Shown here piece by piece: positions 1 through 64,000 of a stretch of DNA of 64,000 nucleotides. The notes under the pieces are model-generated. The model was not told the DNA's origin and searched no databases. It saw only the letters and a program-made list of their open reading frames with translations. The translations under genes were made by a program, and so were the position numbers. This DNA comes from Candidatus Poribacteria bacterium (GTDB lineage Bacteria > Poribacteria > WGA-4E > WGA-3G). Numbering within the stretch: position 1 is the first letter of the stretch; each line of letters starts with the position of its first letter. The stretch covers positions 1,751,371 to 1,815,370 of the forward strand of contig OY282386.1 of NCBI GenBank assembly GCA_958295945.1, read 5' to 3'.

Positions 1-132
1 GAGCTTTTTGATCTCGAAAAAGATCCAAATGAGATGTGCAGTGTGTATGACGATCCTGAATATGCAGATGTTGTTAAAGACTTGACTGCTGAATTATACC
101 GTCTCAAAGAAGAAGCATTGGATAACGAATAA
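1..132 (+). CDS. Sulfatase, C-terminal fragment (gene begins outside the window)
   Basis: The reading frame is open from base 1 and ends at TAA 130-132, giving 43 residues. The peptide begins [20 protein letters not shown] and continues into a Leu/Glu-rich helix. The [EL]-x-DLEKDP-x-E pattern followed by YDDPEYADV is typical of the last 50 residues of type I arylsulfatases, which hydrolyse sulfate esters on polysaccharides, usually outside the cytoplasm. The catalytic N-terminal part is not visible, so substrate and export signal cannot be judged. It lies 37 bp upstream of a mannonate dehydratase on the same strand, which suggests one operon for sulfated or uronate-containing glycans (inference). 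Confidence 0.7.
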
Positions 133-169
133 GCCGACACACCTCTTTCTATGAAAATGGAGGAAACAA

Positions 170-1192
170 ATGGATAACAATGGTAATCCACTCAAGAGAA
201 TTACACCAGGCATGAAAGTTACCGCACAGATGTCTCCTGAACCCAGTGAAGCTGACCTTCAGTTTGCAAGACAGATGGATGTTGAGTATGTTGTGCTCTG
301 GACAAACGGTGCGAATGCAAATTACGATTATTTTATGAGTCGTCGCGAAATATTTGAAAATGCTGGTTTGAAAATATATGGGTTTGGCAACAGTGATGTC
401 CATAATCAAGATGGAATTGTTCTAAACTTAGAAAATCGTGATGCAAAGATTGAGCAATACAAAAGGTATATTCGCGATTTAGGTAAAGCTGGTATTCCTT
501 ATACGACTTATGCACACATGGGGAACGGTATCTGGAGTACGGAACGTGAAACGACGCGTGGTGGAGCGAGTGCGCGTGCCTTTAATCTCAAGAGTGCACA
601 GGAAGGACATTGGGGTGGTAAGAAATATCCAATGCCACTTTCACACGGTCGAGAATATAGTGAAGAAGAGATTTGGGATAATTTCACCTACTTTATTAAG
701 CAAGCAGCACCAGTAGCCGAGGAAGCTGGCGTAATGATTGGAATACATCCTGATGACCCACCAGCCATACATCTCGCAGGAATTCCAAGATGTATCTTCA
801 GCAGTTTTGAGGGATATAAACGTGCCCTTGAAATTGCGGACAGTCCAAATGTCGGAATGTGTTTCTGTGTCGGTTGTTGGCTGGAAGGTGGGGATTTGAT
901 GGGGAAAGATGTCATCGAATCTATCCATTATTTCGGTGAACGCGGCAAGATATTCAAAGTACATTTCCGAAATGTTGACCAACCACTGCCACATTTTGTT
1001 GAAACATTTGTTGATAACGGCTATCAAGACATGTATCAAGTAGCCAAAGCACTCCGTGAAGTGGACTTTAATGGTGTTCTAATTCCAGATCATATTCCAA
1101 GTATGGCAGGTGACCATCGTGTTGGCACTGCGTATACTATCGCTTATATGAACGCACTTGTTAAACGTGCAAATGAAGAGTTAGCAGCATAA
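170..1192 (+). CDS. uxuA: Mannonate dehydratase family protein
   Basis: 340 residues, near the usual length for UxuA. Mannonate dehydratase converts D-mannonate to 2-keto-3-deoxygluconate in hexuronate catabolism; the enzyme is a cytoplasmic, metal-dependent TIM barrel. Seen: GIHPDDPP near residue 190, a Cys-rich strand (CFCVGCW) near 230, KVHFRNV near 263 with the likely metal-binding His, and GVLIPDHIPS near 300, all in UxuA order. The start is ATG 170 behind GGAGG-like bases at 159-164. The companion sulfatase tail upstream supports a glycan-degradation role. Some members of this family act weakly or on other sugar acids, so the exact substrate is inferred. Confidence 0.83.
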   Translation: MDNNGNPLKRITPGMKVTAQMSPEPSEADLQFARQMDVEYVVLWTNGANANYDYFMSRREIFENAGLKIYGFGNSDVHNQDGIVLNLENRDAKIEQYKRYIRDLGKAGIPYTTYAHMGNGIWSTERETTRGGASARAFNLKSAQEGHWGGKKYPMPLSHGREYSEEEIWDNFTYFIKQAAPVAEEAGVMIGIHPDDPPAIHLAGIPRCIFSSFEGYKRALEIADSPNVGMCFCVGCWLEGGDLMGKDVIESIHYFGERGKIFKVHFRNVDQPLPHFVETFVDNGYQDMYQVAKALREVDFNGVLIPDHIPSMAGDHRVGTAYTIAYMNALVKRANEELAA

Positions 1193-1202
1193 AATAAGTT
1201 GG

Positions 1203-1220
1203 AAGTGTCTAAAGTGTCTA
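1203..1220. repeat. Left array of 9-nt repeats (2 x AAGTGTCTA)
   Basis: Two perfect tandem copies of AAGTGTCTA, followed by a degraded third (AAGTTAATCTA). The reverse complement, TAGACACTT, recurs in an array at 2881-2921 downstream of the four-helix-bundle gene. The two arrays therefore form inverted repeats around that gene; without the inserted IS630 element they would be about 470 bp apart. Confidence 0.75.
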
Positions 1221-1523
1221 AAGTTAATCTAACTGAAACTAAGTTGTTGAATGAAGAATAAAGAATTTGCTAAAATCTTAGAAAAGAGGACTCAGAAATT
1301 TGCTGCGAACATTGTTCTTCTTTCCAAGCAACTTCCACATTCGCCTGAGGGTATGCGTATTCGAGACCAACTAACAGGTTCAGGTACTTCTGTTGGTGCA
1401 AATTATAGGGAAGCAAATCGTGTCCGAAGTTGAAAGGACTTTAGAAATAAAATGCATATTTGCGAAGCAGAATGTGCTGAAACACAATATTGGCTTGAAG
1501 TAATTGTTGATGCCAAAATGCTA

Positions 1524-2769
1524 GTGGAGTGTCTACACTAAAATTATAGGTATATTCTTCAATAAAACTTGCCAAACAGACGTATTTCTTTTAGAATGTC
1601 CCTAAATACTTCTTTAAGGAATAGTCTCTTGAAAAAGAAATATATAGTTGAATTAACTGATATTGAGCGTGAAGAACTAAACAAGTATATAAGTAAAGGA
1701 GAAAATAAAGCGTATAAGATCAGGCATGCACACATCTTATTGAAATCCGATGTAAATGGTCCTCGCTGGACTGATAAGCAGATAGCTGAAGCTTACTCGT
1801 GTCATGAGCAGACGGTTTACAATGTGCGGCATCGTTTTGTAGAAAAGGGTTTATCGGGAGCGTTGGATCGAGTGCACCGCAAAACACCTCCGTGTTCTCG
1901 AAAGTTGGATGGTGAAGCAGAAGCGCGTCTGATTGCGTTGAGTTGTAGCGAACCGCCTGAAGGCTATAGCAGGTGGTCCCTTCGTCTTCTTGCTTCGGAA
2001 TTCGTGAAGCTTGAAATCGTTGAGAGTATTTGTTCTGAAACAGTGCGCCAGACGCTAAAAAAAACGAACTAAAGCCACACCTGGTGGAACAATGGGTAAT
2101 CCCACCCACCGAAAATGCTGAGTTTGTCGCAGCAATGGAAGAAGTGCTTGATCTCTATCAGAAACCTTTAGACACAGATGTGCCGGTTGTGAATATGGAT
2201 GAACAACCTGTAACGTTGAGGGATGATATTCGCGAGCCGTGCCCCCTCAAACCGGGTCAAGTCAAGCGTGTAGATAATGAATATAGACGCAATGGCACAG
2301 CACAACTTTTCATATTCACAGAAGCACTAACGGGGTGGAGAGGCGTGTCTGTGCGTGAGCGTCGGACTGCGGTGGATTGGGCACAAGAGGTAAAGGTGCT
2401 ATTAGACGAGGTGTATCCGAAAGCAAAACGAGTGATTTTAGTTTGTGATAATCTGAATACACATAAAGTTTCATCCTTGTATAAAGCGTTTCCAGCAGCG
2501 GAAGCACGCCGTTTATGTGCTCGTTTAGAAATCGTGTATACGCCCAAACATGGAAGTTGGTTGAATATTGCTGAGATAGAACTTAGCGTGCTAACACGAC
2601 AATGTTTAGGTCGTCGCATCCCTGATATAGAAACACTACGACGAGAGACACAAGCTTGGGAAAAAAGACGAAATGGTGAAGCGAAGCAAGTAGACTGGCA
2701 ATGGACAACGGATGATGCTCGCATCCGATTGAAACGCTTATACCCACAATTTTAGTGTGGACAGTCTAC
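1524..2769 (+). mobile_element. IS630-family insertion sequence, 1246 bp, with TA target duplication
   Basis: Terminal inverted repeats of 22 bp match at 19 positions: left GTGGAGTGTCTACACTAAAA at 1524, right end reverse complement GTAGACTGTCCACACTAAAA ending at 2769. A TA dinucleotide lies at both junctions (1522-1523 and 2770-2771), the signature target of the IS630/Tc1/mariner superfamily. Excision restores an uninterrupted reading frame of the target gene, which fixes the boundaries exactly. It carries one transposase in two overlapping frames. Confidence 0.92.
1629..2755 (+). CDS. IS630-family transposase made by -1 frameshifting
   Basis: The first frame runs from TTG 1629 (AAGGA at 1615-1619) with the start KKKYIVELTDIEREEL and a helix-turn-helix region (QIAEAYSCHEQTVYNVRHRF), and stops at 2072. 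The second frame carries the DDE catalytic core: MDEQ near 2197, VCDNLNTH near 2450, and HGSWLNIAEIE near 2550. The join is a run of eight A at 2057-2064. Slipping back one base on AAA-AAA yields TLKKNELKPHLVEQWVIPP, the sequence expected of intact relatives, in a product of about 375 residues. A programmed -1 shift on an A-run is well known in this family, so the element may be functional. Confidence 0.88.
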
Positions 2770-2880
2770 TAGAATGGAATGTATCTAAATCACATTATGA
2801 AGAATGTAGTGAAATATTAGCTATATTTTCAACTTCAAACAAAAAACTTGATCAGTAATCGTATACATCCATAGGAAACA

Positions 2881-2921
2881 ACTTTAGACATTTTAGACAT
2901 TTTAGACACTTTAGACACTTA
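2881..2921. repeat. Right array of 9-nt repeats (4 x A[CT]TTTAGAC)
   Basis: Four tandem 9-mers (2881-2916) plus a degraded fifth (ACTTATACC). Read on the opposite strand it contains AAGTGTCTA twice (2903-2920), matching the left array at 1203-1220 exactly. It begins 22 bp after the stop of the four-helix-bundle pseudogene. Confidence 0.75.
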
Positions 2922-2971
2922 TACCTATCATACCTCACATTTAAATGCAAAAAGATCTTTCACAATTTTTG

Positions 2972-3000
2972 TTGCAATTTATTTTGATAAATGCTATAAT
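2972..3000 (+). promoter_or_regulatory. Sigma70-type promoter
   Basis: TTGCAA (2972-2977), 17-bp spacer, TATAAT (2995-3000). It reads toward the secreted protein at 3287, implying a leader of roughly 280 nt. Confidence 0.6.
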
Positions 3001-3286
3001 TGAAACATATTTGAGTAACCACACGTATGCAAGAATACTATACAATTTAAGTGTGGTGATATAAACAAACTGAATTTGACAATGTTGGATTACTTTCACT
3101 TGTCAGAGAATTTAAATTGTGTTAGCATAAATTACTGCTTTCACATTAATTAAAATATTTTCGGATATGCTAGCAAACCGGGAATATATATATTAGTATA
3201 TTTCGTTTATTTTTGATATTTTTGGAAGCGCGCTTCTTACCTAAACTATCAAATTTGGACAGATTGAATAAGGAGATATCATAGCT
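3001..3286 (+). other. Long AT-rich leader without a gene, contains a stem-loop
   Basis: No convincing ORF. ACCACAC near 3018 can pair with GTGTGGT near 3051, around a 29-nt loop. A 12-bp palindrome GAAGCGCGCTTC lies at 3225-3236; the core TTTGGAAGCGCGCT is also present at 10285-10298 in another gene-free region. A ribosome-binding site AAGGAG lies near 3271. The stretch could be an untranslated regulatory leader or hold a small RNA; the sequence does not decide this. Confidence 0.35.
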
Positions 3287-4045
3287 ATGAAGAAATTGGC
3301 AATTTTTCTCACAATTGCTCTAATTGCTATCACGCCAATGGTTTATGCACAAGACTGGCAGCCGGCGGGTGATCAATGGATAGAAAAATGGTGGGCACTT
3401 GATTTAGTCATTAGAACCGGTGGATTCACTGCATCTGCCGAAAAAGATTACCTTGCTGAAGGAACAATTGACCCAGGTACAAACGAATCCGCATATACAA
3501 ATCAGAGTGTTTCTACTCGTTTTGGGGCCGGTCTAACTGGTAGAACACCAGTCCGATTACCAGCAGATAACGGTGGTATTCTTACATGGTCAATTGTGAA
3601 CCTTAACATTGATAGCACAAACAACATGTATCAAAGTCATGATATACCAAACAATGCTCCAGGTCATTTACGCGACAATATAACTTGGCACGGTATCATC
3701 CTCATCTTGTCACCCGATGACAGGACAACTACGATACACCCAGCACATGATGACCACGCTGAAATATGGCTCAACGGTAGAAAAGTCTATAATAATCCCA
3801 GTTGGACTGGCGGTGCTACACAAGCAACACAACCTACAGAAGTAGACCTCGTTGAGGGTGAAAACTTCTTACACTTAAAGTGTGGTGAAGGCGGCGGTGG
3901 AGATTATGTCAACCTTCGTTTCTCTGAAGGTGATGAAGATCTCAGAATCGCACCAACTATGAGTGATCAATTCCTTGATGTTTTGACTCCCGTTGAACCG
4001 AAAGGTAAAGTGACCACAACTTGGGCAGATATTAAACGGAAATAA
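3287..4045 (+). CDS. Secreted PA14/jelly-roll-like protein with TTTW C-terminal motif
   Basis: 252 residues. A clear Sec signal peptide (MKKLAIFLTIALIAITPMVYA, cut before QDWQ) is followed by a domain whose C-terminal half reads HAEIWLNGRKVYNNPSW and VEGENFLHLKCGEGGGGDYV. That pattern is seen in beta-sandwich modules of the PA14 or carbohydrate-binding kind, but I cannot name the family. The last residues, GKVTTTWADIKRK, match the ends of three other exported proteins in this window. It starts at ATG 3287 with AAGGAG 11 nt upstream and ends just before a strong terminator, so it is probably monocistronic. Likely extracytoplasmic; function unknown. Confidence 0.8.
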   Translation: MKKLAIFLTIALIAITPMVYAQDWQPAGDQWIEKWWALDLVIRTGGFTASAEKDYLAEGTIDPGTNESAYTNQSVSTRFGAGLTGRTPVRLPADNGGILTWSIVNLNIDSTNNMYQSHDIPNNAPGHLRDNITWHGIILILSPDDRTTTIHPAHDDHAEIWLNGRKVYNNPSWTGGATQATQPTEVDLVEGENFLHLKCGEGGGGDYVNLRFSEGDEDLRIAPTMSDQFLDVLTPVEPKGKVTTTWADIKRK

Positions 4046-4065
4046 TAGTCCGACACTATAGATAA

Positions 4066-4102
4066 CAAAAAACCCGTATCTATTAGAGATACGGGTTTTT
4101 TG
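4066..4102. terminator. Bidirectional rho-independent terminator
   Basis: A perfect 10-bp stem, ACCCGTATCT (4072-4081) with AGATACGGGT (4087-4096), has a 5-nt loop, six A before it and six T after it. It sits between the convergent genes ending at 4045 and 4393. Confidence 0.9.
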
Positions 4103-4114
4103 TTGTTGTAAATA

Positions 4115-4228
4115 ATACCATTTCTAATAGAAAACGCCGCATTTTTGTACCACAAACTGCCAGTTTGTGCTGTCCTTCAAGAGATTCTTAACTAATGTTT
4201 ATGGGGCAAACATTTATAGAAATGGTAT
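4115..4228. repeat. 114-bp MITE-like element, copy 1
   Basis: The ends are inverted: ATACCATTTCTA at the left and TAGAAATGGTAT at the right. The centre holds a palindrome, CACAAACTG-C-CAGTTTGTG. A second copy at 29214-29327, in the opposite orientation, has the same length and differs at 9 of 114 positions by my base-by-base comparison. No coding capacity. Confidence 0.85.
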
Positions 4229-4268
4229 AAGAATCCCTAATGAACTTTGACTTCAAATTGGGTTTTTG

Positions 4269-4290
4269 TAGGGGCGAGGTCCCCTCGCCC
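4269..4290. repeat. REP-like hairpin (GTAGGGGCGAGG type)
   Basis: GGGCGAGG pairs with CCTCGCCC around two bases, preceded by GTAGG. A close relative (GTAGGGGCGGGG / CCCCGCCC) lies at 63873-63895. The remaining bases to 4392 show no gene. Confidence 0.6.
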
Positions 4291-4392
4291 AGTGGAGTTT
4301 GCGTAAGCGACACTTATGGGTGTAAGCTCAATCTACAAATTCGTGAGTCTACACCAACAAAGAAAGTTCTTTACGCTTTACATGACCTATTG

Positions 4393-7300
4393 CTATTTTA
4401 CTACCTGAATTGTTCCGGTTGAAGCGACTGCTGATTTTGATGGATCGTACATTGCTTCAGCAGAAACCGGTGGCACTGTAAATCTCCCCTCCGTTACTAC
4501 CCTCAGTGGATAGTAAAAAACCTGCTCTCTTTGGTATTGAAACGATCCATAAAATAGCAATCTGTCATCTCGGATATCTATGTAATCAGGTTTGAACACC
4601 TGTTGTTCCGTAGATGGCGTGCTTGCGCGAGTAACCAAACGTGGATTCTCAATCTCCAAACCTGCAGGTAACATATCAATCACCACGACATTTTCAAGGT
4701 TGCCTGTCAATGCCTTCACACTTACCTCAGCAACCACCAATTCACCTTGCTTAAAGACGTTTTTGACTTGGGCTCTATCGGGTGTCAGGTAGCGACGGCT
4801 TATGTGCAATTCTCGTCCATATTCCTCAATATACGAATCTCTACGAATGCCGAATGCTTCCCAATAATAGTAACATGTGCCTTTGCCCTTCACAGAGAGT
4901 TTCATTTGCGATCCATCCCAGTCTGAACCGATAAATTGTTTTCCGGATGCATTGAAGTTAGCAAAATGTACATCGTTTCGGTTGATTGTTCCGGTGAATT
5001 TCTTGTGCGATTGTTTTTTCAAGAACTTACCGAGAGCAAGTAAAGCGAAGACGTTCTCCTGTGTAGTCCCCCATCGTTGTTTTTTTGATGCGGTGTTGGT
5101 TAGACTCGCCACGAGTTTTTGGACTGTAGGATGGTCCTCTTTGATCTCTACCAGTACATCTAAAATGATGGCTTGTGCGCGAATAGACGAGTCAAAATTG
5201 CGTCCTGTATCTCTCCGCGTTGTGTTATCAAAGGTTACTTCATCAGGGAGCATTGCCAGTGCAATATCAAGATCACCCTTCAGGGCAAACGCGCCCGCAA
5301 GATGAAATTGACTGTAATCGTGAAGTTCGCTCAATCTGTTATTTCTGAGGTAATGCATCACCGATTTTTCTGGCTGCCCCGCTGCTGCCAACACATAACA
5401 TGCATAAGCTGCTTGTGATAGGGTGTCCCTATCAGACTTTTCATTTGGCATGTTGATGGTCCCGCCCCATTTGGCTTGAGTTCTCAAACCCTCCAACATC
5501 TTGTTATACATAAGATTAGGAATTTGGTAACCCGCTTTCCGTGCTTCAACGAGAAAGTGTGCTGCGTAGATGCTGCTCCAATTGTTCACGGTAGAGCTAC
5601 CTCGCCAGTATTCAAAATGATGATTTGACTGGAGCATATCTTCCAATCTTGCGATACCTGCCATAATATACTCGTCAATTTTATCATCCTCTGCCAAAGA
5701 CGGTTCCACAATTTTTGCAAGATCGCTCAGATAGAGTAGAGGAAATACACGACTTGTTGTCTGCTCAAGACACCCGTGTGGATACTGAATCAGATAACGA
5801 AGTCCGTTTGCAAACCTGAGCGTGGGAAGCGGCGAAAGAGTAAGCATAAATTCAGAGGTATCCTCCCTGAAATTTGATGGGAAAATGAAATCATCTGGTT
5901 CACCCTCTCGGACAATACCGGATCCTGTCTTGGTAACAGGAGGTGCAGCTGAACGGAGTGGCAAACGGATAGGTGCATGCTGTCCCTTCTCACCGTTACC
6001 AGATGCAGTCAGATTGAACGTTGCAACGCCAACTGCATCGTGTGCAATTACATCAAAATAGAGATGCCCTTCCTTGTTAGCCCCAATCTCTACCTGTTTT
6101 TGAAGTGAATTCGCGTTGTTTATATCGCCATAATCCGTAAGTAATTGGACTGGCCCCATAGCCTGCAGATTGACTTTGAAGTTAACTATCTCGTCAGTGC
6201 CATTGTAGACTGAAACTGGAACACGAATTTGATCACCACCTGAAAGGAATCGCGGGAATGATGGCGTTATCACCACTGGCTCCCGCACCTGAATCTGCTC
6301 TGTTGCAGACCCGTAATCTGGTCCGGAGAAAGCAACTGCCATCACTCGTAAGGTGCCGTTGAATTGTGGTACCTTAAAACGGACGCTGCCACGTCCATCT
6401 GCATCAGTTTCCAAAAAACCTGACCACAACGCTACCGAGGCTACACGCACTACGGCATCAGCATTAAGTCGTCCTAAGGCTCTTCCTCTCAATGCAATTG
6501 GTTCTCCTGTTATCCGATCATGTACTACACCGAAACCGCTACGCGAATAACTCCCAACTTGACCGAGGTGTTCCTGCACCATTAATTGTTTTGCCATCAT
6601 TCGCCTCTTTTCGGAATCTGAAATTGCCAAATTTAACAGATCATCCAGGGAGTCAATTGGATTGATAGGAAATTGGTCATCTCTTGTGATTGCATGATGG
6701 AATTCATAAGACGTGGTCTCAAGTTTTCTTTGCCGATATAGATGAGGGTGCGGGTCTGGCGTTTGCATATTGATTAGTTGAAGGATACCCTCATCTACGG
6801 CTGCGATGGTAACTCTATAGGGTTTCCCTCTGCGTTCACCACGCACCAGAAACTTTATGTCTATCTCGGTGTTTGGACGAATCTGTTTAGGGGCATCAAT
6901 TTCAACTTGCAACTTGTGTATTTCGGTATCAATTGTTAACGGTACGATTCCAAATGCTCGTGCAGGAGCATTTCTGTCCAACGATTTGGTTGAACGAATT
7001 AACAAAGCAGAAAGATATGTGTTCGGTGCGAAAGAGTCCTCAACAGGAATCGTCAAGGTTGCGGATTTCTCATTCACCATATAGGTCTGATGACTCAACA
7101 CTTTATCACGCTCAATTGTCAGGAGTACTTTGCCTGGGAAAGGTGGTTTGATCTCTAACTTGGCTTTTTCCCCAGGACGATATGACTTTTTATCAAGCGT
7201 CATATCAAGGGTATTCGGATTGTCCATTGACCACGGCACACCACCCCATTCAGACACATTAAATTGCATGGAAACCTTTGCCCCGCCATCCACATCCTCA

Positions 7301-9909
7301 ATCTCTACGCGATGCACACCGAGCGAAACAGGCGTGAAACTGATAGCAGCAATATCCGAATCTGACTTCAAAGTAAAGGATTCCAACCGTTCCACTGTAG
7401 GACTGGTTTGTGTTCTCCATCGGTGTGGGTAATCAATTTTGGAAATAGTTACCTGCAAAGTTCGTTTAGCAGTAGGATTCCCCTCCGTATCAATGACAAT
7501 ATAGTCGAACTTCGTTTCCTCATGCTGTTTGACTGTTCCCGGTTCCTGATGTTTAATACCGACATAATGTGAATAAGGATGAATCGTGAACGCTTTTGCA
7601 TTGGTAACTGCGCGTCCACCAGGTTCCTGTACAGTGGTTTGGATATATCCCTGTAACGTTATAGGCGGTTTCAATCCTTCTGGTAGTGTAAATTGGTATG
7701 TTGCTTTTCCCTCTATGTCGGTTACGGTTTCATTCAGATTAACCTGTTTGTATTGGAACGTCCGAGTAGAATCGGTAAAATTGAAGGTGCTCCATTTCTT
7801 GACTGGCACATAAGAATGCAGAGGTGCATACTGTATAGCGGCAAGATCGTAGTCCGCATTAACCTTCCTTCCAACTGCCGGTGTGCCGAAGAGATTCATC
7901 GCCTTAACTTCCACCTTAACTTCATCTCCAAGCATATAGACATCTTTATCAGTTTCTACCGATATTTTCATTCGGTCTGGCATAAATTCTTCCACTTGGA
8001 AAAAATCATAACCGATCTGTTTTTTACCGGACCACATTCTGGCATAATACCTACCCGTTGGAACGTGTGCTGGCAGCGGTATCTTCACTTCACAGGCACC
8101 TTCTGCATCGGTTTTTATTTTAATCTCCTGGAATTTGGCATCATAAGGGTATAAGATTTCAATCCGTAACGGGAGTGAAACTGGAACTTGACTGTTCTTA
8201 CCACGAACAATCCCAACGAGGTTAACAGTTTCCCCCGGACGATAAATACTACGATCTGTATAAAGAAATGCTTCATGTTCATCCTTTAGAAAGGGGATAC
8301 CGTCAACATCAAAACCTCTTGTAGAAAACTGGTGACGTAGTAATTGCAGTAAAGAGAAATCGTCGTCTTTCGTTGCAGTAAGTAGAAATTCGGGACTGTC
8401 TTTGAGAAGATCAGGTTTTAAGTCAAACCGGACATGACCTGTAGGGTCGGTTTCTTTACTGAGGAGGACATGTTTATCTTGATTATTGATGAGTCGTACA
8501 GTCGCGTTCCGAATCGGTTCTAAAGAATCAAGTGAATTCACCCATACATATATCTCTTTATCAATTCTTTTTGCGACAATACCGAGGTCAGTAATCAACA
8601 CTAATTGCTCAGCGTATCCCTTTCTACCCTTACCCGAATGCACCACGACCTTAAAAACGCCCGCATGTTTATCAGTTAAATATTCCTTTAGGGGTATCGT
8701 TGTTGAGATTACCTCGTTTAATTTGGACTCAATTGCCAGCTCACCTTGGTGAACAAGTGTTGGTAATTTTGAAAGATATACCTTTGAAATTCCTATTCCT
8801 ACGTTTTCTATGTTGGATGTTATGATGTTGAGATTCAAGTCACTCTTACGGGGTAGGAAAAAGGTGTTGTCAGTGAAATATATCCTTGGTAGCAAGTCAG
8901 GCACCTTAACAGTTTGCACATAAGTGTTTCTTAAAAACCCGTTTTCAGATGCAATACCGTTTTTAATTGTGACCGTATACTCAGATCGAAACTCAAAATC
9001 TCCATAAACTTCCAAATCATAATTGTTCACGACTAATCGAAAAGGCAGCTTCGGTTCAATACCTATCTGGTCTTGAAACATATCAACTGTGATCGGTGAT
9101 CTAAATCTGAATCTGAGAAATAGTTTGCCATCTCTCTGCAAGAAGTCTGTCCGTTCAATTTGAAGTTCATTTATATTGCCGATCTGTATTGTTGCTACAG
9201 TGTCCTTCTCAAGTCCGATTTCTGTGCCTGCGCATTTGAATCCTTTGCCAATTTTTGCTTGAATAAGTCGTCCTTCAAGAAGCGGCTGAATCACTTCGGT
9301 CTCAATCAGGACAGTTCTTGTAACAGCACTTTGAGGTTGGAAAGTATAAGGGATTTCAACATCTCTTCCCGATATAACCGAAAGAAATTCCGTTAAAGCA
9401 GCGACCTTAACAGGATAGTTAAATGTAACGGTGCCAACAGCCATCGCTTTTTTCAGGTCTTTGTTGTATCGGAATTCTATCTTAGCCTGTTCCACCTTGA
9501 AAGGCTTAGTTACGTGATTGAACTTTCGCTGTCCAGTGAGAACGAGATTCCCAGATGCGTCTATATCATTAGAAATCTCAAAGACATATTTACTTGATGG
9601 TCCCAATGTGCTTTCTAAAAAGATACCGATTTTATTCGTTGCAACCCATCTTGCCTTTACTTCTACTGATGGAGTAATCGTAATTGCGTTTTTCGGTAAT
9701 GCGGTGAAAAGGAGTTCTCTGTCAATAACGTCTTTAGAAAATGTTATCAAGAAATCAGCAACGCTGCCGTTATACTCTCTCGATGTGAAGGACTCCACGG
9801 TGAATTCTGTTTCTTTTTCTTTCTCCGCACTCACAATATGTGTTGAAAAAAGAAGTGTAGCGAATAAGAAAATACCAATGATACGTTTTTGGAAGATGAT
9901 AAATTTCAT
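4393..9909 (-). CDS. Alpha-2-macroglobulin family protein
   Basis: 1838 residues from ATG 9909, which has GGAGA 5 nt upstream and begins a signal peptide (MKFIIFQKRIIGIFLFATLL...IVSA); the frame is open 15 codons further upstream. Bacterial alpha-2-macroglobulins trap proteases in the periplasm and are thought to protect cells from host or competitor enzymes. Seen: repeated macroglobulin beta-sandwich domains, the segment YRPGETVNLVGIVRG near 580, and the thioester motif GCLEQ with Cys1380 and its Gln, followed by the helical thioester domain and a C-terminal beta domain. There is no lipobox, unlike E. coli YfhM, so it is probably soluble. No pbpC neighbour, the usual partner, is present in the window. 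Confidence 0.92.
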   Translation of the reverse strand: MKFIIFQKRIIGIFLFATLLFSTHIVSAEKEKETEFTVESFTSREYNGSVADFLITFSKDVIDRELLFTALPKNAITITPSVEVKARWVATNKIGIFLESTLGPSSKYVFEISNDIDASGNLVLTGQRKFNHVTKPFKVEQAKIEFRYNKDLKKAMAVGTVTFNYPVKVAALTEFLSVISGRDVEIPYTFQPQSAVTRTVLIETEVIQPLLEGRLIQAKIGKGFKCAGTEIGLEKDTVATIQIGNINELQIERTDFLQRDGKLFLRFRFRSPITVDMFQDQIGIEPKLPFRLVVNNYDLEVYGDFEFRSEYTVTIKNGIASENGFLRNTYVQTVKVPDLLPRIYFTDNTFFLPRKSDLNLNIITSNIENVGIGISKVYLSKLPTLVHQGELAIESKLNEVISTTIPLKEYLTDKHAGVFKVVVHSGKGRKGYAEQLVLITDLGIVAKRIDKEIYVWVNSLDSLEPIRNATVRLINNQDKHVLLSKETDPTGHVRFDLKPDLLKDSPEFLLTATKDDDFSLLQLLRHQFSTRGFDVDGIPFLKDEHEAFLYTDRSIYRPGETVNLVGIVRGKNSQVPVSLPLRIEILYPYDAKFQEIKIKTDAEGACEVKIPLPAHVPTGRYYARMWSGKKQIGYDFFQVEEFMPDRMKISVETDKDVYMLGDEVKVEVKAMNLFGTPAVGRKVNADYDLAAIQYAPLHSYVPVKKWSTFNFTDSTRTFQYKQVNLNETVTDIEGKATYQFTLPEGLKPPITLQGYIQTTVQEPGGRAVTNAKAFTIHPYSHYVGIKHQEPGTVKQHEETKFDYIVIDTEGNPTAKRTLQVTISKIDYPHRWRTQTSPTVERLESFTLKSDSDIAAISFTPVSLGVHRVEIEDVDGGAKVSMQFNVSEWGGVPWSMDNPNTLDMTLDKKSYRPGEKAKLEIKPPFPGKVLLTIERDKVLSHQTYMVNEKSATLTIPVEDSFAPNTYLSALLIRSTKSLDRNAPARAFGIVPLTIDTEIHKLQVEIDAPKQIRPNTEIDIKFLVRGERRGKPYRVTIAAVDEGILQLINMQTPDPHPHLYRQRKLETTSYEFHHAITRDDQFPINPIDSLDDLLNLAISDSEKRRMMAKQLMVQEHLGQVGSYSRSGFGVVHDRITGEPIALRGRALGRLNADAVVRVASVALWSGFLETDADGRGSVRFKVPQFNGTLRVMAVAFSGPDYGSATEQIQVREPVVITPSFPRFLSGGDQIRVPVSVYNGTDEIVNFKVNLQAMGPVQLLTDYGDINNANSLQKQVEIGANKEGHLYFDVIAHDAVGVATFNLTASGNGEKGQHAPIRLPLRSAAPPVTKTGSGIVREGEPDDFIFPSNFREDTSEFMLTLSPLPTLRFANGLRYLIQYPHGCLEQTTSRVFPLLYLSDLAKIVEPSLAEDDKIDEYIMAGIARLEDMLQSNHHFEYWRGSSTVNNWSSIYAAHFLVEARKAGYQIPNLMYNKMLEGLRTQAKWGGTINMPNEKSDRDTLSQAAYACYVLAAAGQPEKSVMHYLRNNRLSELHDYSQFHLAGAFALKGDLDIALAMLPDEVTFDNTTRRDTGRNFDSSIRAQAIILDVLVEIKEDHPTVQKLVASLTNTASKKQRWGTTQENVFALLALGKFLKKQSHKKFTGTINRNDVHFANFNASGKQFIGSDWDGSQMKLSVKGKGTCYYYWEAFGIRRDSYIEEYGRELHISRRYLTPDRAQVKNVFKQGELVVAEVSVKALTGNLENVVVIDMLPAGLEIENPRLVTRASTPSTEQQVFKPDYIDIRDDRLLFYGSFQYQREQVFYYPLRVVTEGRFTVPPVSAEAMYDPSKSAVASTGTIQVVK

Positions 9910-9954
9910 TTGATGTCTCCACAATGCATGTTGAATATAATGTTTATTTAGCAA

Positions 9955-10495
9955 ATTCTATGCCAACATTTTAGGATTTGTTTTTGCTTAGATAACGTGA
10001 GTTTGATCAACGGAGAAAACTTTCTTCACAAAGAATTATGACATCATAATTATGATGTCATACCAATAGATTGAACCATGCAATGAACCTCTAAAGCATC
10101 CTATGGGAACTTTATCCTCAATCATCGGATACTCTTTCCTACACCGCAAATGCCCTTCTTTGTGCAGCCTCACATCTCAATGTACTTTTTGGTGCAGCAC
10201 TAACGTAATCTGTCCCGCGAGGTCTCCGGGGAATGCCTAATGAAGATTAATTTATTAAATCGATAATTCTTATTTCCCACAAACTTTGGAAGCGCGCTGG
10301 CCTATGATCCAAAATTACCGAATGTATTTTTTAATCTTCATACCGTTGATTTGGGGCATCGTAATGCTAACTTTATCAGAAAAGGACTAATCAAGGTAAT
10401 TGGGGATAATATCTTTGCCTAGTCATAGCACCCAAACCTAAAGGATTAGGTATCCTGCCCAAACGTTTGATGAAATTTGTCAATTGGAAATGGTA
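9955..10495. other. Gene-free region with palindromes and repeat debris
   Basis: Contents: (i) TAACGTGAGTTTGAT near 9993, matching the terminal repeat of the element at 35404-35551; (ii) a 26-bp perfect palindrome at 10037-10062; (iii) GCGAGGTCTCCG near 10217 and ACTTTATCAGAAAAGGACTAA near 10368, both shared with the element at 49138-49237; (iv) inverted TGAAGATTAA / TTAATCTTCA near 10239 and 10332; (v) near 10430, on the minus strand, AATCCTTTAGGTTTGGG, which also occurs in the left-end hairpin of the TnpB element at 16943. It looks like a graveyard of small nested elements. Confidence 0.55.
10037..10062. promoter_or_regulatory. 26-bp perfect palindrome, possible operator
   Basis: TATGACATCATAA is followed immediately by its exact reverse complement. 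It lies 128 bp upstream of the alpha-2-macroglobulin start. AT-rich with no T-run, so it is unlikely to be a terminator; a dimeric regulator site is possible. Confidence 0.4.
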
Positions 10496-12157
10496 TTACT
10501 CCGATTCAGTAATCATTAGAAACTGATTGATACCAACATTCTCTATTATTTGTTCAGTTCCATTTTGCCATTTTACCTTAACACTGTCTATTATATCCAC
10601 ATCACCTAAACCATATAAAAGCCTTAAATCACTACCGGATGCATAACTTGATCCGCTCTTTACTTCAGCAATCTGAGTGATACCACCTGCATTTACTATC
10701 ACTTTTGATCCTATTCCATCACGATTGTTGTGCTTTCCTATCAATCTAATATTTATCCAATTATTTCTATTTCCACCTTCATTCTTTAGCAAGACTGCAT
10801 GTTGATTTGAATTCATAATGACAATATCAACATCGCCATCATTGTCGTAGTCTGCTGATGCAGCCGCTCTTCCAACAAGTTCCTTTGAAAAATATGCACC
10901 TGATTCCTGTGATATATCTGAGAATGTGTTATCACCGTTGTTTTGAAAGAGTTGATCCTGCTGAGCATATTTCTCATAATCTGTTAGCTGCTCAATTACC
11001 GCTTGTGGATGTCCATTTGCACAGAATATATCAAGGTTCCCATCGTTATCATAATCCAAAAAAAGTGGACTAAATCCGACTATAGGTAAAGTTGGTTGCT
11101 GTAGTTTGCTCTCCACTGTGGCTTCGGTAAAGTAGAATCCATCGTTTCCTGGATCATGCAATTTATAGAGTGTTGCTTTTTCTGAATTTGCAACAATGAT
11201 GTCCAGTAATCCATCGAGATTATAGTCACCACTATCCACTCCCATTGATCCTTCCGCGATGCCATTTTCATCATATCCTACACCAAGAAACAAACCTACA
11301 TCTGTAAAAGTGCCATCACCATTGTTATGGTATAAGAAATTGCGACTGGTATCGTTTCCTACATATATGTCTGGATATCTATCATTGTCATAATCAAATG
11401 CAACCGCAGCCATTCCTCGTCCCTCACTTGGATTGATTAATCCCGCTGATTCTGCAACGTTGGTAAAAGTGCCATCACCGTTGTTTCTATAAAGTATGTC
11501 TGGTGTTCCTGCGTAACTTCTTGGGTGTCCATACCCCACAACACCCTTATAGTAAGTAACAGGCATTGATAAATCATAAATGAGATAGTTCACAACAAAT
11601 ATATCCAAATCACCGTCAATATCATAATCCAAAAATACTGCAGCAATACTCCATAACGTATTATCTATACCAGCCACTTTTGTGACATTAGTAAATGTGC
11701 CATCACCATTATTCTGGTAGAGTGAATCTTGTCCAAAGTTAGCAACATATAAATCATGATCACCGTCGTTATCAATATCCCCTGCGGAAGCTGCCATGCC
11801 ATATCCTGTATCACCACAACCTGCCTCGGAAGTTACATCAGTGAATTGGCCGTTTCCATCATTCCTATAGAGTATATTCTTGGCTTCACCCTCTATTCTG
11901 TCTTTAGAAACTCCATCTGTTGGAACGGGACCGCTATTTACGAAATATATGTCTAAGTTTCCATCTAAATTATAATCAAAGAAGACGCCACCTGACCCCA
12001 TAGTTTCAATGATGTGTTTATGATCTGTTTTTCCATTATTATGTTTAAAATCTATGCCTGCCTCTTTAGTAACATCAACATATTGAGGAAGTTCTTGTGA
12101 ATTGACTAATGAAACTGAACAGAATGCAATTGTGAGTAGTATAAAGGTCTTTGACAT
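10496..12157 (-). CDS. Secreted FG-GAP/VCBS repeat protein with UnbV/ASPIC domain
   Basis: 553 residues. A signal peptide (MSKTFILLTIAFCSVSLVNS) is followed by at least six FG-GAP-type repeats with DxDxDGDxD calcium loops and YRNNGDGTFTNV motifs, which fold as a beta-propeller (about 45-450). An ASPIC/UnbV domain follows (470-545: NWINIRLIGKHNNRDGIGSKV ending in LLYGLGD). Proteins of this CRTAC1-like architecture are surface or periplasmic and are presumed to bind ligands or other proteins; no catalysis is known. It is the last gene of a three-gene run, 26 bp behind the SUMF1 gene. The stop codon overlaps GGAAATGGTATTA, similar to the end of the 114-bp MITE. Confidence 0.88.
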   Translation of the reverse strand: MSKTFILLTIAFCSVSLVNSQELPQYVDVTKEAGIDFKHNNGKTDHKHIIETMGSGGVFFDYNLDGNLDIYFVNSGPVPTDGVSKDRIEGEAKNILYRNDGNGQFTDVTSEAGCGDTGYGMAASAGDIDNDGDHDLYVANFGQDSLYQNNGDGTFTNVTKVAGIDNTLWSIAAVFLDYDIDGDLDIFVVNYLIYDLSMPVTYYKGVVGYGHPRSYAGTPDILYRNNGDGTFTNVAESAGLINPSEGRGMAAVAFDYDNDRYPDIYVGNDTSRNFLYHNNGDGTFTDVGLFLGVGYDENGIAEGSMGVDSGDYNLDGLLDIIVANSEKATLYKLHDPGNDGFYFTEATVESKLQQPTLPIVGFSPLFLDYDNDGNLDIFCANGHPQAVIEQLTDYEKYAQQDQLFQNNGDNTFSDISQESGAYFSKELVGRAAASADYDNDGDVDIVIMNSNQHAVLLKNEGGNRNNWINIRLIGKHNNRDGIGSKVIVNAGGITQIAEVKSGSSYASGSDLRLLYGLGDVDIIDSVKVKWQNGTEQIIENVGINQFLMITESE

Positions 12158-12183
12158 GAAGGTTATTCTATATTTGAAGATGT

Positions 12184-13032
12184 TTATTTCTTTTCTGTTT
12201 CTGCAGTTTTTGCCAATCGGAAACCGACAAAGGATGTCTTTAATGTAGGATACAGATAAAATCGGAAGGTTGTACTACATCGTGTAAGTTTGTCAATCCA
12301 AGAACCCCCTCTGAGCACACGCCAACTACCGACCTCTGGTCCCTTTGGATTTTGTTTAGGACTATGCAAATAGTAAATATCACTGTACCAATCTGCAGTC
12401 CATTCCCAGACATTTCCTGCCATATCCATAACACCATAGAAACTTTTACCTTTAGGGTAACTTCCGACAGGTGCGATGCGATTCTCAAATCCATCGTTTT
12501 TCTCAGAAGTGTTAGCATTAGGTATCATTGAATTTCCCCATGGCCATATTCTGTCTGAGTAGCCGCGTGCAGCCTTCTCCCATTCTGCTTCTGTAGGTAA
12601 TCGCATACCTTTCCATTCAGCATAAGCCTTCGCATCATGCCATGATACACCAACAATAGGATGATTAGGAAACTCACTCGCACGTTCCGGCCAACTGCCA
12701 ATATGTTGAAGATGTGAGAAACTCTCAGGTGTATGCTCTATTTGAGATTGTGAGTTCTTAGTCTTTTCTTTTTCAAGACTATGCCAAAATTCGTAATATT
12801 CTGCGTTTGTAACCTCATACTTACTAATATAGTACGCTGATAAGTGAACTTTATGTATAGGTCTTTCATCTGCTGCGCGTGCATTACTTCCCATTGAAAA
12901 TGTCCCCGCAGGAATCAATATCATCTCAATGTTCTCATCTTCCGCATTCACACAGAAGTTTGCATTCACACAACATATTATGATTAGTATTGATAATGAA
13001 AAAAGTATTTTGTTTTGCACAACTATAGCCAA
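12184..13032 (-). CDS. SUMF1 (formylglycine-generating-enzyme-like) secreted protein, probably non-catalytic
   Basis: 282 residues. A hydrophobic N-terminus (about 6-30) acts as a signal peptide. The SUMF1 fold covers 35-275: MILIPAGTFSMGS, VTNAEYYEFW, HPIVGVSWHDAKAYAEW, RLPTEAEWEKAARG, GVMDMAGNVWEWTADWY, RGGSW and FVGFRLAK. In true FGE two cysteines lie in the segment after RGGS; here the first is Asp and only the second (RCSTTF) remains, so sulfatase activation is unlikely and a structural or binding role is inferred. The start is TTG 13032 (an internal GTG is an alternative; neither has a good ribosome-binding site). It begins 9 bp after the TPR gene, consistent with coupled translation. 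Confidence 0.85.
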   Translation of the reverse strand: MAIVVQNKILFSLSILIIICCVNANFCVNAEDENIEMILIPAGTFSMGSNARAADERPIHKVHLSAYYISKYEVTNAEYYEFWHSLEKEKTKNSQSQIEHTPESFSHLQHIGSWPERASEFPNHPIVGVSWHDAKAYAEWKGMRLPTEAEWEKAARGYSDRIWPWGNSMIPNANTSEKNDGFENRIAPVGSYPKGKSFYGVMDMAGNVWEWTADWYSDIYYLHSPKQNPKGPEVGSWRVLRGGSWIDKLTRCSTTFRFYLYPTLKTSFVGFRLAKTAETEKK

Positions 13033-13041
13033 GTTTGTGTA

Positions 13042-14238
13042 TTATTTCTTTTGCTGTTCCCGTAGAGATAAAAAATGTTGATATGCTTGATAATGCTGTT
13101 TAGCAAGTTTTTGTTGACCAATGCTGTCGTAGAGTTTTGAGAGATTTAGATGATAATAAGGCTGTTCTTCATTCAAGGAAACTGCCTTTTGAAAAACTCC
13201 AATAGCATTTTGCACATCCCCTAACATTGCATAAGCACTTCCAAGTGTATTGTAAAACAGGTCATGCTCTGGCATGAGTTGTATTGCTGTTTTAGCAGAA
13301 TCTACTGCCAACTTTGGATATTTGAGATTAATGAAAGTTTGGCTGATACCATGATGAAAACCTGCGATTGTTGCAGCAGAAGCATTTTGTGCCTTGGCAA
13401 GCTCAATACATTTCTGAAAGACCGGCAATACTCGTTTGTATTTCCTTTGTTGCATTAACACTTTAGCCAATCCTACCCAACCTTCCAGATTGTTTGGATC
13501 CACACGCGTTAACCGAGTGTAACGTTCGTGATCCGCGGCTATTTTTTGTAATGTTTGGTAAATCTGCATCTCTTCTCTACTTTTCTGTGGATTTCCAGTA
13601 CGAAGATATGCATTTCCAAGACCGAAATGTGGTTCAGCAAAATCCGGTGGACCGATTTCAATCGCTTTTTTGAAGTTCTTTATAGCATCATCATAAGCAG
13701 TTAAATTAAGGTGAGCATTACCGAGTTCATTATAGTTTCCTGCAGCATTAGGTTTCAGTTCAATGGCTTTGTCTAATACTTTCACTGCTTTAGCATACTG
13801 ACGGAGTTTGACATAAACTTTACCAAGCACCTCATAGCCACGAGCATGTCGGGGTGAGAGTGACACCACCTTCTGAAGTGGTGTTAACGCATCTTCCCAC
13901 TGATTAAGTTTGAAATAGACAACACCCAATGAGTAAAGCACTTCAATGTTATCAGGTTGGAGTTCCAGCGAGCGATTATATACCTCTACAGCTTTGTTCC
14001 AAGAGGAGTCCTCTGAATATATCATTCCTAAATAATGAAGTATTTCATAATGGTTAGGTTCAATTGAAAGCGCAGCATTGAATGCATCGATTGTTGTCTG
14101 ATTTTCCCCTTGAAATAAGGCACGGAATCCTTTCTCAACAAGTTTAACATATTCAGCATGACTGTTTGTTTCTGCGGGGAGTTCTGTAAATTGTATGCAT
14201 AAACAAAATAACACCAATACTGTCAATTGTATTCGCAT
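13042..14238 (-). CDS. Secreted tetratricopeptide-repeat protein
   Basis: 398 residues. A signal peptide (MRIQLTVLVLFCLCIQFTELPA) is followed by about nine TPR units, for example EILHYLGMIYSEDSSWNKAV, then VLYSLGVVYFKLNQWEDAL and NYNELGNAHLNLTAYDDAI. TPR superhelices act as protein-interaction scaffolds; here it would be periplasmic. It is first in an operon with the SUMF1 (9 bp) and UnbV/ASPIC (26 bp) genes, all three exported, which suggests one surface complex (inference). A good promoter lies 42-70 bp upstream and ATG 14238 has AGGA upstream. Confidence 0.87.
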   Translation of the reverse strand: MRIQLTVLVLFCLCIQFTELPAETNSHAEYVKLVEKGFRALFQGENQTTIDAFNAALSIEPNHYEILHYLGMIYSEDSSWNKAVEVYNRSLELQPDNIEVLYSLGVVYFKLNQWEDALTPLQKVVSLSPRHARGYEVLGKVYVKLRQYAKAVKVLDKAIELKPNAAGNYNELGNAHLNLTAYDDAIKNFKKAIEIGPPDFAEPHFGLGNAYLRTGNPQKSREEMQIYQTLQKIAADHERYTRLTRVDPNNLEGWVGLAKVLMQQRKYKRVLPVFQKCIELAKAQNASAATIAGFHHGISQTFINLKYPKLAVDSAKTAIQLMPEHDLFYNTLGSAYAMLGDVQNAIGVFQKAVSLNEEQPYYHLNLSKLYDSIGQQKLAKQHYQAYQHFLSLREQQKK

Positions 14239-14279
14239 TAGTATGTCCTATCGTTAGTAATAAGATAATGATATATCAA

Positions 14280-14308
14280 ATGATACCTACTATTATTATT
14301 TGTGTCAA
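14280..14308 (-). promoter_or_regulatory. Sigma70-type promoter for the TPR-SUMF1-UnbV operon
   Basis: On the minus strand TTGACA (14308-14303), 17-bp spacer, TATCAT (14285-14280). Divergent from the PhyH promoter 34 bp away, so the two could share a regulator. Confidence 0.7.
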
Positions 14309-14341
14309 TCACTTTCTCATACAGAATAGGGTGAATTCTTG

Positions 14342-14370
14342 TTGACAAGTATGAATTAAATGCGTACAAT
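14342..14370 (+). promoter_or_regulatory. Sigma70-type promoter for the PhyH gene
   Basis: TTGACA (14342-14347), 17-bp spacer, TACAAT (14365-14370), 48 bp before the start codon at 14418. Confidence 0.75.
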
Positions 14371-14417
14371 TTACTTAATCATTAACACTGAACGTATATC
14401 TGAACAAGGAGTCTATC

Positions 14418-15200
14418 ATGCTTACGCAAGATCAAGTGGACTTTTACAATGAGAACGGTTATCTCAAAGTTGAGCAACTTTTCTCACCTGAAGAAACTGA
14501 AGAACTTGCATCCGAAATGGTGAAGATAATTAACAACTGGGGACAAGAGACCATAGGTTGGCCAGGTCCGTGGCGAACAAAGTATTTAAAAGAGGAAGAC
14601 CAGCAGACAACAAAAGCAGTTTTCATGCATAATCCTCACTTCTATTCTGCAACATGGGGTAGAGTGATTTTTCATGAGCGTTTGACAGGTGCTGTTAGGT
14701 CTTTAATTGGAGAGTCAGTCCAATGGCATCATACTGTTCTCCATGCAAAACCACCGGAAAAAGGAACACCTTTTCCAATGCATCAAGACTATCCGTTTTA
14801 TCCACACGATGGTCTGGATTTTGTCGATTGTCTCGTTCATCTTGACGATGCCCCCTATGAAAGTGGTGCATTGCGGGTTGTACCCGGTAGCCACAAGGAA
14901 GGACCACGCGAACATATCACAGGTGAAGGCACTGCACCGCATTTGCCAACGGATAAATTTCATCCAGATTTCATAGATTCAATACCGATTCCAGCAAGTG
15001 CAGGGGATGTGATTTTCTTTAGTTATTGTCTAATTCATTGGTCAGAAGTAAATCGGACAGAACAGTGGCGGAAGGCAGTGCGATTTGGTTACCACACCCC
15101 AGAAATGCGTCCTGTAGGTCGTGAACCGCATGAACCATATAATAACATTATGGCAGGCGGTTTCAGAGTCAATCCTACTGCAGGAGAAATAATGGCATAG
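14418..15200 (+). CDS. Phytanoyl-CoA dioxygenase (PhyH) family protein
   Basis: 260 residues, the usual size. Fe(II)/2-oxoglutarate-dependent oxygenase of the cytoplasm that hydroxylates a small-molecule substrate. The iron triad is visible as H122-x-D124 in PMHQDYPFY and the distal H207 in YCLIHWSEVN, with a conserved Arg about 15 residues later (KAVRFGYH) for 2-oxoglutarate. The segment SGALRVVPGSHKEGPREH is a family hallmark. ATG 14418 is preceded by AAGGAG at 7 nt. It stands alone on its strand. The family is greatly expanded in sponge symbionts and substrates cannot be read from sequence. Confidence 0.9.
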   Translation: MLTQDQVDFYNENGYLKVEQLFSPEETEELASEMVKIINNWGQETIGWPGPWRTKYLKEEDQQTTKAVFMHNPHFYSATWGRVIFHERLTGAVRSLIGESVQWHHTVLHAKPPEKGTPFPMHQDYPFYPHDGLDFVDCLVHLDDAPYESGALRVVPGSHKEGPREHITGEGTAPHLPTDKFHPDFIDSIPIPASAGDVIFFSYCLIHWSEVNRTEQWRKAVRFGYHTPEMRPVGREPHEPYNNIMAGGFRVNPTAGEIMA

Positions 15201-15241
15201 CATCTCTTATGATTGCAAACCGCAATATCAAAGACATATTC

Positions 15242-15306
15242 TGTAGGAGTGATCTCCAAATCTTAACTAATACTATGATAGTTGGAAATCGGAGTTCCCT
15301 CCTACA
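15242..15306. repeat. Palindromic REP-like element (TGTAGGAG...CTCCTACA)
   Basis: TGTAGGAGTGATCTCC at the left is mirrored by GGAGTTCCCTCCTACA at the right, with further partial pairing (CCAAATCTTAACTA / TAGTTGGAAAT). It would form one 65-nt hairpin. No T-run follows, so it is a repeat rather than a classical terminator. Confidence 0.65.
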
Positions 15307-15467
15307 ACCAAGAGTGTGTACTCGTTTCAATAAACTACCCTAAATACATTCAGAGTTAAATCCACGAATAATTCTGAAATAAAAACCAAATAAATACGTA
15401 AATATTAATGATGACTTAATTCATAAAACATATCGCAATGACAAACCAACTATGAAAGGAGCTCAAA

Positions 15468-16811
15468 GTGTTAAGAATACAATCTACCAAAACCACCCAT
15501 TCAATGAATTTACTCATATTCTTATGTTATCTCACACTTGTATTTATCCTAAATATGAGTTGTCCTTTTGTTGTTGACACTTCTGCGCAGGAACCGTCCC
15601 TTGCTGAAAAGGTGTTTGAAAAATACCGCACATTTTTTCAACGTGAGGATATCAAGGAATTACTACCAACAGCCCTTGATGTATTAAAACAACCTGAACC
15701 ACAGAAATTAATAAATCCTGAAACAATTGATCTTATCGTTAGGAATCCAGATCTATTAAAAACGTACGTTGATAGTATTGATGACGATTTCATTACATTA
15801 CTGAAAGAAGATCAGGAGATACAGGACTTTCTTAGGGACACAGATGTTCAAACTTTGCTACAGGATGTTGCAGCTATAGAAGAACTTGAAACATTACTCA
15901 TGGAGAACCTGGTATCTCTTGCAGAAAAGATTCATGAAAGGTATTTAGATTTATTCATGAGGGAAGATATTCAAGCACAACTTCCAATTCTTCTTATTGA
16001 ATTGAAAGATCCTGAAATACAGAAGCTGCTCATTCCTGAAACTATCCAACTTGTTATTGATAAACCAGACCTTCTTAAGACCTTTCTTCCTGATATTGAT
16101 GACGAAATCATTAGACTGCTTAAAGAAGATTCAGAGATTATCGCTTTTATTAGTGATCCGGATGTGCAACTATTGCTGCAGGATCCCGAGGCAATTGACG
16201 AACTCGAGATGCTATTAAGTGTTCCAGTTCCTGTCGTAGTAACTGTAAAGATTGTTCCAGCGTCTATTGTATCACCGATGGTTGGTGAACAACTCATCAT
16301 TACTGTTGATATTGCAGATGGTGTTGGCGTAGCAGGTTATCAAGGGACAATTAACTTTGATCCATTAGCTCTTCAATTTGTTGCCTTGGAGCATGGCACT
16401 TACCTATCCGGGAATTTATTGCCTATTGCTACAGTAGTTGAAAACAATCAAATCTCATTTGCCCAAATTTCTATTGACACAACAGCAACAACAGAAGAGG
16501 GAACTCTGGTAACAATTACATTTGAAGTTCTTGATGCAAAAGCTTCAATGTTAAGTTTATCAGAGGTGATTATTTCTGGTTTAGCTGGAGTTGAGCATCA
16601 AGTAATTGTTGAAAATGCAGAGTTATTGGAACCACCCAAAACACCTTGGGATGTGAATAATGATGGAAGAGTTAATATATTGGATTTAACTTTTGTCGCA
16701 TCCCACTTTGGAGAAGACAATCCACCACCTGCAGCAGATGTCAATGGAGATGGGAAGGTTAATATATTGGATTTAACAACTGTGGCAAGTCATTTCGGCG
16801 AGACAACATGA
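15468..16811 (+). CDS. Secreted protein: tandem helical repeat, cohesin-like domain, dockerin
   Basis: 447 residues from GTG 15468 (AGGAG 6 nt upstream). Signal peptide about 12-41. Residues 43-145 and 150-255 are a tandem duplication of an unnamed acidic helical module (LAEKVFEKYRTFFQREDIKE and LAEKIHERYLDLFMREDIQA; both end in EELETLL or DELEMLL). A cohesin-like beta domain follows at 258-385 (VTVKIVPASIVSPMVGEQL, GYQGTINFDP). The last 55 residues are a type I dockerin with two Ca-binding loops, DVNNDGRVNILD and DVNGDGKVNILD, each followed by LTxVASHFGE. Cohesin and dockerin bind each other in cellulosomes; both on one chain would allow self-assembly or chaining on the cell surface (inference). 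Confidence 0.85.
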   Translation: MLRIQSTKTTHSMNLLIFLCYLTLVFILNMSCPFVVDTSAQEPSLAEKVFEKYRTFFQREDIKELLPTALDVLKQPEPQKLINPETIDLIVRNPDLLKTYVDSIDDDFITLLKEDQEIQDFLRDTDVQTLLQDVAAIEELETLLMENLVSLAEKIHERYLDLFMREDIQAQLPILLIELKDPEIQKLLIPETIQLVIDKPDLLKTFLPDIDDEIIRLLKEDSEIIAFISDPDVQLLLQDPEAIDELEMLLSVPVPVVVTVKIVPASIVSPMVGEQLIITVDIADGVGVAGYQGTINFDPLALQFVALEHGTYLSGNLLPIATVVENNQISFAQISIDTTATTEEGTLVTITFEVLDAKASMLSLSEVIISGLAGVEHQVIVENAELLEPPKTPWDVNNDGRVNILDLTFVASHFGEDNPPPAADVNGDGKVNILDLTTVASHFGETT

Positions 16812-16935
16812 GCAGCAAGAAAATAGAAAGAGAGTCGACCTAAACACAGTCTCAGCAACAGATTTAAACAGAGTCCTCTTGACATGACAATCGCAATTTG
16901 TGATAAAACAATACAATCAGGTATAAATTCTTATC

Positions 16936-18346
16936 TAACGTTGCGGTGTGAAGACCCAATCCTTTAGGTTTGGGATGAAACACCGCCAAAAAACTTGACT
17001 TATGAAAAAAACATGGTATCCTATTTAGACCAGTTCAGTGGCGGATGTCGTTAGCATCTGCCACACCCCTAACGATGGGATATGGAATCTTCACAGGGGA
17101 CGGGAAATGTCATGTTAAAAACACATAAAATTGCATTGAATCCGAACAATAAGCAACGGAATTGGTTCGCTCAACAATGTGGATATGCCCGTTTTGCGTA
17201 CAATCACGCATTAGCAGATTTTAAAGCAGAGTTAGATAAAGATAACTTTCTATCTGCCACAGCATTAAACAAGCGATTTAATGTCGCTAAAAAAGAACAT
17301 GCTTGGACAAAAGATATGGATCAAGTTGTCCCCAACAAAAGCATATTTGGCAACTTGTCCGCTGCGATTGCGAATTGGGTTGGCAAGCGTGCGAGATTTC
17401 CAAGATTTAAAAAGCGTGGCAAAAAGGATTCATTCACGACAAACAATCAGTTTGTGGAGGTTAAAGGTCCAAATATCAAACTGCCTAAGCTGGGGTGGGT
17501 TAAGATGTTTGAATCATTGCGTTTTATCGGGAAGATTATGAAGGTGACAGTCTCAAGAATAGCACACCGATGGTTTGTCTCTATCACTGTCCACACAGAG
17601 GACACCGAAGCAGTTGATAACTCAACGCACCCTGTGATTGGTATTGATGTGGGGATAAACACATTAGCAACCTGTTCAGATGGCACAAAATATGATAATC
17701 CGAGCCCCCCTCAAACGCTATGAGAAAAAACTCAAACGGTTCAGCCGTGCATTGAACAGAAAAGTGCATAAGTCAAAAAACTGGTTTAAGCAGAAAGATA
17801 GGGTGGCAAGACTGCATTACCGAATCGCTTGTCTCCGAAACGATGCACACCACAAAGCAACGACGGATATTGTCAACCGTGCATCTGCTATAGGGACTGA
17901 GACCCTAAAGGTTACCAATATGCTAAAGAATAAAAAGCTGGCAAAAGCATTGTCAGATTCAGCATTAGGTGGGTTTTTAGAGAAACTCAAGGCAAAAGCA
18001 GAAGCACGTGGCATTCCTATAACAGAAGCAGATGTGTTCTTTGCATCCTCTAAAACCTGTTCCAGTTGTGGACATAAGAAAAAAGACTTAACACTTTCAG
18101 AAAGAACATATCATTGCAGTCAATGCGATATTTCTATAGATAGAGATGTCAATGCTGCAATAAACCTTAGAAATGTCGTGGTCGGGCAGACTGAGACACA
18201 AAACGCCTGTGGAGTCCAAATAAGACCTAACACCGTTCAGGAAAGGGCACGAGAGACGGAAGCAGGAAAAGTCGTTTGGAAACAACTCAAACTGTTTCCA
18301 ATATAAGAACTAAGAACCCCACTGCTTTAGCTGTGGGAGTATGTCA
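16936..18346 (+). mobile_element. TnpB-only IS200/IS605-group element A
   Basis: Left-end hairpin at 16943-16986: GCGGTGT pairs with ACACCGC outside an inner CCC/GGG stem. A second hairpin at 17038-17064 lies before the gene. Right-end hairpin at 18318-18337: CCCAC-T-GC, loop TTTA, GC-T-GTGGG, then AGTATGTCA. Element B (19528-20917) has the same arrangement and the identical right-end tail GGGAGTATGTCA, after which the two sequences diverge; this sets the right boundary near 18346. TTATC lies 8 nt before the left hairpin in A and 6 nt before it in B, a candidate target motif. No tnpA is present, so movement would need a transposase supplied in trans. Confidence 0.75.
17112..18306 (+). pseudogene. 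tnpB: tnpB RNA-guided nuclease, frameshifted at a C6 tract
   Basis: Starts at ATG 17112 with MLKTHKIALNPNNKQ, the usual TnpB N-terminus. RuvC-I is intact (VIGIDVGINTLATCSDGTKYDN near 17640). The frame then breaks at six C, 17704-17709, and stops at 17723. One base fewer would read DNPSPLKRYEKKLKRFSR and join the second frame, which carries RuvC-II (IGTETLKV), the zinc finger (CSSCG...CSQC) and RuvC-III (DRDVNAAINL) to 18306. Full length would be about 398 residues. A one-base change in a homopolymer could be a fixed mutation, a sequencing error, or reversible on/off switching. TnpB cuts DNA using an RNA made from the element's right end. Confidence 0.85.
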
Positions 18347-19336
18347 GGCTTTATAAAACTCTACCGTTGTGCCAGCCATGTCTGCAACTTTCTCAATTAA
18401 TTCTTCACGTTCTTTCTGCTGCATTCCAGAGAAATTTTTAGCAATATCTATTTTTTCTTGTAATTGTTCAGCGTTATCAGGTCCGGTGACAAGTGTGCTG
18501 ATAGGGAAGGACCATACAAATCGGATTGCTTCTTCGATACTTACTCGATTGGGGACGACTCTTGGTTCTGGTCCGTGTTTGCCATGTCTGGTTCCACCGA
18601 AAAATCCACCATTTGCTAATGATTTCATGCCTATAACACCGATGTTCCGTTCAACAAGCGATGGAATTATGCCTTCAATAAAACTCTCATAACTAACATC
18701 TGCTATGTTTACAGGCAATTGACACGCATCAAATATATCCGATTTATTTAATACCCGTTGATGGGCAGATGGACTCGTATGTCCTGTAAATCCGATGTAT
18801 CGTGCTTTTCCGGATTCTTTTGCCTCAGTCATGACATCAAAAACACCATTCTCAACCCTTTCATTAACATCTTCAGGATTTCGAACAGCGTGTACCTGCC
18901 AAAGATCGACCTGATCTGTATTGAGACGTTTGAGTGATCCTTCAAGGTGTTTTCGTGCAGTTTTTGCATCTCGCGCAGTTGTCTTTGTCATGAGAAATAT
19001 ATCATCACGATATTTGGGGATTAGTAGTTTACCTAAACGTGTTTCACTTCCACCATTCTGATAGGACTGGGCAGAGTCAAAAAATCTCACCCCACCTTTC
19101 AAGGCAACATCAAGAGTCTTTTGTGCTTCTTTCTCATCCATTTCACCGATATGCCAACCACCAAGTCCTAAAATTGTGACTGATTCATCTGTCCTACCTA
19201 ATTTCCGTAACGGCAAGAGTGTGCCTAAGCGGTCAGTAGAAGGTTGCACTTCCTGACCTTCTGAAACCCCTGAAGACAGGAGAATTCCTGTCGTTAATCC
19301 TGCCAATGATTTTAAAAATGCACGTCTATCAATCAT
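18344..19336 (-). CDS. Tat-exported aldo/keto reductase
   Basis: 330 residues. The N-terminus MIDRRAFLKSLAGLTTGILL is a twin-arginine signal, so a folded NADP(H)-type oxidoreductase would be exported. The AKR tetrad is visible: D87 and Y92 (FFDSAQSY), K118 (MTKTT) and H149 (LWQVHA). The C-terminal part keeps the barrel sequence VIGMKSLANGG and ISTLVTGPDN. ATG 19336 has AGGAGG 9 nt upstream. The stop codon TGA is supplied by the terminal TCA of TnpB element A (18344-18346), so the natural C-terminus may have been replaced or shortened by that insertion. It is flanked on both sides by TnpB elements. Substrate unknown. Confidence 0.87.
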   Translation of the reverse strand: MIDRRAFLKSLAGLTTGILLSSGVSEGQEVQPSTDRLGTLLPLRKLGRTDESVTILGLGGWHIGEMDEKEAQKTLDVALKGGVRFFDSAQSYQNGGSETRLGKLLIPKYRDDIFLMTKTTARDAKTARKHLEGSLKRLNTDQVDLWQVHAVRNPEDVNERVENGVFDVMTEAKESGKARYIGFTGHTSPSAHQRVLNKSDIFDACQLPVNIADVSYESFIEGIIPSLVERNIGVIGMKSLANGGFFGGTRHGKHGPEPRVVPNRVSIEEAIRFVWSFPISTLVTGPDNAEQLQEKIDIAKNFSGMQQKEREELIEKVADMAGTTVEFYKA

Positions 19337-19527
19337 AGTTTTAACCTCCTCTTCACATCATATAGTCAATCTGGATTTTTGTCAATATGAAAATTACATG
19401 AGCCAGGGTTATCCAATTGTCGCGAAACATTCTTGGAAGATGGGTTTCCAACCCCGATTTCTTAGAAGACAATTAAATTGCATTGATCTGAAAATAGATT
19501 TCAATTGACCAACACAAGACCCTTATC

Positions 19528-20917
19528 AATCTTCGGTGTCAAAACCCCGTTGCTTTAGCTCGGGGATGTCCACACCGCTAACGTCTCCATTTTTTTGTTG
19601 ATTTTTTCTTGTGCTTGTGGTGTACTATATTCCGCATTACAGTGGTGGACTTCACCTCTCGCTTGAGAGTGCCACCGCACCATTTGAAAGTGGTAGGACA
19701 ATGCTGAAGGAAAGGACAATGCGCACCTACAAATACAAGGGACAAGAACATAAAAGAAATCGTCATTTGCAAAAAGATTTGCATATCATTGCACATGTCC
19801 ATAATCATTTTGTTACGTTGTGGCAACGTCACTATCGCATCTACGGACATTGCGAAGACTATAAGCGTCCAAGCTGCTATAGAATGATTCAGCATTTGAC
19901 AAAACTGAAACGACTTGCTAAATATCAACACTGGACAATTCCGTATTCTTGGTGTTTGCAGGAATGCATCCAGCGAATTGACAGAGGTTGGCAAAACTTC
20001 TTTGAAGGTAGAGCCAAGCGTCCACCTAAATTTAGAAGTCGGTATAAATACAAATCCATGACGTTTGATGGTAGCCAAGTTAAGATAGAAACTATAAACA
20101 AAATAGCTGGCTGCCCCGTTGCGAAAATCCGTATCAATAGACGATGGTACCGATTCTGGTATAGCCGACCTATCATCGGCAACATCAGACGAGTTACCGT
20201 GAAGAAAGACTTTGTAGGGGATTGGTATATCACTATCACAACAGACAGTGAGGGACTTGAGCCTGCACCTAAGACTGGTAGGACAGCAGGGTTTGACTTT
20301 GGACTCAAGCACTTCCTCACCTGTTCCGATGGCACGAAATATCAATCTCCTGAATTCTATAAATCTGCTGCTAAACTGATAAAACATGCGAGCCGTGCGT
20401 TGTCTCGGAAGCAAAAAGGCAGCAACAATCGCGAGCGTGTGAGGAAAGAGCTTGCACGGGTCCATAGAAAAATCAATAGACAACGCGAAGACCATCACTG
20501 GAAACTCGCACTTGAACTTGTCCGAAAGTTTGATGTCTCTTGCTTTGAGGACTTGTGCCTTGAAGGCATGAAACGTTTTTGGGGACGTAAAGTCTCTGAT
20601 TACGCCTTTGGAGACTTCATGCAGAAAATCAAGTGGCAAGCACAAAAACGATGCAAGCACGTTGTGCAGATTGACAGATGGACACCCACAAGCAAAGTTT
20701 GCCATTCCTGCGGACAAATCCAAATGCTCTTTGATTTGAATGTGCGAGATTGGTATTGCCATAATTGTCAAATCTCTCATGACCGCGATATAAACGCCGC
20801 TATAAACATTCATAAGGTTGGGGCGTCAACCTTTTCAGGAGGAGACGTAACACCTGCCTCGGCAGGCAGTCTCTGATGATAGAACAATCCCCATGCTTTA
20901 GTTTGGGGAGTATGTCA
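19528..20917 (+). mobile_element. TnpB-only IS200/IS605-group element B
   Basis: Left-end hairpin at 19534-19577: CGGTGT pairs with ACACCG around an inner CCCCG/CGGGG stem with the loop TTGCTTTAGCT. Right-end hairpin at 20889-20908 (CCCCA / TGGGG, loop TGCTTTAGTT), followed by GGAGTATGTCA as in element A. TTATC precedes the left end at 19523. The conserved GCTTTAG loop in three of the four end hairpins is typical of this group. No tnpA. The bases after the right end (AGTATAATAACG...) would be the guide segment of the omega-RNA. Confidence 0.78.
19719..20876 (+). CDS. tnpB: TnpB RNA-guided DNA endonuclease, intact
   Basis: 385 residues from ATG 19719 (AAGGAAAGG 4-12 nt upstream; ATG 19701 is an alternative). 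RuvC-I D193 lies in AGFDFGLKHF, RuvC-II E277 in SCFEDLCLEGM, the four-Cys zinc finger is CHSCG...CHNC, and RuvC-III lies in DRDINAAINIHKV near 355. These positions are close to D191/E278/D361 of the characterised ISDra2 TnpB. The family makes double-strand cuts at sites matching the omega-RNA guide next to a short target-adjacent motif, which helps the element persist. It is only distantly similar to the broken copy at 17112, so the two elements are not recent duplicates. Confidence 0.9.
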   Translation: MRTYKYKGQEHKRNRHLQKDLHIIAHVHNHFVTLWQRHYRIYGHCEDYKRPSCYRMIQHLTKLKRLAKYQHWTIPYSWCLQECIQRIDRGWQNFFEGRAKRPPKFRSRYKYKSMTFDGSQVKIETINKIAGCPVAKIRINRRWYRFWYSRPIIGNIRRVTVKKDFVGDWYITITTDSEGLEPAPKTGRTAGFDFGLKHFLTCSDGTKYQSPEFYKSAAKLIKHASRALSRKQKGSNNRERVRKELARVHRKINRQREDHHWKLALELVRKFDVSCFEDLCLEGMKRFWGRKVSDYAFGDFMQKIKWQAQKRCKHVVQIDRWTPTSKVCHSCGQIQMLFDLNVRDWYCHNCQISHDRDINAAINIHKVGASTFSGGDVTPASAGSL

Positions 20918-20979
20918 AGTATAATAACGTAGTTTACTTGTTGGTGTTGACAGATAAAATTAACACATAGGTGCACGTT

Positions 20980-21708
20980 ATGGAACATACTTTACAGAAA
21001 CAGATTCCTGATAAAACAGTTGTCTTGACTTTTGACGATGGATGTAAGTCTCAAGCAACCTTTGTAGCACCAATTCTAAAGCAATATGGTTTTGGTGCAA
21101 CTTTTTACATCACAGAAGGACTTGGATTTCTCAAGAATAAAGAAACCTATATGACATGGGAAGAAGTCCGTAATTTACATGAATTGGGATTTGAAATTGG
21201 AAATCATACTCGTCATCATCGGAATGTAACACAACAAACTGAACAAGAGTTAGAGAGCGACCTGCAATATATTGATATACAATGTATGGAATATGGCATC
21301 TCAAAACCGACAACTTTCTGTTATCCTGGGTATAGTCATAATGAAGCGTCTGTGACTGTTGTGAATTCACACGGATTTCAGTTTGCCCGTCGTGGGGTTG
21401 CACCAGAGTTTCCATATAATTCGGAGGGTGGAAGAGGTCCCGCTTATGATCCGAATATACACCATCCTCTTCTGATACCAACCACAGGAGCATCGGGACC
21501 GAATTGGGATTTTGATGATTTTACGTGGGCACTTGATCAAGCAAAAGATGGCAACATAACTGTGTTGACATTTCACGGAGTGCCAGATTTGGAACATCCA
21601 TGGGTTCACACTGAACCAGAGGATTTTGAAATTTATATGGAATTTCTATCTGAAAACGGTTTTACCGTCATTGCGCTCCAAGATCTTTCCAATTTTACAA
21701 TTATTTAA
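20980..21708 (+). CDS. Polysaccharide deacetylase (NodB homology domain)
   Basis: 242 residues from ATG 20980 (GTG 20971 is in the same frame). Metal-dependent removal of N- or O-acetyl groups from polysaccharides. The NodB motifs are in order: motif 1 VVLTFDDGCKS (catalytic base and metal Asp), motif 2 EIGNHTRHHRNV (His pair), motif 3 TTFCYPGYSHN. The later WDFDDFTWALDQAK and TVLTFHGVPD match motifs 4-5. There is no signal peptide, so it is predicted to act in the cytoplasm or leave by another route. It starts 62 bp downstream of TnpB element B. Confidence 0.85.
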   Translation: MEHTLQKQIPDKTVVLTFDDGCKSQATFVAPILKQYGFGATFYITEGLGFLKNKETYMTWEEVRNLHELGFEIGNHTRHHRNVTQQTEQELESDLQYIDIQCMEYGISKPTTFCYPGYSHNEASVTVVNSHGFQFARRGVAPEFPYNSEGGRGPAYDPNIHHPLLIPTTGASGPNWDFDDFTWALDQAKDGNITVLTFHGVPDLEHPWVHTEPEDFEIYMEFLSENGFTVIALQDLSNFTII

Positions 21709-21744
21709 TAGACATGATTTACTCATAAACACTATGAATTTGAT

Positions 21745-23841
21745 ATGAAAATAAGAATCTCACGTCGCACTTTTGTAATATTACTCATACTCTTTATATT
21801 CACACTTGCATTTTTGGCACTGTCATTATTTGTTGGCTTTTTATTCAATCGTGATTCAAAAGAATTGACATTCCCTTCGTCTAATGTTGAGTATACCAAG
21901 TGGCAGTTACCTGAAGGTGCAATCACACGTTTTGGTAAAGGGACTATCAACGATATTAAGTTTTCTCCCGATGGCACTCAGTTTGCTGTTGTAACTACTA
22001 TAGGTGTCTGGTTGTATGATGCTAAAACTGGGAAAGAAGTCTCTTTGTTAAAAGGAGATAGACAAAATATATTACACATCACTTATTTGTCCGACGGAAA
22101 TACTCTCAGAGGTGTCAATCATAATTATAGTTATGTAAAATTCATGCATTGGAATACGACAACCGGAAAACAGCTATCATCTATACAAGACACTGAAAAT
22201 GGAAAACGCCTATATACGTCTGATTTCTCAGAAAATGGAATGAGACTTGCTGGTATAAAAGTAAGTAATTTTAATGAAGTTGATTTGTGGACCATAGGTA
22301 ATACAACAGGACCTATGACGAAATCATCTATAAGAATGGAGTCTGAATCAGAAATTGAACCTATAATTGCACTGTCTCCAGATGGACGTTATCTTGCTAC
22401 GACAATATCTGAAGGAGATAATAACCCAATTCAAGTTTGGAATGCTGATACAGGTGAACTGCTAAATACATTTGCTGGGAATAATAGTACGATTGAAGAC
22501 TTGACGTTTTCACCAGATGGAACGATTCTTGCAAGTGGAGATACCGATGAAACAATCATGCTATGGGATATAAAATCAAATATATCAAGTGTAATTTACA
22601 AAGGTACTTATTCCAGTTCTTTCACACTTACTTTTTCACCTGATGGAGAACTTCTGGCAAGTGGTGATGATGATGGGAATGTGAGGATATTGAAGGTCAA
22701 TGAAAATAATAATGGGTTAAGAAGATTGATGAGTCAAAACATGTTTAAGTTAAAACACAGTGGACATAAAGACAAGGTAACATCAATGGCATTTTCTCCT
22801 GATGGGAATATTCTGATCTCAGGTAGCGAGGATGGCACAATACGAGGATGGGATGCCACCTCACGTAACCAACTCTTTGTTAGTCCTGGACATTCCGTGG
22901 AAATAAGAGGATTAGGTGAATTAAAAGCAGAAAACAACCTAATAAGCATGCATTGGCCGGAGAGACAATTATTACGATGGGATATTAATACAGGACATCA
23001 GGTGTCAGGGACTTATTTTTTCATTAAAAGTCCTAAAGCACTTTCTCCAGATGGAACGACACTTGTGATTGAGGAATGGTTTCTATTTATGAGTGTTGAA
23101 TTTAAACTATGGAATATACCTAATAGACGAAAAACGATTTCCTTAAAGGGACATAACTATAATTTGTCAAGTTCTCCAGATTTCGTATTTTCTTTAGATG
23201 GGAAAATGTTGGCAAGTTCTGATTTTAGAGACCGAAATGGTGATATTTTAATGTGGAATCTTGACAATGCAAAACGATCGTTCCTTCAGACTATATTCTT
23301 TCGACCCAAATCTGCTAATTTGACTCATACACTTTCAGGACACACTGATGAGGTAGATACAATGGTTTTTTCTCCGAATGGGAAAATGTTAGCAAGCAGT
23401 GGTTATGACGAGAGGCTATGTTTATGGAATGTCCAAACAGCTGAAAACATATTTACACAGGAGGATCACAGTGTATCTGGAGATGCATTAATTTTCTCTC
23501 CTGATAGCAAAGTCCTTGCAAGCGCAAGTTACACAAGAATTGTATTATGGGATACTACGACAGGATTACAGATTAAGAAAACTAAAGCACAAGATGTTGT
23601 GAATACCCTACAATATTCACCTGATAACAAAGTCCTGTTGAGTGGATCATATAAGAAGGGAAGAATCCAGTTGTTTGACGCTCAGTTTCTTCAACACATA
23701 TCAACGCATCAAGGGCATACTGGTAAAGTCATCAAACTAATGTTTCTTTCAGATGGCAAGACATTAGTCAGTGCAAGTGAAGATGGCACAATGCTATTAT
23801 GGGATTGGGATAAAATCTCTCAAGTGAATAATAGTCAATAA
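21745..23841 (+). CDS. Membrane-anchored WD40 repeat protein
   Basis: 698 residues. One hydrophobic helix (9-36, VILLILFIFTLAFLALSLFVG) after the basic MKIRISRRT, then an extracytoplasmic part made of WD40 repeats. The repeats read FSPDGTxLASG followed by IxLWD, for example ILASGDTDETIMLWDI and LISGSEDGTIRGWDAT. At least eleven copies are recognisable, enough for two propellers. No catalytic domain. WD40 propellers are protein-interaction platforms; the partner is unknown. It lies 36 bp after the deacetylase on the same strand, possibly cotranscribed. The ribosome-binding site before ATG 21745 is weak. Confidence 0.87.
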   Translation: MKIRISRRTFVILLILFIFTLAFLALSLFVGFLFNRDSKELTFPSSNVEYTKWQLPEGAITRFGKGTINDIKFSPDGTQFAVVTTIGVWLYDAKTGKEVSLLKGDRQNILHITYLSDGNTLRGVNHNYSYVKFMHWNTTTGKQLSSIQDTENGKRLYTSDFSENGMRLAGIKVSNFNEVDLWTIGNTTGPMTKSSIRMESESEIEPIIALSPDGRYLATTISEGDNNPIQVWNADTGELLNTFAGNNSTIEDLTFSPDGTILASGDTDETIMLWDIKSNISSVIYKGTYSSSFTLTFSPDGELLASGDDDGNVRILKVNENNNGLRRLMSQNMFKLKHSGHKDKVTSMAFSPDGNILISGSEDGTIRGWDATSRNQLFVSPGHSVEIRGLGELKAENNLISMHWPERQLLRWDINTGHQVSGTYFFIKSPKALSPDGTTLVIEEWFLFMSVEFKLWNIPNRRKTISLKGHNYNLSSSPDFVFSLDGKMLASSDFRDRNGDILMWNLDNAKRSFLQTIFFRPKSANLTHTLSGHTDEVDTMVFSPNGKMLASSGYDERLCLWNVQTAENIFTQEDHSVSGDALIFSPDSKVLASASYTRIVLWDTTTGLQIKKTKAQDVVNTLQYSPDNKVLLSGSYKKGRIQLFDAQFLQHISTHQGHTGKVIKLMFLSDGKTLVSASEDGTMLLWDWDKISQVNNSQ

Positions 23842-23852
23842 AAGCCTATGTA

Positions 23853-24221
23853 TTACTGACGAAAAGCAGCAATAATCAGACATCCCCAACCTGCGATAAA
23901 GGCTATTCCGCCAATTGGTGTGATAGCACCAAACCATCGTAGTCCTGTCAGACTGAGTATATATAGACTCCCAGAAAATATTAGGATACCAACGATGAAA
24001 CACCAACCTGCTGCAGATATATAGTCGCTTTCCCATTGCGAAAATGCCCACGCTACAACTATTAATCCAATTCCGTGATACATCTGATATCTCACCGCCA
24101 CCTCAAATATATCTAACATCTCTTTTGAGAGCTTATCTTTGAGAGTATGTGCACCGAATGCACCCAACAATACACTCAATAAACTGAAAGCAGCACCGAC
24201 TGCAAAGTAAAAGTTTTTCAT
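23853..24221 (-). CDS. DUF423 family small membrane protein
   Basis: 122 residues with four hydrophobic segments. The N-terminus MKNFYFAVGAAFSLLSVLLGAFGAHTLKDKL, with the GAFGAH signature, and the middle motif YQMYHGIGLIV identify DUF423 (E. coli YgdD type). Inner-membrane protein of unknown function. ATG 24221 has GGAG upstream. Convergent with the WD40 gene (11-bp gap), with no clear terminator between them. Confidence 0.9.
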   Translation of the reverse strand: MKNFYFAVGAAFSLLSVLLGAFGAHTLKDKLSKEMLDIFEVAVRYQMYHGIGLIVVAWAFSQWESDYISAAGWCFIVGILIFSGSLYILSLTGLRWFGAITPIGGIAFIAGWGCLIIAAFRQ

Positions 24222-24439
24222 AAATCTCCTCTATGCTTCATCTTCTTCTATGTCTATTATATACAATCTGAAACATAAGTGGAATTTATTTCTCAAACAT
24301 CCTTGCTAACTCTCATTTGCGTTTACATATATAAAGGTTTTTGTTGTAATAATATTGTCATTTATGCTAAAATATATTATCTTATAACGGCATAGTTTGA
24401 CCTATTCCGTATGGTTAAAAAAGGAGAACTTACTACAAA

Positions 24440-26515
24440 ATGAGACAATACAGAACAGAAGAGATTCGGAATATTGGAATTATTGCTCATTCAGGGGCGG
24501 GTAAAACTTCCCTAATTGAAGCGATGCTTTATAACGGTGGTGCAATTGAACGAATGGGAGCCGTGGATGACGGAAACACGGTTGCTGACTATGCCTCAGA
24601 TGAGATAGAACGCAAGACCTCACTCAATTGTTCCGTGTGTATTGCGGAATGGGCGGAAAATAAACTTAACCTTATTGATACTCCAGGAGCAGAAGATTTT
24701 TACGGAGACCTTCATGGTGTCCTGCGGGTTGTAGATGCAGTAATCGTAGTCGTTGATGCCACAACAGGTGTTGAAGGGGGAACAGAAAAAGTTTGGGAGG
24801 TAGCTGACAAATATAATCTTCCACGCATCCTCTTTATAAACAAGATGGATAAAGAGAATGCAAGTTTTGATAATGCACTTGCAAGTATATCTGAAATCTT
24901 GGAAACACGGGCGGTTCCTGTTCAAATTCCAATCGGTAAAGAAGAGCAGTTTACAGGTGTAGTAGATGTAATCCAAAATGGTGCCTTTCTTGAACCAAAT
25001 GAAAACGCGCCAGTCACGAAGTCTGATGTCCCAGATGAATTAGCTGGAACTGCAGAAGAATATCGGGAAGCACTCGTTGAAGTTGCCGCTGAAAGCGATG
25101 ATGAACTTATTGAAAAGTTTTTTGAAGGTGAGCTCTCAGAAGAGGAAATACAGAATGGTCTGCAAACAGGGATTTCAGAAAATCAGTTTGTTCCAGTTCT
25201 ATGCGGTTCATCTCTAAAGAATATTGGGGTGCAACAGTTGATGGATATGGTAATCAGTTGTTGTCCATCTCCCGTTCAAGCAGGTGAGATCCAAGATGTA
25301 GAAGACGACTCTAAAACACGAGAACCTTCACCCGATGCCCCTTTATCTGCTGTCGTTTTCAAAACAATCGCCGATCCATTTTCAGGTCAACTCAGTCTTT
25401 TCCGTGTGTATTCTGGTGCGTTATCAGGAGATTCGCAAGTGAACAACTCAAGCCGTCGAGAAGTTGAAAGAATCGGCAAACCCACTTTTATGAACGGTAA
25501 ACAAGCGATTAATACTGCTAATGTCCCGGCTGGAGATATTGGTGCATTAACAAAACTGGATAAAACACGTACCGGAGACACATTGTGTGATAGAGACGCA
25601 ACTATAAAACTACCCGGAATTGAATTTCCTAATACGGTTATCTCTTATGCTATTTCTCCAGTCCGTGAGGGTGATGATGAGAAACTCATTAACGCTCTAA
25701 CAAGAATTAGTGAGGAAGACCCATCCTTTCAAATTGAACGAAACGACGTTACAAAGCAGCTACTTGTTTCAGGTTTAGGTGAGCTTCATATTACAGTTAA
25801 TCGTGCAAGAATAGCAGAGAAGTTTGGGGTTGAAACAGTGGTTGCACCTCCAAAAATTGCATACCGAGAAACTGTACGTAAGGACGTGCAGAATATTCAA
25901 GAACGACACAAAAAACAATCTGGTGGTAAAGGACAATTTGGTGATGTCACGATTAACCTCGCTCCATTACAGCGAGGCGAAGGATTTGACTTTATCGATA
26001 ACATTAAAGGTGGGGCGATTCCGAAAAACTACATCCCCGCAGTTGAAAAAGGTATACGCCAGAGAATGGAGCGAGGAGTCTTGGCAGGTTTTCCATTGGT
26101 TGATATTCAAATTGACTTGCATGATGGAAAATACCATGATGTAGATTCATCGGATATGGCATTCCAAATTGCAGGATCCATGGCTTTTGCTACTGCTGTA
26201 CAACAAGCTAATCCATGTTTGCTTGAACCCATTATGAACGTTGCTATCACTGTGCCTGATCAGTATATGGGAAGTATTATTGGAGATTTAAACGGACGTA
26301 GAGGACAGGTGATGGGTGTTGAACAAGTAGGGAAACGACAGATAATTCAGGCTATTGTCCCTCAGTCAGAAATGCTAAGATATTCCATTGATTTGAAATC
26401 TATGACGAGTGCGCGTGGCAACTTCACCATGGAATTTTCTAACTATGAGATTGTCCCGGATGATGTTGCACAGAAGGTCATCGCTGAATCCACGACAGAA
26501 GAGGACGAATCCTAA
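24440..26515 (+). CDS. Elongation factor G-like translational GTPase (EF-G paralogue)
   Basis: 691 residues with the five-domain EF-G layout. GTPase motifs: G1 AHSGAGKTSLIEA (about 16-28), G3 DTPGAEDF, G4 INKMDKEN. Later: domain II, then domain IV with KGQFGDVTINLAPL and IPKNYIPAVEKGI, and domain V with MGSIIGDLNGRRGQVMG. In canonical EF-G the G3 motif is DTPGHVDF, where His helps GTP hydrolysis; here it is Ala, so this is probably the EF-G2/EF-G-like class rather than the housekeeping factor. No rpsL, rpsG or tuf neighbours are present, which agrees. AAGGAG lies 14 nt before ATG 24440. A terminator follows. Confidence 0.88.
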   Translation: MRQYRTEEIRNIGIIAHSGAGKTSLIEAMLYNGGAIERMGAVDDGNTVADYASDEIERKTSLNCSVCIAEWAENKLNLIDTPGAEDFYGDLHGVLRVVDAVIVVVDATTGVEGGTEKVWEVADKYNLPRILFINKMDKENASFDNALASISEILETRAVPVQIPIGKEEQFTGVVDVIQNGAFLEPNENAPVTKSDVPDELAGTAEEYREALVEVAAESDDELIEKFFEGELSEEEIQNGLQTGISENQFVPVLCGSSLKNIGVQQLMDMVISCCPSPVQAGEIQDVEDDSKTREPSPDAPLSAVVFKTIADPFSGQLSLFRVYSGALSGDSQVNNSSRREVERIGKPTFMNGKQAINTANVPAGDIGALTKLDKTRTGDTLCDRDATIKLPGIEFPNTVISYAISPVREGDDEKLINALTRISEEDPSFQIERNDVTKQLLVSGLGELHITVNRARIAEKFGVETVVAPPKIAYRETVRKDVQNIQERHKKQSGGKGQFGDVTINLAPLQRGEGFDFIDNIKGGAIPKNYIPAVEKGIRQRMERGVLAGFPLVDIQIDLHDGKYHDVDSSDMAFQIAGSMAFATAVQQANPCLLEPIMNVAITVPDQYMGSIIGDLNGRRGQVMGVEQVGKRQIIQAIVPQSEMLRYSIDLKSMTSARGNFTMEFSNYEIVPDDVAQKVIAESTTEEDES

Positions 26516-26558
26516 ATCAAACCATGTTGTTGACTTTGATTTTGACCCAAGTACTTTT

Positions 26559-26597
26559 AAAATAGGCACGTCCATTTATAAGAGACGCGCCTATTTT
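26559..26597 (+). terminator. Rho-independent terminator after the EF-G-like gene
   Basis: AAAATAGGC-A-CGTC pairs with GACG-C-GCCTATTTT around an 11-nt loop. It ends 36 bp before the next gene. Confidence 0.75.
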
Positions 26598-26632
26598 GTA
26601 ATTGTCCACTGAGGAAACTGGAGTGAAAAATC

Positions 26633-27772
26633 ATGATGCGTAGAATACTCAATACAATTACAATTTTCATTGTACTCATTTCAGTGAACATATTTGCTGA
26701 TACCTATCCTGAAGTGCCTCACACAAATCTAATAGCCCAAAAGACTCCTAAAGCACTTACAAAATTCAAGAAAACAGTTTTACCCAAGTATCCCAAGGAG
26801 GCAAGAAAAGCTGGAAAAGAAGGTAGAGTTGTTCTCCAAGTGACCATTGACATCAACGGTTTACCAAAGGACATTGTAGCACTTACCAAGGTAGGTTTTG
26901 GTTTTGAGGAAGCATCAATTGATGCATTAAAACAGAGCACCTTTTATCCAGCTAAAAGAAATGGCAAACCTATTGAATTCAGAGTTAAAGTGCCTTATGA
27001 ATTTAAGCTTGATCCATCAACATCTGAAATGGTACTTATACCCGCAGGGGAATTTCAGATGGGTAGTGAAAGTGGAGAATCGGATGAAGAGCCGATTCAT
27101 CCTGTCTATCTCAATGCATTTTATATAGACAAATTTGAGGTGACAAATGCACAATATAAAGAGTTTGTTGATGCAAACCCGCAGTGGCAGAAAGACAAAA
27201 TTTTGCGGAAATACCATGATGGTTATTACTTAGCAGATTGGATTGGGAACTTTTTTCCATCTGGCAAAGACAACCATCCAGTTGTGTATGTGAGTTGGTA
27301 TGCTGCGATGGCTTATGCCAAGTGGGTGAAAAAACGATTACCGACTGAAGCAGAATGGGAGAAAGCAGCTCGCGGTGGATTAGTAAGTAAGAAGTATCCA
27401 TGGGGAGATACAATTGACTCAACCAATGCCAACTATTTTGATGGATCTGACAAGGAAATCACCCAAGTTGGTTCCTATCCAGCGAATGGCTATGGATTAT
27501 ACGACATGGCTGGCAATGTTCGCGAATGGTGTCTTGATGCTTATGATGAGAACTTCTTTGCCAGTAGTCCGCGTGAAAATCCGTTTGCCTGTGCAAAAAG
27601 TGTTGATGATGTCATCACAGATTTCATGACAATCAAGAATAATCGTGTGGTTAGAGGTGGTTCATGGTTGAATAGTGCACAATTAGTACGCATTTCAAAT
27701 CGGCACTGGAGAGCACCTACTGCTACAAACCCTAACGAAGGGTTCCGTTGTGCGAAGTCTGTAGTCCCATAA
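26633..27772 (+). CDS. Exported fusion: TonB C-terminal-like domain plus SUMF1 domain
   Basis: 379 residues. Signal peptide about 1-23 (IFIVLISVNIFA). Residues 45-125 match the TonB/energy-transducer C-terminal domain: VLPKYPKEARKAGKEGRVVL, VTIDINGLPKDI, ALKQSTFYPAKRNGKPI and FRVKVPYEFKL. Residues 130-375 are a SUMF1 fold: MVLIPAGEFQMGS, VTNAQYKEF, HPVVYVSWYAAMAYAKW, RLPTEAEWEKAARGG, GLYDMAGNVREW, RGGSW, GFRCAK. Neither catalytic cysteine of FGE is present after RGGS, so it is probably not a sulfatase-activating enzyme. With no membrane anchor and no proline-rich spacer, the TonB-like part probably binds peptide or protein rather than transmitting force. The combination is unusual. Confidence 0.83.
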   Translation: MMRRILNTITIFIVLISVNIFADTYPEVPHTNLIAQKTPKALTKFKKTVLPKYPKEARKAGKEGRVVLQVTIDINGLPKDIVALTKVGFGFEEASIDALKQSTFYPAKRNGKPIEFRVKVPYEFKLDPSTSEMVLIPAGEFQMGSESGESDEEPIHPVYLNAFYIDKFEVTNAQYKEFVDANPQWQKDKILRKYHDGYYLADWIGNFFPSGKDNHPVVYVSWYAAMAYAKWVKKRLPTEAEWEKAARGGLVSKKYPWGDTIDSTNANYFDGSDKEITQVGSYPANGYGLYDMAGNVREWCLDAYDENFFASSPRENPFACAKSVDDVITDFMTIKNNRVVRGGSWLNSAQLVRISNRHWRAPTATNPNEGFRCAKSVVP

Positions 27773-27880
27773 TTTAACATTTCTTTGCTAAGTTATGTCT
27801 GTATTCTTAGCATAAATATGGTCTATCAGAATCTGGATTTAGGACTTATTCGAATAGTTGAATATCGCGATAACATTCAA

Positions 27881-28691
27881 TTACACTCCAAATACATTAT
27901 AGTTCTTGGTAACTCTTAGTTTAAGATGACCTAAAAGTGACTTGAGTGACTTGAGTTCGTCTTAGTTATTGTTTGCATATAGGAGTTCAAATAATTACTC
28001 CAATGCACCACCACAATCATAATTCTCAAAATATTAAGCTGTGACGGTTCTGGAGAAACAAGATGAACATTAAATGATCCTGGAAACACTTGAATCAGCG
28101 AGATTTCCAAATTATCCTCAATTTCCTCAGTTACTTGTTTTGAATTGCCAATGATCATTCCAATAGTTTATATCAATTCTTGAAGTCTTCCAAATACATT
28201 ACCTAGAAAGACTATTGAGTCATGTTCTTTTGACCTTCTGTAAAGTTGAAAGAAAGATTAAGACGTTACTGTATCCCAATTTTGACTGTTTTTTCAACAT
28301 TAAAATCTTTTGAGACAATTATGTTTTCAGGTTCCAAGTATTCACCTGACATAGGAAGCATATCCTCAGGTATCTGATTAGATCGGATATAATCTGTCAT
28401 CACTGAAGTGTTCTCGTCATAAGGAACCTTTACTTGAACAGTACAAGGATTTTCAGATTTAGTGAACGCATCTTGGAGGTCAATAAAACCAGATCGTATT
28501 TGGTTAAGACGATTTGTGGAAACAGCAGTACAGAGCCAAGTTAAGTATTTTTCATCTTCAGCAGCAGCTACAACAAGGTATAACTGCCCTGAAGCGTTTT
28601 GGCATGAGTAAAGTACAGGTTGATCATAGTATTCGTATACTTCTACAATCTCAAGTTTACCTAACTCGGGAATATCAAGCAAATACACCAT
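27881..28691 (-). pseudogene. Decayed gene of the DUF6575-like type
   Basis: The first 141 codons (28691-28266; MVYLLDIPELGKLEIVEVYE) are intact and end in TAA. Beyond the stop the same frame continues RLNLSFNFTEGQKNMTQ to a TAG. A frame change gives SIVFLGNVFGRLQELI, a stop, then MIIGNSKQVTEEIEDNLEIS and VFPGSFNVHLVSPEPSQLN. Another change gives DCGGALE-stop-LFELLYANNN-stop-DELKSLKSLLGHLKLRVTKN, ending at 27883. Joined together, this is a protein of about 265 residues like the DUF6575 proteins I recall. At least two frameshifts and several stops mark it as dead, though the N-terminal half might still be translated (GAGGAAG before ATG 28691). It pairs with the gene at 28723, 31 bp upstream. 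Confidence 0.75.
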
Positions 28692-28722
28692 TTTTCTTCC
28701 TCATAATTTAGTATTCGACTTT

Positions 28723-29133
28723 TTATTCATTTATTACCTCAAAAACAAACCAAGGTTCGACTCCAATGGGTTTCCACCATGTATGATGAGAATTTTCATG
28801 AGATGGTGTATGTTGAATTCTGCCAAGTGTAGGATTGAGTTTACCTTTTGCTGTTTTCCTATTTCTCAAGTGTCCAATTCTGTTCTTTAGACGGTCAAAG
28901 AGACGAGGAATATCTTCCGGGTCTGTATAAACAGAGATCCCACTGTTTTTAATTGTTGGTTCAGGAAATCTTCCTAGAAATTCTTCCCAAGAAGACAGAA
29001 AATCTTCCGCTTGTGGAGGATCATGTTTCACAAGTCTGTAAACGGTCTCTATAGCTGGTTTTGCATCTTTAGGTGGACAACCTTCCGGGTAATAGTCTGG
29101 CCACTGCAATAGAGTAGTCCTTTCATTTTGCAA
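28723..29133 (-). CDS. Conserved small protein, partner of the decayed gene downstream
   Basis: 136 residues from TTG 29133. No named domain that I recognise. Recognisable text includes WPDYYPEGCPPKDAKPAIET, VYTDPEDIPRLFDRL and a C-terminal HTWWKPIGVEPWFVFEVI. Rich in Pro, Trp and charged residues, with no signal peptide or membrane helix, so cytoplasmic. From memory, similar proteins sit directly upstream of DUF6575-type genes in cyanobacteria, a layout resembling a two-gene toxin-antitoxin or defence module; here the partner is degraded while this gene stays open. Function unknown. Confidence 0.6.
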   Translation of the reverse strand: MQNERTTLLQWPDYYPEGCPPKDAKPAIETVYRLVKHDPPQAEDFLSSWEEFLGRFPEPTIKNSGISVYTDPEDIPRLFDRLKNRIGHLRNRKTAKGKLNPTLGRIQHTPSHENSHHTWWKPIGVEPWFVFEVINE

Positions 29134-29213
29134 ATTGATTAAATATTGAGTGTAACTCTAAACAGATATATTACTATATAGTTTACCAAATGTTATATTA
29201 AGAATGCCATATT

Positions 29214-29327
29214 ATACCATTTCTATAAATATTTGTCCTATTAACATTTGTTAAGAATTTCTTGAACGACGGCACAAACTGGCAGTTTGTGCTACAAAAA
29301 TGCGGCGTTTTCTATTAGAAATGGTAT
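29214..29327. repeat. 114-bp MITE-like element, copy 2
   Basis: Reverse-complement copy of 4115-4228 with identical length and 105 of 114 positions the same. The ends are ATACCATTTCTA / TAGAAATGGTAT, with the central palindrome CACAAACTG-(C/G)-CAGTTTGTG. Confidence 0.85.
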
Positions 29328-29380
29328 TACTAGACATGTCGGGTGCGGTGTGAATCGTACCCGACATAGGATGTCCACAG

Positions 29381-30799
29381 TTAACTATCCAAATGGAAGA
29401 TTGCCATTTTAGTTTCAGTCATCTCTTCAATGGCGTATTTCGGACCCTCTTTGCCCATACCGCTCTCTTTCACCCCGCCATACGGCATCAAATCTGCACG
29501 CCACTGTGTGCCCCAGTTCACCATTAGATTCCCTGATTCCACTTCTCTGACAAACCGCATTGCCCAATCAACATTCTGTGTGAAGATAGCGGCACTCAAT
29601 CCGTAGTTCGTATCGTTAGCAAGCGCGATTGCCTCGTCAATGTCGTTGACAGGGGTGACACCGACTGCTGGTCCGAATATCTCATCACATGATATTTTCA
29701 TCTCAGGTTTGACATTAGCGAGGATAGCTGGCGTTACAAACTGATCTTGCTTTTCGCCACCTGTGAGGAGTTCTGCACCGTCCGAGACTGCTTCTTCTAT
29801 CCATTCAGTGACACGCGTAGCATCTGCTTCGCGAATCATCGGTCCCATCCGCACACCAGATTCCAACGGATTACCGATACCAATCTGTGATACTTCTGCT
29901 TGGAAAGCATCTAAGAAATCACCATATATTTTTTCATGAGCAATTACTCTTTGCGTTGAGATACATACTTGTCCAGCATTGGAATAGCCGGAAGCTGCTG
30001 CTGCTTTTGCGACTTTCTCCGGATCGGCATCAGGCATAACGATGAGCGGGGAATTTGAACCGAGTTCCATCGTCACGCGTTTCAATCCTGCCACTTTACA
30101 TATATGTTCACCTACGTCACGACTTCCTGTGAAGGTAATCTTTCTGACCCGCCGATCCGCACAAAGTGTATCACCGATTTCACCACCCGGACCTGTCACA
30201 CACTGAATAGCTTCAGGAGGTGTGCCAGCTTCTAAGAATAGTTCCACCAATTTCAGTGCGGAAAGTGGTGTATCCGTTGCCGGTTTGATAATGATAGCGT
30301 TTCCGCCTGCAATTGCTGGTCCAGCCTTGTGGCAAACAAGATGTAAGGGGAAATTGAATGGACTAATTCCAGCGACAATACCACAAGGGACACGTACTGT
30401 AAACCCGAGTTTGTTCTTTACACCTGGTGCACCTTCAAGCGGAATTGTTTCACCTGTCATCCGCTTTGCTTCCTCTGCCGAGAGAGCAATGATTTCGGAT
30501 GCGCGAGTGGATTCACCTGTTGCTTCCGCTAAAATTTTTCCTTCCTCACGTGTGATAACTTCAGCGAGTTCATCAGCCCGTTCAACCATCAAGTCTGCAA
30601 CTTTCCGCAAGATTTCATATCGTTCATATCCTGTCAAACCTGCCATTATTTTTGCTCCGCGTTCTGCGGTTTGAATAGCAGTTTCAACATCCGCTGCATC
30701 TCCTTTTGGTACAGTATCGACTACTGACCCATCAAAAGGACTTAGTACGTCTATTTTGTTTGATTTATCAACCCATTTACCACCAACGTGCATTTGCAT
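29381..30799 (-). CDS. Aldehyde dehydrogenase family protein
   Basis: 472 residues, full length. Oxidises an aldehyde to a carboxylic acid with NAD(P)+ in the cytoplasm. Catalytic C279 lies in SNAGQVCISTQRV and general base E245 in RVTMELGSNSPLIV. The Rossmann segment FTGSRDVGEHI and the oxyanion Asn in ISPFNFPLHLV are present. The C-terminal KESGMGKEGPKYAIEEMTE is usual for succinate-semialdehyde or lactaldehyde dehydrogenase-like members, but the substrate cannot be assigned. ATG 30799 has GGAG 10 nt upstream. Confidence 0.9.
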   Translation of the reverse strand: MQMHVGGKWVDKSNKIDVLSPFDGSVVDTVPKGDAADVETAIQTAERGAKIMAGLTGYERYEILRKVADLMVERADELAEVITREEGKILAEATGESTRASEIIALSAEEAKRMTGETIPLEGAPGVKNKLGFTVRVPCGIVAGISPFNFPLHLVCHKAGPAIAGGNAIIIKPATDTPLSALKLVELFLEAGTPPEAIQCVTGPGGEIGDTLCADRRVRKITFTGSRDVGEHICKVAGLKRVTMELGSNSPLIVMPDADPEKVAKAAAASGYSNAGQVCISTQRVIAHEKIYGDFLDAFQAEVSQIGIGNPLESGVRMGPMIREADATRVTEWIEEAVSDGAELLTGGEKQDQFVTPAILANVKPEMKISCDEIFGPAVGVTPVNDIDEAIALANDTNYGLSAAIFTQNVDWAMRFVREVESGNLMVNWGTQWRADLMPYGGVKESGMGKEGPKYAIEEMTETKMAIFHLDS

Positions 30800-30843
30800 A
30801 ATGCGTATTCTCCATTTCTATAGTGTACGCGTGTTGCATACTT

Positions 30844-31614
30844 CTATTGTGATTTAGATTTCAATAATCCCCAAGTTGTGGTTGCTTTTCCAGCCGCTTC
30901 AACAGCGGCAAACTCTTCTAATCCTGTTTCCATTACATCGTTGACTTGTGCTTCAGTAAGTGCTTTCGTAAAAAAGCCTACTTCATCAAAAAGACCTGTT
31001 GCAGCAACGTTGCCAGGTCGTGCTCCTATCCAGATAGGTGATTTACTGGTATCAAGTTTTCCACCACTCGCCATTTCAACTTCTAATTTACCATCAACAA
31101 ACATCTGAACCTTACTGCCATCATAGACTTTAGCGATATGATGCCATGTTCCATCTGCAACGATAGTTTTGCCCGGCATACGCGTCTCCACGCCATTGAC
31201 GTGCCACATAAACACTGGATAGTCAGCATCATGGATCCATATATCAAGATGACGTACAAGGTTGGCCTCGGGCCAAACTTCCCCATTACGCCAAACGACG
31301 TACTGCCATGAAGCAGCATTCAACTTTACCCAAGCAACAAATGTATATGGATCAGAGTTGAAAACATCATCATGGTCAATTCGGACATAACTATCACCTT
31401 TTCCTGGAAATTCCAGTGCTCCTCTGATCTTGCCATTGTCCACCCATTCCAGTGTGCCTTTGATGTCGCCATCGTGTCCACTGACAACATCTTTAACAAC
31501 TTTTCCTCTCCCTTCTTCAAATAACCATGCACTAACTAAACCCAGTTTTGCTGCATGTGCGGAAAAGGATATAATAAATATAAAGATTGTAAAACACAGA
31601 ATAAGAGATTTCAT
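30844..31614 (-). CDS. Secreted LamG-domain protein with TTTW C-terminal motif
   Basis: 256 residues from ATG 31614, chosen because GGAGGT lies 6 nt upstream; the frame is open further upstream to 31689. The signal peptide is MKSLILCFTIFIFIISFSAHA. A LamG/concanavalin-like jelly roll spans about 25-225: GLVSAWLFEEGRGKVVKDVV, FTFVAWVKL-like YTFVAWVKLN, GTWHHIAKVYDGSKVQMFVD, and FDEVGFFTKALTEAQVNDVM. Such modules bind carbohydrates or proteins outside the cell. The last residues, GKATTTWGLLKSKSQ, match the ends of the proteins at 3287, 47024 and 48034. Between ALDH and an enolase-superfamily gene; 31 bp from the latter. Confidence 0.87.
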   Translation of the reverse strand: MKSLILCFTIFIFIISFSAHAAKLGLVSAWLFEEGRGKVVKDVVSGHDGDIKGTLEWVDNGKIRGALEFPGKGDSYVRIDHDDVFNSDPYTFVAWVKLNAASWQYVVWRNGEVWPEANLVRHLDIWIHDADYPVFMWHVNGVETRMPGKTIVADGTWHHIAKVYDGSKVQMFVDGKLEVEMASGGKLDTSKSPIWIGARPGNVAATGLFDEVGFFTKALTEAQVNDVMETGLEEFAAVEAAGKATTTWGLLKSKSQ

Positions 31615-31645
31615 CATATTACCTCCAAAAAGTTGTAAAACCAAT

Positions 31646-32650
31646 TTAGACGCGGCATTTATCCAGAGCGTCCTCATCCAATTCCACACCTAATCCTGGT
31701 TTATCGGGTATCGTTACGTATCCGTTATCAAGTGGGATTGTTGAGGGTGTAACGATGTCAAAAGCGCGTAAAGCATTCAATGTGATTGACGGCATCGTCG
31801 CGTTTTGCATTACAGCTGCAAGATGCATAACAAAAGTAGTTGTTATACCGAGTCCAACAATCTGTATCCATACCGGTAAATGTGCAGACTCTGATATGAT
31901 TGCTTCTCGTTTAGCATTTGCAGCGCGTGAATCAGGATATGCAATTATAAATGAATCGTTCATTTTTGCTCGGATGGCTTTAACAGGATCAGGATTCCCG
32001 AAGTGAATTGTAATCGGCATATCGGTGTGTCGTTTTATCTCTTGGTATCCTTCAATGTCTGATTGAGGTATCGGCGTTTCAAATGCCTCAATGTTGTAAT
32101 CCTGAAGTTGTCGTGCGACCTCCAAGGTGTGTTCCGGTGTTTTAAATGAATTATTCGCATCTACTCTAAGTTGAAAATCATCTGGTACTACTTCAGCGAT
32201 TGCAGCTACCTGTTCACGAACTTCAAACCAAGGACGTGCCTTGATTTTATGCAGCCTATATCCGAGTGCATAAGCATGTTTTGCTTCAGCTGCCCATTCT
32301 TCAGGTGTCATGTCGATTGACCAATACCCGAATGAAGCCTTGTCGTTAACTTTTTCACCTAATAGTTGGTGGACTGGCACACCGAGTGATTTGCCCATAA
32401 TATCATAAAAAGCCTGTTGTAAAGGTGTCGGTGCCCAACCATTCATAAACTCAAACGGGTTTCTACCGATGTATTTCTGAATCGATTCTTCCGATTGAAA
32501 TGAGCCATCTCCTATACCAGTTATTCCATCATCTGTATGCACTTTGTAGACATGATCAATCTGATAGAGATTACGACTTGTCATCAATTCATAGATGCCT
32601 TCATGATATGGCACTCTCACCTTGATAACTTCAATATCTGTAATTTTCAT
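31646..32650 (-). CDS. Mandelate racemase / muconate lactonizing enzyme family protein, atypical active site
   Basis: 334 residues, enolase superfamily (abstracts a proton next to a carboxylate on a divalent metal). Seen: the KxK pair K135/K137 in LHKIKAR, metal ligand D164 (RVDANNSF) and E191 (EAFETPIP). At the position where a third acidic ligand is expected, the sequence reads MPITIHFGNPD, giving His216 instead of Asp or Glu. The C-terminal barrel end lacks a clear His/Asp dyad. It may act on an unusual substrate or have lost activity. ATG 32650 has GGAGG upstream. Confidence 0.8.
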   Translation of the reverse strand: MKITDIEVIKVRVPYHEGIYELMTSRNLYQIDHVYKVHTDDGITGIGDGSFQSEESIQKYIGRNPFEFMNGWAPTPLQQAFYDIMGKSLGVPVHQLLGEKVNDKASFGYWSIDMTPEEWAAEAKHAYALGYRLHKIKARPWFEVREQVAAIAEVVPDDFQLRVDANNSFKTPEHTLEVARQLQDYNIEAFETPIPQSDIEGYQEIKRHTDMPITIHFGNPDPVKAIRAKMNDSFIIAYPDSRAANAKREAIISESAHLPVWIQIVGLGITTTFVMHLAAVMQNATMPSITLNALRAFDIVTPSTIPLDNGYVTIPDKPGLGVELDEDALDKCRV

Positions 32651-32727
32651 GATATTGATTCCTCCGTTTCAGGAATATGTGATCCTATATATCTATAATT
32701 CAATAGACAAACATACTGACAGGTATT

Positions 32728-33180
32728 CTATTCATCTCGACGAATCCAACTGACAACATCTTCTGCTTCACCAGATCCACCTTCAACTCCGTCACTACCA
32801 AAGGATATTAGGTCGTATCCATATTGGTCATGCACTCCTGGACGGACGTAAATATAAGGATTTCCCCAAGGATCTTCGGTGATCGGTATCTGAATGTAAG
32901 GAGTTAACCAGTAAATTGGAATTGGCGGTTCTTCAGGGTGTTCCCAAAGTGCTTTTAACCCTTGTTCCGACGATGGATAGTCTCCATTGTCTTTAGCATA
33001 CCTATCAAGAGCAATGCCGAGTGTTTCAATGTCTTCCGCAGCTTGTGTTTGTAATGCCCGGCCTGCTTGACCGAGTAATCGAGGTGCTAAGAGTACAGCT
33101 GCAATAACCGCAAGAATGACTATGACAATTAATAGTTGTACCAGTGTTATACCGGATTGTTTTGTATCAAGTGGTTTCAC
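32728..33180 (-). CDS. gspG: Type II secretion pseudopilin GspG-like protein with Gln at +5
   Basis: 150 residues from GTG 33180, preferred because GGAGAG lies 5 nt upstream and it gives a short basic leader, MKPLDTKQSG; the frame is open to 33252. After the prepilin cleavage Gly comes ITLVQLLIVIVILAVIAAVL, the N-terminal methylation helix. The globular part has GspG marks: YPSSEQGLKALWEHP, DPWGNPYIYVRPG and YDLISFGSDGVEGG (calcium loop). In GspG the fifth mature residue is almost always Glu; here it is Gln. No other secretion genes adjoin. It would sit in the periplasmic pseudopilus, but its function as a major subunit is doubtful. Confidence 0.83.
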   Translation of the reverse strand: MKPLDTKQSGITLVQLLIVIVILAVIAAVLLAPRLLGQAGRALQTQAAEDIETLGIALDRYAKDNGDYPSSEQGLKALWEHPEEPPIPIYWLTPYIQIPITEDPWGNPYIYVRPGVHDQYGYDLISFGSDGVEGGSGEAEDVVSWIRRDE

Positions 33181-33254
33181 GACTGCTCTCCACATTTTTC
33201 TATTTTGAATGTGCATACAAAGTTTACCATATAATGTTGAATGAGTCAACACAA

Positions 33255-33881
33255 CTATTTCAAATGAATCTGCGGATCATCCTCATAAGCGGAATCAATT
33301 TGAACCAAACGTTGTAGAGTGATACAGAATAGTCCAAATAAAGATTTTAGTAATTCTGTTTCTTTTATTACACCTACACAGGAAAAGTACAATTCATCGA
33401 CACCTTCAGGAAAATCGGTGCCGAACCACCCTTCATCATCTTTGATTGTCCAGTATATTCTCGGTTGTCGCTGACATAATTCCTTAATTTTTGGTTCTGC
33501 AAGGAGTAACTTTATTTTTTCAGGATTATTACCTTTGATAATGAATTTATCATCAAAAAAAGGATCACCTATTTCAATATCTTGCATACCGAAGAATTTA
33601 CCAATTGAACTGAAAAACCCCTCTCGTGTAATTTTGAAATAGAGCCCATCCTTGTTAATGAAAGGTGCACGCATCCGAGTATATGTTGTTGTGGAAGTTG
33701 TTGTACCAGTAGATGATGTTTGGGTATAGGTATCAAGTAGAATTTGCCATTCACCGTGTTTGTAGATGAGTACGTCCTTCTTCCAAAACCCACCATCAAT
33801 ATATTCACCACCGATGTCTGTTGCGATTTGTGACCAGATTTCGTCCTTGGATGGACCGAAAATACCTCTGCGTTTTTTCAT
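33255..33881 (-). CDS. Conserved hypothetical protein
   Basis: About 208 residues from ATG 33881 (GGAG 6 nt upstream); ATG 33893 is an alternative. No named domain recognised. Seen: WSQIATDIGGEYIDGGFWK, a Thr/Ser-rich loop (TSSTGTTTSTTTYTRMRAP), FFGMQDIEIGDPFFDDKF, IIKGNNPEKI, and KDDEGWFGTDFPEGVDELYF. The pattern suggests a soluble alpha/beta cytoplasmic protein without transmembrane segments. It follows the zinc-ribbon gene by 19 bp and probably shares its transcript. I make no functional claim. Confidence 0.65.
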   Translation of the reverse strand: MKKRRGIFGPSKDEIWSQIATDIGGEYIDGGFWKKDVLIYKHGEWQILLDTYTQTSSTGTTTSTTTYTRMRAPFINKDGLYFKITREGFFSSIGKFFGMQDIEIGDPFFDDKFIIKGNNPEKIKLLLAEPKIKELCQRQPRIYWTIKDDEGWFGTDFPEGVDELYFSCVGVIKETELLKSLFGLFCITLQRLVQIDSAYEDDPQIHLK

Positions 33882-33900
33882 CTTTTTCTCCATATCTATG

Positions 33901-34152
33901 TTATGAATTTACTTCGGTATAGGTTCGCCATAAACCTTTTGGATTCTCAACCGATAGACCAACATTTCCACATTCACCACAAACTGTTGCTCGTAATGCT
34001 TCACGATGTAAGCCTTTGAAGACAATTGCATTTGGATTTCTTGCAATTACAACTTCTAAATCTTCTCCTTGGTGCATGTCAAAACGGTCTCGTATTCGCA
34101 AGTTTGGCATGATTTTATCAGAACTGCACACTGGACATTTCATATTTTCCAT
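33901..34152 (-). CDS. Small zinc-ribbon protein
   Basis: 83 residues. Two CxxC pairs, CPVC near residue 6 and CGEC near 58, make a four-Cys zinc ribbon around a loop rich in charged residues (IRDRFDMHQGEDLEVVIARN). The last 20 residues are non-metal-binding. Likely cytoplasmic. Such small ribbons are often accessory nucleic-acid or protein binders, but nothing here shows which. ATG 34152 has GAGGAG upstream. Adjacent to the hypothetical gene at 33255 and 15 bp behind the Gfo/Idh/MocA gene. Confidence 0.65.
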   Translation of the reverse strand: MENMKCPVCSSDKIMPNLRIRDRFDMHQGEDLEVVIARNPNAIVFKGLHREALRATVCGECGNVGLSVENPKGLWRTYTEVNS

Positions 34153-34167
34153 TTTATTTCTCTCCTC

Positions 34168-35286
34168 TTATTTTGCTTTCCATCTTTCAAGCGGATGATC
34201 ACGCGGTGTTAGGGGCATGTAAACACGTGCTTTCTGTCTATGTGATTCCCAAGTGGTATGTATCATTTCAAGACAATCACGTCCATCTCTGCCACTTGCA
34301 TACGGGTCTCTGTTTTGCTCAATTGCCTCAATCAGATCACGTAACATAAAACGTTGGAGTAGCAGACGGATAGAACCTTTATCCCGTTGATTGCCTTTTT
34401 CATCAATATTTTCTTCAGGGAGATGAACAGGATCCCAAGGTTGGTCTGGTGTTTTATGTTGTCCTTTATGAATAAACATTGTAGTTCCGACACTCTCTCT
34501 GATAGCGATGCGTCCTTCTGTCCCGATAATGTCTATACCGTAAGCATTATCATTTGTTTGGGGTTGTGCAAGGAATTGGACATCAGCATGGATACCGTTT
34601 TTAAATCGAAATGAAGCATGTCCACGTTCCCCCAGAACAAGTCCGGCATCTCGGTCATGAGGGTGTACCTCTTGTGTGAGTTTAATGTCGTCCACGGTGG
34701 ATTCGCGTCCATCTATTTGCACAAGGTGTGCATGTGTCCATTCAACATCCCCACCAAATAGTCGCAGCCAATCGTATAAGTGTGTCCCCATTTCCATCAA
34801 TGAATTACCGACTTTGCGTCCACCCTTATCTGTGGCTTTCATTAGCACAACATCACCGATTTCGCCTTTCTCAATTAGTGAAAGAACATGACGATTGTAA
34901 GGACTTGCACGTTTGATGTGGTTGATAGCGAACTGTACATTATTTTGGTCACAGGTATCAACCATCTCATCTGCTTGGATAAGGTTGAGTGCGATGGGTT
35001 TTTCACAGAAAACATGGATACCGCGCTGTGCAGCTGCAATCGTGGGAGGGTGGTGCATGGGTGCTTGCGTTGGAACGATAACAATGTCTGGTTTCTGTTC
35101 GTCAAGCATCTTCTCATAGTCGTCATAGATTGCTTTGACACTGAATCGTTCACCCCATGCTTTTGCGCGATCAGGATTGATTTCTGCTCCTGCAATGAGT
35201 TCACAGTTTTCCTCTAACTTTACTGCTTGTGCATGGCTGCCTCCCATTCCTCCGAGTCCGATGATAGCTATTCGGTATTTTTTCAT
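34168..35286 (-). CDS. Gfo/Idh/MocA family oxidoreductase
   Basis: 372 residues. NAD(P)-dependent sugar or cyclitol dehydrogenase fold. The N-terminal Rossmann motif is IIGLGGMGGSHAQA. The EKP motif (HVFCEKPIAL, near 95) and the C-terminal alpha/beta domain with MGTHLYDWLRLFGGDVEW (catalytic His region) are in place. No signal peptide, so cytoplasmic. The last residues PLTPRDHPLERWKA are common to environmental members of unknown substrate. Likely part of a sugar-oxidation route with the other dehydrogenases nearby (inference). Confidence 0.9.
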   Translation of the reverse strand: MKKYRIAIIGLGGMGGSHAQAVKLEENCELIAGAEINPDRAKAWGERFSVKAIYDDYEKMLDEQKPDIVIVPTQAPMHHPPTIAAAQRGIHVFCEKPIALNLIQADEMVDTCDQNNVQFAINHIKRASPYNRHVLSLIEKGEIGDVVLMKATDKGGRKVGNSLMEMGTHLYDWLRLFGGDVEWTHAHLVQIDGRESTVDDIKLTQEVHPHDRDAGLVLGERGHASFRFKNGIHADVQFLAQPQTNDNAYGIDIIGTEGRIAIRESVGTTMFIHKGQHKTPDQPWDPVHLPEENIDEKGNQRDKGSIRLLLQRFMLRDLIEAIEQNRDPYASGRDGRDCLEMIHTTWESHRQKARVYMPLTPRDHPLERWKAK

Positions 35287-35403
35287 ATAATGCTCCGAAG
35301 TAGGATTTACAAGTATTAGACTATATTACCAAGTATAGATTGAAAGTGCAATAAAAAATGGCACTGTAGAAGTGCCGGATATGTATGAGTATTGGGTTAT
35401 ATA

Positions 35404-35551
35404 TAACGTTAGTTTGATAAATCAAATTTTTGTATTCTATCAGAATACGCGTTTGGTATTCTGAATTGGTTCGGAAACCGAACCTACCGGGTCTATGAGA
35501 GTAATATTTAGGAAAAATGAAGTTCATATACCTATTATCAAACTCACGTTA
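35404..35551. repeat. 148-bp MITE-like element with internal REP hairpin
   Basis: Terminal inverted repeats TAACGTTAGTTTGATA (35404) and TATCAAACTCACGTTA (ending 35551) match at 15 of 16 positions. Inside are GTATTC/GAATAC and GGTTCGG-AAA-CCGAACC followed by TACCGG, the last resembling the repeats at 44781 and 45086. A single end of the same type lies near 9993. The rest of the gap 35287-35656 holds only a small GGCACT/AGTGCC hairpin at 35360. Confidence 0.7.
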
Positions 35552-35656
35552 CATACATTGAATACAATTTCTATGTCTACACCTAGAGCAATCTAAACTC
35601 ATTTTAGCTTGAATACCAGTCCAACAATCTTATTTTGTGATTAGCATTTTTATCGA

Positions 35657-38600
35657 CTAAAATCCTGCCATTGCTCTAACATACATTGTATTAGCAACAG
35701 TACCTTTGAATAGATTAGTCGTCCTACGGACACCAGCAAGAACGATAATAGTCGCCCCAAGCCATTGTCCTCTGTTCATAGTTTGAATTTCAAGAATACG
35801 GGTTCTCAAATCAGGACGATAGATCAACGGGACAGGTGTATCAAAGGGATATTTCTGCAGATATTTCTTGAAGTTTTGATCTCTGTTGACGTACTTCCGA
35901 TATTGGAATCCACCAAGCAACTTAATTCTTGGTGAAAATTGGTAATCAAGTCTAAATCCAAGAACATCCTCTCGACTTCTTCGATTGAATCGTAAATATT
36001 CAATAACTTCTAAATCTGTTGGAACAAACAAATCAGGGTTAAGAGTTTTATTTATTTCCTCAGCAGTTCGGTCGAATGCTCTATCCCAAACATACTTAAA
36101 CATCGGTGTTAGAACAAGATCAGCACCAATGCTATCTATATACGGCAGATCACTAAGTGGTATTTCATATCTACCCTTTAGAATCGTTAACTGATTTCGT
36201 ATATTTCTTTCTGGATAACGTCGTTTTTTCCAGTTATTTTGGTCATAGATCAAACCTGTGTCATTTGGATCCAGTGCATTAATTCCGTGATCAGGATAGA
36301 ATGGGGATTCCCGTCGGTCACCTGCTTCTCGTATCTGATTGTCAAGCACCATAAAATCAATACGTTCATCAGCTTCAAAACTTTCTGTAATTGGGTCATA
36401 TTCTACATCTGTGAACAGTGCGTTCGCTTCATCTTGTTCAAGTTGTTTTTGCATTACCACTAAAGATTTTGCTTCAAGAGTTAAGTTATGCACTGCTGAA
36501 TAGACACATTGGAAAATTGTCGTATTCACCCGAGCGTTATAATAATCAAGTTCATCATTGATGGAAACAGTCTCTAATTCACCTACAGGTAAGGTAATTG
36601 TGTAATCTGGAATATCATCTTGTACTCTGACAAAACGGTTTTGAAATGCTATGCTACCAAAATCCGGGATGTCACGATCATAAATGACATGTACATATTT
36701 TGAGTTGTTTCTGCGCCTACTTGATACCTCTCTTTCGTTCAGCCATCCAATTTGTAGAGAGAGATTATTTAGCAAATCATATTTGGTATTGATGTGATAC
36801 CCTTGACGATCAATCCCGTATTCATATTCTGGTTCAAGATTATCTTCAATAGTATCTATTGTTCCATTATTGTTCAGGTCTATTATACCCTTGAATACAG
36901 GCGGATCTGCATCAAAAATGAGAAAATCCTCATGATAATCTAATACACCGTCTTGATCTCTGTCATCTGCGCGTGGGAGTACGTTATCAAAGTCTACATC
37001 ATCTGGCCAACCATCTCCATCGTCATCATCCTCAATCAGAATATAATTAATGATGTCCCATGAGTCAATTTCTTGCGCTTGTTGATCTCGATCTACGTTC
37101 TTATCAAGAGTAAAGACTGAGCCTCGGTTTGGATTAGGACCAAAATTCAAATATGTGGTAGTGTAACCTGGATCTATATGGTATAAGACACCTTCTAAGT
37201 GAAGTTTTTCGAATCGTGATTCAAGGTGAATGAACCACGCCTTTTCTCTACCGAGTTTGCCATCTGCATCGATATCTGTTCCATCTCCACCTAAGAATGC
37301 TTCAAAACGTTCACCTTCCGTTTCAGAATAGGTTGGAACACCGTTTGCATCAACATGAAGACCTGTGCTTGGATTAATAGTCACGCCTGAAGGTTGATCT
37401 CCATCAGGAGTCTTGACGATTGTTTGTTTGCGACTATATCCAACTTTATCTTTTGGAATTGTAGGATACTGTTTGTATTTCCCGTTTACAGAATAATGTG
37501 TTCTGATGAAAATATTGCCAATTCGTCCTTCCAGATCAATTCCGTAAAGTGTGGCAGCACGGGCTGCGCCGTATTGATAACGGACTTTGCGCTGTCTTCC
37601 TTCTCCTTTCCATTGTCTTGGATTATGCTTTAGTTTATCTCTATCTTTAATGTAATCTGGCGATTGTCCATAATTACCGGGTGCTTGTATCACATCACGA
37701 TATGGCATCTGAATGTGCCCATCAGAAGTTTTAATCCATTCTTGGAGATCAGGATTTTCATTAGCTTGGTTTGCCTTACTCAATCCAATAACAGCAATGT
37801 TGTAATCACCCGCAACAATCATTTCAAAAACAACAGATTTGACTGCTCGTGGGTCTATGTTTATATCAATATCGTAAAGGTTAAGGTCATATTTCATTTT
37901 ATTGAATCCAGTAACAATTTTCCATTCACTGTCAACTGAATCTACGATATTTGATGTGCCAATAGGTACAAGTTGGTCTGCAGTAATATCAAATTCGTAA
38001 GTTTTTTTCGGCAATGGATTGGGTTCAAGACCTTCATCAATGTCTGCTGGATGTAATTTTTCAAGTGGTTGTGTAACAATAGTAATCCGCATACTTTTGA
38101 ATGCTGCGCCTACACCTTCTTGGATATTGTCGCTATGTAAATCGGGGTCATATTCATGAAAATCTGTGAATGCTCTTGTGTGATTATCTTCAGGTGAGTC
38201 ATCTCGGAAGACAATAGAGATAGTCTCAGGAGGCGTATTTGGGACTGTTCCCATGTAGCTGGAGATTATACGTTCAGGATGTTGTTTATGCATATTTATG
38301 TAAGTATAACCAACACGAAAATTTTCGGTTAAAAGTGTTTGCCCACGAAAACCGATGAGTCGAGTACTTTCAATATTTCTGACACCTGAAAATGGGTTCC
38401 AACCGTTTCTCCGACCAAGATCAAGTCCTAAAGCTCGTGCATTTCTGAATGCTGTGGGTAACCTGATTGGATTAGAAATGCGTGAGTGAAGAAAAGAAAA
38501 AAGATGATGTTCTTGAGCAAAAGAGATGTCCCAACGGAGACCATCAAATTCTGTCTTTGAGATTATATATTGGTTAGGGAACAGTGTGTCTGGTTTTAGT

Positions 38601-38989
38601 CGTATATGATCTCCGATAGCAAAATCTGTATGTCTGCCGAGAAAAGTTTCTTCAACCAAGATTGCTCTGTCCAATTGTGTTGTGAACCTTAGGCTGTCAA
38701 GTTGTCCGTTCCATCCAATAATCAATTTCCCATTCTTATCAAATTCTTGTTGATCTGAGTATCTACTGATTTCACTGCCTTCAACTACCTCTTGACCATA
38801 AAGATCGTGGAAGAATTGAGGTTCTTCTTCTAATCTGAATCTATCAGAGAATTTCTGATTAGTTTCAATTGCAGGTAAGAGAGGTTCATAAGGTCCGAGA
38901 GGTTCTGCACCACAACCCATGAAAATGAATGTAATAGAGATGTAAGTCAATGTAAGTAGAAAATAAATCAATAGTCTAAATCTATTCAT
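35657..38989 (-). CDS. Very large surface lipoprotein, probably with an outer-membrane barrel
   Basis: 1110 residues. The N-terminus has a lipoprotein signal with Cys26 (FIFMGCGAEP). The middle holds acidic calcium-binding loops of thrombospondin type 3 kind: EDDDDGDGWPDDVDFDN, DDRDQDGVLDYHEDF, DLNNNGTIDTIED (about 650-720). Long stretches elsewhere alternate polar and hydrophobic residues, and the protein ends in Phe (YVRAMAGF), both usual for outer-membrane beta-barrels. I do not recognise the family; gliding/T9SS-type SprA proteins are also giant but I see no specific match. AAGGAG precedes ATG 38989. No enzyme motif seen. Cell-surface location is the only supported claim. Confidence 0.75.
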   Translation of the reverse strand: MNRFRLLIYFLLTLTYISITFIFMGCGAEPLGPYEPLLPAIETNQKFSDRFRLEEEPQFFHDLYGQEVVEGSEISRYSDQQEFDKNGKLIIGWNGQLDSLRFTTQLDRAILVEETFLGRHTDFAIGDHIRLKPDTLFPNQYIISKTEFDGLRWDISFAQEHHLFSFLHSRISNPIRLPTAFRNARALGLDLGRRNGWNPFSGVRNIESTRLIGFRGQTLLTENFRVGYTYINMHKQHPERIISSYMGTVPNTPPETISIVFRDDSPEDNHTRAFTDFHEYDPDLHSDNIQEGVGAAFKSMRITIVTQPLEKLHPADIDEGLEPNPLPKKTYEFDITADQLVPIGTSNIVDSVDSEWKIVTGFNKMKYDLNLYDIDINIDPRAVKSVVFEMIVAGDYNIAVIGLSKANQANENPDLQEWIKTSDGHIQMPYRDVIQAPGNYGQSPDYIKDRDKLKHNPRQWKGEGRQRKVRYQYGAARAATLYGIDLEGRIGNIFIRTHYSVNGKYKQYPTIPKDKVGYSRKQTIVKTPDGDQPSGVTINPSTGLHVDANGVPTYSETEGERFEAFLGGDGTDIDADGKLGREKAWFIHLESRFEKLHLEGVLYHIDPGYTTTYLNFGPNPNRGSVFTLDKNVDRDQQAQEIDSWDIINYILIEDDDDGDGWPDDVDFDNVLPRADDRDQDGVLDYHEDFLIFDADPPVFKGIIDLNNNGTIDTIEDNLEPEYEYGIDRQGYHINTKYDLLNNLSLQIGWLNEREVSSRRRNNSKYVHVIYDRDIPDFGSIAFQNRFVRVQDDIPDYTITLPVGELETVSINDELDYYNARVNTTIFQCVYSAVHNLTLEAKSLVVMQKQLEQDEANALFTDVEYDPITESFEADERIDFMVLDNQIREAGDRRESPFYPDHGINALDPNDTGLIYDQNNWKKRRYPERNIRNQLTILKGRYEIPLSDLPYIDSIGADLVLTPMFKYVWDRAFDRTAEEINKTLNPDLFVPTDLEVIEYLRFNRRSREDVLGFRLDYQFSPRIKLLGGFQYRKYVNRDQNFKKYLQKYPFDTPVPLIYRPDLRTRILEIQTMNRGQWLGATIIVLAGVRRTTNLFKGTVANTMYVRAMAGF

Positions 38990-39249
38990 TTTGGTAAGTG
39001 CTCCTTACTCAGATAGAAGGTATCACATTAAAACAATTTTTAAGGGATGAGTTCTGATATATAAGCAAGATATGTGCCACAAATTAAGTAATCTCAATAC
39101 TTAAAGATTCAGTGTCAGTTGGTATAGATGAGATTAATGCTGCACATGTATGTGCATGAACTCTACTGGTTGCACCTTCATGTGCAGACAAGTTTAATAA
39201 AGTGAATCGGTCTGGAAATATGTGGAGAATTCCTATTCTGTCTATGATT

Positions 39250-41553
39250 CTACTTTATTACCAACATCTTTCGTGTTGCAGAGAAATCACCTGCTGTAAT
39301 TGTATAGAAATATACACCACTACTCACAGGTTCATGATCGTTATTTAGTCCATCCCAATATGCTGCATCTTCTTGTGATGTGTAATCACCTGCGACTAAT
39401 TTACCAAGTGATAGCAGTCTTACCAATTCACCTATGGGTTTGTAAATTTCTATGTTTACATAATTCTCATCAGCTACCTTAAAAGGAATCCAAGTTTCTG
39501 GATTGAAAGGGTTCGGATAGTTTTGTAGAAGTTGATTCCGTTTGACTTGTCCGAGGGTGACAAGTTCTTTGCGATGAGGATCAACTGGCTTAGGAAGGGA
39601 TGTGAGTATGCTGGTGATATCCCAAATTTTATGTTGTCCGTATATATCATAAGACACTAATTTAGAACCGTGTTCACTAATGGACATGACTCTATCAATA
39701 GTTGGATGTTCAATCGGTATTCCTGTAGACCAATCAACTATTTGCAGGTTGTTGTCTTTTTCTGTTAAGAGATACCGTCCATCTTTAGTAAATTTCATTG
39801 GATAATATCCAGTAAACGCATTTAAGAGTTGTGGTGATTCAGGTGAGAGTTTCCATACTTGTGCATCTTCATTTTTCATGCCAGCAAACAGTATGGATCT
39901 ATCCGTATTCGTCACAAATGTAGGTTTATCTGCTATATATCCCTCCCATGCGTATTGAAAGACATAATTATCTCCTTCTCGTTTCCACAACAATATCCAG
40001 TATGTATATTTGTCATTTATACCTGTTCGAGCTGCTGCTGCGAAATATTCATCATTATTACTGAAGCCAAATCGACTGAAATTCGTTGTTTCTTCAAAAC
40101 TTAAATGCATGTGTAGTAACTGTGGCTTATCTGGCTGATTGATATCCAAGATTGCCAGTTCATCCCAGTCAGATACAGCAATCCATCTCCCAGTCGTGCC
40201 ATAACTAATCTTTTCTACATAGGAAATATGATGTGGAATTAGAGATTCTATATTACCATTCTTTAGGTTGCGTAATTCAAGCATACGATTCAATCCTTTT
40301 CCAACTACGATGTTCCTGCTATCGGGTGAAAATGCGAGACCTTGAAATGTATTCCCATCTGCAGAAACAAGCAACCGTGGCTGCTGTGAAGCAACATCCC
40401 AGGTCTTAATAAAATGTGAGGATACTGCAGTATATGTTTTTCCATCCGGACTCAAACCTACCTCAGAGAAAACCCAAATAAAATCTGCCCAAGTATAGTG
40501 TTTTCGTTTATTTTCTATATCCCACATAACCTCACCATTTAGATAGTATAAGTGCATTTTGCTGCCGTCAGGAGATAGAGATATATTTTCTAAATGACGA
40601 AACTCGGTTTGAAATCTGTCAATCTGTTCAAAAGTATTAACATCCAAAACACGCACCTTATCATCCCAACCTTCATAAACGTTGTTTCCTGTTCCACGTA
40701 ATACCCCTGTTCTTGATGCGACATATAGGAGTTGACTGTCAGGACTAAATTCTAAGTCTGTGATATATCCAATTCCACTCTGCAATATCCTTTCCAGTCT
40801 ATGTGTGTTCATATCCCATACATAAACACTCCCCAATTCTCTATCAAACGATGCCATAAGTTTCCCGTCGTGACTGATATCTAGTCCTTCAACCCAGTTG
40901 CCAATATGCCCTTCAAAATGCCCTTCTAATTCTCGTTTCTCTATATTCCACAATTCTATATCGGGTCGGTGTGATGCTACGATTAGGTATTTTCCATCGG
41001 GAGTAAATTCAGTTACGATCTGATCTGTCCCATGACAAGTTCTACCATTAGCTCGTACATAACAAGATTTTAGAGGACGACGTGCTCCTTTCATTGAACC
41101 GATGTGTTCTCCGGTCTGCCAATTCCATAGTTCAATGCTTGTATCAGAAACAGCAGCAAACAATGGTTCTATTGGACTGAACGCTCCGTAATATGAGTCA
41201 TCAGATTCAAACTCCCAATTGGAGCTAATTTCTCTGGCATTAATATCCCATATATTTACGGTTGTCGTCTTATTTGTCCAAGAAGAATCTAAAATCGCAA
41301 TATGTGAAACATTTGGACTGAATGCTACTTCACTATTATCTGTGAGATTGCCAAATTCATCTTCCACCTCACTCGTATCAACATCAACGATTTCAATATG
41401 TCTTTGAACAACACGAAGCATCTTTCCATTGGTGTGAAACACATGTTTTTGGGGTAATTCATGTCCGATTGTTCCAATAGGTTCAATAGCATTCGTAAGA
41501 TTATGTAGATAGAAAATACTTATTAAAATGACACAATTGGAAATATATCTCAT
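39250..41553 (-). CDS. Secreted WD40 propeller protein with NPFNPETWIPF-type C-terminal domain
   Basis: 767 residues. Signal peptide 1-22 (CVILISIFYLHNLTNA). WD40-type repeats fill about 30-650, for example GKLMASFDRELGSVYVWDMN and SPDSQLLYVASRTGV. The last 90 residues are a separate domain: LLQNYPNPFNPETWIPFKVA, VNIEIYKPIGELVRLLSLG, AYWDGLN, SSGVYFYTITAG, TRKMLVIK. This is the FlgD-Ig-like or Por-secretion-like C-terminal domain known from Bacteroidetes and related bacteria as an export/attachment signal. It therefore uses a different tail from the TTTW proteins in this window. Two genes share the operon: the lipoprotein at 41570 starts 16 bp upstream. Confidence 0.88.
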   Translation of the reverse strand: MRYISNCVILISIFYLHNLTNAIEPIGTIGHELPQKHVFHTNGKMLRVVQRHIEIVDVDTSEVEDEFGNLTDNSEVAFSPNVSHIAILDSSWTNKTTTVNIWDINAREISSNWEFESDDSYYGAFSPIEPLFAAVSDTSIELWNWQTGEHIGSMKGARRPLKSCYVRANGRTCHGTDQIVTEFTPDGKYLIVASHRPDIELWNIEKRELEGHFEGHIGNWVEGLDISHDGKLMASFDRELGSVYVWDMNTHRLERILQSGIGYITDLEFSPDSQLLYVASRTGVLRGTGNNVYEGWDDKVRVLDVNTFEQIDRFQTEFRHLENISLSPDGSKMHLYYLNGEVMWDIENKRKHYTWADFIWVFSEVGLSPDGKTYTAVSSHFIKTWDVASQQPRLLVSADGNTFQGLAFSPDSRNIVVGKGLNRMLELRNLKNGNIESLIPHHISYVEKISYGTTGRWIAVSDWDELAILDINQPDKPQLLHMHLSFEETTNFSRFGFSNNDEYFAAAARTGINDKYTYWILLWKREGDNYVFQYAWEGYIADKPTFVTNTDRSILFAGMKNEDAQVWKLSPESPQLLNAFTGYYPMKFTKDGRYLLTEKDNNLQIVDWSTGIPIEHPTIDRVMSISEHGSKLVSYDIYGQHKIWDITSILTSLPKPVDPHRKELVTLGQVKRNQLLQNYPNPFNPETWIPFKVADENYVNIEIYKPIGELVRLLSLGKLVAGDYTSQEDAAYWDGLNNDHEPVSSGVYFYTITAGDFSATRKMLVIK

Positions 41554-41569
41554 TAGATTCCTCTCAGAT

Positions 41570-41965
41570 TTACATATCCTCTATATCGGCGATAGTGTAA
41601 AATTCAACCGTATCAATACGTCCACTACCCGTTGTTGTCGGTTTTATGATTTTGATTGCATCTGTTTCAGCAGAAATGAAGATATCATACGGGAAAGTTA
41701 TTCCACCTTGTACTTTCTTCTTTAATTCCCAACGACTTTCCTTAATACGGACAGAAATATCAAAGTTTTGGTATTTCCCAACGCCAAGCAATCTAATTTT
41801 TCGCACATTTGCTTTTTCTGGAATGGAGAAGATGACTCCATGGAATATTGGCTTTTCTGTCACTGGTTGATCAATCAGAACATATACCTGTTCTGTAAAG
41901 AGAACTGCACAACCGATCAATGATAAATAGATTGGAATTAAGCATAGAAATATCAATTTAGTCAT
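41570..41965 (-). CDS. Small putative lipoprotein
   Basis: 131 residues. The signal peptide ends in a lipobox, LSLIGC (Cys19). The mature part has beta-rich text (VRKIRLLGVGKYQNFDISVR, ISAETDAIKIIKP) and ends DTVEFYTIADIEDM. No family recognised. ATG 41965 is preceded by AGAGGA. Located 16 bp upstream of the WD40 gene on the same strand and probably cotranscribed, so it may assist that exported protein (inference). Confidence 0.7.
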   Translation of the reverse strand: MTKLIFLCLIPIYLSLIGCAVLFTEQVYVLIDQPVTEKPIFHGVIFSIPEKANVRKIRLLGVGKYQNFDISVRIKESRWELKKKVQGGITFPYDIFISAETDAIKIIKPTTTGSGRIDTVEFYTIADIEDM

Positions 41966-42193
41966 AATAATCCTCTACAATGTATCAAATTTTAATCATT
42001 ATATTGAATGAAACCACAGTCCGCATTAATCATAGAGCAATTATTATGCCAAAGATATTTTTGATAGAAAACGGGTTTATATCAGGATTCTTGCGGATTA
42101 GCGTTGAGAATTGCAAGCTTGCTGTTCAATTTCTGGACAGGTTTGTTCAAAATGTATTCTATATTCAAGACTTAGAGATGCATTCATAAACTA

Positions 42194-42222
42194 TTGACAC
42201 GAGTCAAATATTTGAGTATACT
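42194..42222 (+). promoter_or_regulatory. Sigma70-type promoter for the glycoside hydrolase gene
   Basis: TTGACA (42194-42199), 17-bp spacer, TATACT (42217-42222), 85 bp before the start codon. The remainder of the gap 41966-42306 shows no convincing gene. Confidence 0.72.
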
Positions 42223-42306
42223 TGAGCAATGTAATAGAAATTATCTTCAGTAGAGAAACTTGGTTATATTATCGTTAAAACTTAGAAACTTAACAACTGG
42301 GATTGG

Positions 42307-44742
42307 ATGTTGAAACAAATCTTTTCATTAGTAATCCTAATAGTAATCGTCTTTGTTGGGAATACTGTTGCAGAAATGAAACAAGAGAAGGAGAAGTCTA
42401 TGGCTGAACGTTGGGGATTATATGAAGTGACCTTGAATGGACCCGAGACAGGTAATCCTTTCACTGAGGTAGAATTGTCAGCAGAATTTAAACGAAGTGA
42501 TATAGAAGGTGGACGCACTTTTGAACCGCAAGGATTCTATGATGGCAATGGTATATACAAAATCCGTTTCATGCCAGATGAAGTTGGTGAATGGATATAC
42601 ACAACAAAAAGTAGTAGCGCAGAATTGAACGGTAAAACCGGTGAATTTACGTGTATTGAATCGACTGATGGCAACCACGGACCAGTTCAAGTGTATAAAG
42701 ATTTCTATCTACAATACGCTGACGGTACGCCGTATCATCAGTTTGGCACGACCTGCTATGCATGGACACATCAGGGAGAGGAGATGGAGGAGCAGACGCT
42801 TGATACTCTCACCGACGCACCATTCAACAAGCTGCGGATGTGTATCTTTCCTAAAGATTACTCCTACAATAAGAATGAACCCGTCTACTATCCATATCAG
42901 GGAAAACCGCTCAAAGATTGGGATTTCACAAGATTCAATCCAGAATTCTGGCAGCATTTTGAACAAAGAGTGCAAGATTTGTTGAAGCTTGGTATTGAAG
43001 CGGATATAATCCTATTCCACACTTATGATCGATGGGATTTTGAGAATATGGATGCTGAAAGTGATGATCATTATATACGTTATGCTGTTGCACGCTTGGC
43101 GGCTTTCCGTAATGTGTGGTGGTCTCTTGCGAATGAATACGACATCATGCCATCGAAAACGGAATCGGATTGGGATCGGTTTTTTCAGATTATACGAGAC
43201 CACGATCCATATCAAAGGTTGCGCGGGATACATAACTGCAGAGGTTGGTATGACCACAGTAAACCTTGGGTGACACATACAAGTATTCAAACATCAAATA
43301 TGGCTGAAGGTATCCTTTACCGCACACGATATAATAAACCGGTTATCTATGATGAGTGTCGTTATGAGGGAGATATACCGCAAGGATGGGGAAACATTAC
43401 TGCACGACAGATGGTTCAAAATTTTTGGGCAGGTACTGTATCAGGATGTTATGTTGGACATGGAGAAACATACAAGCATCCTGAAGACCTTTTATGGTGG
43501 GCAAAGGGAGGCATACTTAGAGGTGAAAGTCCGGCACGTATAGCATTTCTAAAAGAATTTATGACAGATGCCCCCGAATTTGATACGCTTGAACCGGTCG
43601 GCGATGATAAGGGACGATATGTCCTTGCTAAAGAAGGTGAATATTATTTGGTTTATACAACTGAACCGCAAACAATAACAGTTAAACTGCATGGAAACAC
43701 TCCGTATAAAATTGATGGCATTGATACTTGGAATATGAAAATTCTACCTGTTGGGACTGCACAACCAGGAGAATATACATTTGCGTCATCGCAAACTGAT
43801 TTTGCATACCGTTTTACGCCTTATGCACCGGGTGAGAAACTTCGTCCAGAAGCAAAAGCATCTGCTGATGTTCTTCAAGGCAGTGCACCGCTTACTGTCT
43901 CATTTTCAGCATCAGATGAATTGACGCAACAATGGGATTTTGGTGATGGAATCACATCAGATGAATCAAATCCAACACACGTTTATGAGAATCTTGGACA
44001 ATATACCGCCCTGCTCACTGTTACAGATGCAGATGGTGCATCGGCAATAACCGCACGGACCATTAATGTTATGCCTGCTGTTCCTGATGACATAGGCACA
44101 CATAAAGAATTTCCTGGATCACGCGACGGACTTGTGTTTGCTTGGAACAGTAAGTTTGAGGATAGCAATGAAATCGAATCCCGCGATGAAGCAAGAATTA
44201 CCGAACACGGACAAATGGATCTGGCTGGTGGTGCATTTATCGCAAAAAATGTGAATGAAATTCTGCTTGCAGCATGCCAGAAAAGCAATCAATTAACAAT
44301 TGAATGTCTCGTCAGCACAGACAATCTAAATCAGAGCGGTCCGGCGCGTATAATATCGTTCTCAAAGGATGTCACCCATCGTAACTTTACCTTGGGACAG
44401 GATAGAAATCGGTTTGCCATTAGGATTCGAACACCGCGAACAGGTACAAACGGTCAGGGAGGCGAGTTCTCATTTGGTGGGATTGACTCTGGAAAGGCAA
44501 CACATGTCATCGTCAGTTATTTTTCTGGGAATGTTCATTGCTATGTTAACGGTGAGTTAGTCCATACTGGCAACGGAATTCAAGGTGACTTCAGCAATTG
44601 GGAACTATATCCGCTTATTTTCGGGGATGAAGCAAGTGGTGGAAGGAACTGGGTAGGTAAGCTGAGTCATGTTGGAATCTATAGTCGGTTTATTGGTTTG
44701 GAAGAGGCTGCACATAAGTTTAAACTGATTCAAAGTGAATAG
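42307..44742 (+). CDS. Secreted glycoside hydrolase: DUF5060, apiosidase-like barrel, PKD, LamG
   Basis: 811 residues. Signal peptide 1-22. Residues 30-120 are a DUF5060-type beta domain (WGLYEVTLNG, VELSAEFKRSD, EWIYTTKSS). Residues 125-420 are a TIM barrel of the DUF4038/apiosidase-like kind, with the likely acid/base Glu in WWSLANEYDIMPS and the nucleophile Glu in VIYDECRYEGD. A DUF5605-like cap follows (VYTTEPQTITVKL, ILPVGTAQPGEYTF). A PKD domain follows (about 510-595: WDFGDGITSDESNPTHVYEN), then a LamG domain (600-805). It would cleave an extracellular polysaccharide. Promoter and start are clear. The substrate is unknown. Confidence 0.86.
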   Translation: MLKQIFSLVILIVIVFVGNTVAEMKQEKEKSMAERWGLYEVTLNGPETGNPFTEVELSAEFKRSDIEGGRTFEPQGFYDGNGIYKIRFMPDEVGEWIYTTKSSSAELNGKTGEFTCIESTDGNHGPVQVYKDFYLQYADGTPYHQFGTTCYAWTHQGEEMEEQTLDTLTDAPFNKLRMCIFPKDYSYNKNEPVYYPYQGKPLKDWDFTRFNPEFWQHFEQRVQDLLKLGIEADIILFHTYDRWDFENMDAESDDHYIRYAVARLAAFRNVWWSLANEYDIMPSKTESDWDRFFQIIRDHDPYQRLRGIHNCRGWYDHSKPWVTHTSIQTSNMAEGILYRTRYNKPVIYDECRYEGDIPQGWGNITARQMVQNFWAGTVSGCYVGHGETYKHPEDLLWWAKGGILRGESPARIAFLKEFMTDAPEFDTLEPVGDDKGRYVLAKEGEYYLVYTTEPQTITVKLHGNTPYKIDGIDTWNMKILPVGTAQPGEYTFASSQTDFAYRFTPYAPGEKLRPEAKASADVLQGSAPLTVSFSASDELTQQWDFGDGITSDESNPTHVYENLGQYTALLTVTDADGASAITARTINVMPAVPDDIGTHKEFPGSRDGLVFAWNSKFEDSNEIESRDEARITEHGQMDLAGGAFIAKNVNEILLAACQKSNQLTIECLVSTDNLNQSGPARIISFSKDVTHRNFTLGQDRNRFAIRIRTPRTGTNGQGGEFSFGGIDSGKATHVIVSYFSGNVHCYVNGELVHTGNGIQGDFSNWELYPLIFGDEASGGRNWVGKLSHVGIYSRFIGLEEAAHKFKLIQSE

Positions 44743-44780
44743 AATCTGATAGTGAAATGTAAAAATATTTGCACACTTCA

Positions 44781-45112
44781 CGGTAGATGTGGTTTCCTAA
44801 CCTCACCATAGGTGTCAAATTAGTGAGTAAAGTTTGTGCATTTGATACACCTGTCTCCCAGCTGGGTCTTCGTCTGTGTTGATATTACGTGCTGGACACC
44901 TGTCGCCTCTCCGAGGCTTTTATAAATCACATATCAGCACCAGCGGTGCGGAAGGTGTATAGGATAAAAATAGATTTCCAAAATCCTTGACAGGTAAATA
45001 TATCCTTAAATTGATGCCTTGCGGTTTCCTAACCTCACCGAAACCAGTGAGAAAACCTATTATGAAAGGTGTCTGGCACAGATCTGGTGCGGTTAGGAAA
45101 CCGCACCTACCG
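44781..45112. repeat. 332-bp stretch bounded by 27-bp inverted repeats
   Basis: Left CGGTAGATGTGGTTTCCTAA (44781-44807 in full) is mirrored by GGTTAGGAAACCGCACCTACCG (45086-45112), matching at 24 of 27 positions. A third copy of GCGGTTTCCTAACCTCACC lies at 45021. Inside are CCCAGCTGGG, GCCTC-TCC-GAGGC-TTTT (44905-44920, terminator-like) and GCACC-AGC-GGTGC. No ORF. The gap 44743-45256 otherwise holds only the promoter listed next. Confidence 0.65.
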
Positions 45113-45189
45113 GCTTAGGGCATTTACCGTTTGTGAAAAAAACACAAGAAAAACCTAAGACAAAATAACCTTTTAGTATTTATTTCACA

Positions 45190-45219
45190 TTGGACATCAA
45201 GTAGACTTAATGATATACT
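45190..45219 (+). promoter_or_regulatory. Sigma70-type promoter for the PQQ-propeller gene
   Basis: TTGGAC (45190-45195), 18-bp spacer, TATACT (45214-45219), 38 bp before ATG 45257. Confidence 0.6.
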
Positions 45220-45256
45220 GCGTTACATTTTATTTTATGTATGAAAGGCATTACAC

Positions 45257-46609
45257 ATGAAAGAGTTTTCAAGTACCTATTTGACTTTATTAATTCTCAG
45301 CACATTGTTCTTACCTATATCACTTTTAGCTGATCATGAAATAGAACAGACTAACTGGAATCAGTTCAGGGGTGCAAACGGAGATGGAACAACTATAGCA
45401 ACAGATCTACCAATTGAATTTAATGAGGACAAGAATATCCGATGGAAAACACCTATTCATGATAAAGGGTATTCATCACCTATTGTCTGGGAAAATCAGA
45501 TTTGGCTTACAACTGCACGGACAGATGGTACTGAACTTTTTGCTATCTGTGTGGATCTTGAAAGTGGCGATATCATACATGACATCATGGTGTTCGACGT
45601 TGAAAATCCTCAACTTGAACATCCCGATATAAATAGCCATGCCTCACCTACACCTTTTGTGGAAGTAGGACGAGTTTATGTCCACTATGGCACTTACGGC
45701 ACAGCATGTTTGGATTCGGAAACAGGAGATATACTATGGGAACGTAGAAATCTCAACTGCGATCACCGTGTGCGTCCGGCTTCTTCTCCGATTATTGATG
45801 ACGAGTCTATTTTTCTCACCTATGATGGCGTAGATGTGCAATTCATTGCAGCACTTGATAAAAATACAGGGGATACCATTTGGTTAGAACATCGGAATGT
45901 TGACTCCGATTTTGGGAAAGTCCTGAAAGAAAAGGGTGTTAAGGATATTGAAAAAGTAAAAAAAGAAAAAGCGAATGACAACCGAAAATCTTATGCAACA
46001 CCTACAATCATCACATTTCAAGGAAAGAAGCAATTGATAAGTCCTGCTGCTGAAGTCACATTTTCTTATGACCCAAAAACAGGTGATGAACTTTGGCGTG
46101 TTCGTCATGTCGGATGGGGTTGGAATGTTGCATGTCGACCAATTTTCGCAAATGATCTCGTCTATTTCACAACGGGTATAGAAAAACGTCTGTTAGCAGT
46201 TGATCCATCCGGCTCAGGAGATGTAACCGATACGCACATCGTTTGGAGTCACCGTAAGGGTTCTCCTGAAATACCTTCTCCACTAATCGTTGACGATCTA
46301 TTGTATATGGTGAATGAAGGAGGCGTTGTAACGTGTTTAGATGCCAAAAATGGTGAAACGGTATGGAAAGGTCGTGTGAGTGGAAATTATTGGGCATCTC
46401 CATTATATGCGGATGGAAAAATTTACTTTTTTAACATGGATGGGAGTGTGCCGGTAATTTCTGTAGGACGAACATTCAATTTATTGGCAACCAACAGGTT
46501 TGACACAGAATTTGTAGCATCTGGTGCAGTTGCTGGAAACAAGTTAATTCTCCGATCTCTGACGCATCTTTATTGTTTTGAGAAAAAGCAGGACACTGAT
46601 GACCATTGA
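45257..46609 (+). CDS. Secreted PQQ-like beta-propeller protein
   Basis: 450 residues. Signal peptide 1-25 (LTLLILSTLFLPISLLA). Then WNQFRGANGDGTTIATDLP, the standard opening of planctomycete-type PQQ-repeat proteins. Repeats carry the AxDxxTGxxxW signature: LDSETGDILWERRN, LDKNTGDTIWLEHR, YDPKTGDELWRVRH, LDAKNGETVWKGRV. They form an eight-bladed propeller without the catalytic residues of quinoprotein dehydrogenases, so binding rather than oxidation is likely. Possibly cotranscribed with the exported proteins that follow. Confidence 0.87.
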   Translation: MKEFSSTYLTLLILSTLFLPISLLADHEIEQTNWNQFRGANGDGTTIATDLPIEFNEDKNIRWKTPIHDKGYSSPIVWENQIWLTTARTDGTELFAICVDLESGDIIHDIMVFDVENPQLEHPDINSHASPTPFVEVGRVYVHYGTYGTACLDSETGDILWERRNLNCDHRVRPASSPIIDDESIFLTYDGVDVQFIAALDKNTGDTIWLEHRNVDSDFGKVLKEKGVKDIEKVKKEKANDNRKSYATPTIITFQGKKQLISPAAEVTFSYDPKTGDELWRVRHVGWGWNVACRPIFANDLVYFTTGIEKRLLAVDPSGSGDVTDTHIVWSHRKGSPEIPSPLIVDDLLYMVNEGGVVTCLDAKNGETVWKGRVSGNYWASPLYADGKIYFFNMDGSVPVISVGRTFNLLATNRFDTEFVASGAVAGNKLILRSLTHLYCFEKKQDTDDH

Positions 46610-46629
46610 TAGTATTAAATTAACCTTTC

Positions 46630-46941
46630 TTGATTGGTAAACGTTTTCATGCCATAATTGTTGTCAGTAATAAACCAAAATTCTATAGGGTTTTTCAGTT
46701 TTCGGTTTTTCTGCTGTATTTCATTACAAACGTTAATGGTTTTGAGATACAATATCTTGATGATAGCGAGACCCTCTGGATAGACATAAGTAACCTACAG
46801 GCTCCAAAAACAGGTAGAGTTTACCATATGTCTGCGTATACCCGCATTGATGCGTATTACACGATACAAGGAAAAACTAGAACGTTTTCTTGGAAGGACT
46901 GTGTAAACAGTATTCGTTTTACACACTTCCCTCCACCATAA
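46630..46941 (+). CDS. Possible small exported protein
   Basis: About 103 residues, TTG start at 46630 without a good ribosome-binding site. Residues 20-37 (VFQFSVFLLYFITNVNG) could be a signal peptide, followed by FEIQYLDDSETLWIDISNLQ and a Tyr-rich C-terminus ending HFPPP. It lies in line between two same-strand secreted genes. No family recognised; it could also be a gene remnant. Confidence 0.4.
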   Translation: MIGKRFHAIIVVSNKPKFYRVFQFSVFLLYFITNVNGFEIQYLDDSETLWIDISNLQAPKTGRVYHMSAYTRIDAYYTIQGKTRTFSWKDCVNSIRFTHFPPP

Positions 46942-47023
46942 GATTAAAGTTCTATTACTTTCCAAAGACAGGTGTTTTCTTTATCCATAAAGGGAGATAC
47001 CTGCTCTTCATATAGGAAATACA

Positions 47024-47977
47024 ATGTATAAATATTTTACTTTCATCATACTGCTATTGTGTATTACGCCTTTCGCCTTGGCAAAAATAGTGTTTATGTC
47101 CAAATGGGAAATATATGTGATGGATGATGACGGTAGTAACGTCAAAAGGTTAACACATAATAATGTATACGATGCCCACCCGCGCTGGTCTCCCAATGGG
47201 AAGTACATCGCTTTTGAACGTGATCAAGAAAGGGAAAACAATGAACAGAATCTTGATCTGTTCCTCATGAATTTGAACGGAACACAGGTTCGACAACTTA
47301 CTACTTACACTGGAATTGACATAAATCCTGCTTGGTCGCCCGATAGTCAAAACCTAGCATTTACAAGCACTCGAGATGGTGCGACAAGTATTCATACCAT
47401 TGATATTGAGACGCAGGAAGTAAGCGAACTCACACGCAATATGAATGTACGCAATACAGGAAATCCGGACTGGTCACCTGATGGCAAACATATTGTCTAT
47501 ATTTCAGCAAGAAGAAACCCTTTTCAAGAAGGTATTTACGTTATGGATGCGGACGGTAAAAACCCGCGTCCCTTCGTTCGAGATGCAGGTACAATCTACT
47601 TTTCCCCACGTTGGTCACCTGATGGCAAACATATTCTATACGGAGAGGCAAAACAAGGTAAAAACGAAAAAATCGTCATCCAGTCAAAAAACGGTGCTTT
47701 GGTAAAAGAACTTGTGTTGCCACCGATCAAGAGATGGTTCATGCACTTGGCTTGCTGGATGGGGACACGACATATACTTATTCATGCTGCAGAAGAGAAT
47801 GGACATGGACAAAGTGATATTTTAAGATATACCATCGCTACTGATGATATCGTAAATCTCACCAACTCACCAAAGGCAAACGATGGATTTCCAGATTGGA
47901 TAGATGACGCATCACTTTCTGTTTTACCCTACGACAAACTCACCATTCAGTGGGGAAAACTCAAGCAGATGAATTAG
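47024..47977 (+). CDS. Secreted TolB-like beta-propeller with TTTW-type C-terminal motif
   Basis: 317 residues. Signal peptide MYKYFTFIILLLCITPFALA. Then PD40/TolB-like repeats: PRWSPNGKYIAFERD, PAWSPDSQNLAFTSTRDG, PDWSPDGKHIVYISARR, PRWSPDGKHILYGEA, alternating with IYVMDADGKNPRP. These form a periplasmic propeller; unlike TolB itself there is no N-terminal TolB domain, so it is a stand-alone propeller. The C-terminus LPYDKLTIQWGKLKQMN is a divergent form of the shared tail motif. Followed 56 bp later by the ConA-like gene, which carries the same tail. Confidence 0.87.
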   Translation: MYKYFTFIILLLCITPFALAKIVFMSKWEIYVMDDDGSNVKRLTHNNVYDAHPRWSPNGKYIAFERDQERENNEQNLDLFLMNLNGTQVRQLTTYTGIDINPAWSPDSQNLAFTSTRDGATSIHTIDIETQEVSELTRNMNVRNTGNPDWSPDGKHIVYISARRNPFQEGIYVMDADGKNPRPFVRDAGTIYFSPRWSPDGKHILYGEAKQGKNEKIVIQSKNGALVKELVLPPIKRWFMHLACWMGTRHILIHAAEENGHGQSDILRYTIATDDIVNLTNSPKANDGFPDWIDDASLSVLPYDKLTIQWGKLKQMN

Positions 47978-48033
47978 GATTTACATAGTCCTCTCACAAG
48001 AATATCTATCACTTTACAATTAAGGAAAATATT

Positions 48034-48804
48034 ATGGAAAAAATAATGAAAGCAGCAATGCTTATAACCTTAGTTTGTTCTATAACACAACCAACACAAC
48101 CAATTCTTGCAGGAACATGGAGAGATGATTTCTCCGACCCAGATACCACTCAGTGGGAAATTTATAACATATCGAATCAGCAAAATGCTGCCGAGAAGGA
48201 CACCACTCAGTGGAAAATAAAAGATGGAGTAGTGTATGGAACGCAACGTGAATTTTCAAGACAGAGCACATTTTTAACTGGCAAGTTAACGTGGAAAAAT
48301 TATTCCGTTTCTTGCCGTGCAAAGTTCGTTGGAGAATGGTTTCCAACACTTGATTTAGGGTTAGTCCTTCACACAAGACCTAAAGAACATCAACGATTTA
48401 TGTTTTTAATGCATCATGATGAACAGAAAATATCTATTGTGGCATTCTTGGGTGGAAAATGGCAAAATGGTCAATTTGTGATTACTAAGAACGTTAAAAA
48501 ATTTAACTTTGATATAAACTTAAATACTTGGTATTCGCTTTCTGCAAAATTAGTAAAAGACAACCACCTCCAATTTGAGATAGAAAATTTAAATGATCCC
48601 GATAATAAGGCTACGCAAAATATAAAAATTGATAAACCAATTACACAAGGTGGATTAACAGGGTTTATTGTCTCGTATGCTGATGCTGTGTTTGACGATC
48701 TTGTAATTCATGGAGATAATATCCCAAATGGTGGAACAATAACGTTTCCTGTTGAACCCCTCCGCAAACTCACTACAACGTGGTCAAGACTTAAAAGCAA
48801 ATAG
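48034..48804 (+). CDS. Secreted concanavalin-like (DUF1080-type) protein with TTTW C-terminal motif
   Basis: 256 residues. Signal peptide 1-27. A jelly-roll domain covers 30-230: WRDDFSDPDTTQWEIYN, WKIKDGVVYGTQREFSRQST, YSVSCRAKF, NTWYSLSAKLVKDNHLQFEI, GGLTGFIVSYADAVFDDLVI. This resembles the laminarinase/LamG-like fold annotated as DUF1080 or 3-keto-disaccharide hydrolase, but catalytic residues are not evident, so binding is safer. TTQW occurs twice near the N-terminus (small internal duplication). The tail is RKLTTTWSRLKSK. AAGGAAAA lies upstream of ATG 48034. Confidence 0.85.
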   Translation: MEKIMKAAMLITLVCSITQPTQPILAGTWRDDFSDPDTTQWEIYNISNQQNAAEKDTTQWKIKDGVVYGTQREFSRQSTFLTGKLTWKNYSVSCRAKFVGEWFPTLDLGLVLHTRPKEHQRFMFLMHHDEQKISIVAFLGGKWQNGQFVITKNVKKFNFDINLNTWYSLSAKLVKDNHLQFEIENLNDPDNKATQNIKIDKPITQGGLTGFIVSYADAVFDDLVIHGDNIPNGGTITFPVEPLRKLTTTWSRLKSK

Positions 48805-49137
48805 CTGCAAGATCAGGTGTTGAGTAAAGCGATTTTATTTTATATCTCACTCAGCATATTTCACTTAACACAATTATCGTGATATACATAAACTGGAACA
48901 TCATCAGTCTTACCTCTCATAGTCCGTTAGGAGTTGGACAATCCACGCTCTCTCAACTCAAATCAAGACGCTCTGAAGACTGGGAACGCATAAAACAAGA
49001 AATAAGAACAACCGAAATCATCCGACTCGTCTTTGAAAATGAACCCAATACCATCCCGCATCATAACACCACAGAATAAATAATCACAATAAAAAGTAAT
49101 AAAATATAAAAAGTATTGCACAAAAAATAAACTGTGT
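48805..49137. other. Gap without a confident gene
   Basis: A 66-codon frame (48879-49079) contains SQLKSRRSEDWERIKQEIRT and could be the end of a lost gene, but it has no ribosome-binding site and no recognised relatives. AT-rich otherwise. Confidence 0.4.
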
Positions 49138-49237
49138 GTATTATACCAAATTAACGTAAGTTGTAGCGCGAGGTCTCCGTGCTTTGCAATGCAAACTTTA
49201 TCAGAAAAGGACTAATCAAGTTAATTTGGTATAATAC
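49138..49237. repeat. 100-bp MITE-like element with perfect 18-bp inverted ends
   Basis: Left GTATTATACCAAATTAAC (49138-49155) is the exact reverse complement of 49220-49237. The interior GCGCGAGGTCTCCG and ACTTTATCAGAAAAGGACTAA recurs near 10217 and 10368. No ORF. Confidence 0.8.
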
Positions 49238-49396
49238 AGTTAACTCCTAAAACAGAAACCGCCAGATGGGGTCCCTTCTCAACATTAATTTGGAGAGTTT
49301 CTGGTTTAGGAGCCAGGGTTCCCACCCTTTATTATCCAATAGGTTGAAAGTCTACCGAGACAAGGAGCAGGGTGGTTCATGTTCAGATTGAAGGGT

Positions 49397-49541
49397 GTGT
49401 CCAGTTTTTGGCACTAACTTCAGACTACCCATTGTCCTGCGGGGTCTCCGTGCCCCGCCATCTTTCAATCTACCAACAATGGTGAGGCACGGAGACCCCG
49501 CAGGACAATAGATGATGAGATGTGTGCCAAAAACTGGACAC
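49397..49541. repeat. 145-bp two-tier palindrome
   Basis: Outer arms are 18-bp perfect inverted repeats (GTGTCCAGTTTTTGGCAC at 49397; mirror at 49524-49541). Inner arms are 24-bp perfect inverted repeats (49431-49454 with 49486-49509, containing GCGGGGTCTCCGTGCC). A 31-nt loop lies at the centre. The transcript would form a very stable hairpin. No coding potential; a small nested element is likely. Confidence 0.82.
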
Positions 49542-49587
49542 CCAGGCCCCTGAAATAGATTCATCCCCGGATCCGCATTATTTTAAC

Positions 49588-49657
49588 TTGACAAATATAT
49601 CTACAGGACATATAATACTATTACTCCGTATTTAGAATTAGTATTTTAATGTAGTAT
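49588..49657 (+). promoter_or_regulatory. Consensus promoter and candidate BlaI operators
   Basis: TTGACA (49588-49593), 17-bp spacer, TATAAT (49611-49616). Inverted AATACTA (49614-49620) and TAGTATT (49639-49645), plus TAGTAT at 49652-49657, overlap and follow the -10 box. BlaI/MecI repressors bind dyads of TAC/GTA half-sites near their own promoters, so autoregulation of the gene at 49746 is likely (inference). Confidence 0.65.
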
Positions 49658-49745
49658 GTTATCTAAGCAATTGAGAACATTCGGGTTGATATTTTGTCTC
49701 ATAGTTTAAGAAATCTACCTATACCCTCCAGATGAGGAAAATCAG

Positions 49746-50144
49746 ATGACAGATAATAAATTACACCGTTTAGAACTTGAAGTGATGAAAGTGGTATGGA
49801 AATTGACGCGTGCCACAGTCAATGATGTTCTTGAAAACATTGATCGTAAGCTTGCCTATACCACCGTCGCCACTACTATGAAAAGCCTTGAAAAGAAAGG
49901 TTTTTTGTCGCATCAAGTGGATGGGAGGACATTCGTTTACCAGCCTTTAGTCAAAGAAACGGAGATTACACATACTATGCTCAACGATTTATTGGAACGT
50001 CTCTTTGACAATTCAGCAGAAAAACTGGTAAATACGCTACTTGAGGTGCGACAAACCAGTTCTGAAGAACTTGACCGTTTACAAAAACTGATTAATGACT
50101 ACCAACCGGAAAAAATATCTGGAATTCAATATCACAAGGAGTAA
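49746..50144 (+). CDS. blaI: BlaI/MecI/CopY-family transcriptional repressor
   Basis: 132 residues, the family's usual size. Winged helix-turn-helix: LHRLELEVMKVVWKLTRATV, NDVLENIDRKLAYTTVATTM (recognition helix), KGFLSHQVDGRTFVYQPLV. The C-terminal half is the dimerisation and proteolysis-sensitive region. In the bla/mec systems the repressor is cleaved after the membrane sensor BlaR1 detects a ligand. Here the next gene, 3 bp downstream, is a BlaR1-type M56 peptidase, so the pair forms a sensor-repressor switch. The regulon may be the whole operon to 58965 (inference). Confidence 0.92.
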   Translation: MTDNKLHRLELEVMKVVWKLTRATVNDVLENIDRKLAYTTVATTMKSLEKKGFLSHQVDGRTFVYQPLVKETEITHTMLNDLLERLFDNSAEKLVNTLLEVRQTSSEELDRLQKLINDYQPEKISGIQYHKE

Positions 50145-50147
50145 CCG

Positions 50148-53100
50148 ATGACTAAGCAAATTCTACTTTCATTACTCAACTGTTCATGGCAATGGGGGTT
50201 GTTAGGCGGTTTGACATGGCTTATCACAAGACGTTTTCGCAGCACCAACACCACAACACATTTGCTTTGGCTACTGTTTCTAATCAGTTTGCCAATCCTA
50301 TTTGCTTTAAATCAGTTTGTGCCAGCAATTTCAATCGGTAACACAGCACCTGAATTGACGCAGGTGGATTCTTTAAACATTTCTGCTTTAGCTGCTCAAA
50401 ATGCAGACCTACCAGAGATTTCATTCACTGAAGGCAACATGCAATCACAGGAACAAACGGTTACAGCCAGCCAGTCAACATTAAATTGGTCTACGACCAA
50501 TTTAATACTCTGCATTTGGACTATTGGGACACTTGCTATGTTACTCCGAATTACCTTCGGCTTGTATCGAATCCACCGACTACGCCGTACTGCGAGTGTA
50601 GCTGATGAATCATATCAAGCAATCTGCAAAAACTTGGCTCAAAAACTGAACATAAGTCATCCGGTCACCGTCTGCTTTTCGGATAGGGTCATATCACCAA
50701 TCTCATTTGGTTGGTTATCTCCTTACATTCTAATTCCGAGAAAGATGAATCTAGATCAGTTTGAATTGGTAGCCGCTCACGAATTAGCACACGTGCAACG
50801 ATTGGATTGGTTAACAAATCTCTTTTCGCACTTGGTTGGTGCTATTTTCTTTTTCCATCCGATTTATCATATTCTCAATCGAAAACTTGTCAATCTACGG
50901 GAACGAATCTGTGATGATTGGGTTATTCAATTGACGGGTGCAAGGAAAACTTATGCACAGTGTTTGTTAGATATGGTTCACCACAAAGAACAGTCCATTC
51001 CGCTAACTATGGGGTTGAATGAACCATCTGAATTGGAATCCCGAATTAACTCCATTTTGAAAGACAAGCGACCGCTTGAGTTACAGCCCAGGAGACGTTT
51101 GCTTGTGGTAGCATTAACGTTGCTCTTAACCTGTCTCCCTTTGCTTGCAATGGCACAGTTAGTTCCACTGAGAACTGTGCAACTCTCGCTATTTGCACAG
51201 ACACCTCAGGAATCGGAAAAAGCGGTTGAAAAAGTTGAAAAGAAGCGTGGCGAGCAGAAAAAACTTGCAAAAATGAAGGATGAGAAGGAATACAAAGAAA
51301 ACAAATCTATAAAGGTTTTGGATCCGTCAACATTTTATGGATCACAGGAAAACCGTTTGTTCTCCGGACCACAAACTGGTGAAAAGCTTCCACCGTTCCA
51401 AGTTAAAGGAATTGATGGTAAGAAATTTGACATTGCTGCCCACACAGATGGGAAACCTATCGTTTTATTCCTGCAAGATGCTAATGGCGTAGGCATAAAA
51501 GGTCTTGCAAATGCGATCCGCATGTTACAATATGTTGATAGACTTCATAAGGGACAAGAGACAACGAAAGCGGAACAATCTAATCGAGGACTACAGATAG
51601 GTGTTGTCATCCTCGCAGATGAGATGGAGGAATTACCTGAATGGGCGCGGAATATGTACAAAAATGAAATTCCAAATTTCGTGTTAAAAGGTATATCTCC
51701 AGATGGTCGTGAAGGACCAGGAAGCTATGGATTGAACCGTAATGTAGCACAGACCGTCATTGTCGCAAAAGATGGAAAGGTCTTGCACAATTTGGCTTTC
51801 ACGCAACCGATGCTCTATACCGACCCATACCTCCTCGGTGCCATCGCACAAGCGATTGAAGTAGAACCCGGTACACTGGAACAGTGGCTGAATGAAGCGT
51901 CAGCGAAAGGCTCTAAGCAAAACGATTTGGACAAGAAGACAACCGCTTCTAAGTTTGCCGCGCTTCAAAAAGGCATCAGGAATGGAAAAATACCAAGATC
52001 AGAGGTGGCAGAACATCTCAAAAAACTGGGAATCACTTGGGAAGAAGGTGAACAACTTCTCAAGGAGACAAAAGATGATGCACAGATGATGCGCAGAGAA
52101 CGCCGCTACGATAATCGCCGCCAAGTAGAAATTGCTGATCCAGCAGATTTCAACTCCTCCGAAGATAAGCCACTGTTTTCTGGACCGCAACCAGGTGAAA
52201 AACTTCCACCATTGAAGGCAACAGGGATACGTGGTGCAGCAAAAGATAAAACATTCGATTTTATTGCTAGAGCTGATGGACAACCGCTCGTGCTGCTGTT
52301 GCAAGACGAGAGTGGCGTGGGGTTGCGTGGGTTGTATGATATTGCGCGTGTTGTTGAGAAAATCTCCAACAAATCCGAAAAAGACCTGCTCATCAGCGTT
52401 GTATTTTTCAGCGATGATTCCGCTGCGTTGAAACAAATCACTCAGCATGTGCCTAAGAACGTTCCATTAGTAGGTATTTCTCCTGATGGTCGTGAAGGAT
52501 CGGGGAACTACGGATTGAACCGTAATGTGGCACAGACGGTTATCATCGCAAAGGATGGAAAAGTGCTTCATAACTTCGCTTTCACACAACCTTTACTCTT
52601 TGCTGACCCACATGTCATCGGTGCTATGGCAGATGTAATTCAGGAACAACCAGAAACAGTCGCGAAATGGCTGAACGAAAAACCTGTTGAAGGTGAACGG
52701 ATGCAGCGTGATAGAGAAGGAATGGAACGCGAGGGCAAACGTGATCCTTCTCCAGAAGAGCGCATTAAGCGCGATAGAGACTCAAGGGTAAATCCAGAAG
52801 GTAGACAAATGGAACACGAGAGAGAACGGACACCATCTCGGGAAGAACTTGTCAAACGGTTTGACAAAGATGGTGATGGCAAACTCAATGATGAAGAAGG
52901 CCTGGCAGCACGCCGCGCTTTAGCAAATCGTGAAAGCCAAAACCGAAACCGTAATACTCGTGTTGAGGTAAAAAATCCTGCTGAGTTCAAGAAGGTGCAG
53001 GGTACAAAATTCTTCTCTGGTCCACAACCCGGGGAAAAACTTCCACCTTTGGTGGCTAAGGGTATTAATGGTGACGTTAAGGACATGACATACGATGTCA

Positions 53101-53840
53101 TCGCCAAGGCAGATGGACAACCGCTCGTTCTCTTCATGCAAGACGAAAGCCGTCTTGGATTACGCGGATTAGTTGGTGTTTCTCGTCTACTCGCTCAAAT
53201 CAACGAGAAGTCTAAACAGAAAATGCATATAAGTGCTGTGTTTTTTGGGGACACACCAGATACCTTGGAGAATCAAACCAGTAGGCTAGTTCCACATATT
53301 CCCAATGGTGTCTTACTTGGTATCTCTCAAGACGGCCGGGAAGGTCCAGGCAGCTACGGGTTGAATCGTAATGTAGCGCAAACGGTTATCATCGCCAAAG
53401 ATGGAAAAGTGCTTTACAACTTCGCTTTCGCACAACCGATGCTCCGACCCGACCCTTATGTGCTTGGTGCTATCGGAGAAGCAATTGAGATCCAACCTGC
53501 TATGCTTGAAAGATGGTTGAACGGAAAAACTCCCATTATAAAAATCAAAAATCCCGCAGAGGGAAAAGAAGTTGGTAAAATGTTCTTAACTGGAACTTTT
53601 GTATTCAACGAATCAGTTGTACACTTAGATGGAACCGTTGTCCAGTTTGATGAATTGATTACATTCCTCCGTAACTTACCTGAAAAACAAAAATCTATGC
53701 TTATTATCCTATCAGAACAAGATGTACTTCATGAACAGATTGTCAAAGTGATGAATATAGCAAAAGAGGCGGGTATTAAAAAAATTGGATTCGGACTTAA
53801 TAATGTTAACAATAAGCGTATGGAAAGCGGAAGTGAATAA
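50148..53840 (+). CDS. BlaR1-type M56 peptidase fused to three Cys-less redoxin-like repeats, an EF-hand and an ExbD-like tail
   Basis: 1230 residues; BlaR1 is about 600. N-terminal membrane helices near 5-25, 38-57 and 125-145; M56 zinc site H211-E-L-A-H215 in AAHELAHVQRLDW; a further helix near 325-345. Then three repeats at about 391-585, 657-835 and 939-1125, each with LFSGPQxGEKLPP, xxDGxPxVLxxQD, ISPDGREGPGSYGLNRNVAQ and AKDGKVLxNxAF. They resemble AhpC/TlpA-type redoxins but lack the CxxC (replaced by D-x-x-G/L-G). An EF-hand, FDKDGDGKLNDEEG, lies near 904. The end (about 1150-1215) resembles the periplasmic domain of ExbD (VHLDGTVVQFDELITFLRNL). AAGGAG overlaps the blaI end. Probably senses an extracytoplasmic ligand and cleaves BlaI. 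Confidence 0.85.
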   Translation: MTKQILLSLLNCSWQWGLLGGLTWLITRRFRSTNTTTHLLWLLFLISLPILFALNQFVPAISIGNTAPELTQVDSLNISALAAQNADLPEISFTEGNMQSQEQTVTASQSTLNWSTTNLILCIWTIGTLAMLLRITFGLYRIHRLRRTASVADESYQAICKNLAQKLNISHPVTVCFSDRVISPISFGWLSPYILIPRKMNLDQFELVAAHELAHVQRLDWLTNLFSHLVGAIFFFHPIYHILNRKLVNLRERICDDWVIQLTGARKTYAQCLLDMVHHKEQSIPLTMGLNEPSELESRINSILKDKRPLELQPRRRLLVVALTLLLTCLPLLAMAQLVPLRTVQLSLFAQTPQESEKAVEKVEKKRGEQKKLAKMKDEKEYKENKSIKVLDPSTFYGSQENRLFSGPQTGEKLPPFQVKGIDGKKFDIAAHTDGKPIVLFLQDANGVGIKGLANAIRMLQYVDRLHKGQETTKAEQSNRGLQIGVVILADEMEELPEWARNMYKNEIPNFVLKGISPDGREGPGSYGLNRNVAQTVIVAKDGKVLHNLAFTQPMLYTDPYLLGAIAQAIEVEPGTLEQWLNEASAKGSKQNDLDKKTTASKFAALQKGIRNGKIPRSEVAEHLKKLGITWEEGEQLLKETKDDAQMMRRERRYDNRRQVEIADPADFNSSEDKPLFSGPQPGEKLPPLKATGIRGAAKDKTFDFIARADGQPLVLLLQDESGVGLRGLYDIARVVEKISNKSEKDLLISVVFFSDDSAALKQITQHVPKNVPLVGISPDGREGSGNYGLNRNVAQTVIIAKDGKVLHNFAFTQPLLFADPHVIGAMADVIQEQPETVAKWLNEKPVEGERMQRDREGMEREGKRDPSPEERIKRDRDSRVNPEGRQMEHERERTPSREELVKRFDKDGDGKLNDEEGLAARRALANRESQNRNRNTRVEVKNPAEFKKVQGTKFFSGPQPGEKLPPLVAKGINGDVKDMTYDVIAKADGQPLVLFMQDESRLGLRGLVGVSRLLAQINEKSKQKMHISAVFFGDTPDTLENQTSRLVPHIPNGVLLGISQDGREGPGSYGLNRNVAQTVIIAKDGKVLYNFAFAQPMLRPDPYVLGAIGEAIEIQPAMLERWLNGKTPIIKIKNPAEGKEVGKMFLTGTFVFNESVVHLDGTVVQFDELITFLRNLPEKQKSMLIILSEQDVLHEQIVKVMNIAKEAGIKKIGFGLNNVNNKRMESGSE

Positions 53841-53855
53841 TTGCGCGATGCAAAG

Positions 53856-53920
53856 TAGTAGGCACACTCCGTGTGCCGTAATCATTTCGCTTGTGGACGA
53901 CACGCGGAGTGTGCCTACTA
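53856..53920. repeat. REP-like palindrome (TAGTAGGCACACTCCG)
   Basis: TAGTAGGCACACTCCGTGTG at the left is mirrored by GGAGTGTGCCTACTA at the right around a 31-nt centre. It lies between the M56 and DUF1501 genes and may modulate readthrough or mRNA stability. Confidence 0.7.
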
Positions 53921-54018
53921 ACATGTCCAAATGATTCTCAAGGTTGAAAACCCACCCAATTGCCAAAGCGCATTTGACTTTGATTCAAAAAAAGCAGGAG
54001 TTATATGAGGAGAAACAA

Positions 54019-55374
54019 ATGAACACAGTAAAACGATGTGATGGGGTCAGTCGGCGAGATTTTCTACGGGTTGGTGGATTGACTGCACTTGGACTTGGAT
54101 TAGGCGACTTTTTTCACCTACAACGCGCCTTTGCAGACAACAACACAATTGGAGCAAAGGCAAAATCTTGTATCCTAATATGGTTAGATGGAGGTCCCAG
54201 TCATCTTGAGACTTTTGACCCGAAACCAGATGCACCACAAGAGGTTCGAGGACCGCTAAAGACTATTCCTACAAATGTTACGGGAATACACATCAGTGAA
54301 TGTCTTGAACAAACAGCAAGAATAATGGATAAATTCGCTATCATTCGCTCAATGACATCACCTCTTGGTGAACACAACCTTGGCACCCAATACTTGATGA
54401 CAGGCTACAAACCTACACCTGCGTTGGAGTATCCGACTTTTGGATCAACGATCGCCCATATCAGATTACAAAATGCTCAGAAGTCTGATGGAGCTTCTTT
54501 ATCGGTTTTACCACCTAACATCGCAGTTCCCAACTTTACTGGTGAATTATCAGGAAACGGATACCTACCAAGTGCAACACGTCCGTTTTCTGTTAGTAGT
54601 AATTCCAAAGACAATGATTTTAAGGTGCGTGATCTTGATTTCTATGAAGGGATTGATTTGACGCGTCTTTCTCGTAGGAAACAGTTTGTCAACGCACTCA
54701 ATGAATTTAGTAATGCTAAAGATGCAGGCTCAAAAACGGATCCTGATTTAGAACGTGCATATAATCTGATAACATCTCCTGAAGCGAAAGCTGCTTTTTC
54801 ACTCTCAGAGGAACCGCATGACGTGCGTCAACGATATGGACAAGGTGGCGTGAATGGTATCGGACATGCATGTCTACTTGCACGAAGGTTAGTGGAACGA
54901 GGTGTTCCATTTGTGACAGTCAATCATGCTGGATGGGACACACATCAAGATATATTCACACTCAAGGAACGTTATCCAACAGACAGAAATGCCCATCTGC
55001 CATCTCTTGATCGGGCACTCAGTGCGCTGATACAAGACCTTACGGACAGGCGTATGTTGGATGAAACACTCGTAATTGTTATGGGTGAGTTCGGTCGCAC
55101 ACCAAAGATTAACTCACAAGGTGGAAGAGATCATTGGCCTAATGTGTTCAGTGTGATGTTGGCTGGCGGCGGTGTGCAGGGAGGACAGATTATAGGGAGC
55201 AGCGATGCACTCGGTGAATTTCCAAAAGAACGTCCCGTGACACCATCGGATCTCTCATCCACAATCTACACGCTACTCGGCATTGATCCGAGTTTTGAAC
55301 TTCATACCAGCGACGGGAGACCCGTACGCGTTGCCCCTGACGGTGCTAAAGTCGTTTCCGAATTATTTGCGTAA
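54019..55374 (+). CDS. Tat-exported DUF1501 protein
   Basis: 451 residues from ATG 54019 (GAGGAGA upstream; the frame is open to 53944). The twin-arginine signal is SRRDFLRVGGLTALGLGLG. DUF1501 has the alkaline phosphatase/sulfatase fold: SCILIWLDGGPSHLETFDPKP near the start, ERGVPFVTVNHAGWDTHQDI in the middle, and VIVMGEFGRTPKINSQGGRDHW near the end, in family order. Function is unproven; in Planctomycetes it nearly always pairs with DUF1549 cytochromes in polysaccharide-degradation loci. Here the DUF1549 gene follows 14 bp later. Confidence 0.92.
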   Translation: MNTVKRCDGVSRRDFLRVGGLTALGLGLGDFFHLQRAFADNNTIGAKAKSCILIWLDGGPSHLETFDPKPDAPQEVRGPLKTIPTNVTGIHISECLEQTARIMDKFAIIRSMTSPLGEHNLGTQYLMTGYKPTPALEYPTFGSTIAHIRLQNAQKSDGASLSVLPPNIAVPNFTGELSGNGYLPSATRPFSVSSNSKDNDFKVRDLDFYEGIDLTRLSRRKQFVNALNEFSNAKDAGSKTDPDLERAYNLITSPEAKAAFSLSEEPHDVRQRYGQGGVNGIGHACLLARRLVERGVPFVTVNHAGWDTHQDIFTLKERYPTDRNAHLPSLDRALSALIQDLTDRRMLDETLVIVMGEFGRTPKINSQGGRDHWPNVFSVMLAGGGVQGGQIIGSSDALGEFPKERPVTPSDLSSTIYTLLGIDPSFELHTSDGRPVRVAPDGAKVVSELFA

Positions 55375-55388
55375 GTAAAAGGTGGATA

Positions 55389-57605
55389 ATGAAGGTAATC
55401 CAGATAATCCTAATCACATTGGTTCTTACTTTGTGTTGTTACTTGGTTCAAACTGTAACGTATGCCAATGAATACCAAACACCTAATCAATCCTCAGTTG
55501 CGAATGATTTTGTTGATTTTGAGAATGATCTGATACCGATTTTTAGCAAGTTTGGGTGTAACGCTGGGGCATGTCATGGTTCAGCCGCAGGTAGAGGCGA
55601 GTTTAAGTTGTCACTCTTTGGTGGCAATCCTCAAGCAGACTATAAGTCGATTGTTCGACAACTTGCTGGACGACGTATCAACCTGATGCACCCAGAACAA
55701 AGTCTCGTCATTCTAAAACCGACGGCACAGACAAACCATGGCGGCGGTCATGTGTTGGATGAAAATGGAGAAGCTGCGCGAATACTCCGCAGCTGGATAC
55801 AACAAGGTGCATCATACGAAACGCTGCGTCGTTTGGAACGCGTTGAAATATCACCACAAAAACATGTGATAGCGAATCTTGAGAGTCCCATTCAACTTTA
55901 CGCAGATGCTCATTTTTCAGATGGAACGAAAAGAGATGTAACACGATGGACTGTTTTTACAGCAGAGGATTCATCAGCAATTGAAATTGATGCATCAAAT
56001 GCGATAGCAAAATTAAAACGTCTAGGCCGGCATATCATACTTGCTCGTTATCTAACGGAAGTCGTATCGATAGAACTTATCGCACCTCTAAACAATGCAG
56101 AAATACAGAACAATCATAGGACAATAGAAAATTCCCAACGGACAAAATCAGCTGAGAAAATCATTGATATTGAAATTCAGAAATTACTCTCTATTTTGAG
56201 ATTGCCTTTTTCTGGCACTATAGATGATGCAACCTTTCTGCGGAGGGTTACACTTGATCTCACGGGACGTATTCCCACTACAGATGCAGTCAAAGCATTT
56301 ACTACAGATACCAGTAGAAAGAAAAGAGAGAATTTGGTTGATAAATTACTTGAGTCAAACGAATTTAACGAGTATTGGACTCTGCAATTTGCTAAACTAC
56401 TACGGATTGGTGCTAAGGAAAGAAACACACAAGGTGCGTTTGTCTACCACGAATGGCTTTCCAATCAGATTCGAGAAGGGGTTGGATATGACAAGATTGT
56501 ACGTACTGTTATATTGGCAACGGGTGATTCACATGAGATTGGTCCAGCGAATTTTTACCGGACGGTTGATGGTCCGCGTGAACAAGCGGAATTTGTGAGT
56601 GAACTCTTCATGGGTGTTCGGTTGCGGTGTGCAAATTGTCATAATCACCCACTTGACAAATGGACACAGGACGATTATCACGGATTAACTGCAATCTTCG
56701 CAAAAATTGAAGATGAACAGGTCGTCAAAGTAAAACCTTCTGCCGAAGTCATTCATCCAGCAACACGAGAAAAGGCGATTCCACGAATTCCTGGAGAAAA
56801 GTATTTACCTTCAGATATCTCTGATGGTCGTGGTGAATTAGTTGAATGGTTGACAAAGACAGATAATCCATATTTTGCAAAAGCGATTGTCAATCGGCTA
56901 TGGAAAGCGATGATGGGACGAGGATTAGTTGAACCTGTTGATGATTTTCGGTCAACCAATCCTGCCACTCATCTAGAATTACTGACTGCTTTGGCAGATG
57001 ACTTTGTAAAACATGGATATGAAATCAAACGAACACTTCAACTCATTGCGCTAAGCGATGCTTACGCACGCAGTTCCAATGCCCTATCAGAAAACAGATC
57101 AGATGATCGCTTTTACTCTCATGCCGTAAAGAAGCCACTATCTCCAGAGGTGTTAGCAGATGCAGTTTCTGATGTTCTTGATGTTCCTGATAGATATGGG
57201 AATGAACCGATAGGCACACGTGCTATCTCACTTGTTAATCCAAATACAGAATCTGACGCACTTGACATACTCGGTAGATGTTCACGTGAAACTTCATGCG
57301 AGAATTCGGATGAAGCAATTGATGGTCTTCAACGAAAACTACATCTATTCAACGGGGACCTTCTCAATGCTCGTATCGGTGTTAAAGACAGCAGATTGGA
57401 TAAACTGCTTATTCAAAATAAATCACCGATGGACATTGTTTCTGAATTCTATATTTCTGCGTTAAGTAGATATCCAACAGATGACGATATAACATTTTGG
57501 CAACAACACATTGATTTCAACGAGTCTGCGAATTCCCAACGCGCAATTCTTGAGGATTTGGTGTGGAGTCTCCTGACATGCGATGAATTTGTGATGAATC
57601 ATTAA
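55389..57605 (+). CDS. DUF1549/DUF1553 (PSD1) protein with cytochrome-like motifs
   Basis: 738 residues. Signal peptide 1-26. N-terminal Cys motif FGCNAGACHGSAAGRGEF near 56; then a beta domain (about 150-235); DUF1549 from about 255 (IDIEIQKLL, FLRRVTLDLTGRIPT) with a heme-binding CxxCH, RCANCHNHPLDKW (C414, C417, H418); and DUF1553 at the C-terminus (NPYFAKAIVNRLWKAMMGRGLVEPVDDFR; LDILGRCSRETSCENSDEA). Periplasmic. It forms the usual pair with the DUF1501 gene and is followed by the cytochrome-WD40 gene, all on one transcript. These are assumed to act in electron transfer to, or oxidation of, sugars. Confidence 0.92.
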   Translation: MKVIQIILITLVLTLCCYLVQTVTYANEYQTPNQSSVANDFVDFENDLIPIFSKFGCNAGACHGSAAGRGEFKLSLFGGNPQADYKSIVRQLAGRRINLMHPEQSLVILKPTAQTNHGGGHVLDENGEAARILRSWIQQGASYETLRRLERVEISPQKHVIANLESPIQLYADAHFSDGTKRDVTRWTVFTAEDSSAIEIDASNAIAKLKRLGRHIILARYLTEVVSIELIAPLNNAEIQNNHRTIENSQRTKSAEKIIDIEIQKLLSILRLPFSGTIDDATFLRRVTLDLTGRIPTTDAVKAFTTDTSRKKRENLVDKLLESNEFNEYWTLQFAKLLRIGAKERNTQGAFVYHEWLSNQIREGVGYDKIVRTVILATGDSHEIGPANFYRTVDGPREQAEFVSELFMGVRLRCANCHNHPLDKWTQDDYHGLTAIFAKIEDEQVVKVKPSAEVIHPATREKAIPRIPGEKYLPSDISDGRGELVEWLTKTDNPYFAKAIVNRLWKAMMGRGLVEPVDDFRSTNPATHLELLTALADDFVKHGYEIKRTLQLIALSDAYARSSNALSENRSDDRFYSHAVKKPLSPEVLADAVSDVLDVPDRYGNEPIGTRAISLVNPNTESDALDILGRCSRETSCENSDEAIDGLQRKLHLFNGDLLNARIGVKDSRLDKLLIQNKSPMDIVSEFYISALSRYPTDDDITFWQQHIDFNESANSQRAILEDLVWSLLTCDEFVMNH

Positions 57606-57621
57606 GGTGCCAAGGATAAGT

Positions 57622-58965
57622 ATGTACCATAAAGAAATTCTGTCAATCATAAAGATTATCATTCTTTTTCTTTTTTTCATGCCTTCTACTTCAGACCTGT
57701 CTGCTAATCCCCAAACTGTAGTGGATTTTGAGAAGTCAATTTCACCTATCTTACAGAACCGATGCTTCAAATGCCATAGTGCACCAACAATAGATGTAAA
57801 CGGGAACGTCACCAAACCGAAGGGAAGTGTTCAACTGGACAGTGTGTTGGGTATTCGGGAGAGTCTGCATGGTGAGGTAATAGTCGCAGGTGAACCTGAT
57901 AATAGCCTTCTCTATCATCGTATTACATTACCAGAAGGTGAAACAGGTATTATGCCACCAACAGAAGATAGCACTCCACTAACAAAACAGGAAACGGATC
58001 TATTTGAACAGTGGATTAAACAAGGTGCAGACTTTGGCGAATGGAAAGGGAATCAATCACAACGCATTCAATCAAAATCGAAGAGACATCAACCTACCGT
58101 CATGTCTCCAATCACCTCGCTTGTGTTTTCTCCCGATGGTAAATCCGTGATTGCATGTTCACAAGCGGGATTGCATATTTACGATTATCCCTCACTTGAC
58201 CAAACAAAGTTGATTGAAGTCAATGCATACAATATCCATGATGTCGCATTTTCACCCAATGGTGAACGGTTAGCAGTAGGTGGTGGCAATCCGGCAACTG
58301 AAGGGATTATAGAGATATTCTCATGGATAGAGCTAAAGTCACTTAACATTTTTAAACAACATAAAGATTCTGTTATGGCTGTATCTTGGCGAGATGAGAA
58401 TACTCTTGCATCAGCAAGTTTGGACAGAAGTATCATCTTGTGGGACCTATCATCAGGAAAACCGATTCAGCAGTTTGAGGGACATTCACGAGGTGTATCA
58501 TCTCTCTGTTTTCTCAATGATAATCAACTTCTTGTGAGTACTGGAATAGACCAAAACATACGAGTTTGGGACTTAACTTCTGGTGAGTTACTGCGAAGTA
58601 TGAACAATCACACGCTTCCTGTACACGACCTTGCCTTACGTCCACGTGAATCAACACTTCCCATGCTCGTTTCTGTAAGTGATGACAAGACCGTTCGTTT
58701 CTGGCAACCGACCATCGGTAGAATGGTAAAGTTTGCTCGTTTGAAGGGAACACCGTTGGACGTTTCGTGGATGCACAACGGCACACAAGTGATTGCAGCC
58801 TGTGATGATGGTATTATACGTCTTGTAGATCCTGATTCAGTGGAGGTAACTGCTGAGATTCAAGGAATATCAGGTTGGATCTATGCCCTTGCGGTACATC
58901 CTACAGATGGTAGTATCGTAATCGGCGGTGAAAACGGACAAGTGAAACGGATAATACCGAAGTAA
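57622..58965 (+). CDS. Planctomycete-type cytochrome c (PSCyt1) fused to WD40 propeller
   Basis: 447 residues from ATG 57622 (AAGGAT 5 nt upstream; GTG 57607 is also in frame). Signal peptide 1-28. Heme motif C48-F-K-C51-H52 in ILQNRCFKCHSAPT, with the PSCyt1 pattern KGSVQLDS, GEPDNSLLYHRIT and MPP as the distal Met segment (about 35-145). Then WD40 repeats at 160-445: TSLVFSPDGKSVIACSQ, LASASLDRSIILWDLSSGK, LVSTGIDQNIRVWDLTSG. It probably docks electrons or proteins at the periplasmic face. Final gene of the BlaI-started run. Confidence 0.9.
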   Translation: MYHKEILSIIKIIILFLFFMPSTSDLSANPQTVVDFEKSISPILQNRCFKCHSAPTIDVNGNVTKPKGSVQLDSVLGIRESLHGEVIVAGEPDNSLLYHRITLPEGETGIMPPTEDSTPLTKQETDLFEQWIKQGADFGEWKGNQSQRIQSKSKRHQPTVMSPITSLVFSPDGKSVIACSQAGLHIYDYPSLDQTKLIEVNAYNIHDVAFSPNGERLAVGGGNPATEGIIEIFSWIELKSLNIFKQHKDSVMAVSWRDENTLASASLDRSIILWDLSSGKPIQQFEGHSRGVSSLCFLNDNQLLVSTGIDQNIRVWDLTSGELLRSMNNHTLPVHDLALRPRESTLPMLVSVSDDKTVRFWQPTIGRMVKFARLKGTPLDVSWMHNGTQVIAACDDGIIRLVDPDSVEVTAEIQGISGWIYALAVHPTDGSIVIGGENGQVKRIIPK

Positions 58966-59033
58966 CGTCTATAATAAAAACGTAGTCAGAACTTCAATTT
59001 GTGGAATTTATATTATACTTAAGGAAATCATTA

Positions 59034-59864
59034 ATGCAGAAATACCGATGTTTTGTCGTTTTATCCCTAATTTGTTGTGTTGTATCAATTGTGGGTTGTG
59101 CGAAAATACAGAAAGAGTCACATTCCGCTGAAATCAATGTATCAATGGAAGAACCCTTTGATAATCCGAAAGATGTCTTAATATATATAGGAAGTACATC
59201 TTGGATTACTATTGAACTTGCTGCAGTTGAAGCAAACACGACAAAAAACATTTTGGAATCCAAAGGCATTCAAGCATCGATTACAGAGAGTGTAGATACG
59301 GTAAGAGAGTGGATGATTGAAACAACTGCAAACGGAGCAGTGAATGTATGTATACTCTACGGTGTGATACCTGCTACTATTTATGCTGCGGGAAATACAC
59401 AATCTGAAGGGTCTATCGCAGAAAACTGGATTGAATCTACGGATGGTGATACGTTTCTGAACCACGGTGATTATTTTGGATACTACAGTTCAGATGAAAC
59501 ACCAAACAGCAAAGCAATGCTACAGAATCTAATGGACCTTCCTAATCTTGATATTAATGTTGAGCATTTTGAAGAACTACAAATGCTAATCACTGATAGC
59601 GGAAGAACTTTAACCCCGAGTTTAGTTAGTTTTCAATCAGACAGACCTTTCCCGTTGGAACAACTGGATTTTGAATGGTATGCAGAAAAGATATTTGCCA
59701 GTGATACTGGTGATGATGAACCAATAGGTGCTGATCCTATTATTCTAAGAGATGGTGATCGTGGTAGAATTGCGATGGTACATCAAACTCATCATGGGAA
59801 GAATCCGAAAGGGACAGTTGCAGCTGAAATAATCATCAATTATTTAATAAGAGATTTGGATTAA
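59034..59864 (+). CDS. Lipoprotein of an unnamed paralogous family, copy 1
   Basis: 276 residues from ATG 59034 (AAGGAA upstream). Lipoprotein signal with C22 (VVSIVGC). The mature part opens DVLIYIGSTSWITIELAAVE, then NVCILYGVIPATIYAAGN, WIESTDGDTFLNHGDYFGYY, LQNLMDLPNLDI, RTLTPSLVSFQSDRPFPLEQ and RDGDRGRIAMVHQTHHGKNPKG. It has about half its residues in common with the protein at 60841. The alternating strands and helices suggest a Rossmann-like or ThuA-like fold, but no catalytic motif stands out. I recall similar sequences as expanded families in Poribacteria. Function unknown. Confidence 0.8.
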   Translation: MQKYRCFVVLSLICCVVSIVGCAKIQKESHSAEINVSMEEPFDNPKDVLIYIGSTSWITIELAAVEANTTKNILESKGIQASITESVDTVREWMIETTANGAVNVCILYGVIPATIYAAGNTQSEGSIAENWIESTDGDTFLNHGDYFGYYSSDETPNSKAMLQNLMDLPNLDINVEHFEELQMLITDSGRTLTPSLVSFQSDRPFPLEQLDFEWYAEKIFASDTGDDEPIGADPIILRDGDRGRIAMVHQTHHGKNPKGTVAAEIIINYLIRDLD

Positions 59865-59889
59865 GCTACTCTCAACCAAACGAACAATC

Positions 59890-59908
59890 TGTCGTATCAA
59901 CTACGACA
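59890..59908. terminator. Candidate terminator hairpin between convergent genes
   Basis: TGTCGTA and TACGACA pair around TCAAC, in the 45-bp gap between the convergent ends at 59864 and 59910. No T-run, so it is weaker than the terminator at 4066. Confidence 0.4.
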
Positions 59909-59909
59909 T

Positions 59910-60647
59910 TCATACAATACAATTCTCATGCTGTTTGCCTTCCAAACAGTCCAAGACATCATATAGATTTGTAATCAGATAGTCTGGTTGTTGATCTGCT
60001 ATATTTGTAATTGAAACATCCGATTTTCGGTCAATCAAAATACTTGTCATTCCTGCTCGGTTTGCACCAACGATGTCATTTTGTACAGAATCTCCCACGA
60101 GGACTGCCTCTTTCAGCTGGACATTCGCTCTTTTACAAGCCACTGCAAAAATATCAAATTTTGGTTTCCTGACACCGATTTCATCAGAAATTGTCAAAGA
60201 CTGAATACGATCGCTAAGTCCCAAGTGTCTTACTTTAGATAGTTGACTATCTTTGTGTTCATCGTGCGCACCGTTTGTAATGATACCGACATGATACTCG
60301 TTGAGTTCCTCAAGCACAGTGACATCTTCGTATAGACACAGACTTGTGACATATTGGTTACTGAGAAAATCGTTGAGTTCCTCTGCCATTTTGCATGATG
60401 TCAGGTTTAGTTCTTTGAATAAAGCAGTGAAACGGACATCTCTTACTTCTGCCATAGAACATTTTCCAGCATCAAGTTGCTGAAAAAGTTTCAGATGAAC
60501 TTTTGTCCATGCCTTTGTTAGCACTTCTATAGATACCTTTGGTTCATGTAAGCAGAACATTTGAAATGTTTCATCAACTGCAGTGTTCCAAGCGGCATCG
60601 GAGTCACAAAGGGTGTTATCCAGGTCAAAGAAAACTGCATTAATCAT
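59910..60647 (-). CDS. HAD-superfamily hydrolase (YjjG-like phosphatase)
   Basis: 245 residues. Motif I FFDLDNTLCDSD with the nucleophile D8 and acid/base D10; motif II in GIITNGAHDEHK; motif III Lys in RKPKFDIF; motif IV VGDSVQNDIVGANRAG. A four-helix cap sits between motifs I and II, as in subfamily I phosphatases such as the pyrimidine nucleotidase YjjG. Cytoplasmic. Substrate not determinable. It is encoded on the strand opposite to the two lipoprotein paralogues on either side of it. Confidence 0.9.
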   Translation of the reverse strand: MINAVFFDLDNTLCDSDAAWNTAVDETFQMFCLHEPKVSIEVLTKAWTKVHLKLFQQLDAGKCSMAEVRDVRFTALFKELNLTSCKMAEELNDFLSNQYVTSLCLYEDVTVLEELNEYHVGIITNGAHDEHKDSQLSKVRHLGLSDRIQSLTISDEIGVRKPKFDIFAVACKRANVQLKEAVLVGDSVQNDIVGANRAGMTSILIDRKSDVSITNIADQQPDYLITNLYDVLDCLEGKQHENCIV

Positions 60648-60775
60648 ACTTTCTTACATAATATGTCGTAATGATTTGTGAAAATAATCGTTTAAGTACG
60701 AAGTAAACTACTATATTAGTCATGTAGATAATTCAAGACAAACCGGACCAACTTCAATAGCATTTGCTACCGTCT

Positions 60776-60807
60776 CTAGTAGACTGTCTACTAGTGCATA
60801 GTATAAT
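60776..60807 (+). promoter_or_regulatory. Promoter with overlapping 19-bp palindrome
   Basis: TATAAT lies at 60802-60807, 33 bp before ATG 60841. The perfect palindrome CTAGTAGACTGTCTACTAG (60776-60794) covers the expected -35 and spacer, the usual place for a repressor site. The sequence TAGTAGACTGTC also equals the outer end of the IS630 element at 2769, so a transposon footprint is an alternative. Confidence 0.5.
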
Positions 60808-60840
60808 TATCTACCTTTTAATACTCAAGGAGAAATACCA

Positions 60841-61668
60841 ATGCGAAATTTTCAAAGATTAGTTATTATTTTATTTTTTGTATGCATCTTTTCATTATCC
60901 AGTTGCAATAAAACACATCAATTGGAGATAGCAGTTACACAGGATGCAGAACCATCTGAAATAGTGGTGGAAGAATCACCTGTTGATGTATTGATTTATC
61001 TAGGAAGAACGTTGTGGATAAGACCTGAACTGGCAAAAATTGAAGCTGAAATCACGAGAAACTTATTGGAACCGAAAGGAATTCAAGTTGGAATTACAGG
61101 AAGTGAGGACTCATTCAGAGACTGGATGCTGCAAACTACCGAAAACGGTTCTGTGAATGTCTGTATCCTTTACGGTACTTTACCTTACACCATTTATCCC
61201 CCTGGAAATGCTCAACCCGATGATTCTGTCCTTGAAAAATGGATTGAAACAACGGATGGTGATACGATTTTGAATCAAGCAGATTATCTTGGCTATAGCA
61301 GTTCTGAAGGTAAAAAAGCAAACGAGCGCGGCGCGTTACAAAACCTAATGGACATTCCTGATATTGATCTTGATGTATATACACACGACAGAAGAATGAT
61401 TGTTACAGAAGTTGGCAAAACACTAACACCGAGTTTGGGTAATTTCGCATCTGACAGAACCTTTCCTCTGGATCAACTTGAAGGTGAATGGTTTGCTGAA
61501 AAGATCTTAGCGACCGATACTGGCGATACGCATGCAACATTTGCTGATCCTATTATTGTTCGAGATGGGGATCGTGGCAGAATAGCGATTGTATTTCACA
61601 CACAATATGAAGATAATCCAAAAGGTGAAGTAGCAGCCGAGATAATCAAATATCTATTGTCTAAATAA
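60841..61668 (+). CDS. Lipoprotein of an unnamed paralogous family, copy 2
   Basis: 275 residues. Lipoprotein signal with C22 (FSLSSC). The same blocks as copy 1 appear in the same order: DVLIYLGRTLWIRPELAKIE, NVCILYGTLPYTIYPPGN, WIETTDGDTILNQADYLGY, LQNLMDIPDIDLDV, KTLTPSLGNFASDRTFPLDQ, RDGDRGRIAIVFHTQYEDNP. The spacer after the lipidated Cys differs completely, so selection acts on the globular part. Strong ribosome-binding site AAGGAG. The palindrome in its promoter suggests regulated expression. Function unknown; a sugar-binding or hydrolase role on the outer face is possible but unsupported. Confidence 0.8.
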   Translation: MRNFQRLVIILFFVCIFSLSSCNKTHQLEIAVTQDAEPSEIVVEESPVDVLIYLGRTLWIRPELAKIEAEITRNLLEPKGIQVGITGSEDSFRDWMLQTTENGSVNVCILYGTLPYTIYPPGNAQPDDSVLEKWIETTDGDTILNQADYLGYSSSEGKKANERGALQNLMDIPDIDLDVYTHDRRMIVTEVGKTLTPSLGNFASDRTFPLDQLEGEWFAEKILATDTGDTHATFADPIIVRDGDRGRIAIVFHTQYEDNPKGEVAAEIIKYLLSK

Positions 61669-61682
61669 GAAAGACATGCAAA

Positions 61683-62651
61683 TTATTGTGTTATATCAAT
61701 GACGGCACCTAAACCTTTTTCTTCTGCCTCTGACAGAACAACTGAAGCAGCGACGGCATCCTGTACTGCAACTCCTACAGACTTGAAGAAAGTGATTTCG
61801 TCATCAGATTGTCGTCCTTGCTTGTCGCCATTGATGATTTCTCCAATTTCAGCATGTATTTCAGCATTTGGTATGATTAGGTCTCCTGCCTCCTCTAAAC
61901 AATCCTCTCGTGAATCCACTGCAACAAGGTCTGCACGTCGTATAGTGGTAGTATCAACTTCGCGCTTCTCTGGTACGAATGTGCCGACTGCGGTGATATG
62001 TGTCCCTTGTTGCAGGTCATTCCCATCAAAAAGTGGTGTCGCAGAAGTTGTGGCACATAAGACAATATCGGCACCTACAACGACCTGTTTGGGTGTAGAT
62101 GCTATATTTACAACTGGTGCATCTGTCCACTTTGGAATCTCAGCTGCGAGCAGTTCCGCAGAAGACTGTGTTCGACTCATGAGATTAACGCGTTTGATTG
62201 TCCTTACCGCCATGACAGCTTGCAGTTGCACTCTTGCCTGAACACCCGCACCGAAAAGACCAACCGTCAATGCGTTAGGACGTGCAAGCAAATCAGCTGC
62301 GACTCCGCCTCCTGCACCAGTTCGAATTGCAGTGAGACTGGCACCATCCATGATTGCTTTTGGTTCGCCTGTTGTTGGATCAAGAACTAACACTGTCGCA
62401 GTGATTCGAGGTAGATTATGCATTGGATTTTCATCATATACGGATACTACTTTAATTCCAAATTCGCTCCCTTCAGGTAGGTATGCAGGCATAATTAACG
62501 TCACACCTTTGTCTGTGGTAATGTGTTGTCGGGACGGCATGATTACTTTACTTGTTGAAAGTTGACTGTATGCATGGCGCATAGCATCAATTGCTTTTGT
62601 CATCGGTAGTGCGGCAATTACATCTGTAGCGGTGAGAATTCTTATAGACAT
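61683..62651 (-). CDS. Ornithine cyclodeaminase/mu-crystallin family protein, likely pyrroline-2-carboxylate reductase
   Basis: 322 residues from ATG 62651 (ATG 62666 is also possible and overlaps the upstream gene by 11 bp). Seen: substrate-binding loop VIMPSRQHI (near 40-50), GIKVVSVYDENP, DGASLTAIRTGAGGGVAADLLARP and the Rossmann motif VGLFGAGVQARVQLQAV. Related enzymes either cyclise ornithine to proline or reduce pyrroline-2-carboxylate to L-proline (LhpI type). The gene directly upstream is a probable cis-3-hydroxyproline dehydratase, whose product is pyrroline-2-carboxylate, so reduction to proline is the best assignment (inference). Cytoplasmic. Confidence 0.85.
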   Translation of the reverse strand: MSIRILTATDVIAALPMTKAIDAMRHAYSQLSTSKVIMPSRQHITTDKGVTLIMPAYLPEGSEFGIKVVSVYDENPMHNLPRITATVLVLDPTTGEPKAIMDGASLTAIRTGAGGGVAADLLARPNALTVGLFGAGVQARVQLQAVMAVRTIKRVNLMSRTQSSAELLAAEIPKWTDAPVVNIASTPKQVVVGADIVLCATTSATPLFDGNDLQQGTHITAVGTFVPEKREVDTTTIRRADLVAVDSREDCLEEAGDLIIPNAEIHAEIGEIINGDKQGRQSDDEITFFKSVGVAVQDAVAASVVLSEAEEKGLGAVIDITQ

Positions 62652-62655
62652 AGCA

Positions 62656-63759
62656 TTATTCCACAATTACAACTGCTTCACCTAATACTTCCATCCGTGG
62701 TTTGATTCCCAATCCCGGTTCGGTTGAGGAAGCCATTCTGCCGTTAGTTCTTTGTGGTGCTCCTTCCGCAGTGCTGACGGAGACATAACTATTAAAATCT
62801 GTTGCTGTAAATAAAAACTCAGTAGGAGTACTATGTGCCAGATGAGCAATTGCTGCGGTTGTAATATCTCCTCCCCAACTATCTTCAATCGTCATCGCAA
62901 TGCCGAGTTCAACACATAGGTCTCTTGCTAATTTTGCCTTAGTAAGACCACCAAATTTGCTAATCTTTATGTTGACAACATCCATTGCCCTATCTGCATA
63001 TCCGCGTAATAGTGTATATATGCTATCAATTGTTTCGTCAAGGACAAACGGATGATCTGTCCGTTCTCGTATTGCCAAACATTCTTCGTAAGACAAACAC
63101 GGTTGTTCAATGTAGACATCCACACCACTCACACCCCGGACGACACGAGCAGCTTGATGCATTAACCATCCAGTGTTTGCATCTGCAATTAGAACATCAC
63201 CGGGTTGCAGGAGTTGTGAGGCTGCGTGGATACGTTCAATGTCGGTGTTTGGATCAGCACCTACTTTCAACTGGAATTTGCGATATCCTTCAGCACGGTA
63301 GTTTGCTACTTTCTCCGCCATCTCATCAGGAGATTGCTGTGAAATTGCCCGATAGAGCATGAAGTCTTCCCCATACCTACCACCGAGAAGTGTGCAGACC
63401 GGTTGATTTGAGACCTTACCTAAAATATCCCAACATGCGATGTCTATGCCAGACTTCACATAAGGATGTCCCTTGAGGACAATATCCATCTGCTGATTCA
63501 ACGGTAACAGTTGTGTTGGATCTTCACCAACCAGGTGGGGTGCAAGTTCGGCAATACCTGTACGTGTCCCTTCTGCATAAGCGGGAAGGTAGAAGGGGCC
63601 CAAAGGACATACCTCTCCATAGCCTATTGAACCTTCATCCGTTTCAACAGCGACGATAGTGCTGTCAAATACGGAAACTGACTTGCCACCTGACCAATTG
63701 TAACTACCTTCGTGCAAAGGTAGGTCAACTTGATAAGCTTTAATAGATTGTATTTTCAA
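62656..63759 (-). CDS. Enolase-superfamily enzyme, likely cis-3-hydroxy-L-proline dehydratase
   Basis: 367 residues from TTG 63759 (GGAG 5 nt upstream). Enolase fold of the muconate-lactonizing subgroup: acid/base Lys K165 (FQLKVG), metal ligands D193 (IADANTG), E218 (YIEQP) and D241 (VLDET), and a second Lys K265/K268 (NIKISKFGG). The N-terminal text [13 protein letters not shown] and [19 protein letters not shown], plus the C-terminal [14 protein letters not shown], resemble characterised cis-3-hydroxy-L-proline dehydratases as I recall them (Labrenzia enzyme). That reaction gives pyrroline-2-carboxylate. The stop overlaps the start region of the next gene, which encodes the matching reductase family. 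A 4-hydroxyproline betaine epimerase is the main alternative. Confidence 0.82.
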
Positions 63760-63818
63760 TATTACTCCAAATCAAGAACAGGTTTATTTTTATCCAATTT
63801 ACAGTTTTAAACGGACTA

Positions 63819-63930
63819 AGCAATATTAAATAATAATCTTCCGATTTTTTCGGCAGATGATGCCACCGAGTCGTAGGGGCGGGGTTTCCCCGCCCGCTAT
63901 CAATGGACAATGCGCATATTTAATATTGCT
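63819..63930. repeat. 112-bp MITE-like element with internal REP hairpin
   Basis: AGCAATATTAAATA (63819-63832) is perfectly inverted at 63917-63930. Inside lies GTAGGGGCGGGG-TTT-CCCCGCCC (63873-63895), the same class as 4269-4290. No gene is seen from 63760 to the window end. Confidence 0.75.
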
Positions 63931-64000
63931 TTGAGGTCTACATGAAAATCAACCACTTGGAACTTGCTCAATAATTCTGTCAGCCAACTTGGAGAATGGT

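Follow-up and report, generated by a model that had tools for sequence, protein, structure and literature searches.

What is the role of a short C-terminal sequence shared by four exported proteins that are encoded in one 64,000-nt stretch of DNA (the window; contig OY282386.1) from the 5.3 Mb genome of Candidatus Poribacteria bacterium (GCA_958295945.1)? An earlier note had described a 13-residue tail, K-h-T-T-T-W-x-x-[LI]-K, on proteins of four unrelated folds and had taken it for a sorting or anchoring signal. Our analysis supports that interpretation, and the tail looks like an undescribed cell-surface address label. This role is read from a pattern: enrichment on proteins with signal peptides, occurrence on 17 groups of bodies and the presence of a C25/PorU-like candidate enzyme.

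The tail and the proteins that carry it

Re-reading of the coordinates showed that the four window ORFs end in GKVTTTWADIKRK, GKATTTWGLLKSKSQ, DKLTIQWGKLKQMN and RKLTTTWSRLKSK (Table 1). All four tails are real and belong to one motif, which is longer than 13 residues. Its consensus is V-[ED]-[PA]-x-[GDN]-K-L-[TA]-T-x-W-[GA]-x-[LI]-K-x(1-10)-stop, roughly 17 residues (about 17–25), with conservation restricted to the last ~20 residues of the proteins. The upstream V-E/L-P/A-x-x-K that had been noted as a separate similarity is part of this motif, as conservation spans positions of about −12 to +4 relative to the Trp and is flat further upstream. The TTT of the original description is not essential, and the core is nearer V..P..K....W[GA].[LI]K.

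The bodies of the four proteins were assigned with varying confidence. The protein at 3287–4045 resembles PA14 at E = 2.5e-4, below the Pfam cut-off, whereas the LamG protein (Pfam E = 9.8e-23, with agreement from the predicted model and Foldseek) and the PD40/TolB-like propeller (Pfam E = 8.5e-31) are clear. The LamG gene lies in an ORF at 30844–31689 on the minus strand, with a likely start at 31617. The protein at 48034–48804 had no Pfam match; its model is lectin/CBM66-like, with a mean pLDDT of only 65 from an alignment of 5 sequences. Judging by the models, this protein and the LamG protein probably share one fold superfamily, so that to speak of unrelated folds goes too far for these two. 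A Sec signal peptide was seen by eye on each of the four. In the LamG model the body is confident and the tail poorly placed, and the models suggest a flexible tail whose end, near the Trp and Lys, is prone to form a short helix. Another LamG protein in the window (42307–44742) has no tail.

Table 1. Tail-bearing proteins, their tails and the tail-like segment in the window
Coordinates	Strand	Feature	Remarks
3287..4045	+	Exported protein with tail, weak PA14 similarity, 252 aa	Signal peptide MKKLAIFLTIALIAITPMVYA, by eye
3992..4042	+	Tail VEPKGKVTTTWADIKRK of the 3287–4045 protein	
30844..31617	-	LamG protein with tail, 257 aa from ATG	Signal peptide by eye
30847..30903	-	Tail VEAAGKATTTWGLLKSKSQ of the LamG protein	Model: pLDDT about 50, short helix 245–255
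39250..41553	-	WD40 protein with a terminal T9SS type A / FlgD-like CTD (Por_Secre_tail 679–765)	
39523..39588	-	Tail-like segment PVDPHRKELVTLGQVKRNQLLQ immediately preceding the CTD	Tail spacing kept, Leu replaces Trp
47024..47977	+	PD40/TolB-like beta-propeller with tail, 317 aa	Signal peptide by eye
47921..47974	+	Divergent tail VLPYDKLTIQWGKLKQMN of the propeller protein	
48034..48804	+	Lectin/CBM66-like jelly-roll protein with tail, 256 aa	Signal peptide by eye
48751..48801	+	Tail VEPLRKLTTTWSRLKSK of the 48034–48804 protein	Model: pLDDT below 50, mostly below 30, disordered

In this genome, at least 109 ORFs terminate in the tail. Excluded from this set were matches in frames of under 100 aa and those with HMM bits below 7; because 150 of 189 candidates were scored with the HMM, the counts are lower bounds. 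By blastp at E = 1e-4, a level at which some groups may still share deeper homology, 104 of the bodies fell into 17 groups (LamG, PD40 propellers, LRR and others); LamG_3 was the body domain in 56/109, PD40 in 11 and CBM9 in 4, alongside others. Representatives of the 17 groups showed the same −12 to +4 conservation (Trp in 17/17, Lys(−5) in 16/17). Lys(+4) was present in 109/109 tails, a count helped by our rule for placing the Trp, which permitted only Lys or Arg there. Tail genes are often adjacent to one another.

Signal peptides were found on 99/109 tail ORFs and on 66/154 other ORFs of the same loci by a lenient, home-made rule that accepted start codons anywhere in the early part of the ORF; stricter rules gave 89–91/109 and 41–49/148. 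Equal frequency of the motif on cytoplasmic proteins, which the earlier note had named as grounds for abandoning its reading, was thus not observed. By a simple rule, a lipobox followed the signal peptide in 1 of the 99 positive tail proteins, which does not mark them as lipoproteins, and a transmembrane-like 19-residue stretch occurred in the last 40 aa of 0/109.

The motif is not a product of chance or composition. A DNA pattern for T-T-x-W-x-x-h-K matched the genome 64 times and its reversal 9 times, and 57 of these 64 matches counted as tails, being in frame and starting 8–15 codons before a stop. Within the loci examined in this genome, most of them chosen for pattern or profile matches, the generic motif lay within 12 residues of the stop 113 times and elsewhere twice, a count that covers these loci; when their ORFs (191,405 aa) were shuffled once and reversed once, it occurred 0 times. 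A repeat at the DNA level was also ruled out, since core codons vary from copy to copy. Likeness through homology of whole C-terminal domains, the other outcome that the earlier note had set against itself, was ruled out by the 17 body groups and by conservation that stops ~12 residues before the Trp. Compared with Pfam, 53 tails matched no family at E ≤ 1. A lantibiotic NCBIfam model matched 1/53 (E = 0.14), which we read as chance, and three partial matches in a PDB profile search (best E = 0.39) were judged meaningless.

Distribution and the T9SS-like machinery

An HMM of the tail and a scan of Poribacteria and other genomes, as the earlier note had proposed, showed that the tail occurs throughout this phylum and, among the matches listed, hardly outside it. 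It was present in 84/84 phylum genomes examined, from 21 genera and all 10 families searched; at most 105 candidates were scored per genome, so the tail counts per genome are lower bounds too. A scan of 84,980 species returned at least 111 loci, and 109 of the 111 among the matches listed are named Poribacteria. All 128 pattern matches in the listed loci lay within 18 codons of a stop, 1 of them in a chance frame. A locus labelled Pseudomonadota (L184) is probably poribacterial DNA in a mixed bin (1.9 Mb, with only 4 tail matches), and a Clostridia locus (L219) was rejected as a chance match, with only 12 codons upstream in frame and a genome without the tail at E ≤ 0.01. Of 30 LamG loci from four genomes poor in tail matches, 11 had no generic tail, counted per locus, so that the tail ORF may differ from the LamG ORF.

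The earlier note had also suggested looking for a co-occurring protease or transpeptidase, and a candidate emerged: C25/PorU-like peptidases are encoded in 83/84 genomes. A PDB search with one C25 protein placed it closest to PorU (E = 4.7e-33), and the His and Cys are conserved in all three compared. SprA-like proteins are likewise present in 83/84 genomes. The one encoded in the same genome as the window scored 67 bits, short of the curated cut-off of 200, which only 1/84 genomes exceeds, and a PDB sequence search with it found nothing. Two members of the PorV family were over the cut-off in this genome, one of which matched the solved PorV (E = 9.2e-9); a search with the family model of the motor protein GldM found no member there. 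A window ORF at 35657–38989 (1110 aa) was considered as a piece of a SprA-like protein, had no Pfam match and was rejected on testing. Because almost every genome of the phylum has the tail, a SprA-like gene and a C25 gene, their co-occurrence cannot discriminate between readings. A survey of poribacterial genomes by Kamke et al. 2014 (PMC3909097) describes many proteins with TIGR04183 and no Por-system structural genes; SprA-like and C25/PorU-like genes in 83/84 genomes each reopen the export route of this T9SS-type cargo.

Beyond the WD40 protein in the window, WGxhK occurred shortly before the start of a CTD in 56 matches from 51/84 genomes. In 30/30 of those read, the generic tail motif stood directly before the CTD, with Lys(−5) in 28/30; 29 fusion bodies formed four blastp groups. 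In the genome of the window, 28/30 CTD proteins read had no tail and tail-only proteins had no CTD, so a shared route is not required. Among the LRR proteins encoded there, some carry the tail at their end and others a CTD. In known T9SS cargo, the sortase cuts between body and CTD. As the tail sits between the two, such cleavage, if it falls behind the tail, would leave it terminal, which favours a tag that is retained at the mature C terminus.

Comparison with known tags and possible functions

The suggestion that the tail matches neither PEP-CTERM, LPXTG nor the Por tail held: it has no transmembrane helix and no LPXTG, and 0/53 tails matched PF18962 or TIGR04183 at E ≤ 1. The nearest comparison is the T9SS type A CTD (TIGR04183, PF18962; short CTDs of Prevotella intermedia), which is also C-terminal and found on Sec-exported proteins with diverse bodies; CTD proteins and SprA-, PorV- and PorU-like genes occur in the same genome, and the tail may directly precede a CTD. 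However, the tail measures about 17–25 residues rather than 40–80, lacks the beta-sandwich and motifs B and D, is missed by CTD models and lies upstream of the CTD when both occur. Its conserved block of ~17 residues has no GxY, and in two models the tail is disordered or forms a short helix where a CTD would show a beta fold.

PEP-CTERM/exosortase, GlyGly-CTERM/rhombosortase and MYXO-CTERM/myxosortase resemble the tail in being lineage-restricted tags on dozens of exported proteins per genome. All three combine a signature motif with a transmembrane helix and a basic end, whereas the tail has no transmembrane-like stretch; none of their NCBIfam models was among the 25 families found for the 109 proteins or matched any of the 53 tails. 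LPXTG/sortase is likewise a C-terminal surface-anchoring tag on unrelated proteins, but the tail consensus has neither the LPXTG nor the helix, and the genome has outer-membrane-type genes. Dockerin type I, a docking module often near the C terminus of carbohydrate-binding and surface proteins, shares this placement; the tail lacks its duplicated calcium-binding repeat, and PF00404 matched 0/53 tails and 0/4 window tail proteins, although it did match the window ORF at 15468–16811.

We propose, at about even confidence, that Sec-exported poribacterial proteins carry the tail as an autonomous short linear tag, by which a T9SS-like apparatus would bring them to the outer surface of the cell and keep them there. 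Export would begin through the N-terminal signal peptide, as the statistics from our home-made rule suggest, and conservation across unrelated bodies points to a dedicated partner that would read the last ~17 residues. The likeliest partner may be a T9SS-type outer-membrane apparatus with a SprA-like translocon, a PorV-like shuttle and a C25/PorU-like sortase; the genes for these are present, and their link to the tail is presumed. In the fusions, the CTD would be cut off behind the tail, giving a mature end like that of tail-only proteins. The tail may then stay at the mature C terminus as an anchoring or docking element, the CTD being an extra signal for crossing the outer membrane on some proteins.

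Other explanations were weighed against this proposal. A possible but doubtful one is that the tail is a non-covalent docking peptide that binds a surface scaffold (receptor domain, S-layer or glycan) in the manner of dockerin and cohesin, without any T9SS-like apparatus. Many bodies are of binding type, and one model shows a flexible tail containing a short helix, as in peptides that fold on binding. The genome also has other docking modules (cohesin and dockerin at 15468–16811 in the window), and a dockerin precedes the CTD linker in four loci (L133, L138, L139 and L140). But the scaffold or receptor is still hypothetical, docking alone would leave the passage of tail-only proteins across the outer membrane unexplained, and the fixed position before CTDs demands an additional reason. 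That last position also tells against a periplasmic tag, as these CTDs are of the outer-membrane-export type. Retention in the periplasm, or reading by a periplasmic chaperone or tail-specific protease, seems unlikely, even though quality-control proteases are known to read short C-terminal tags and exit from the periplasm is itself inferred; the tail is nearly limited to one phylum (among the matches listed) and marks more than 100 proteins in one genome.

We consider it quite unlikely that a known type of secretion signal, the T9SS CTD, has been reduced to a minimal form in the tail. In favour, the tail has a conserved basic residue close to its end that recalls motif E, and LRR proteins bear either ending. 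Only 1/109 whole proteins matched TIGR04183 (E = 3.1e-4), however, with the tails themselves missed, and the block lacks the motif B Gly and the motif D GxY; where both occur, the tail is upstream and so is not the end of a CTD. Even the short CTDs described in PMC11969387 have 40–55 residues, against ~17 here. Finally, the tails could have no function and owe their likeness to one C-terminal domain inherited from a shared ancestor, or to a mobile DNA element located at the ends of genes, in keeping with the LamG domain of half the proteins and the side-by-side genes. The number of body groups, the flat upstream conservation, the varying codons and the spread over all phylum families searched make this extremely improbable.

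The surface-tag proposal in its most complete form, in which a phylum-specific, membrane-free C-terminal tag of ~17 residues sorts more than 100 proteins per genome to the surface, is read by the SprA/PorV/C25 apparatus and is kept as a mature anchor, we put forward tentatively. A sorting tag with neither membrane helix nor CTD fold would be an unusual label for surface proteins, and the tail offers a test, a single line long, for proteins presumed to make up the surface proteome of these abundant, uncultured sponge symbionts. At a further locus (L324), outside the 109 set as a group, four divergent tails were seen by eye on beta-helix-like genes near PorV.

Position and consensus of the tail

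All four tails claimed in the earlier note are present in the window at the stated coordinates, which were re-read; the second gene lies on the minus strand. The genome that holds the window is a single contig of 5.34 Mb, in which the DNA pattern T-T-x-W-x-x-h-K had 64 matches, compared with 9 for the reversed pattern. We accepted 57 of the 64 as tails, which were in frame with a stop 8-15 codons further on. A profile built from 53 tails matched at least 127 places in this genome at E ≤ 10. In the loci fetched for these matches, at least 109 ORFs with a length of 100 aa or more have a match of at least 7 bits no further than 12 residues from their end. The consensus reads V-[ED]-[PA]-x-[GDN]-K-L-[TA]-T-x-W-[GA]-x-[LI]-K, followed by 1-10 residues.

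In 191,405 aa of ORFs from the fetched loci of this genome, the generic motif stood at the end of an ORF in 113 cases and at another position in two, one of these two being a tail that precedes a T9SS-type C-terminal domain (CTD); one shuffle and one reversal of the same ORFs each gave none. Among the matches listed from the species scan (111 loci), all 128 pattern matches lay within 18 codons of a stop. The tail is almost certainly a real C-terminal tag of exported proteins. A row of four tandem beta-helix-like proteins near a PorV gene carries divergent tails, read by eye (KHIVQWADIKRR, KKLTLWADLKRK, KQLTMWANIKRR and KRLVQWGELKRK), indicating that the tail family is broader than the profile used.

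Bodies, export and distribution of tail proteins

The earlier note had considered that the tails might be homologous only through whole C-terminal domains, which the bodies contradict. Stripped of their tails, 104 bodies formed 17 blastp groups (sizes 52, 15, 11, 4 and 4, six of 2 and six of 1), and conservation across 17 group representatives was flat down to about position -13 from the conserved Trp, rising only at -12 to +4. Pfam matches to the 109 tail proteins (25 of 47 families listed) included LamG_3 in 56 of 109, PD40 in 11, CBM9 and 3-keto-disaccharide hydrolase in 4 each, LTD in 3, and LRR, NPCBM, F5/8C and others in 2 each. A clostridial receptor-binding model matched 6 tail proteins, and Foldseek matched the tail-bearing LamG protein at 30844-31617 to neurotoxin lectin domains; we set toxin identity aside and read these matches as the common lectin jelly-roll. 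When 30847-31617 was modelled with AlphaFold, most of the LamG body came out with good confidence, whereas placement of the tail was poor (pLDDT about 50); the model shows a short helix at 245-255. Residues 237-256 of the 48034-48804 model, from an alignment of only 5 sequences, had pLDDT below 50, mostly below 30. Another LamG protein in the window (42307-44742) has no tail.

A home-made rule assigned a signal peptide to 99 of the 109 tail ORFs, compared with 66 of 154 other ORFs from the same loci (Fisher 1.3e-16), which is the enrichment the earlier note had proposed looking for. Stricter versions gave 91, 90 and 89 of 109 versus 49, 46 and 41 of 148, and 46 of 57 tail ORFs outside the largest body group were positive under a stricter version. 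Of the 10 ORFs negative by the first rule, three appear by eye to begin with a hydrophobic stretch, and the rest are mostly short frames. The last 40 residues contain a TM-like stretch in none of the 109 tail proteins, and 1 of the 99 signal-peptide-positive proteins has a lipobox.

At E ≤ 1e-3 the profile matched all 84 genomes of the phylum, with 2 to at least 105 matches per genome. Four genomes gave few matches; of 30 LamG loci in them, 19 had a generic tail at an ORF end and 11 had none. We also scanned 84,980 species, one genome each, which yielded at least 111 loci; among the matches listed, 109 carried the name Poribacteria. Of the other two, one is from Pseudomonadota, in a MAG that we take to be a mixed bin, and the other, from Clostridia, is a chance frame. 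The tail is thus essentially poribacterial among the matches listed. The tail motif is autonomous, end-specific, export-associated and phylum-wide.

Features that define T9SS CTDs, PEP-CTERM-like tags, LPXTG and dockerins are missing from the tail, and the claim that it matches neither PEP-CTERM nor LPXTG holds. According to excerpts of one study, short CTDs of Prevotella intermedia contain motifs B, D and E and are 40-55 residues long; for GFP secretion and attachment, only the last 22 residues of the Hbp35 CTD were absolutely required (PMC11969387). We found no description of the tail in excerpts of the literature on poribacterial secretion, T9SS, LamG, sorting signals and gingipains, and rate it a C-terminal sorting tag new in sequence and build.

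T9SS-like genes and tails ahead of CTDs

An SprA-like protein was matched in 83 of 84 phylum genomes (above the curated cut-off in 1), as was Peptidase_C25, whose exception is a genome 76% complete; neither was matched in 14 control genomes. The C25/PorU-like protein is a candidate for the co-occurring transpeptidase sought in the earlier note. This genome has two PorV family members above the cut-off, one of which matches solved PorV (E=9.2e-9); GldM was not found in it. Its three C25 proteins (1741-2159 aa) end in CTD-like domains by eye, and all keep the His of GHG and the gingipain-aligned Cys. The one compared with the PDB, whose gene adjoins a UPF0164-family gene, matched PorU above gingipains, PorU's own C-terminal part included. 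Excerpts of earlier work report Por structural genes as not found in poribacterial genomes (a 2014 study, PMC3909097) and T9SS in Bacteroidetes only (PMC4793230). Two ORFs of about 140 aa, very similar by eye, are possibly a small mobile repeat.

The CTD start NYPNPFN had 32 matches in this genome, and 2 of 30 CTD proteins read have a tail or tail-like segment directly ahead of the CTD. A pattern search for WGxhK shortly ahead of the CTD start gave 56 matches in 51 of 84 phylum genomes. We read 30 of these fusions and found the generic motif in all, although the pattern demanded only its end. Lys(-5) was present in 28 and replaced by Leu in 2. The last Lys is separated from NYPNPFN by 6 residues in 29 fusions and by 5 in the remaining one. 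The bodies of 29 fusions formed four blastp groups. Two LRR-array tail proteins matched CTD proteins of their own genome at 34-49% identity among the matches listed, and three of these CTD proteins were confirmed as LRR. In four loci of this genome (L133, L138, L139 and L140), the CTD of a CTD protein is preceded, at a distance of about 70-130 residues, by a type I dockerin.

Possible role of the tail

The tail probably has a sorting or anchoring function, in which a partner on the cell surface would recognise it. Its use of the T9SS-like apparatus is plausible, at slightly under an even chance. The P. intermedia sortase cuts in a coil between body and CTD, according to excerpts of PMC11969387. 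The tail of the fusions occupies this place, and a cut behind it would give the mature fusion the same end as tail-only proteins, so that the simplest single role would be that of an anchoring or docking element which is retained; retention after processing is nevertheless a tentative and rather doubtful part of this reading. Since Lys or Arg is often the preferred residue of peptidases in this clan, it is also possible that a C25 sortase cuts within the tail, for example behind Lys(-5), which is nearly invariant.

Features in the window (plain coordinates) and in loci fetched from genomes (L-numbers, coordinates within the locus)
Feature	Location	Strand	Remarks
Tail proteins	3287-4045; 30844-31617; 47024-47977; 48034-48804
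Protein with tail-like segment before CTD	39250-41553		tail spacing kept, Leu replaces Trp
SprA-like gene	L322:6677-13099 (G000:C1:1013967)	+
PorV-family gene	L324:7949-9130	-
PorV-family gene	L323:9175-10191	+
C25/PorU-like proteins	L328, L329, L330
Beta-helix-like row	L324:12637-18269	+	by eye
ORF of about 140 aa	L322:5816-6235	+	precedes SprA-like gene; no Pfam match
ORF of about 140 aa	L323:6982-7413	+	near PorV gene
Transposase	1569-2755	+	across two frames, one with HTH_32, the other with DDE_3
Alpha-2-macroglobulin, bacterial	4393-9954	-
Cohesin protein	15468-16811	+	with type I dockerin in one protein
OrfB/TnpB-type gene	17082-18306	+	in two pieces whose frames overlap, the second identified by eye
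OrfB/TnpB-type gene	19611-20876	+
1110-aa ORF	35657-38989	-	lipoprotein-like by eye, no Pfam match
Lipoprotein-like pair	59001-59864; 60841-61668	+	alike by eye, no Pfam match; opposite-strand gene between

Among the other window genes, the 1110-aa ORF was considered as a piece of the SprA-like protein and rejected on comparison, and the transposase is either frameshifted or a two-ORF element.

Follow-up and report, generated by a model that had tools for sequence, protein, structure and literature searches.

Poribacteria are a bacterial lineage living in sponges and in the sea. In staphylococci, penicillin is sensed by a membrane receptor-protease of the BlaR1 kind. We have analyzed a gene of Candidatus Poribacteria whose product shares several features with the BlaR1/MecR1-BlaI/MecI systems of Staphylococcus aureus (PMC9834060), namely an M56 gluzincin domain with HEXXH and EXXXD motifs, an adjacent gene for a BlaI-type repressor, and a C-terminal domain past the last helix that is probably extracytoplasmic. 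Unlike BlaR1 and MecR1, it lacks a penicillin-binding domain and carries three thioredoxin-fold modules, an EF-hand loop and an ExbD tail; its gene adjoins a DUF1501/PSD1 cassette and no beta-lactamase gene. The modules share the predicted thioredoxin fold of ResA, DsbE (CcmG) and TlpA-type proteins, but are devoid of the CxxC motif and the conserved cis-proline and occur in tandem on a protease. The tail corresponds to the periplasmic domain of ExbD/TolR proteins, but is attached to a protease and has neither a transmembrane helix nor the motor aspartate.

The cassette genes are of the same kinds as those of the planctomycete PSCyt2/PSD1-DUF1501 pairs (PMC5615132, PMC2754498, PMC5587647), alongside which a stand-alone module is found. 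Planctomycetes are very rich in proteins of the DUF1501 and PSCyt/PSD families (PMC2754498), the function of which is still unexplained (PMC5615132). The module was not invented by the receptor and belongs elsewhere to this planctomycete gene set; since its ectodomain modules are part of that set, the receptor may switch a gene set of the planctomycete type. A conserved cysteine-less partner that is naturally fused to a well-understood repressor-protease switch offers a handle on the inducer and ligand of the cassette. The M56/BlaI system is known, whereas the ectodomain and the tie between the module and PSCyt/PSD1-DUF1501 genes appear undescribed in the literature searched, in which we found no paper on the receptor architecture, the module or its link to BlaI/M56.

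The receptor, its modules and its repressor

The window is a stretch of 64,000 nucleotides from a single-contig genome of 5.34 Mb whose named relatives are Candidatus Poribacteria; scanning the window for tRNA genes and Rfam families gave no matches. The blaI promoter, the dyad and the genes from blaI to the end of the cassette, with their parts, lie on the + strand. The receptor gene (50148..53840; 1230 aa), delimited by ORF calling, Pfam and sequence analysis, begins and ends exactly where the preliminary description had placed it, and its single ORF holds the parts that were listed there: a BlaR1-type M56 domain, three repeats, an EF-hand and an ExbD-like tail. The M56 protease domain (residues 22-302; 50211..51053) matches Pfam PF05569 (E 9e-36), and a sequence search with it matches the solved BlaR1 chains 8exs/8exp. 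Its HELAH zinc motif (residues 211-215; 50778..50792), already recognized in the preliminary description, is invariant in 26 M56 relatives and belongs to an HEXXH...EXXXD gluzincin motif inside a multi-helix membrane domain. All eight catalytic or structural residues (H211, E212, H215, D220, E252, D256, Y269 and R299) are invariant in these relatives and are, by spacing and alignment, the counterparts of the BlaR1 residues discussed in PMC9834060. The NCBIfam model blaR1_generic scored 96.6 bits against a cut-off of 400 and was matched only at profile positions 30-329 of 585; no penicillin-binding Pfam domain was found in the receptor, in keeping with the suggested replacement of that domain. 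No other M56 domain in the 5.34-Mb genome exceeds the Pfam cut-off. The dN/dS ratio was 0.15-0.17 for the protease and 0.12-0.24 for the modules, which places both under purifying selection; the linkers after module 1 are less constrained (0.20-0.55).

The last transmembrane helix (residues 318-336; 51099..51155; hydropathy 2.6) is preceded by RRR, and a hydropathy scan of the receptor gave no hydrophobic helix past residue 336. In relatives that are devoid of M56 (L034-L036, L054), the helix is joined to the N-terminus, and in this position it resembles a signal peptide. This use of the helix, together with the RRR ahead of it, points to an outward topology in which the modules would be extracytoplasmic, as in BlaR1, and separated by the membrane from a zinc site facing the cytoplasm. 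Other M56 proteins of the phylum bear an ExbD tail only (L015), DUF4097 (L016), a lamin tail (L017), HEAT repeats (L022, L046) or carboxypeptidase-regulatory domains (L024, L045), showing that the M56 receptor framework swaps ectodomains. The HEAT-repeat ectodomains, found in other Poribacteria on M56 domains of the same subfamily, are long, and in L046 a BlaI-type gene lies directly upstream.

Modules 1 (residues 388-584; 51309..51899) and 2 (residues 659-846; 52122..52685) were delimited as sequence repeats and correspond to tree clades m1 and m2, and module 3 (residues 938-1127; 52959..53528) was assigned using AlphaFold2 and Foldseek. The three are 52-58% identical pairwise over ~190 aa, with self-search E values of 1e-52 to 1e-64, far beyond chance. 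A motif reported as kept in the repeats, GSYGLNRNVAQT, occurs unchanged in the first and third copies, but in copy 2 it reads GNYGLNRNVAQT. The module profile matched no chain among the PDB sequences and gave only chance-level matches, below the Pfam cut-offs, in Pfam/NCBIfam; the fold therefore had to come from structure. An AlphaFold2 model of the module, built from an alignment of 84 sequences, had a mean pLDDT of 93.8 and a pTM of 0.91. Foldseek searches with this model returned 310 PDB chains at E <= 0.001 with redoxins on top, among them DsbE (CcmG) from Chlorobium, ResA, Bcp and other peroxiredoxins; the match to 3gl3 had an E value of 4e-7 and a TM-score of 0.75 by target. The predicted structure thus bears out the redoxin-like nature of the repeats. 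The calcium loop corresponds to a single canonical EF-hand loop of 12 residues, DKDGDGKLNDEE (residues 905-916; 52860..52895), which is unpaired, matches Pfam EF-hand profiles weakly (below the cut-off), adopts a helix-loop-helix in the structure model, and is missing from L051 and L060.

The blaI gene (49746..50144; 132 aa), encoding a BlaI/MecI/CopY-type repressor (PF03965, E 1.3e-31), is a partner-repressor gene lying 3 bp upstream of the receptor gene, and a blaI gene is directly upstream in 17/17 M56-module loci whose contig reaches far enough. Its sigma-70 promoter (49588..49616) is TTGACA-17 nt-TATAAT, matches the consensus at 12/12 positions and is conserved in the aligned relatives. 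Overlapping the -10 element is a dyad, AATACTATTACTCCGTATTTAGAATTAGTATT (49614..49645), of the form AATACTA-N18-TAGTATT, whose conservation extends to 17 related blaI loci. It occurs once in the 5.34-Mb genome when up to three mismatches are allowed, and the upstream regions of the secreted forms that have no blaI (L061-L064) lack it. The classic BlaI core is TACA-N-TGTA; it was not a conserved feature of the aligned upstream regions of the blaI loci. The conserved dyad is a probable BlaI operator. Owing to this promoter and dyad, the single copy of the dyad, and the sole M56 domain over the Pfam cut-off, the BlaI/M56 pair looks dedicated. No convincing ORF occurs in the ~780 bp that precede the blaI promoter (48805-49587). 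In the single-chromosome assembly with locus L054 (8464-10846), blaI and the dyad are retained, M56 is deleted, and a gene for a secreted two-module-ExbD protein comes next, making this locus a natural protease knock-out.

Cassette linkage and distribution of the module

Between the receptor gene and the DUF1501 gene lies a 63-bp imperfect inverted repeat, AGTAGGCACACTCCG...CGGAGTGTGCCTACT (53857..53919), neither arm of which recurs elsewhere in the window; this is possibly a small repeat element. Downstream are genes for a DUF1501 protein with a Tat signal (54019..55374, with the start moved to the ATG at 54019; Pfam E 6e-102), a DUF1549/DUF1553 (PSCyt2-PSD1) protein with CNAGACH and CANCH motifs (55389..57605), and a cytochrome-like (CFKCH) and WD40 protein (57607..58965), the latter two assigned from Pfam and motifs. 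Both parts of the genomic context that had been proposed for comparison, the pairing of M56 with BlaI and the DUF1501/DUF1549 cassette, are therefore present. The window's genome (5.34 Mb) contains 7 DUF1501 and 6 PSD1 genes in total.

A DUF1501 gene is downstream in 19 of the 24 Poribacteria loci among the best 80 of 102 matches in the genome scan. The M56 stop and the DUF1501 start are ~9-20 bp apart in L057, L058, L060, L065 and L066; the corresponding gap in the window is 178 bp and contains the inverted repeat, which may weaken the case for co-transcription of receptor and DUF1501. By manual count, an orthologue of the DUF1501 gene (identity of 77% or more, with the next best at 50%) occurs in 23/30 module-positive and 0/55 module-negative Poribacteria genomes (Fisher 6e-15, in a test that ignores shared ancestry), a pattern to be expected if the whole locus is gained or lost together. 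In L042 (7549-8193; relative G035), the M56-module gene and DUF1501 are separated by a gene for an ECF sigma factor. L055 (6126-10633) is naturally split: a gene for M56 with one decayed module and a lamin tail comes first, then a gene for a secreted two-module protein, then the cassette.

Scanning 84,980 species genomes for the module and keeping the best 80 of 102 matches gave 76 module loci, 24 in Poribacteria and 52 in other genomes, nearly all of them Planctomycetota; these loci come from related genomes and are hence not independent counts. The module occurs in 30/85 Poribacteria genomes, 29 of them from one family and one a doubtful MAG. The module matches in the latter (G049) were set aside as possible contamination, as the MAG is fragmented, has 7% contamination and shows 51% GC on one contig. 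The search for the same architecture, which the preliminary description had called for, found ~18 loci among those retrieved, all in one Poribacteria family; the module ORF is free of an M56 motif in all 52 non-Poribacteria loci among the best 80 of 102 matches. In Planctomycetota, the module is a stand-alone secreted protein. PSD1 and/or DUF1501 genes lie beside it in 44/52 non-Poribacteria loci, and in 35/52 the PSD1 start is <=300 bp downstream (both among the best 80 of 102 matches). Rhodopirellula baltica has ~7325 genes in total. The 41 PSD1 copies of this species (PMC2754498) make up ~0.6% of its genes, which places the linkage of module and PSD1 far above chance even with loci that are not independent. 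Just past one planctomycete module-PSD1-DUF1501-WD40 cassette (L087, 7413-7805) is a BlaI-like gene, and the contig stops before a possible M56 gene. Three module loci (L078, L080, L107) are in MAGs binned as Gammaproteobacteria/Proteobacteria and are probably mis-binned, as suggested for L078 by a module identical to the Planctomycetota sequence L077.

In a maximum-likelihood tree, modules 1, 2 and 3 form separate cross-species clades (support 100/95, 99/92 and 96/94), indicating that the triplication predates these species and that the copies have stayed separate. Several lineages no longer have module 2. Loss of the M56 part, with modules and cassette retained, has occurred in several Poribacteria; these M56-less forms are nested inside the module clades and thus arose by deletion. 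This loss of M56, together with the stand-alone form in Planctomycetota, argues that the modules are primarily a component of the cassette and only secondarily a sensor.

Proposed signaling by the receptor

We propose that the BlaI/M56 signaling pair controls its own operon and that its ectodomain, a non-redox component of the cassette, senses a cassette partner or ligand, a proposal whose chances we consider evenly balanced. BlaI would occupy the dyad at the blaI promoter, and the M56 receptor would cross the membrane with the zinc site on the cytoplasmic face and the C-terminal chain on the outer side. This chain of cysteine-less TlpA/ResA-type modules would serve as a component of the DUF1549/DUF1553-DUF1501-cytochrome/WD40 cassette, so that a cassette partner or its ligand, on joining or leaving the modules, may turn the protease on. 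The active protease would cut BlaI, and the receptor and the downstream cassette, presumably co-transcribed, would be expressed. The scheme is strongest in the intact BlaI/M56 pair, in the fold and in the linkage, and weakest in what the modules bind. Several observations run against the mechanism: L054 keeps blaI and the dyad though M56 is deleted, M56 with one module occurs away from any adjoining cassette in L069, L075 and L081, and PSD1/DUF1501 genes are common in Planctomycetota. Sensing is also dispensable for the cassette, since L061-L064, which have neither blaI nor M56, keep the modules and the cassette.

A more specific version, possible though doubtful, sees in the module a dedicated, non-catalytic subunit of the ResA/CcmG type that recognizes either the cytochrome-like DUF1549/DUF1553 protein or the DUF1501 protein, and in the receptor a device that reports the state of this partner to BlaI. 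ResA and CcmG act on c-type cytochromes. Given that the fold is nearest to ResA/CcmG and that the partners contain CXXCH-like motifs, recognition of a cytochrome-like partner by the modules is a reasonable guess. Among 60 PSD1 proteins, an N-terminal CX4CH is found in 55 and CXXCH in 58. If true, a partner-reporting receptor would offer, for the first time, a regulatory handle on a highly abundant, unexplained planctomycete gene set.

It is unlikely, but deserves weight, that the modules serve the cassette in a structural or chaperone-like capacity and sense nothing, M56 being a mere anchor or a by-product of fusion with a neighboring BlaI/M56 pair. Such a role would suit the stand-alone secreted module that adjoins the cassette in Planctomycetota and the persistence of modules and cassette after several losses of M56 in Poribacteria. 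However, the invariance of all M56 catalytic residues, the protease dN/dS of ~0.16 and the retention of blaI, promoter and dyad indicate that the signaling half is under selection where present.

Missing cysteines and the ExbD-like tail

The receptor contains no cysteine after residue 329, and neither CxxC nor a peroxidatic cysteine occurs in the modules of the window or in any of their orthologues. Six single cysteines are scattered over 38 Poribacteria modules, never paired and none conserved. Module residues 62-68, where the first long helix begins and CxxC would be expected, read DESRLGL. The loss of CxxC claimed at the outset is upheld, as redox cysteines have been regained in no orthologue; with a redoxin fold predicted and the cysteines missing in orthologues, both tests that had been named as able to overturn the preliminary description leave it standing. 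That the modules still carry out thiol or metal chemistry as a hidden redox sensor, through residues other than CxxC or through the cysteines of a partner, strikes us as improbable. Their fold is nearest to ResA/DsbE/peroxiredoxin, with Sco copper chaperones lower in the Foldseek list, and the cassette partners carry CXXCH-type motifs; most Planctomycetota modules have H-x-x-T/N-R-P/Q at the old CxxC place, and a His near the old active site is kept in many of them. This His is not retained in the Poribacteria modules (QDES...GLRG), however, which as noted have no conserved cysteine, and nearly all aligned rows have Ala, Thr, Met or Ser at the cis-proline position, a Pro being confined to rare, decayed copies (L014 and L081, for example).

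The ExbD periplasmic-domain tail (53535..53798), assigned by sequence identity and a tail profile, directly follows module 3. It is 59% identical to the true ExbD of the same genome (149-153 aa, encoded beside an ExbB-like gene), a profile built from such tails matches solved ExbD periplasmic domains, and the match to Pfam ExbD (E 6e-4) is below the cut-off; the terminus is accordingly ExbD-like, as had been recognized. Foldseek with a longer model gave only redoxin-type folds among the top 50, so the assignment rests on sequence and predicted strand-helix order. Most likely, the tail was captured from a resident exbD gene. The further suggestion of contact with a proton-driven motor fared poorly, and coupling of the receptor to an ExbB/TonB-type motor is very improbable: the tail is clearly the ExbD periplasmic domain and would lie on the same membrane side as the modules, but the ExbD transmembrane helix and its aspartate are absent, orthologues L049, L067 and L068 are tail-less, the tail evolves faster (dN/dS 0.21-0.35), and plain dimerization or binding of cell wall or a TonB peptide would suffice.

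We give almost no credence to an assembly or gene-calling artefact that wrongly joined separate genes, for although MAG locus L048 has the receptor protein in two ORFs with unresolved bases in between, the genome of the window is one contig, the full-length ORF recurs in many independent assemblies, including single-chromosome L049 and L067, and the joined domains are under purifying selection by dN/dS. Near the locus, the window also encodes an apiosidase-like glycoside hydrolase with PKD and laminin-G domains (42307-44742), a possible polysaccharide enzyme.
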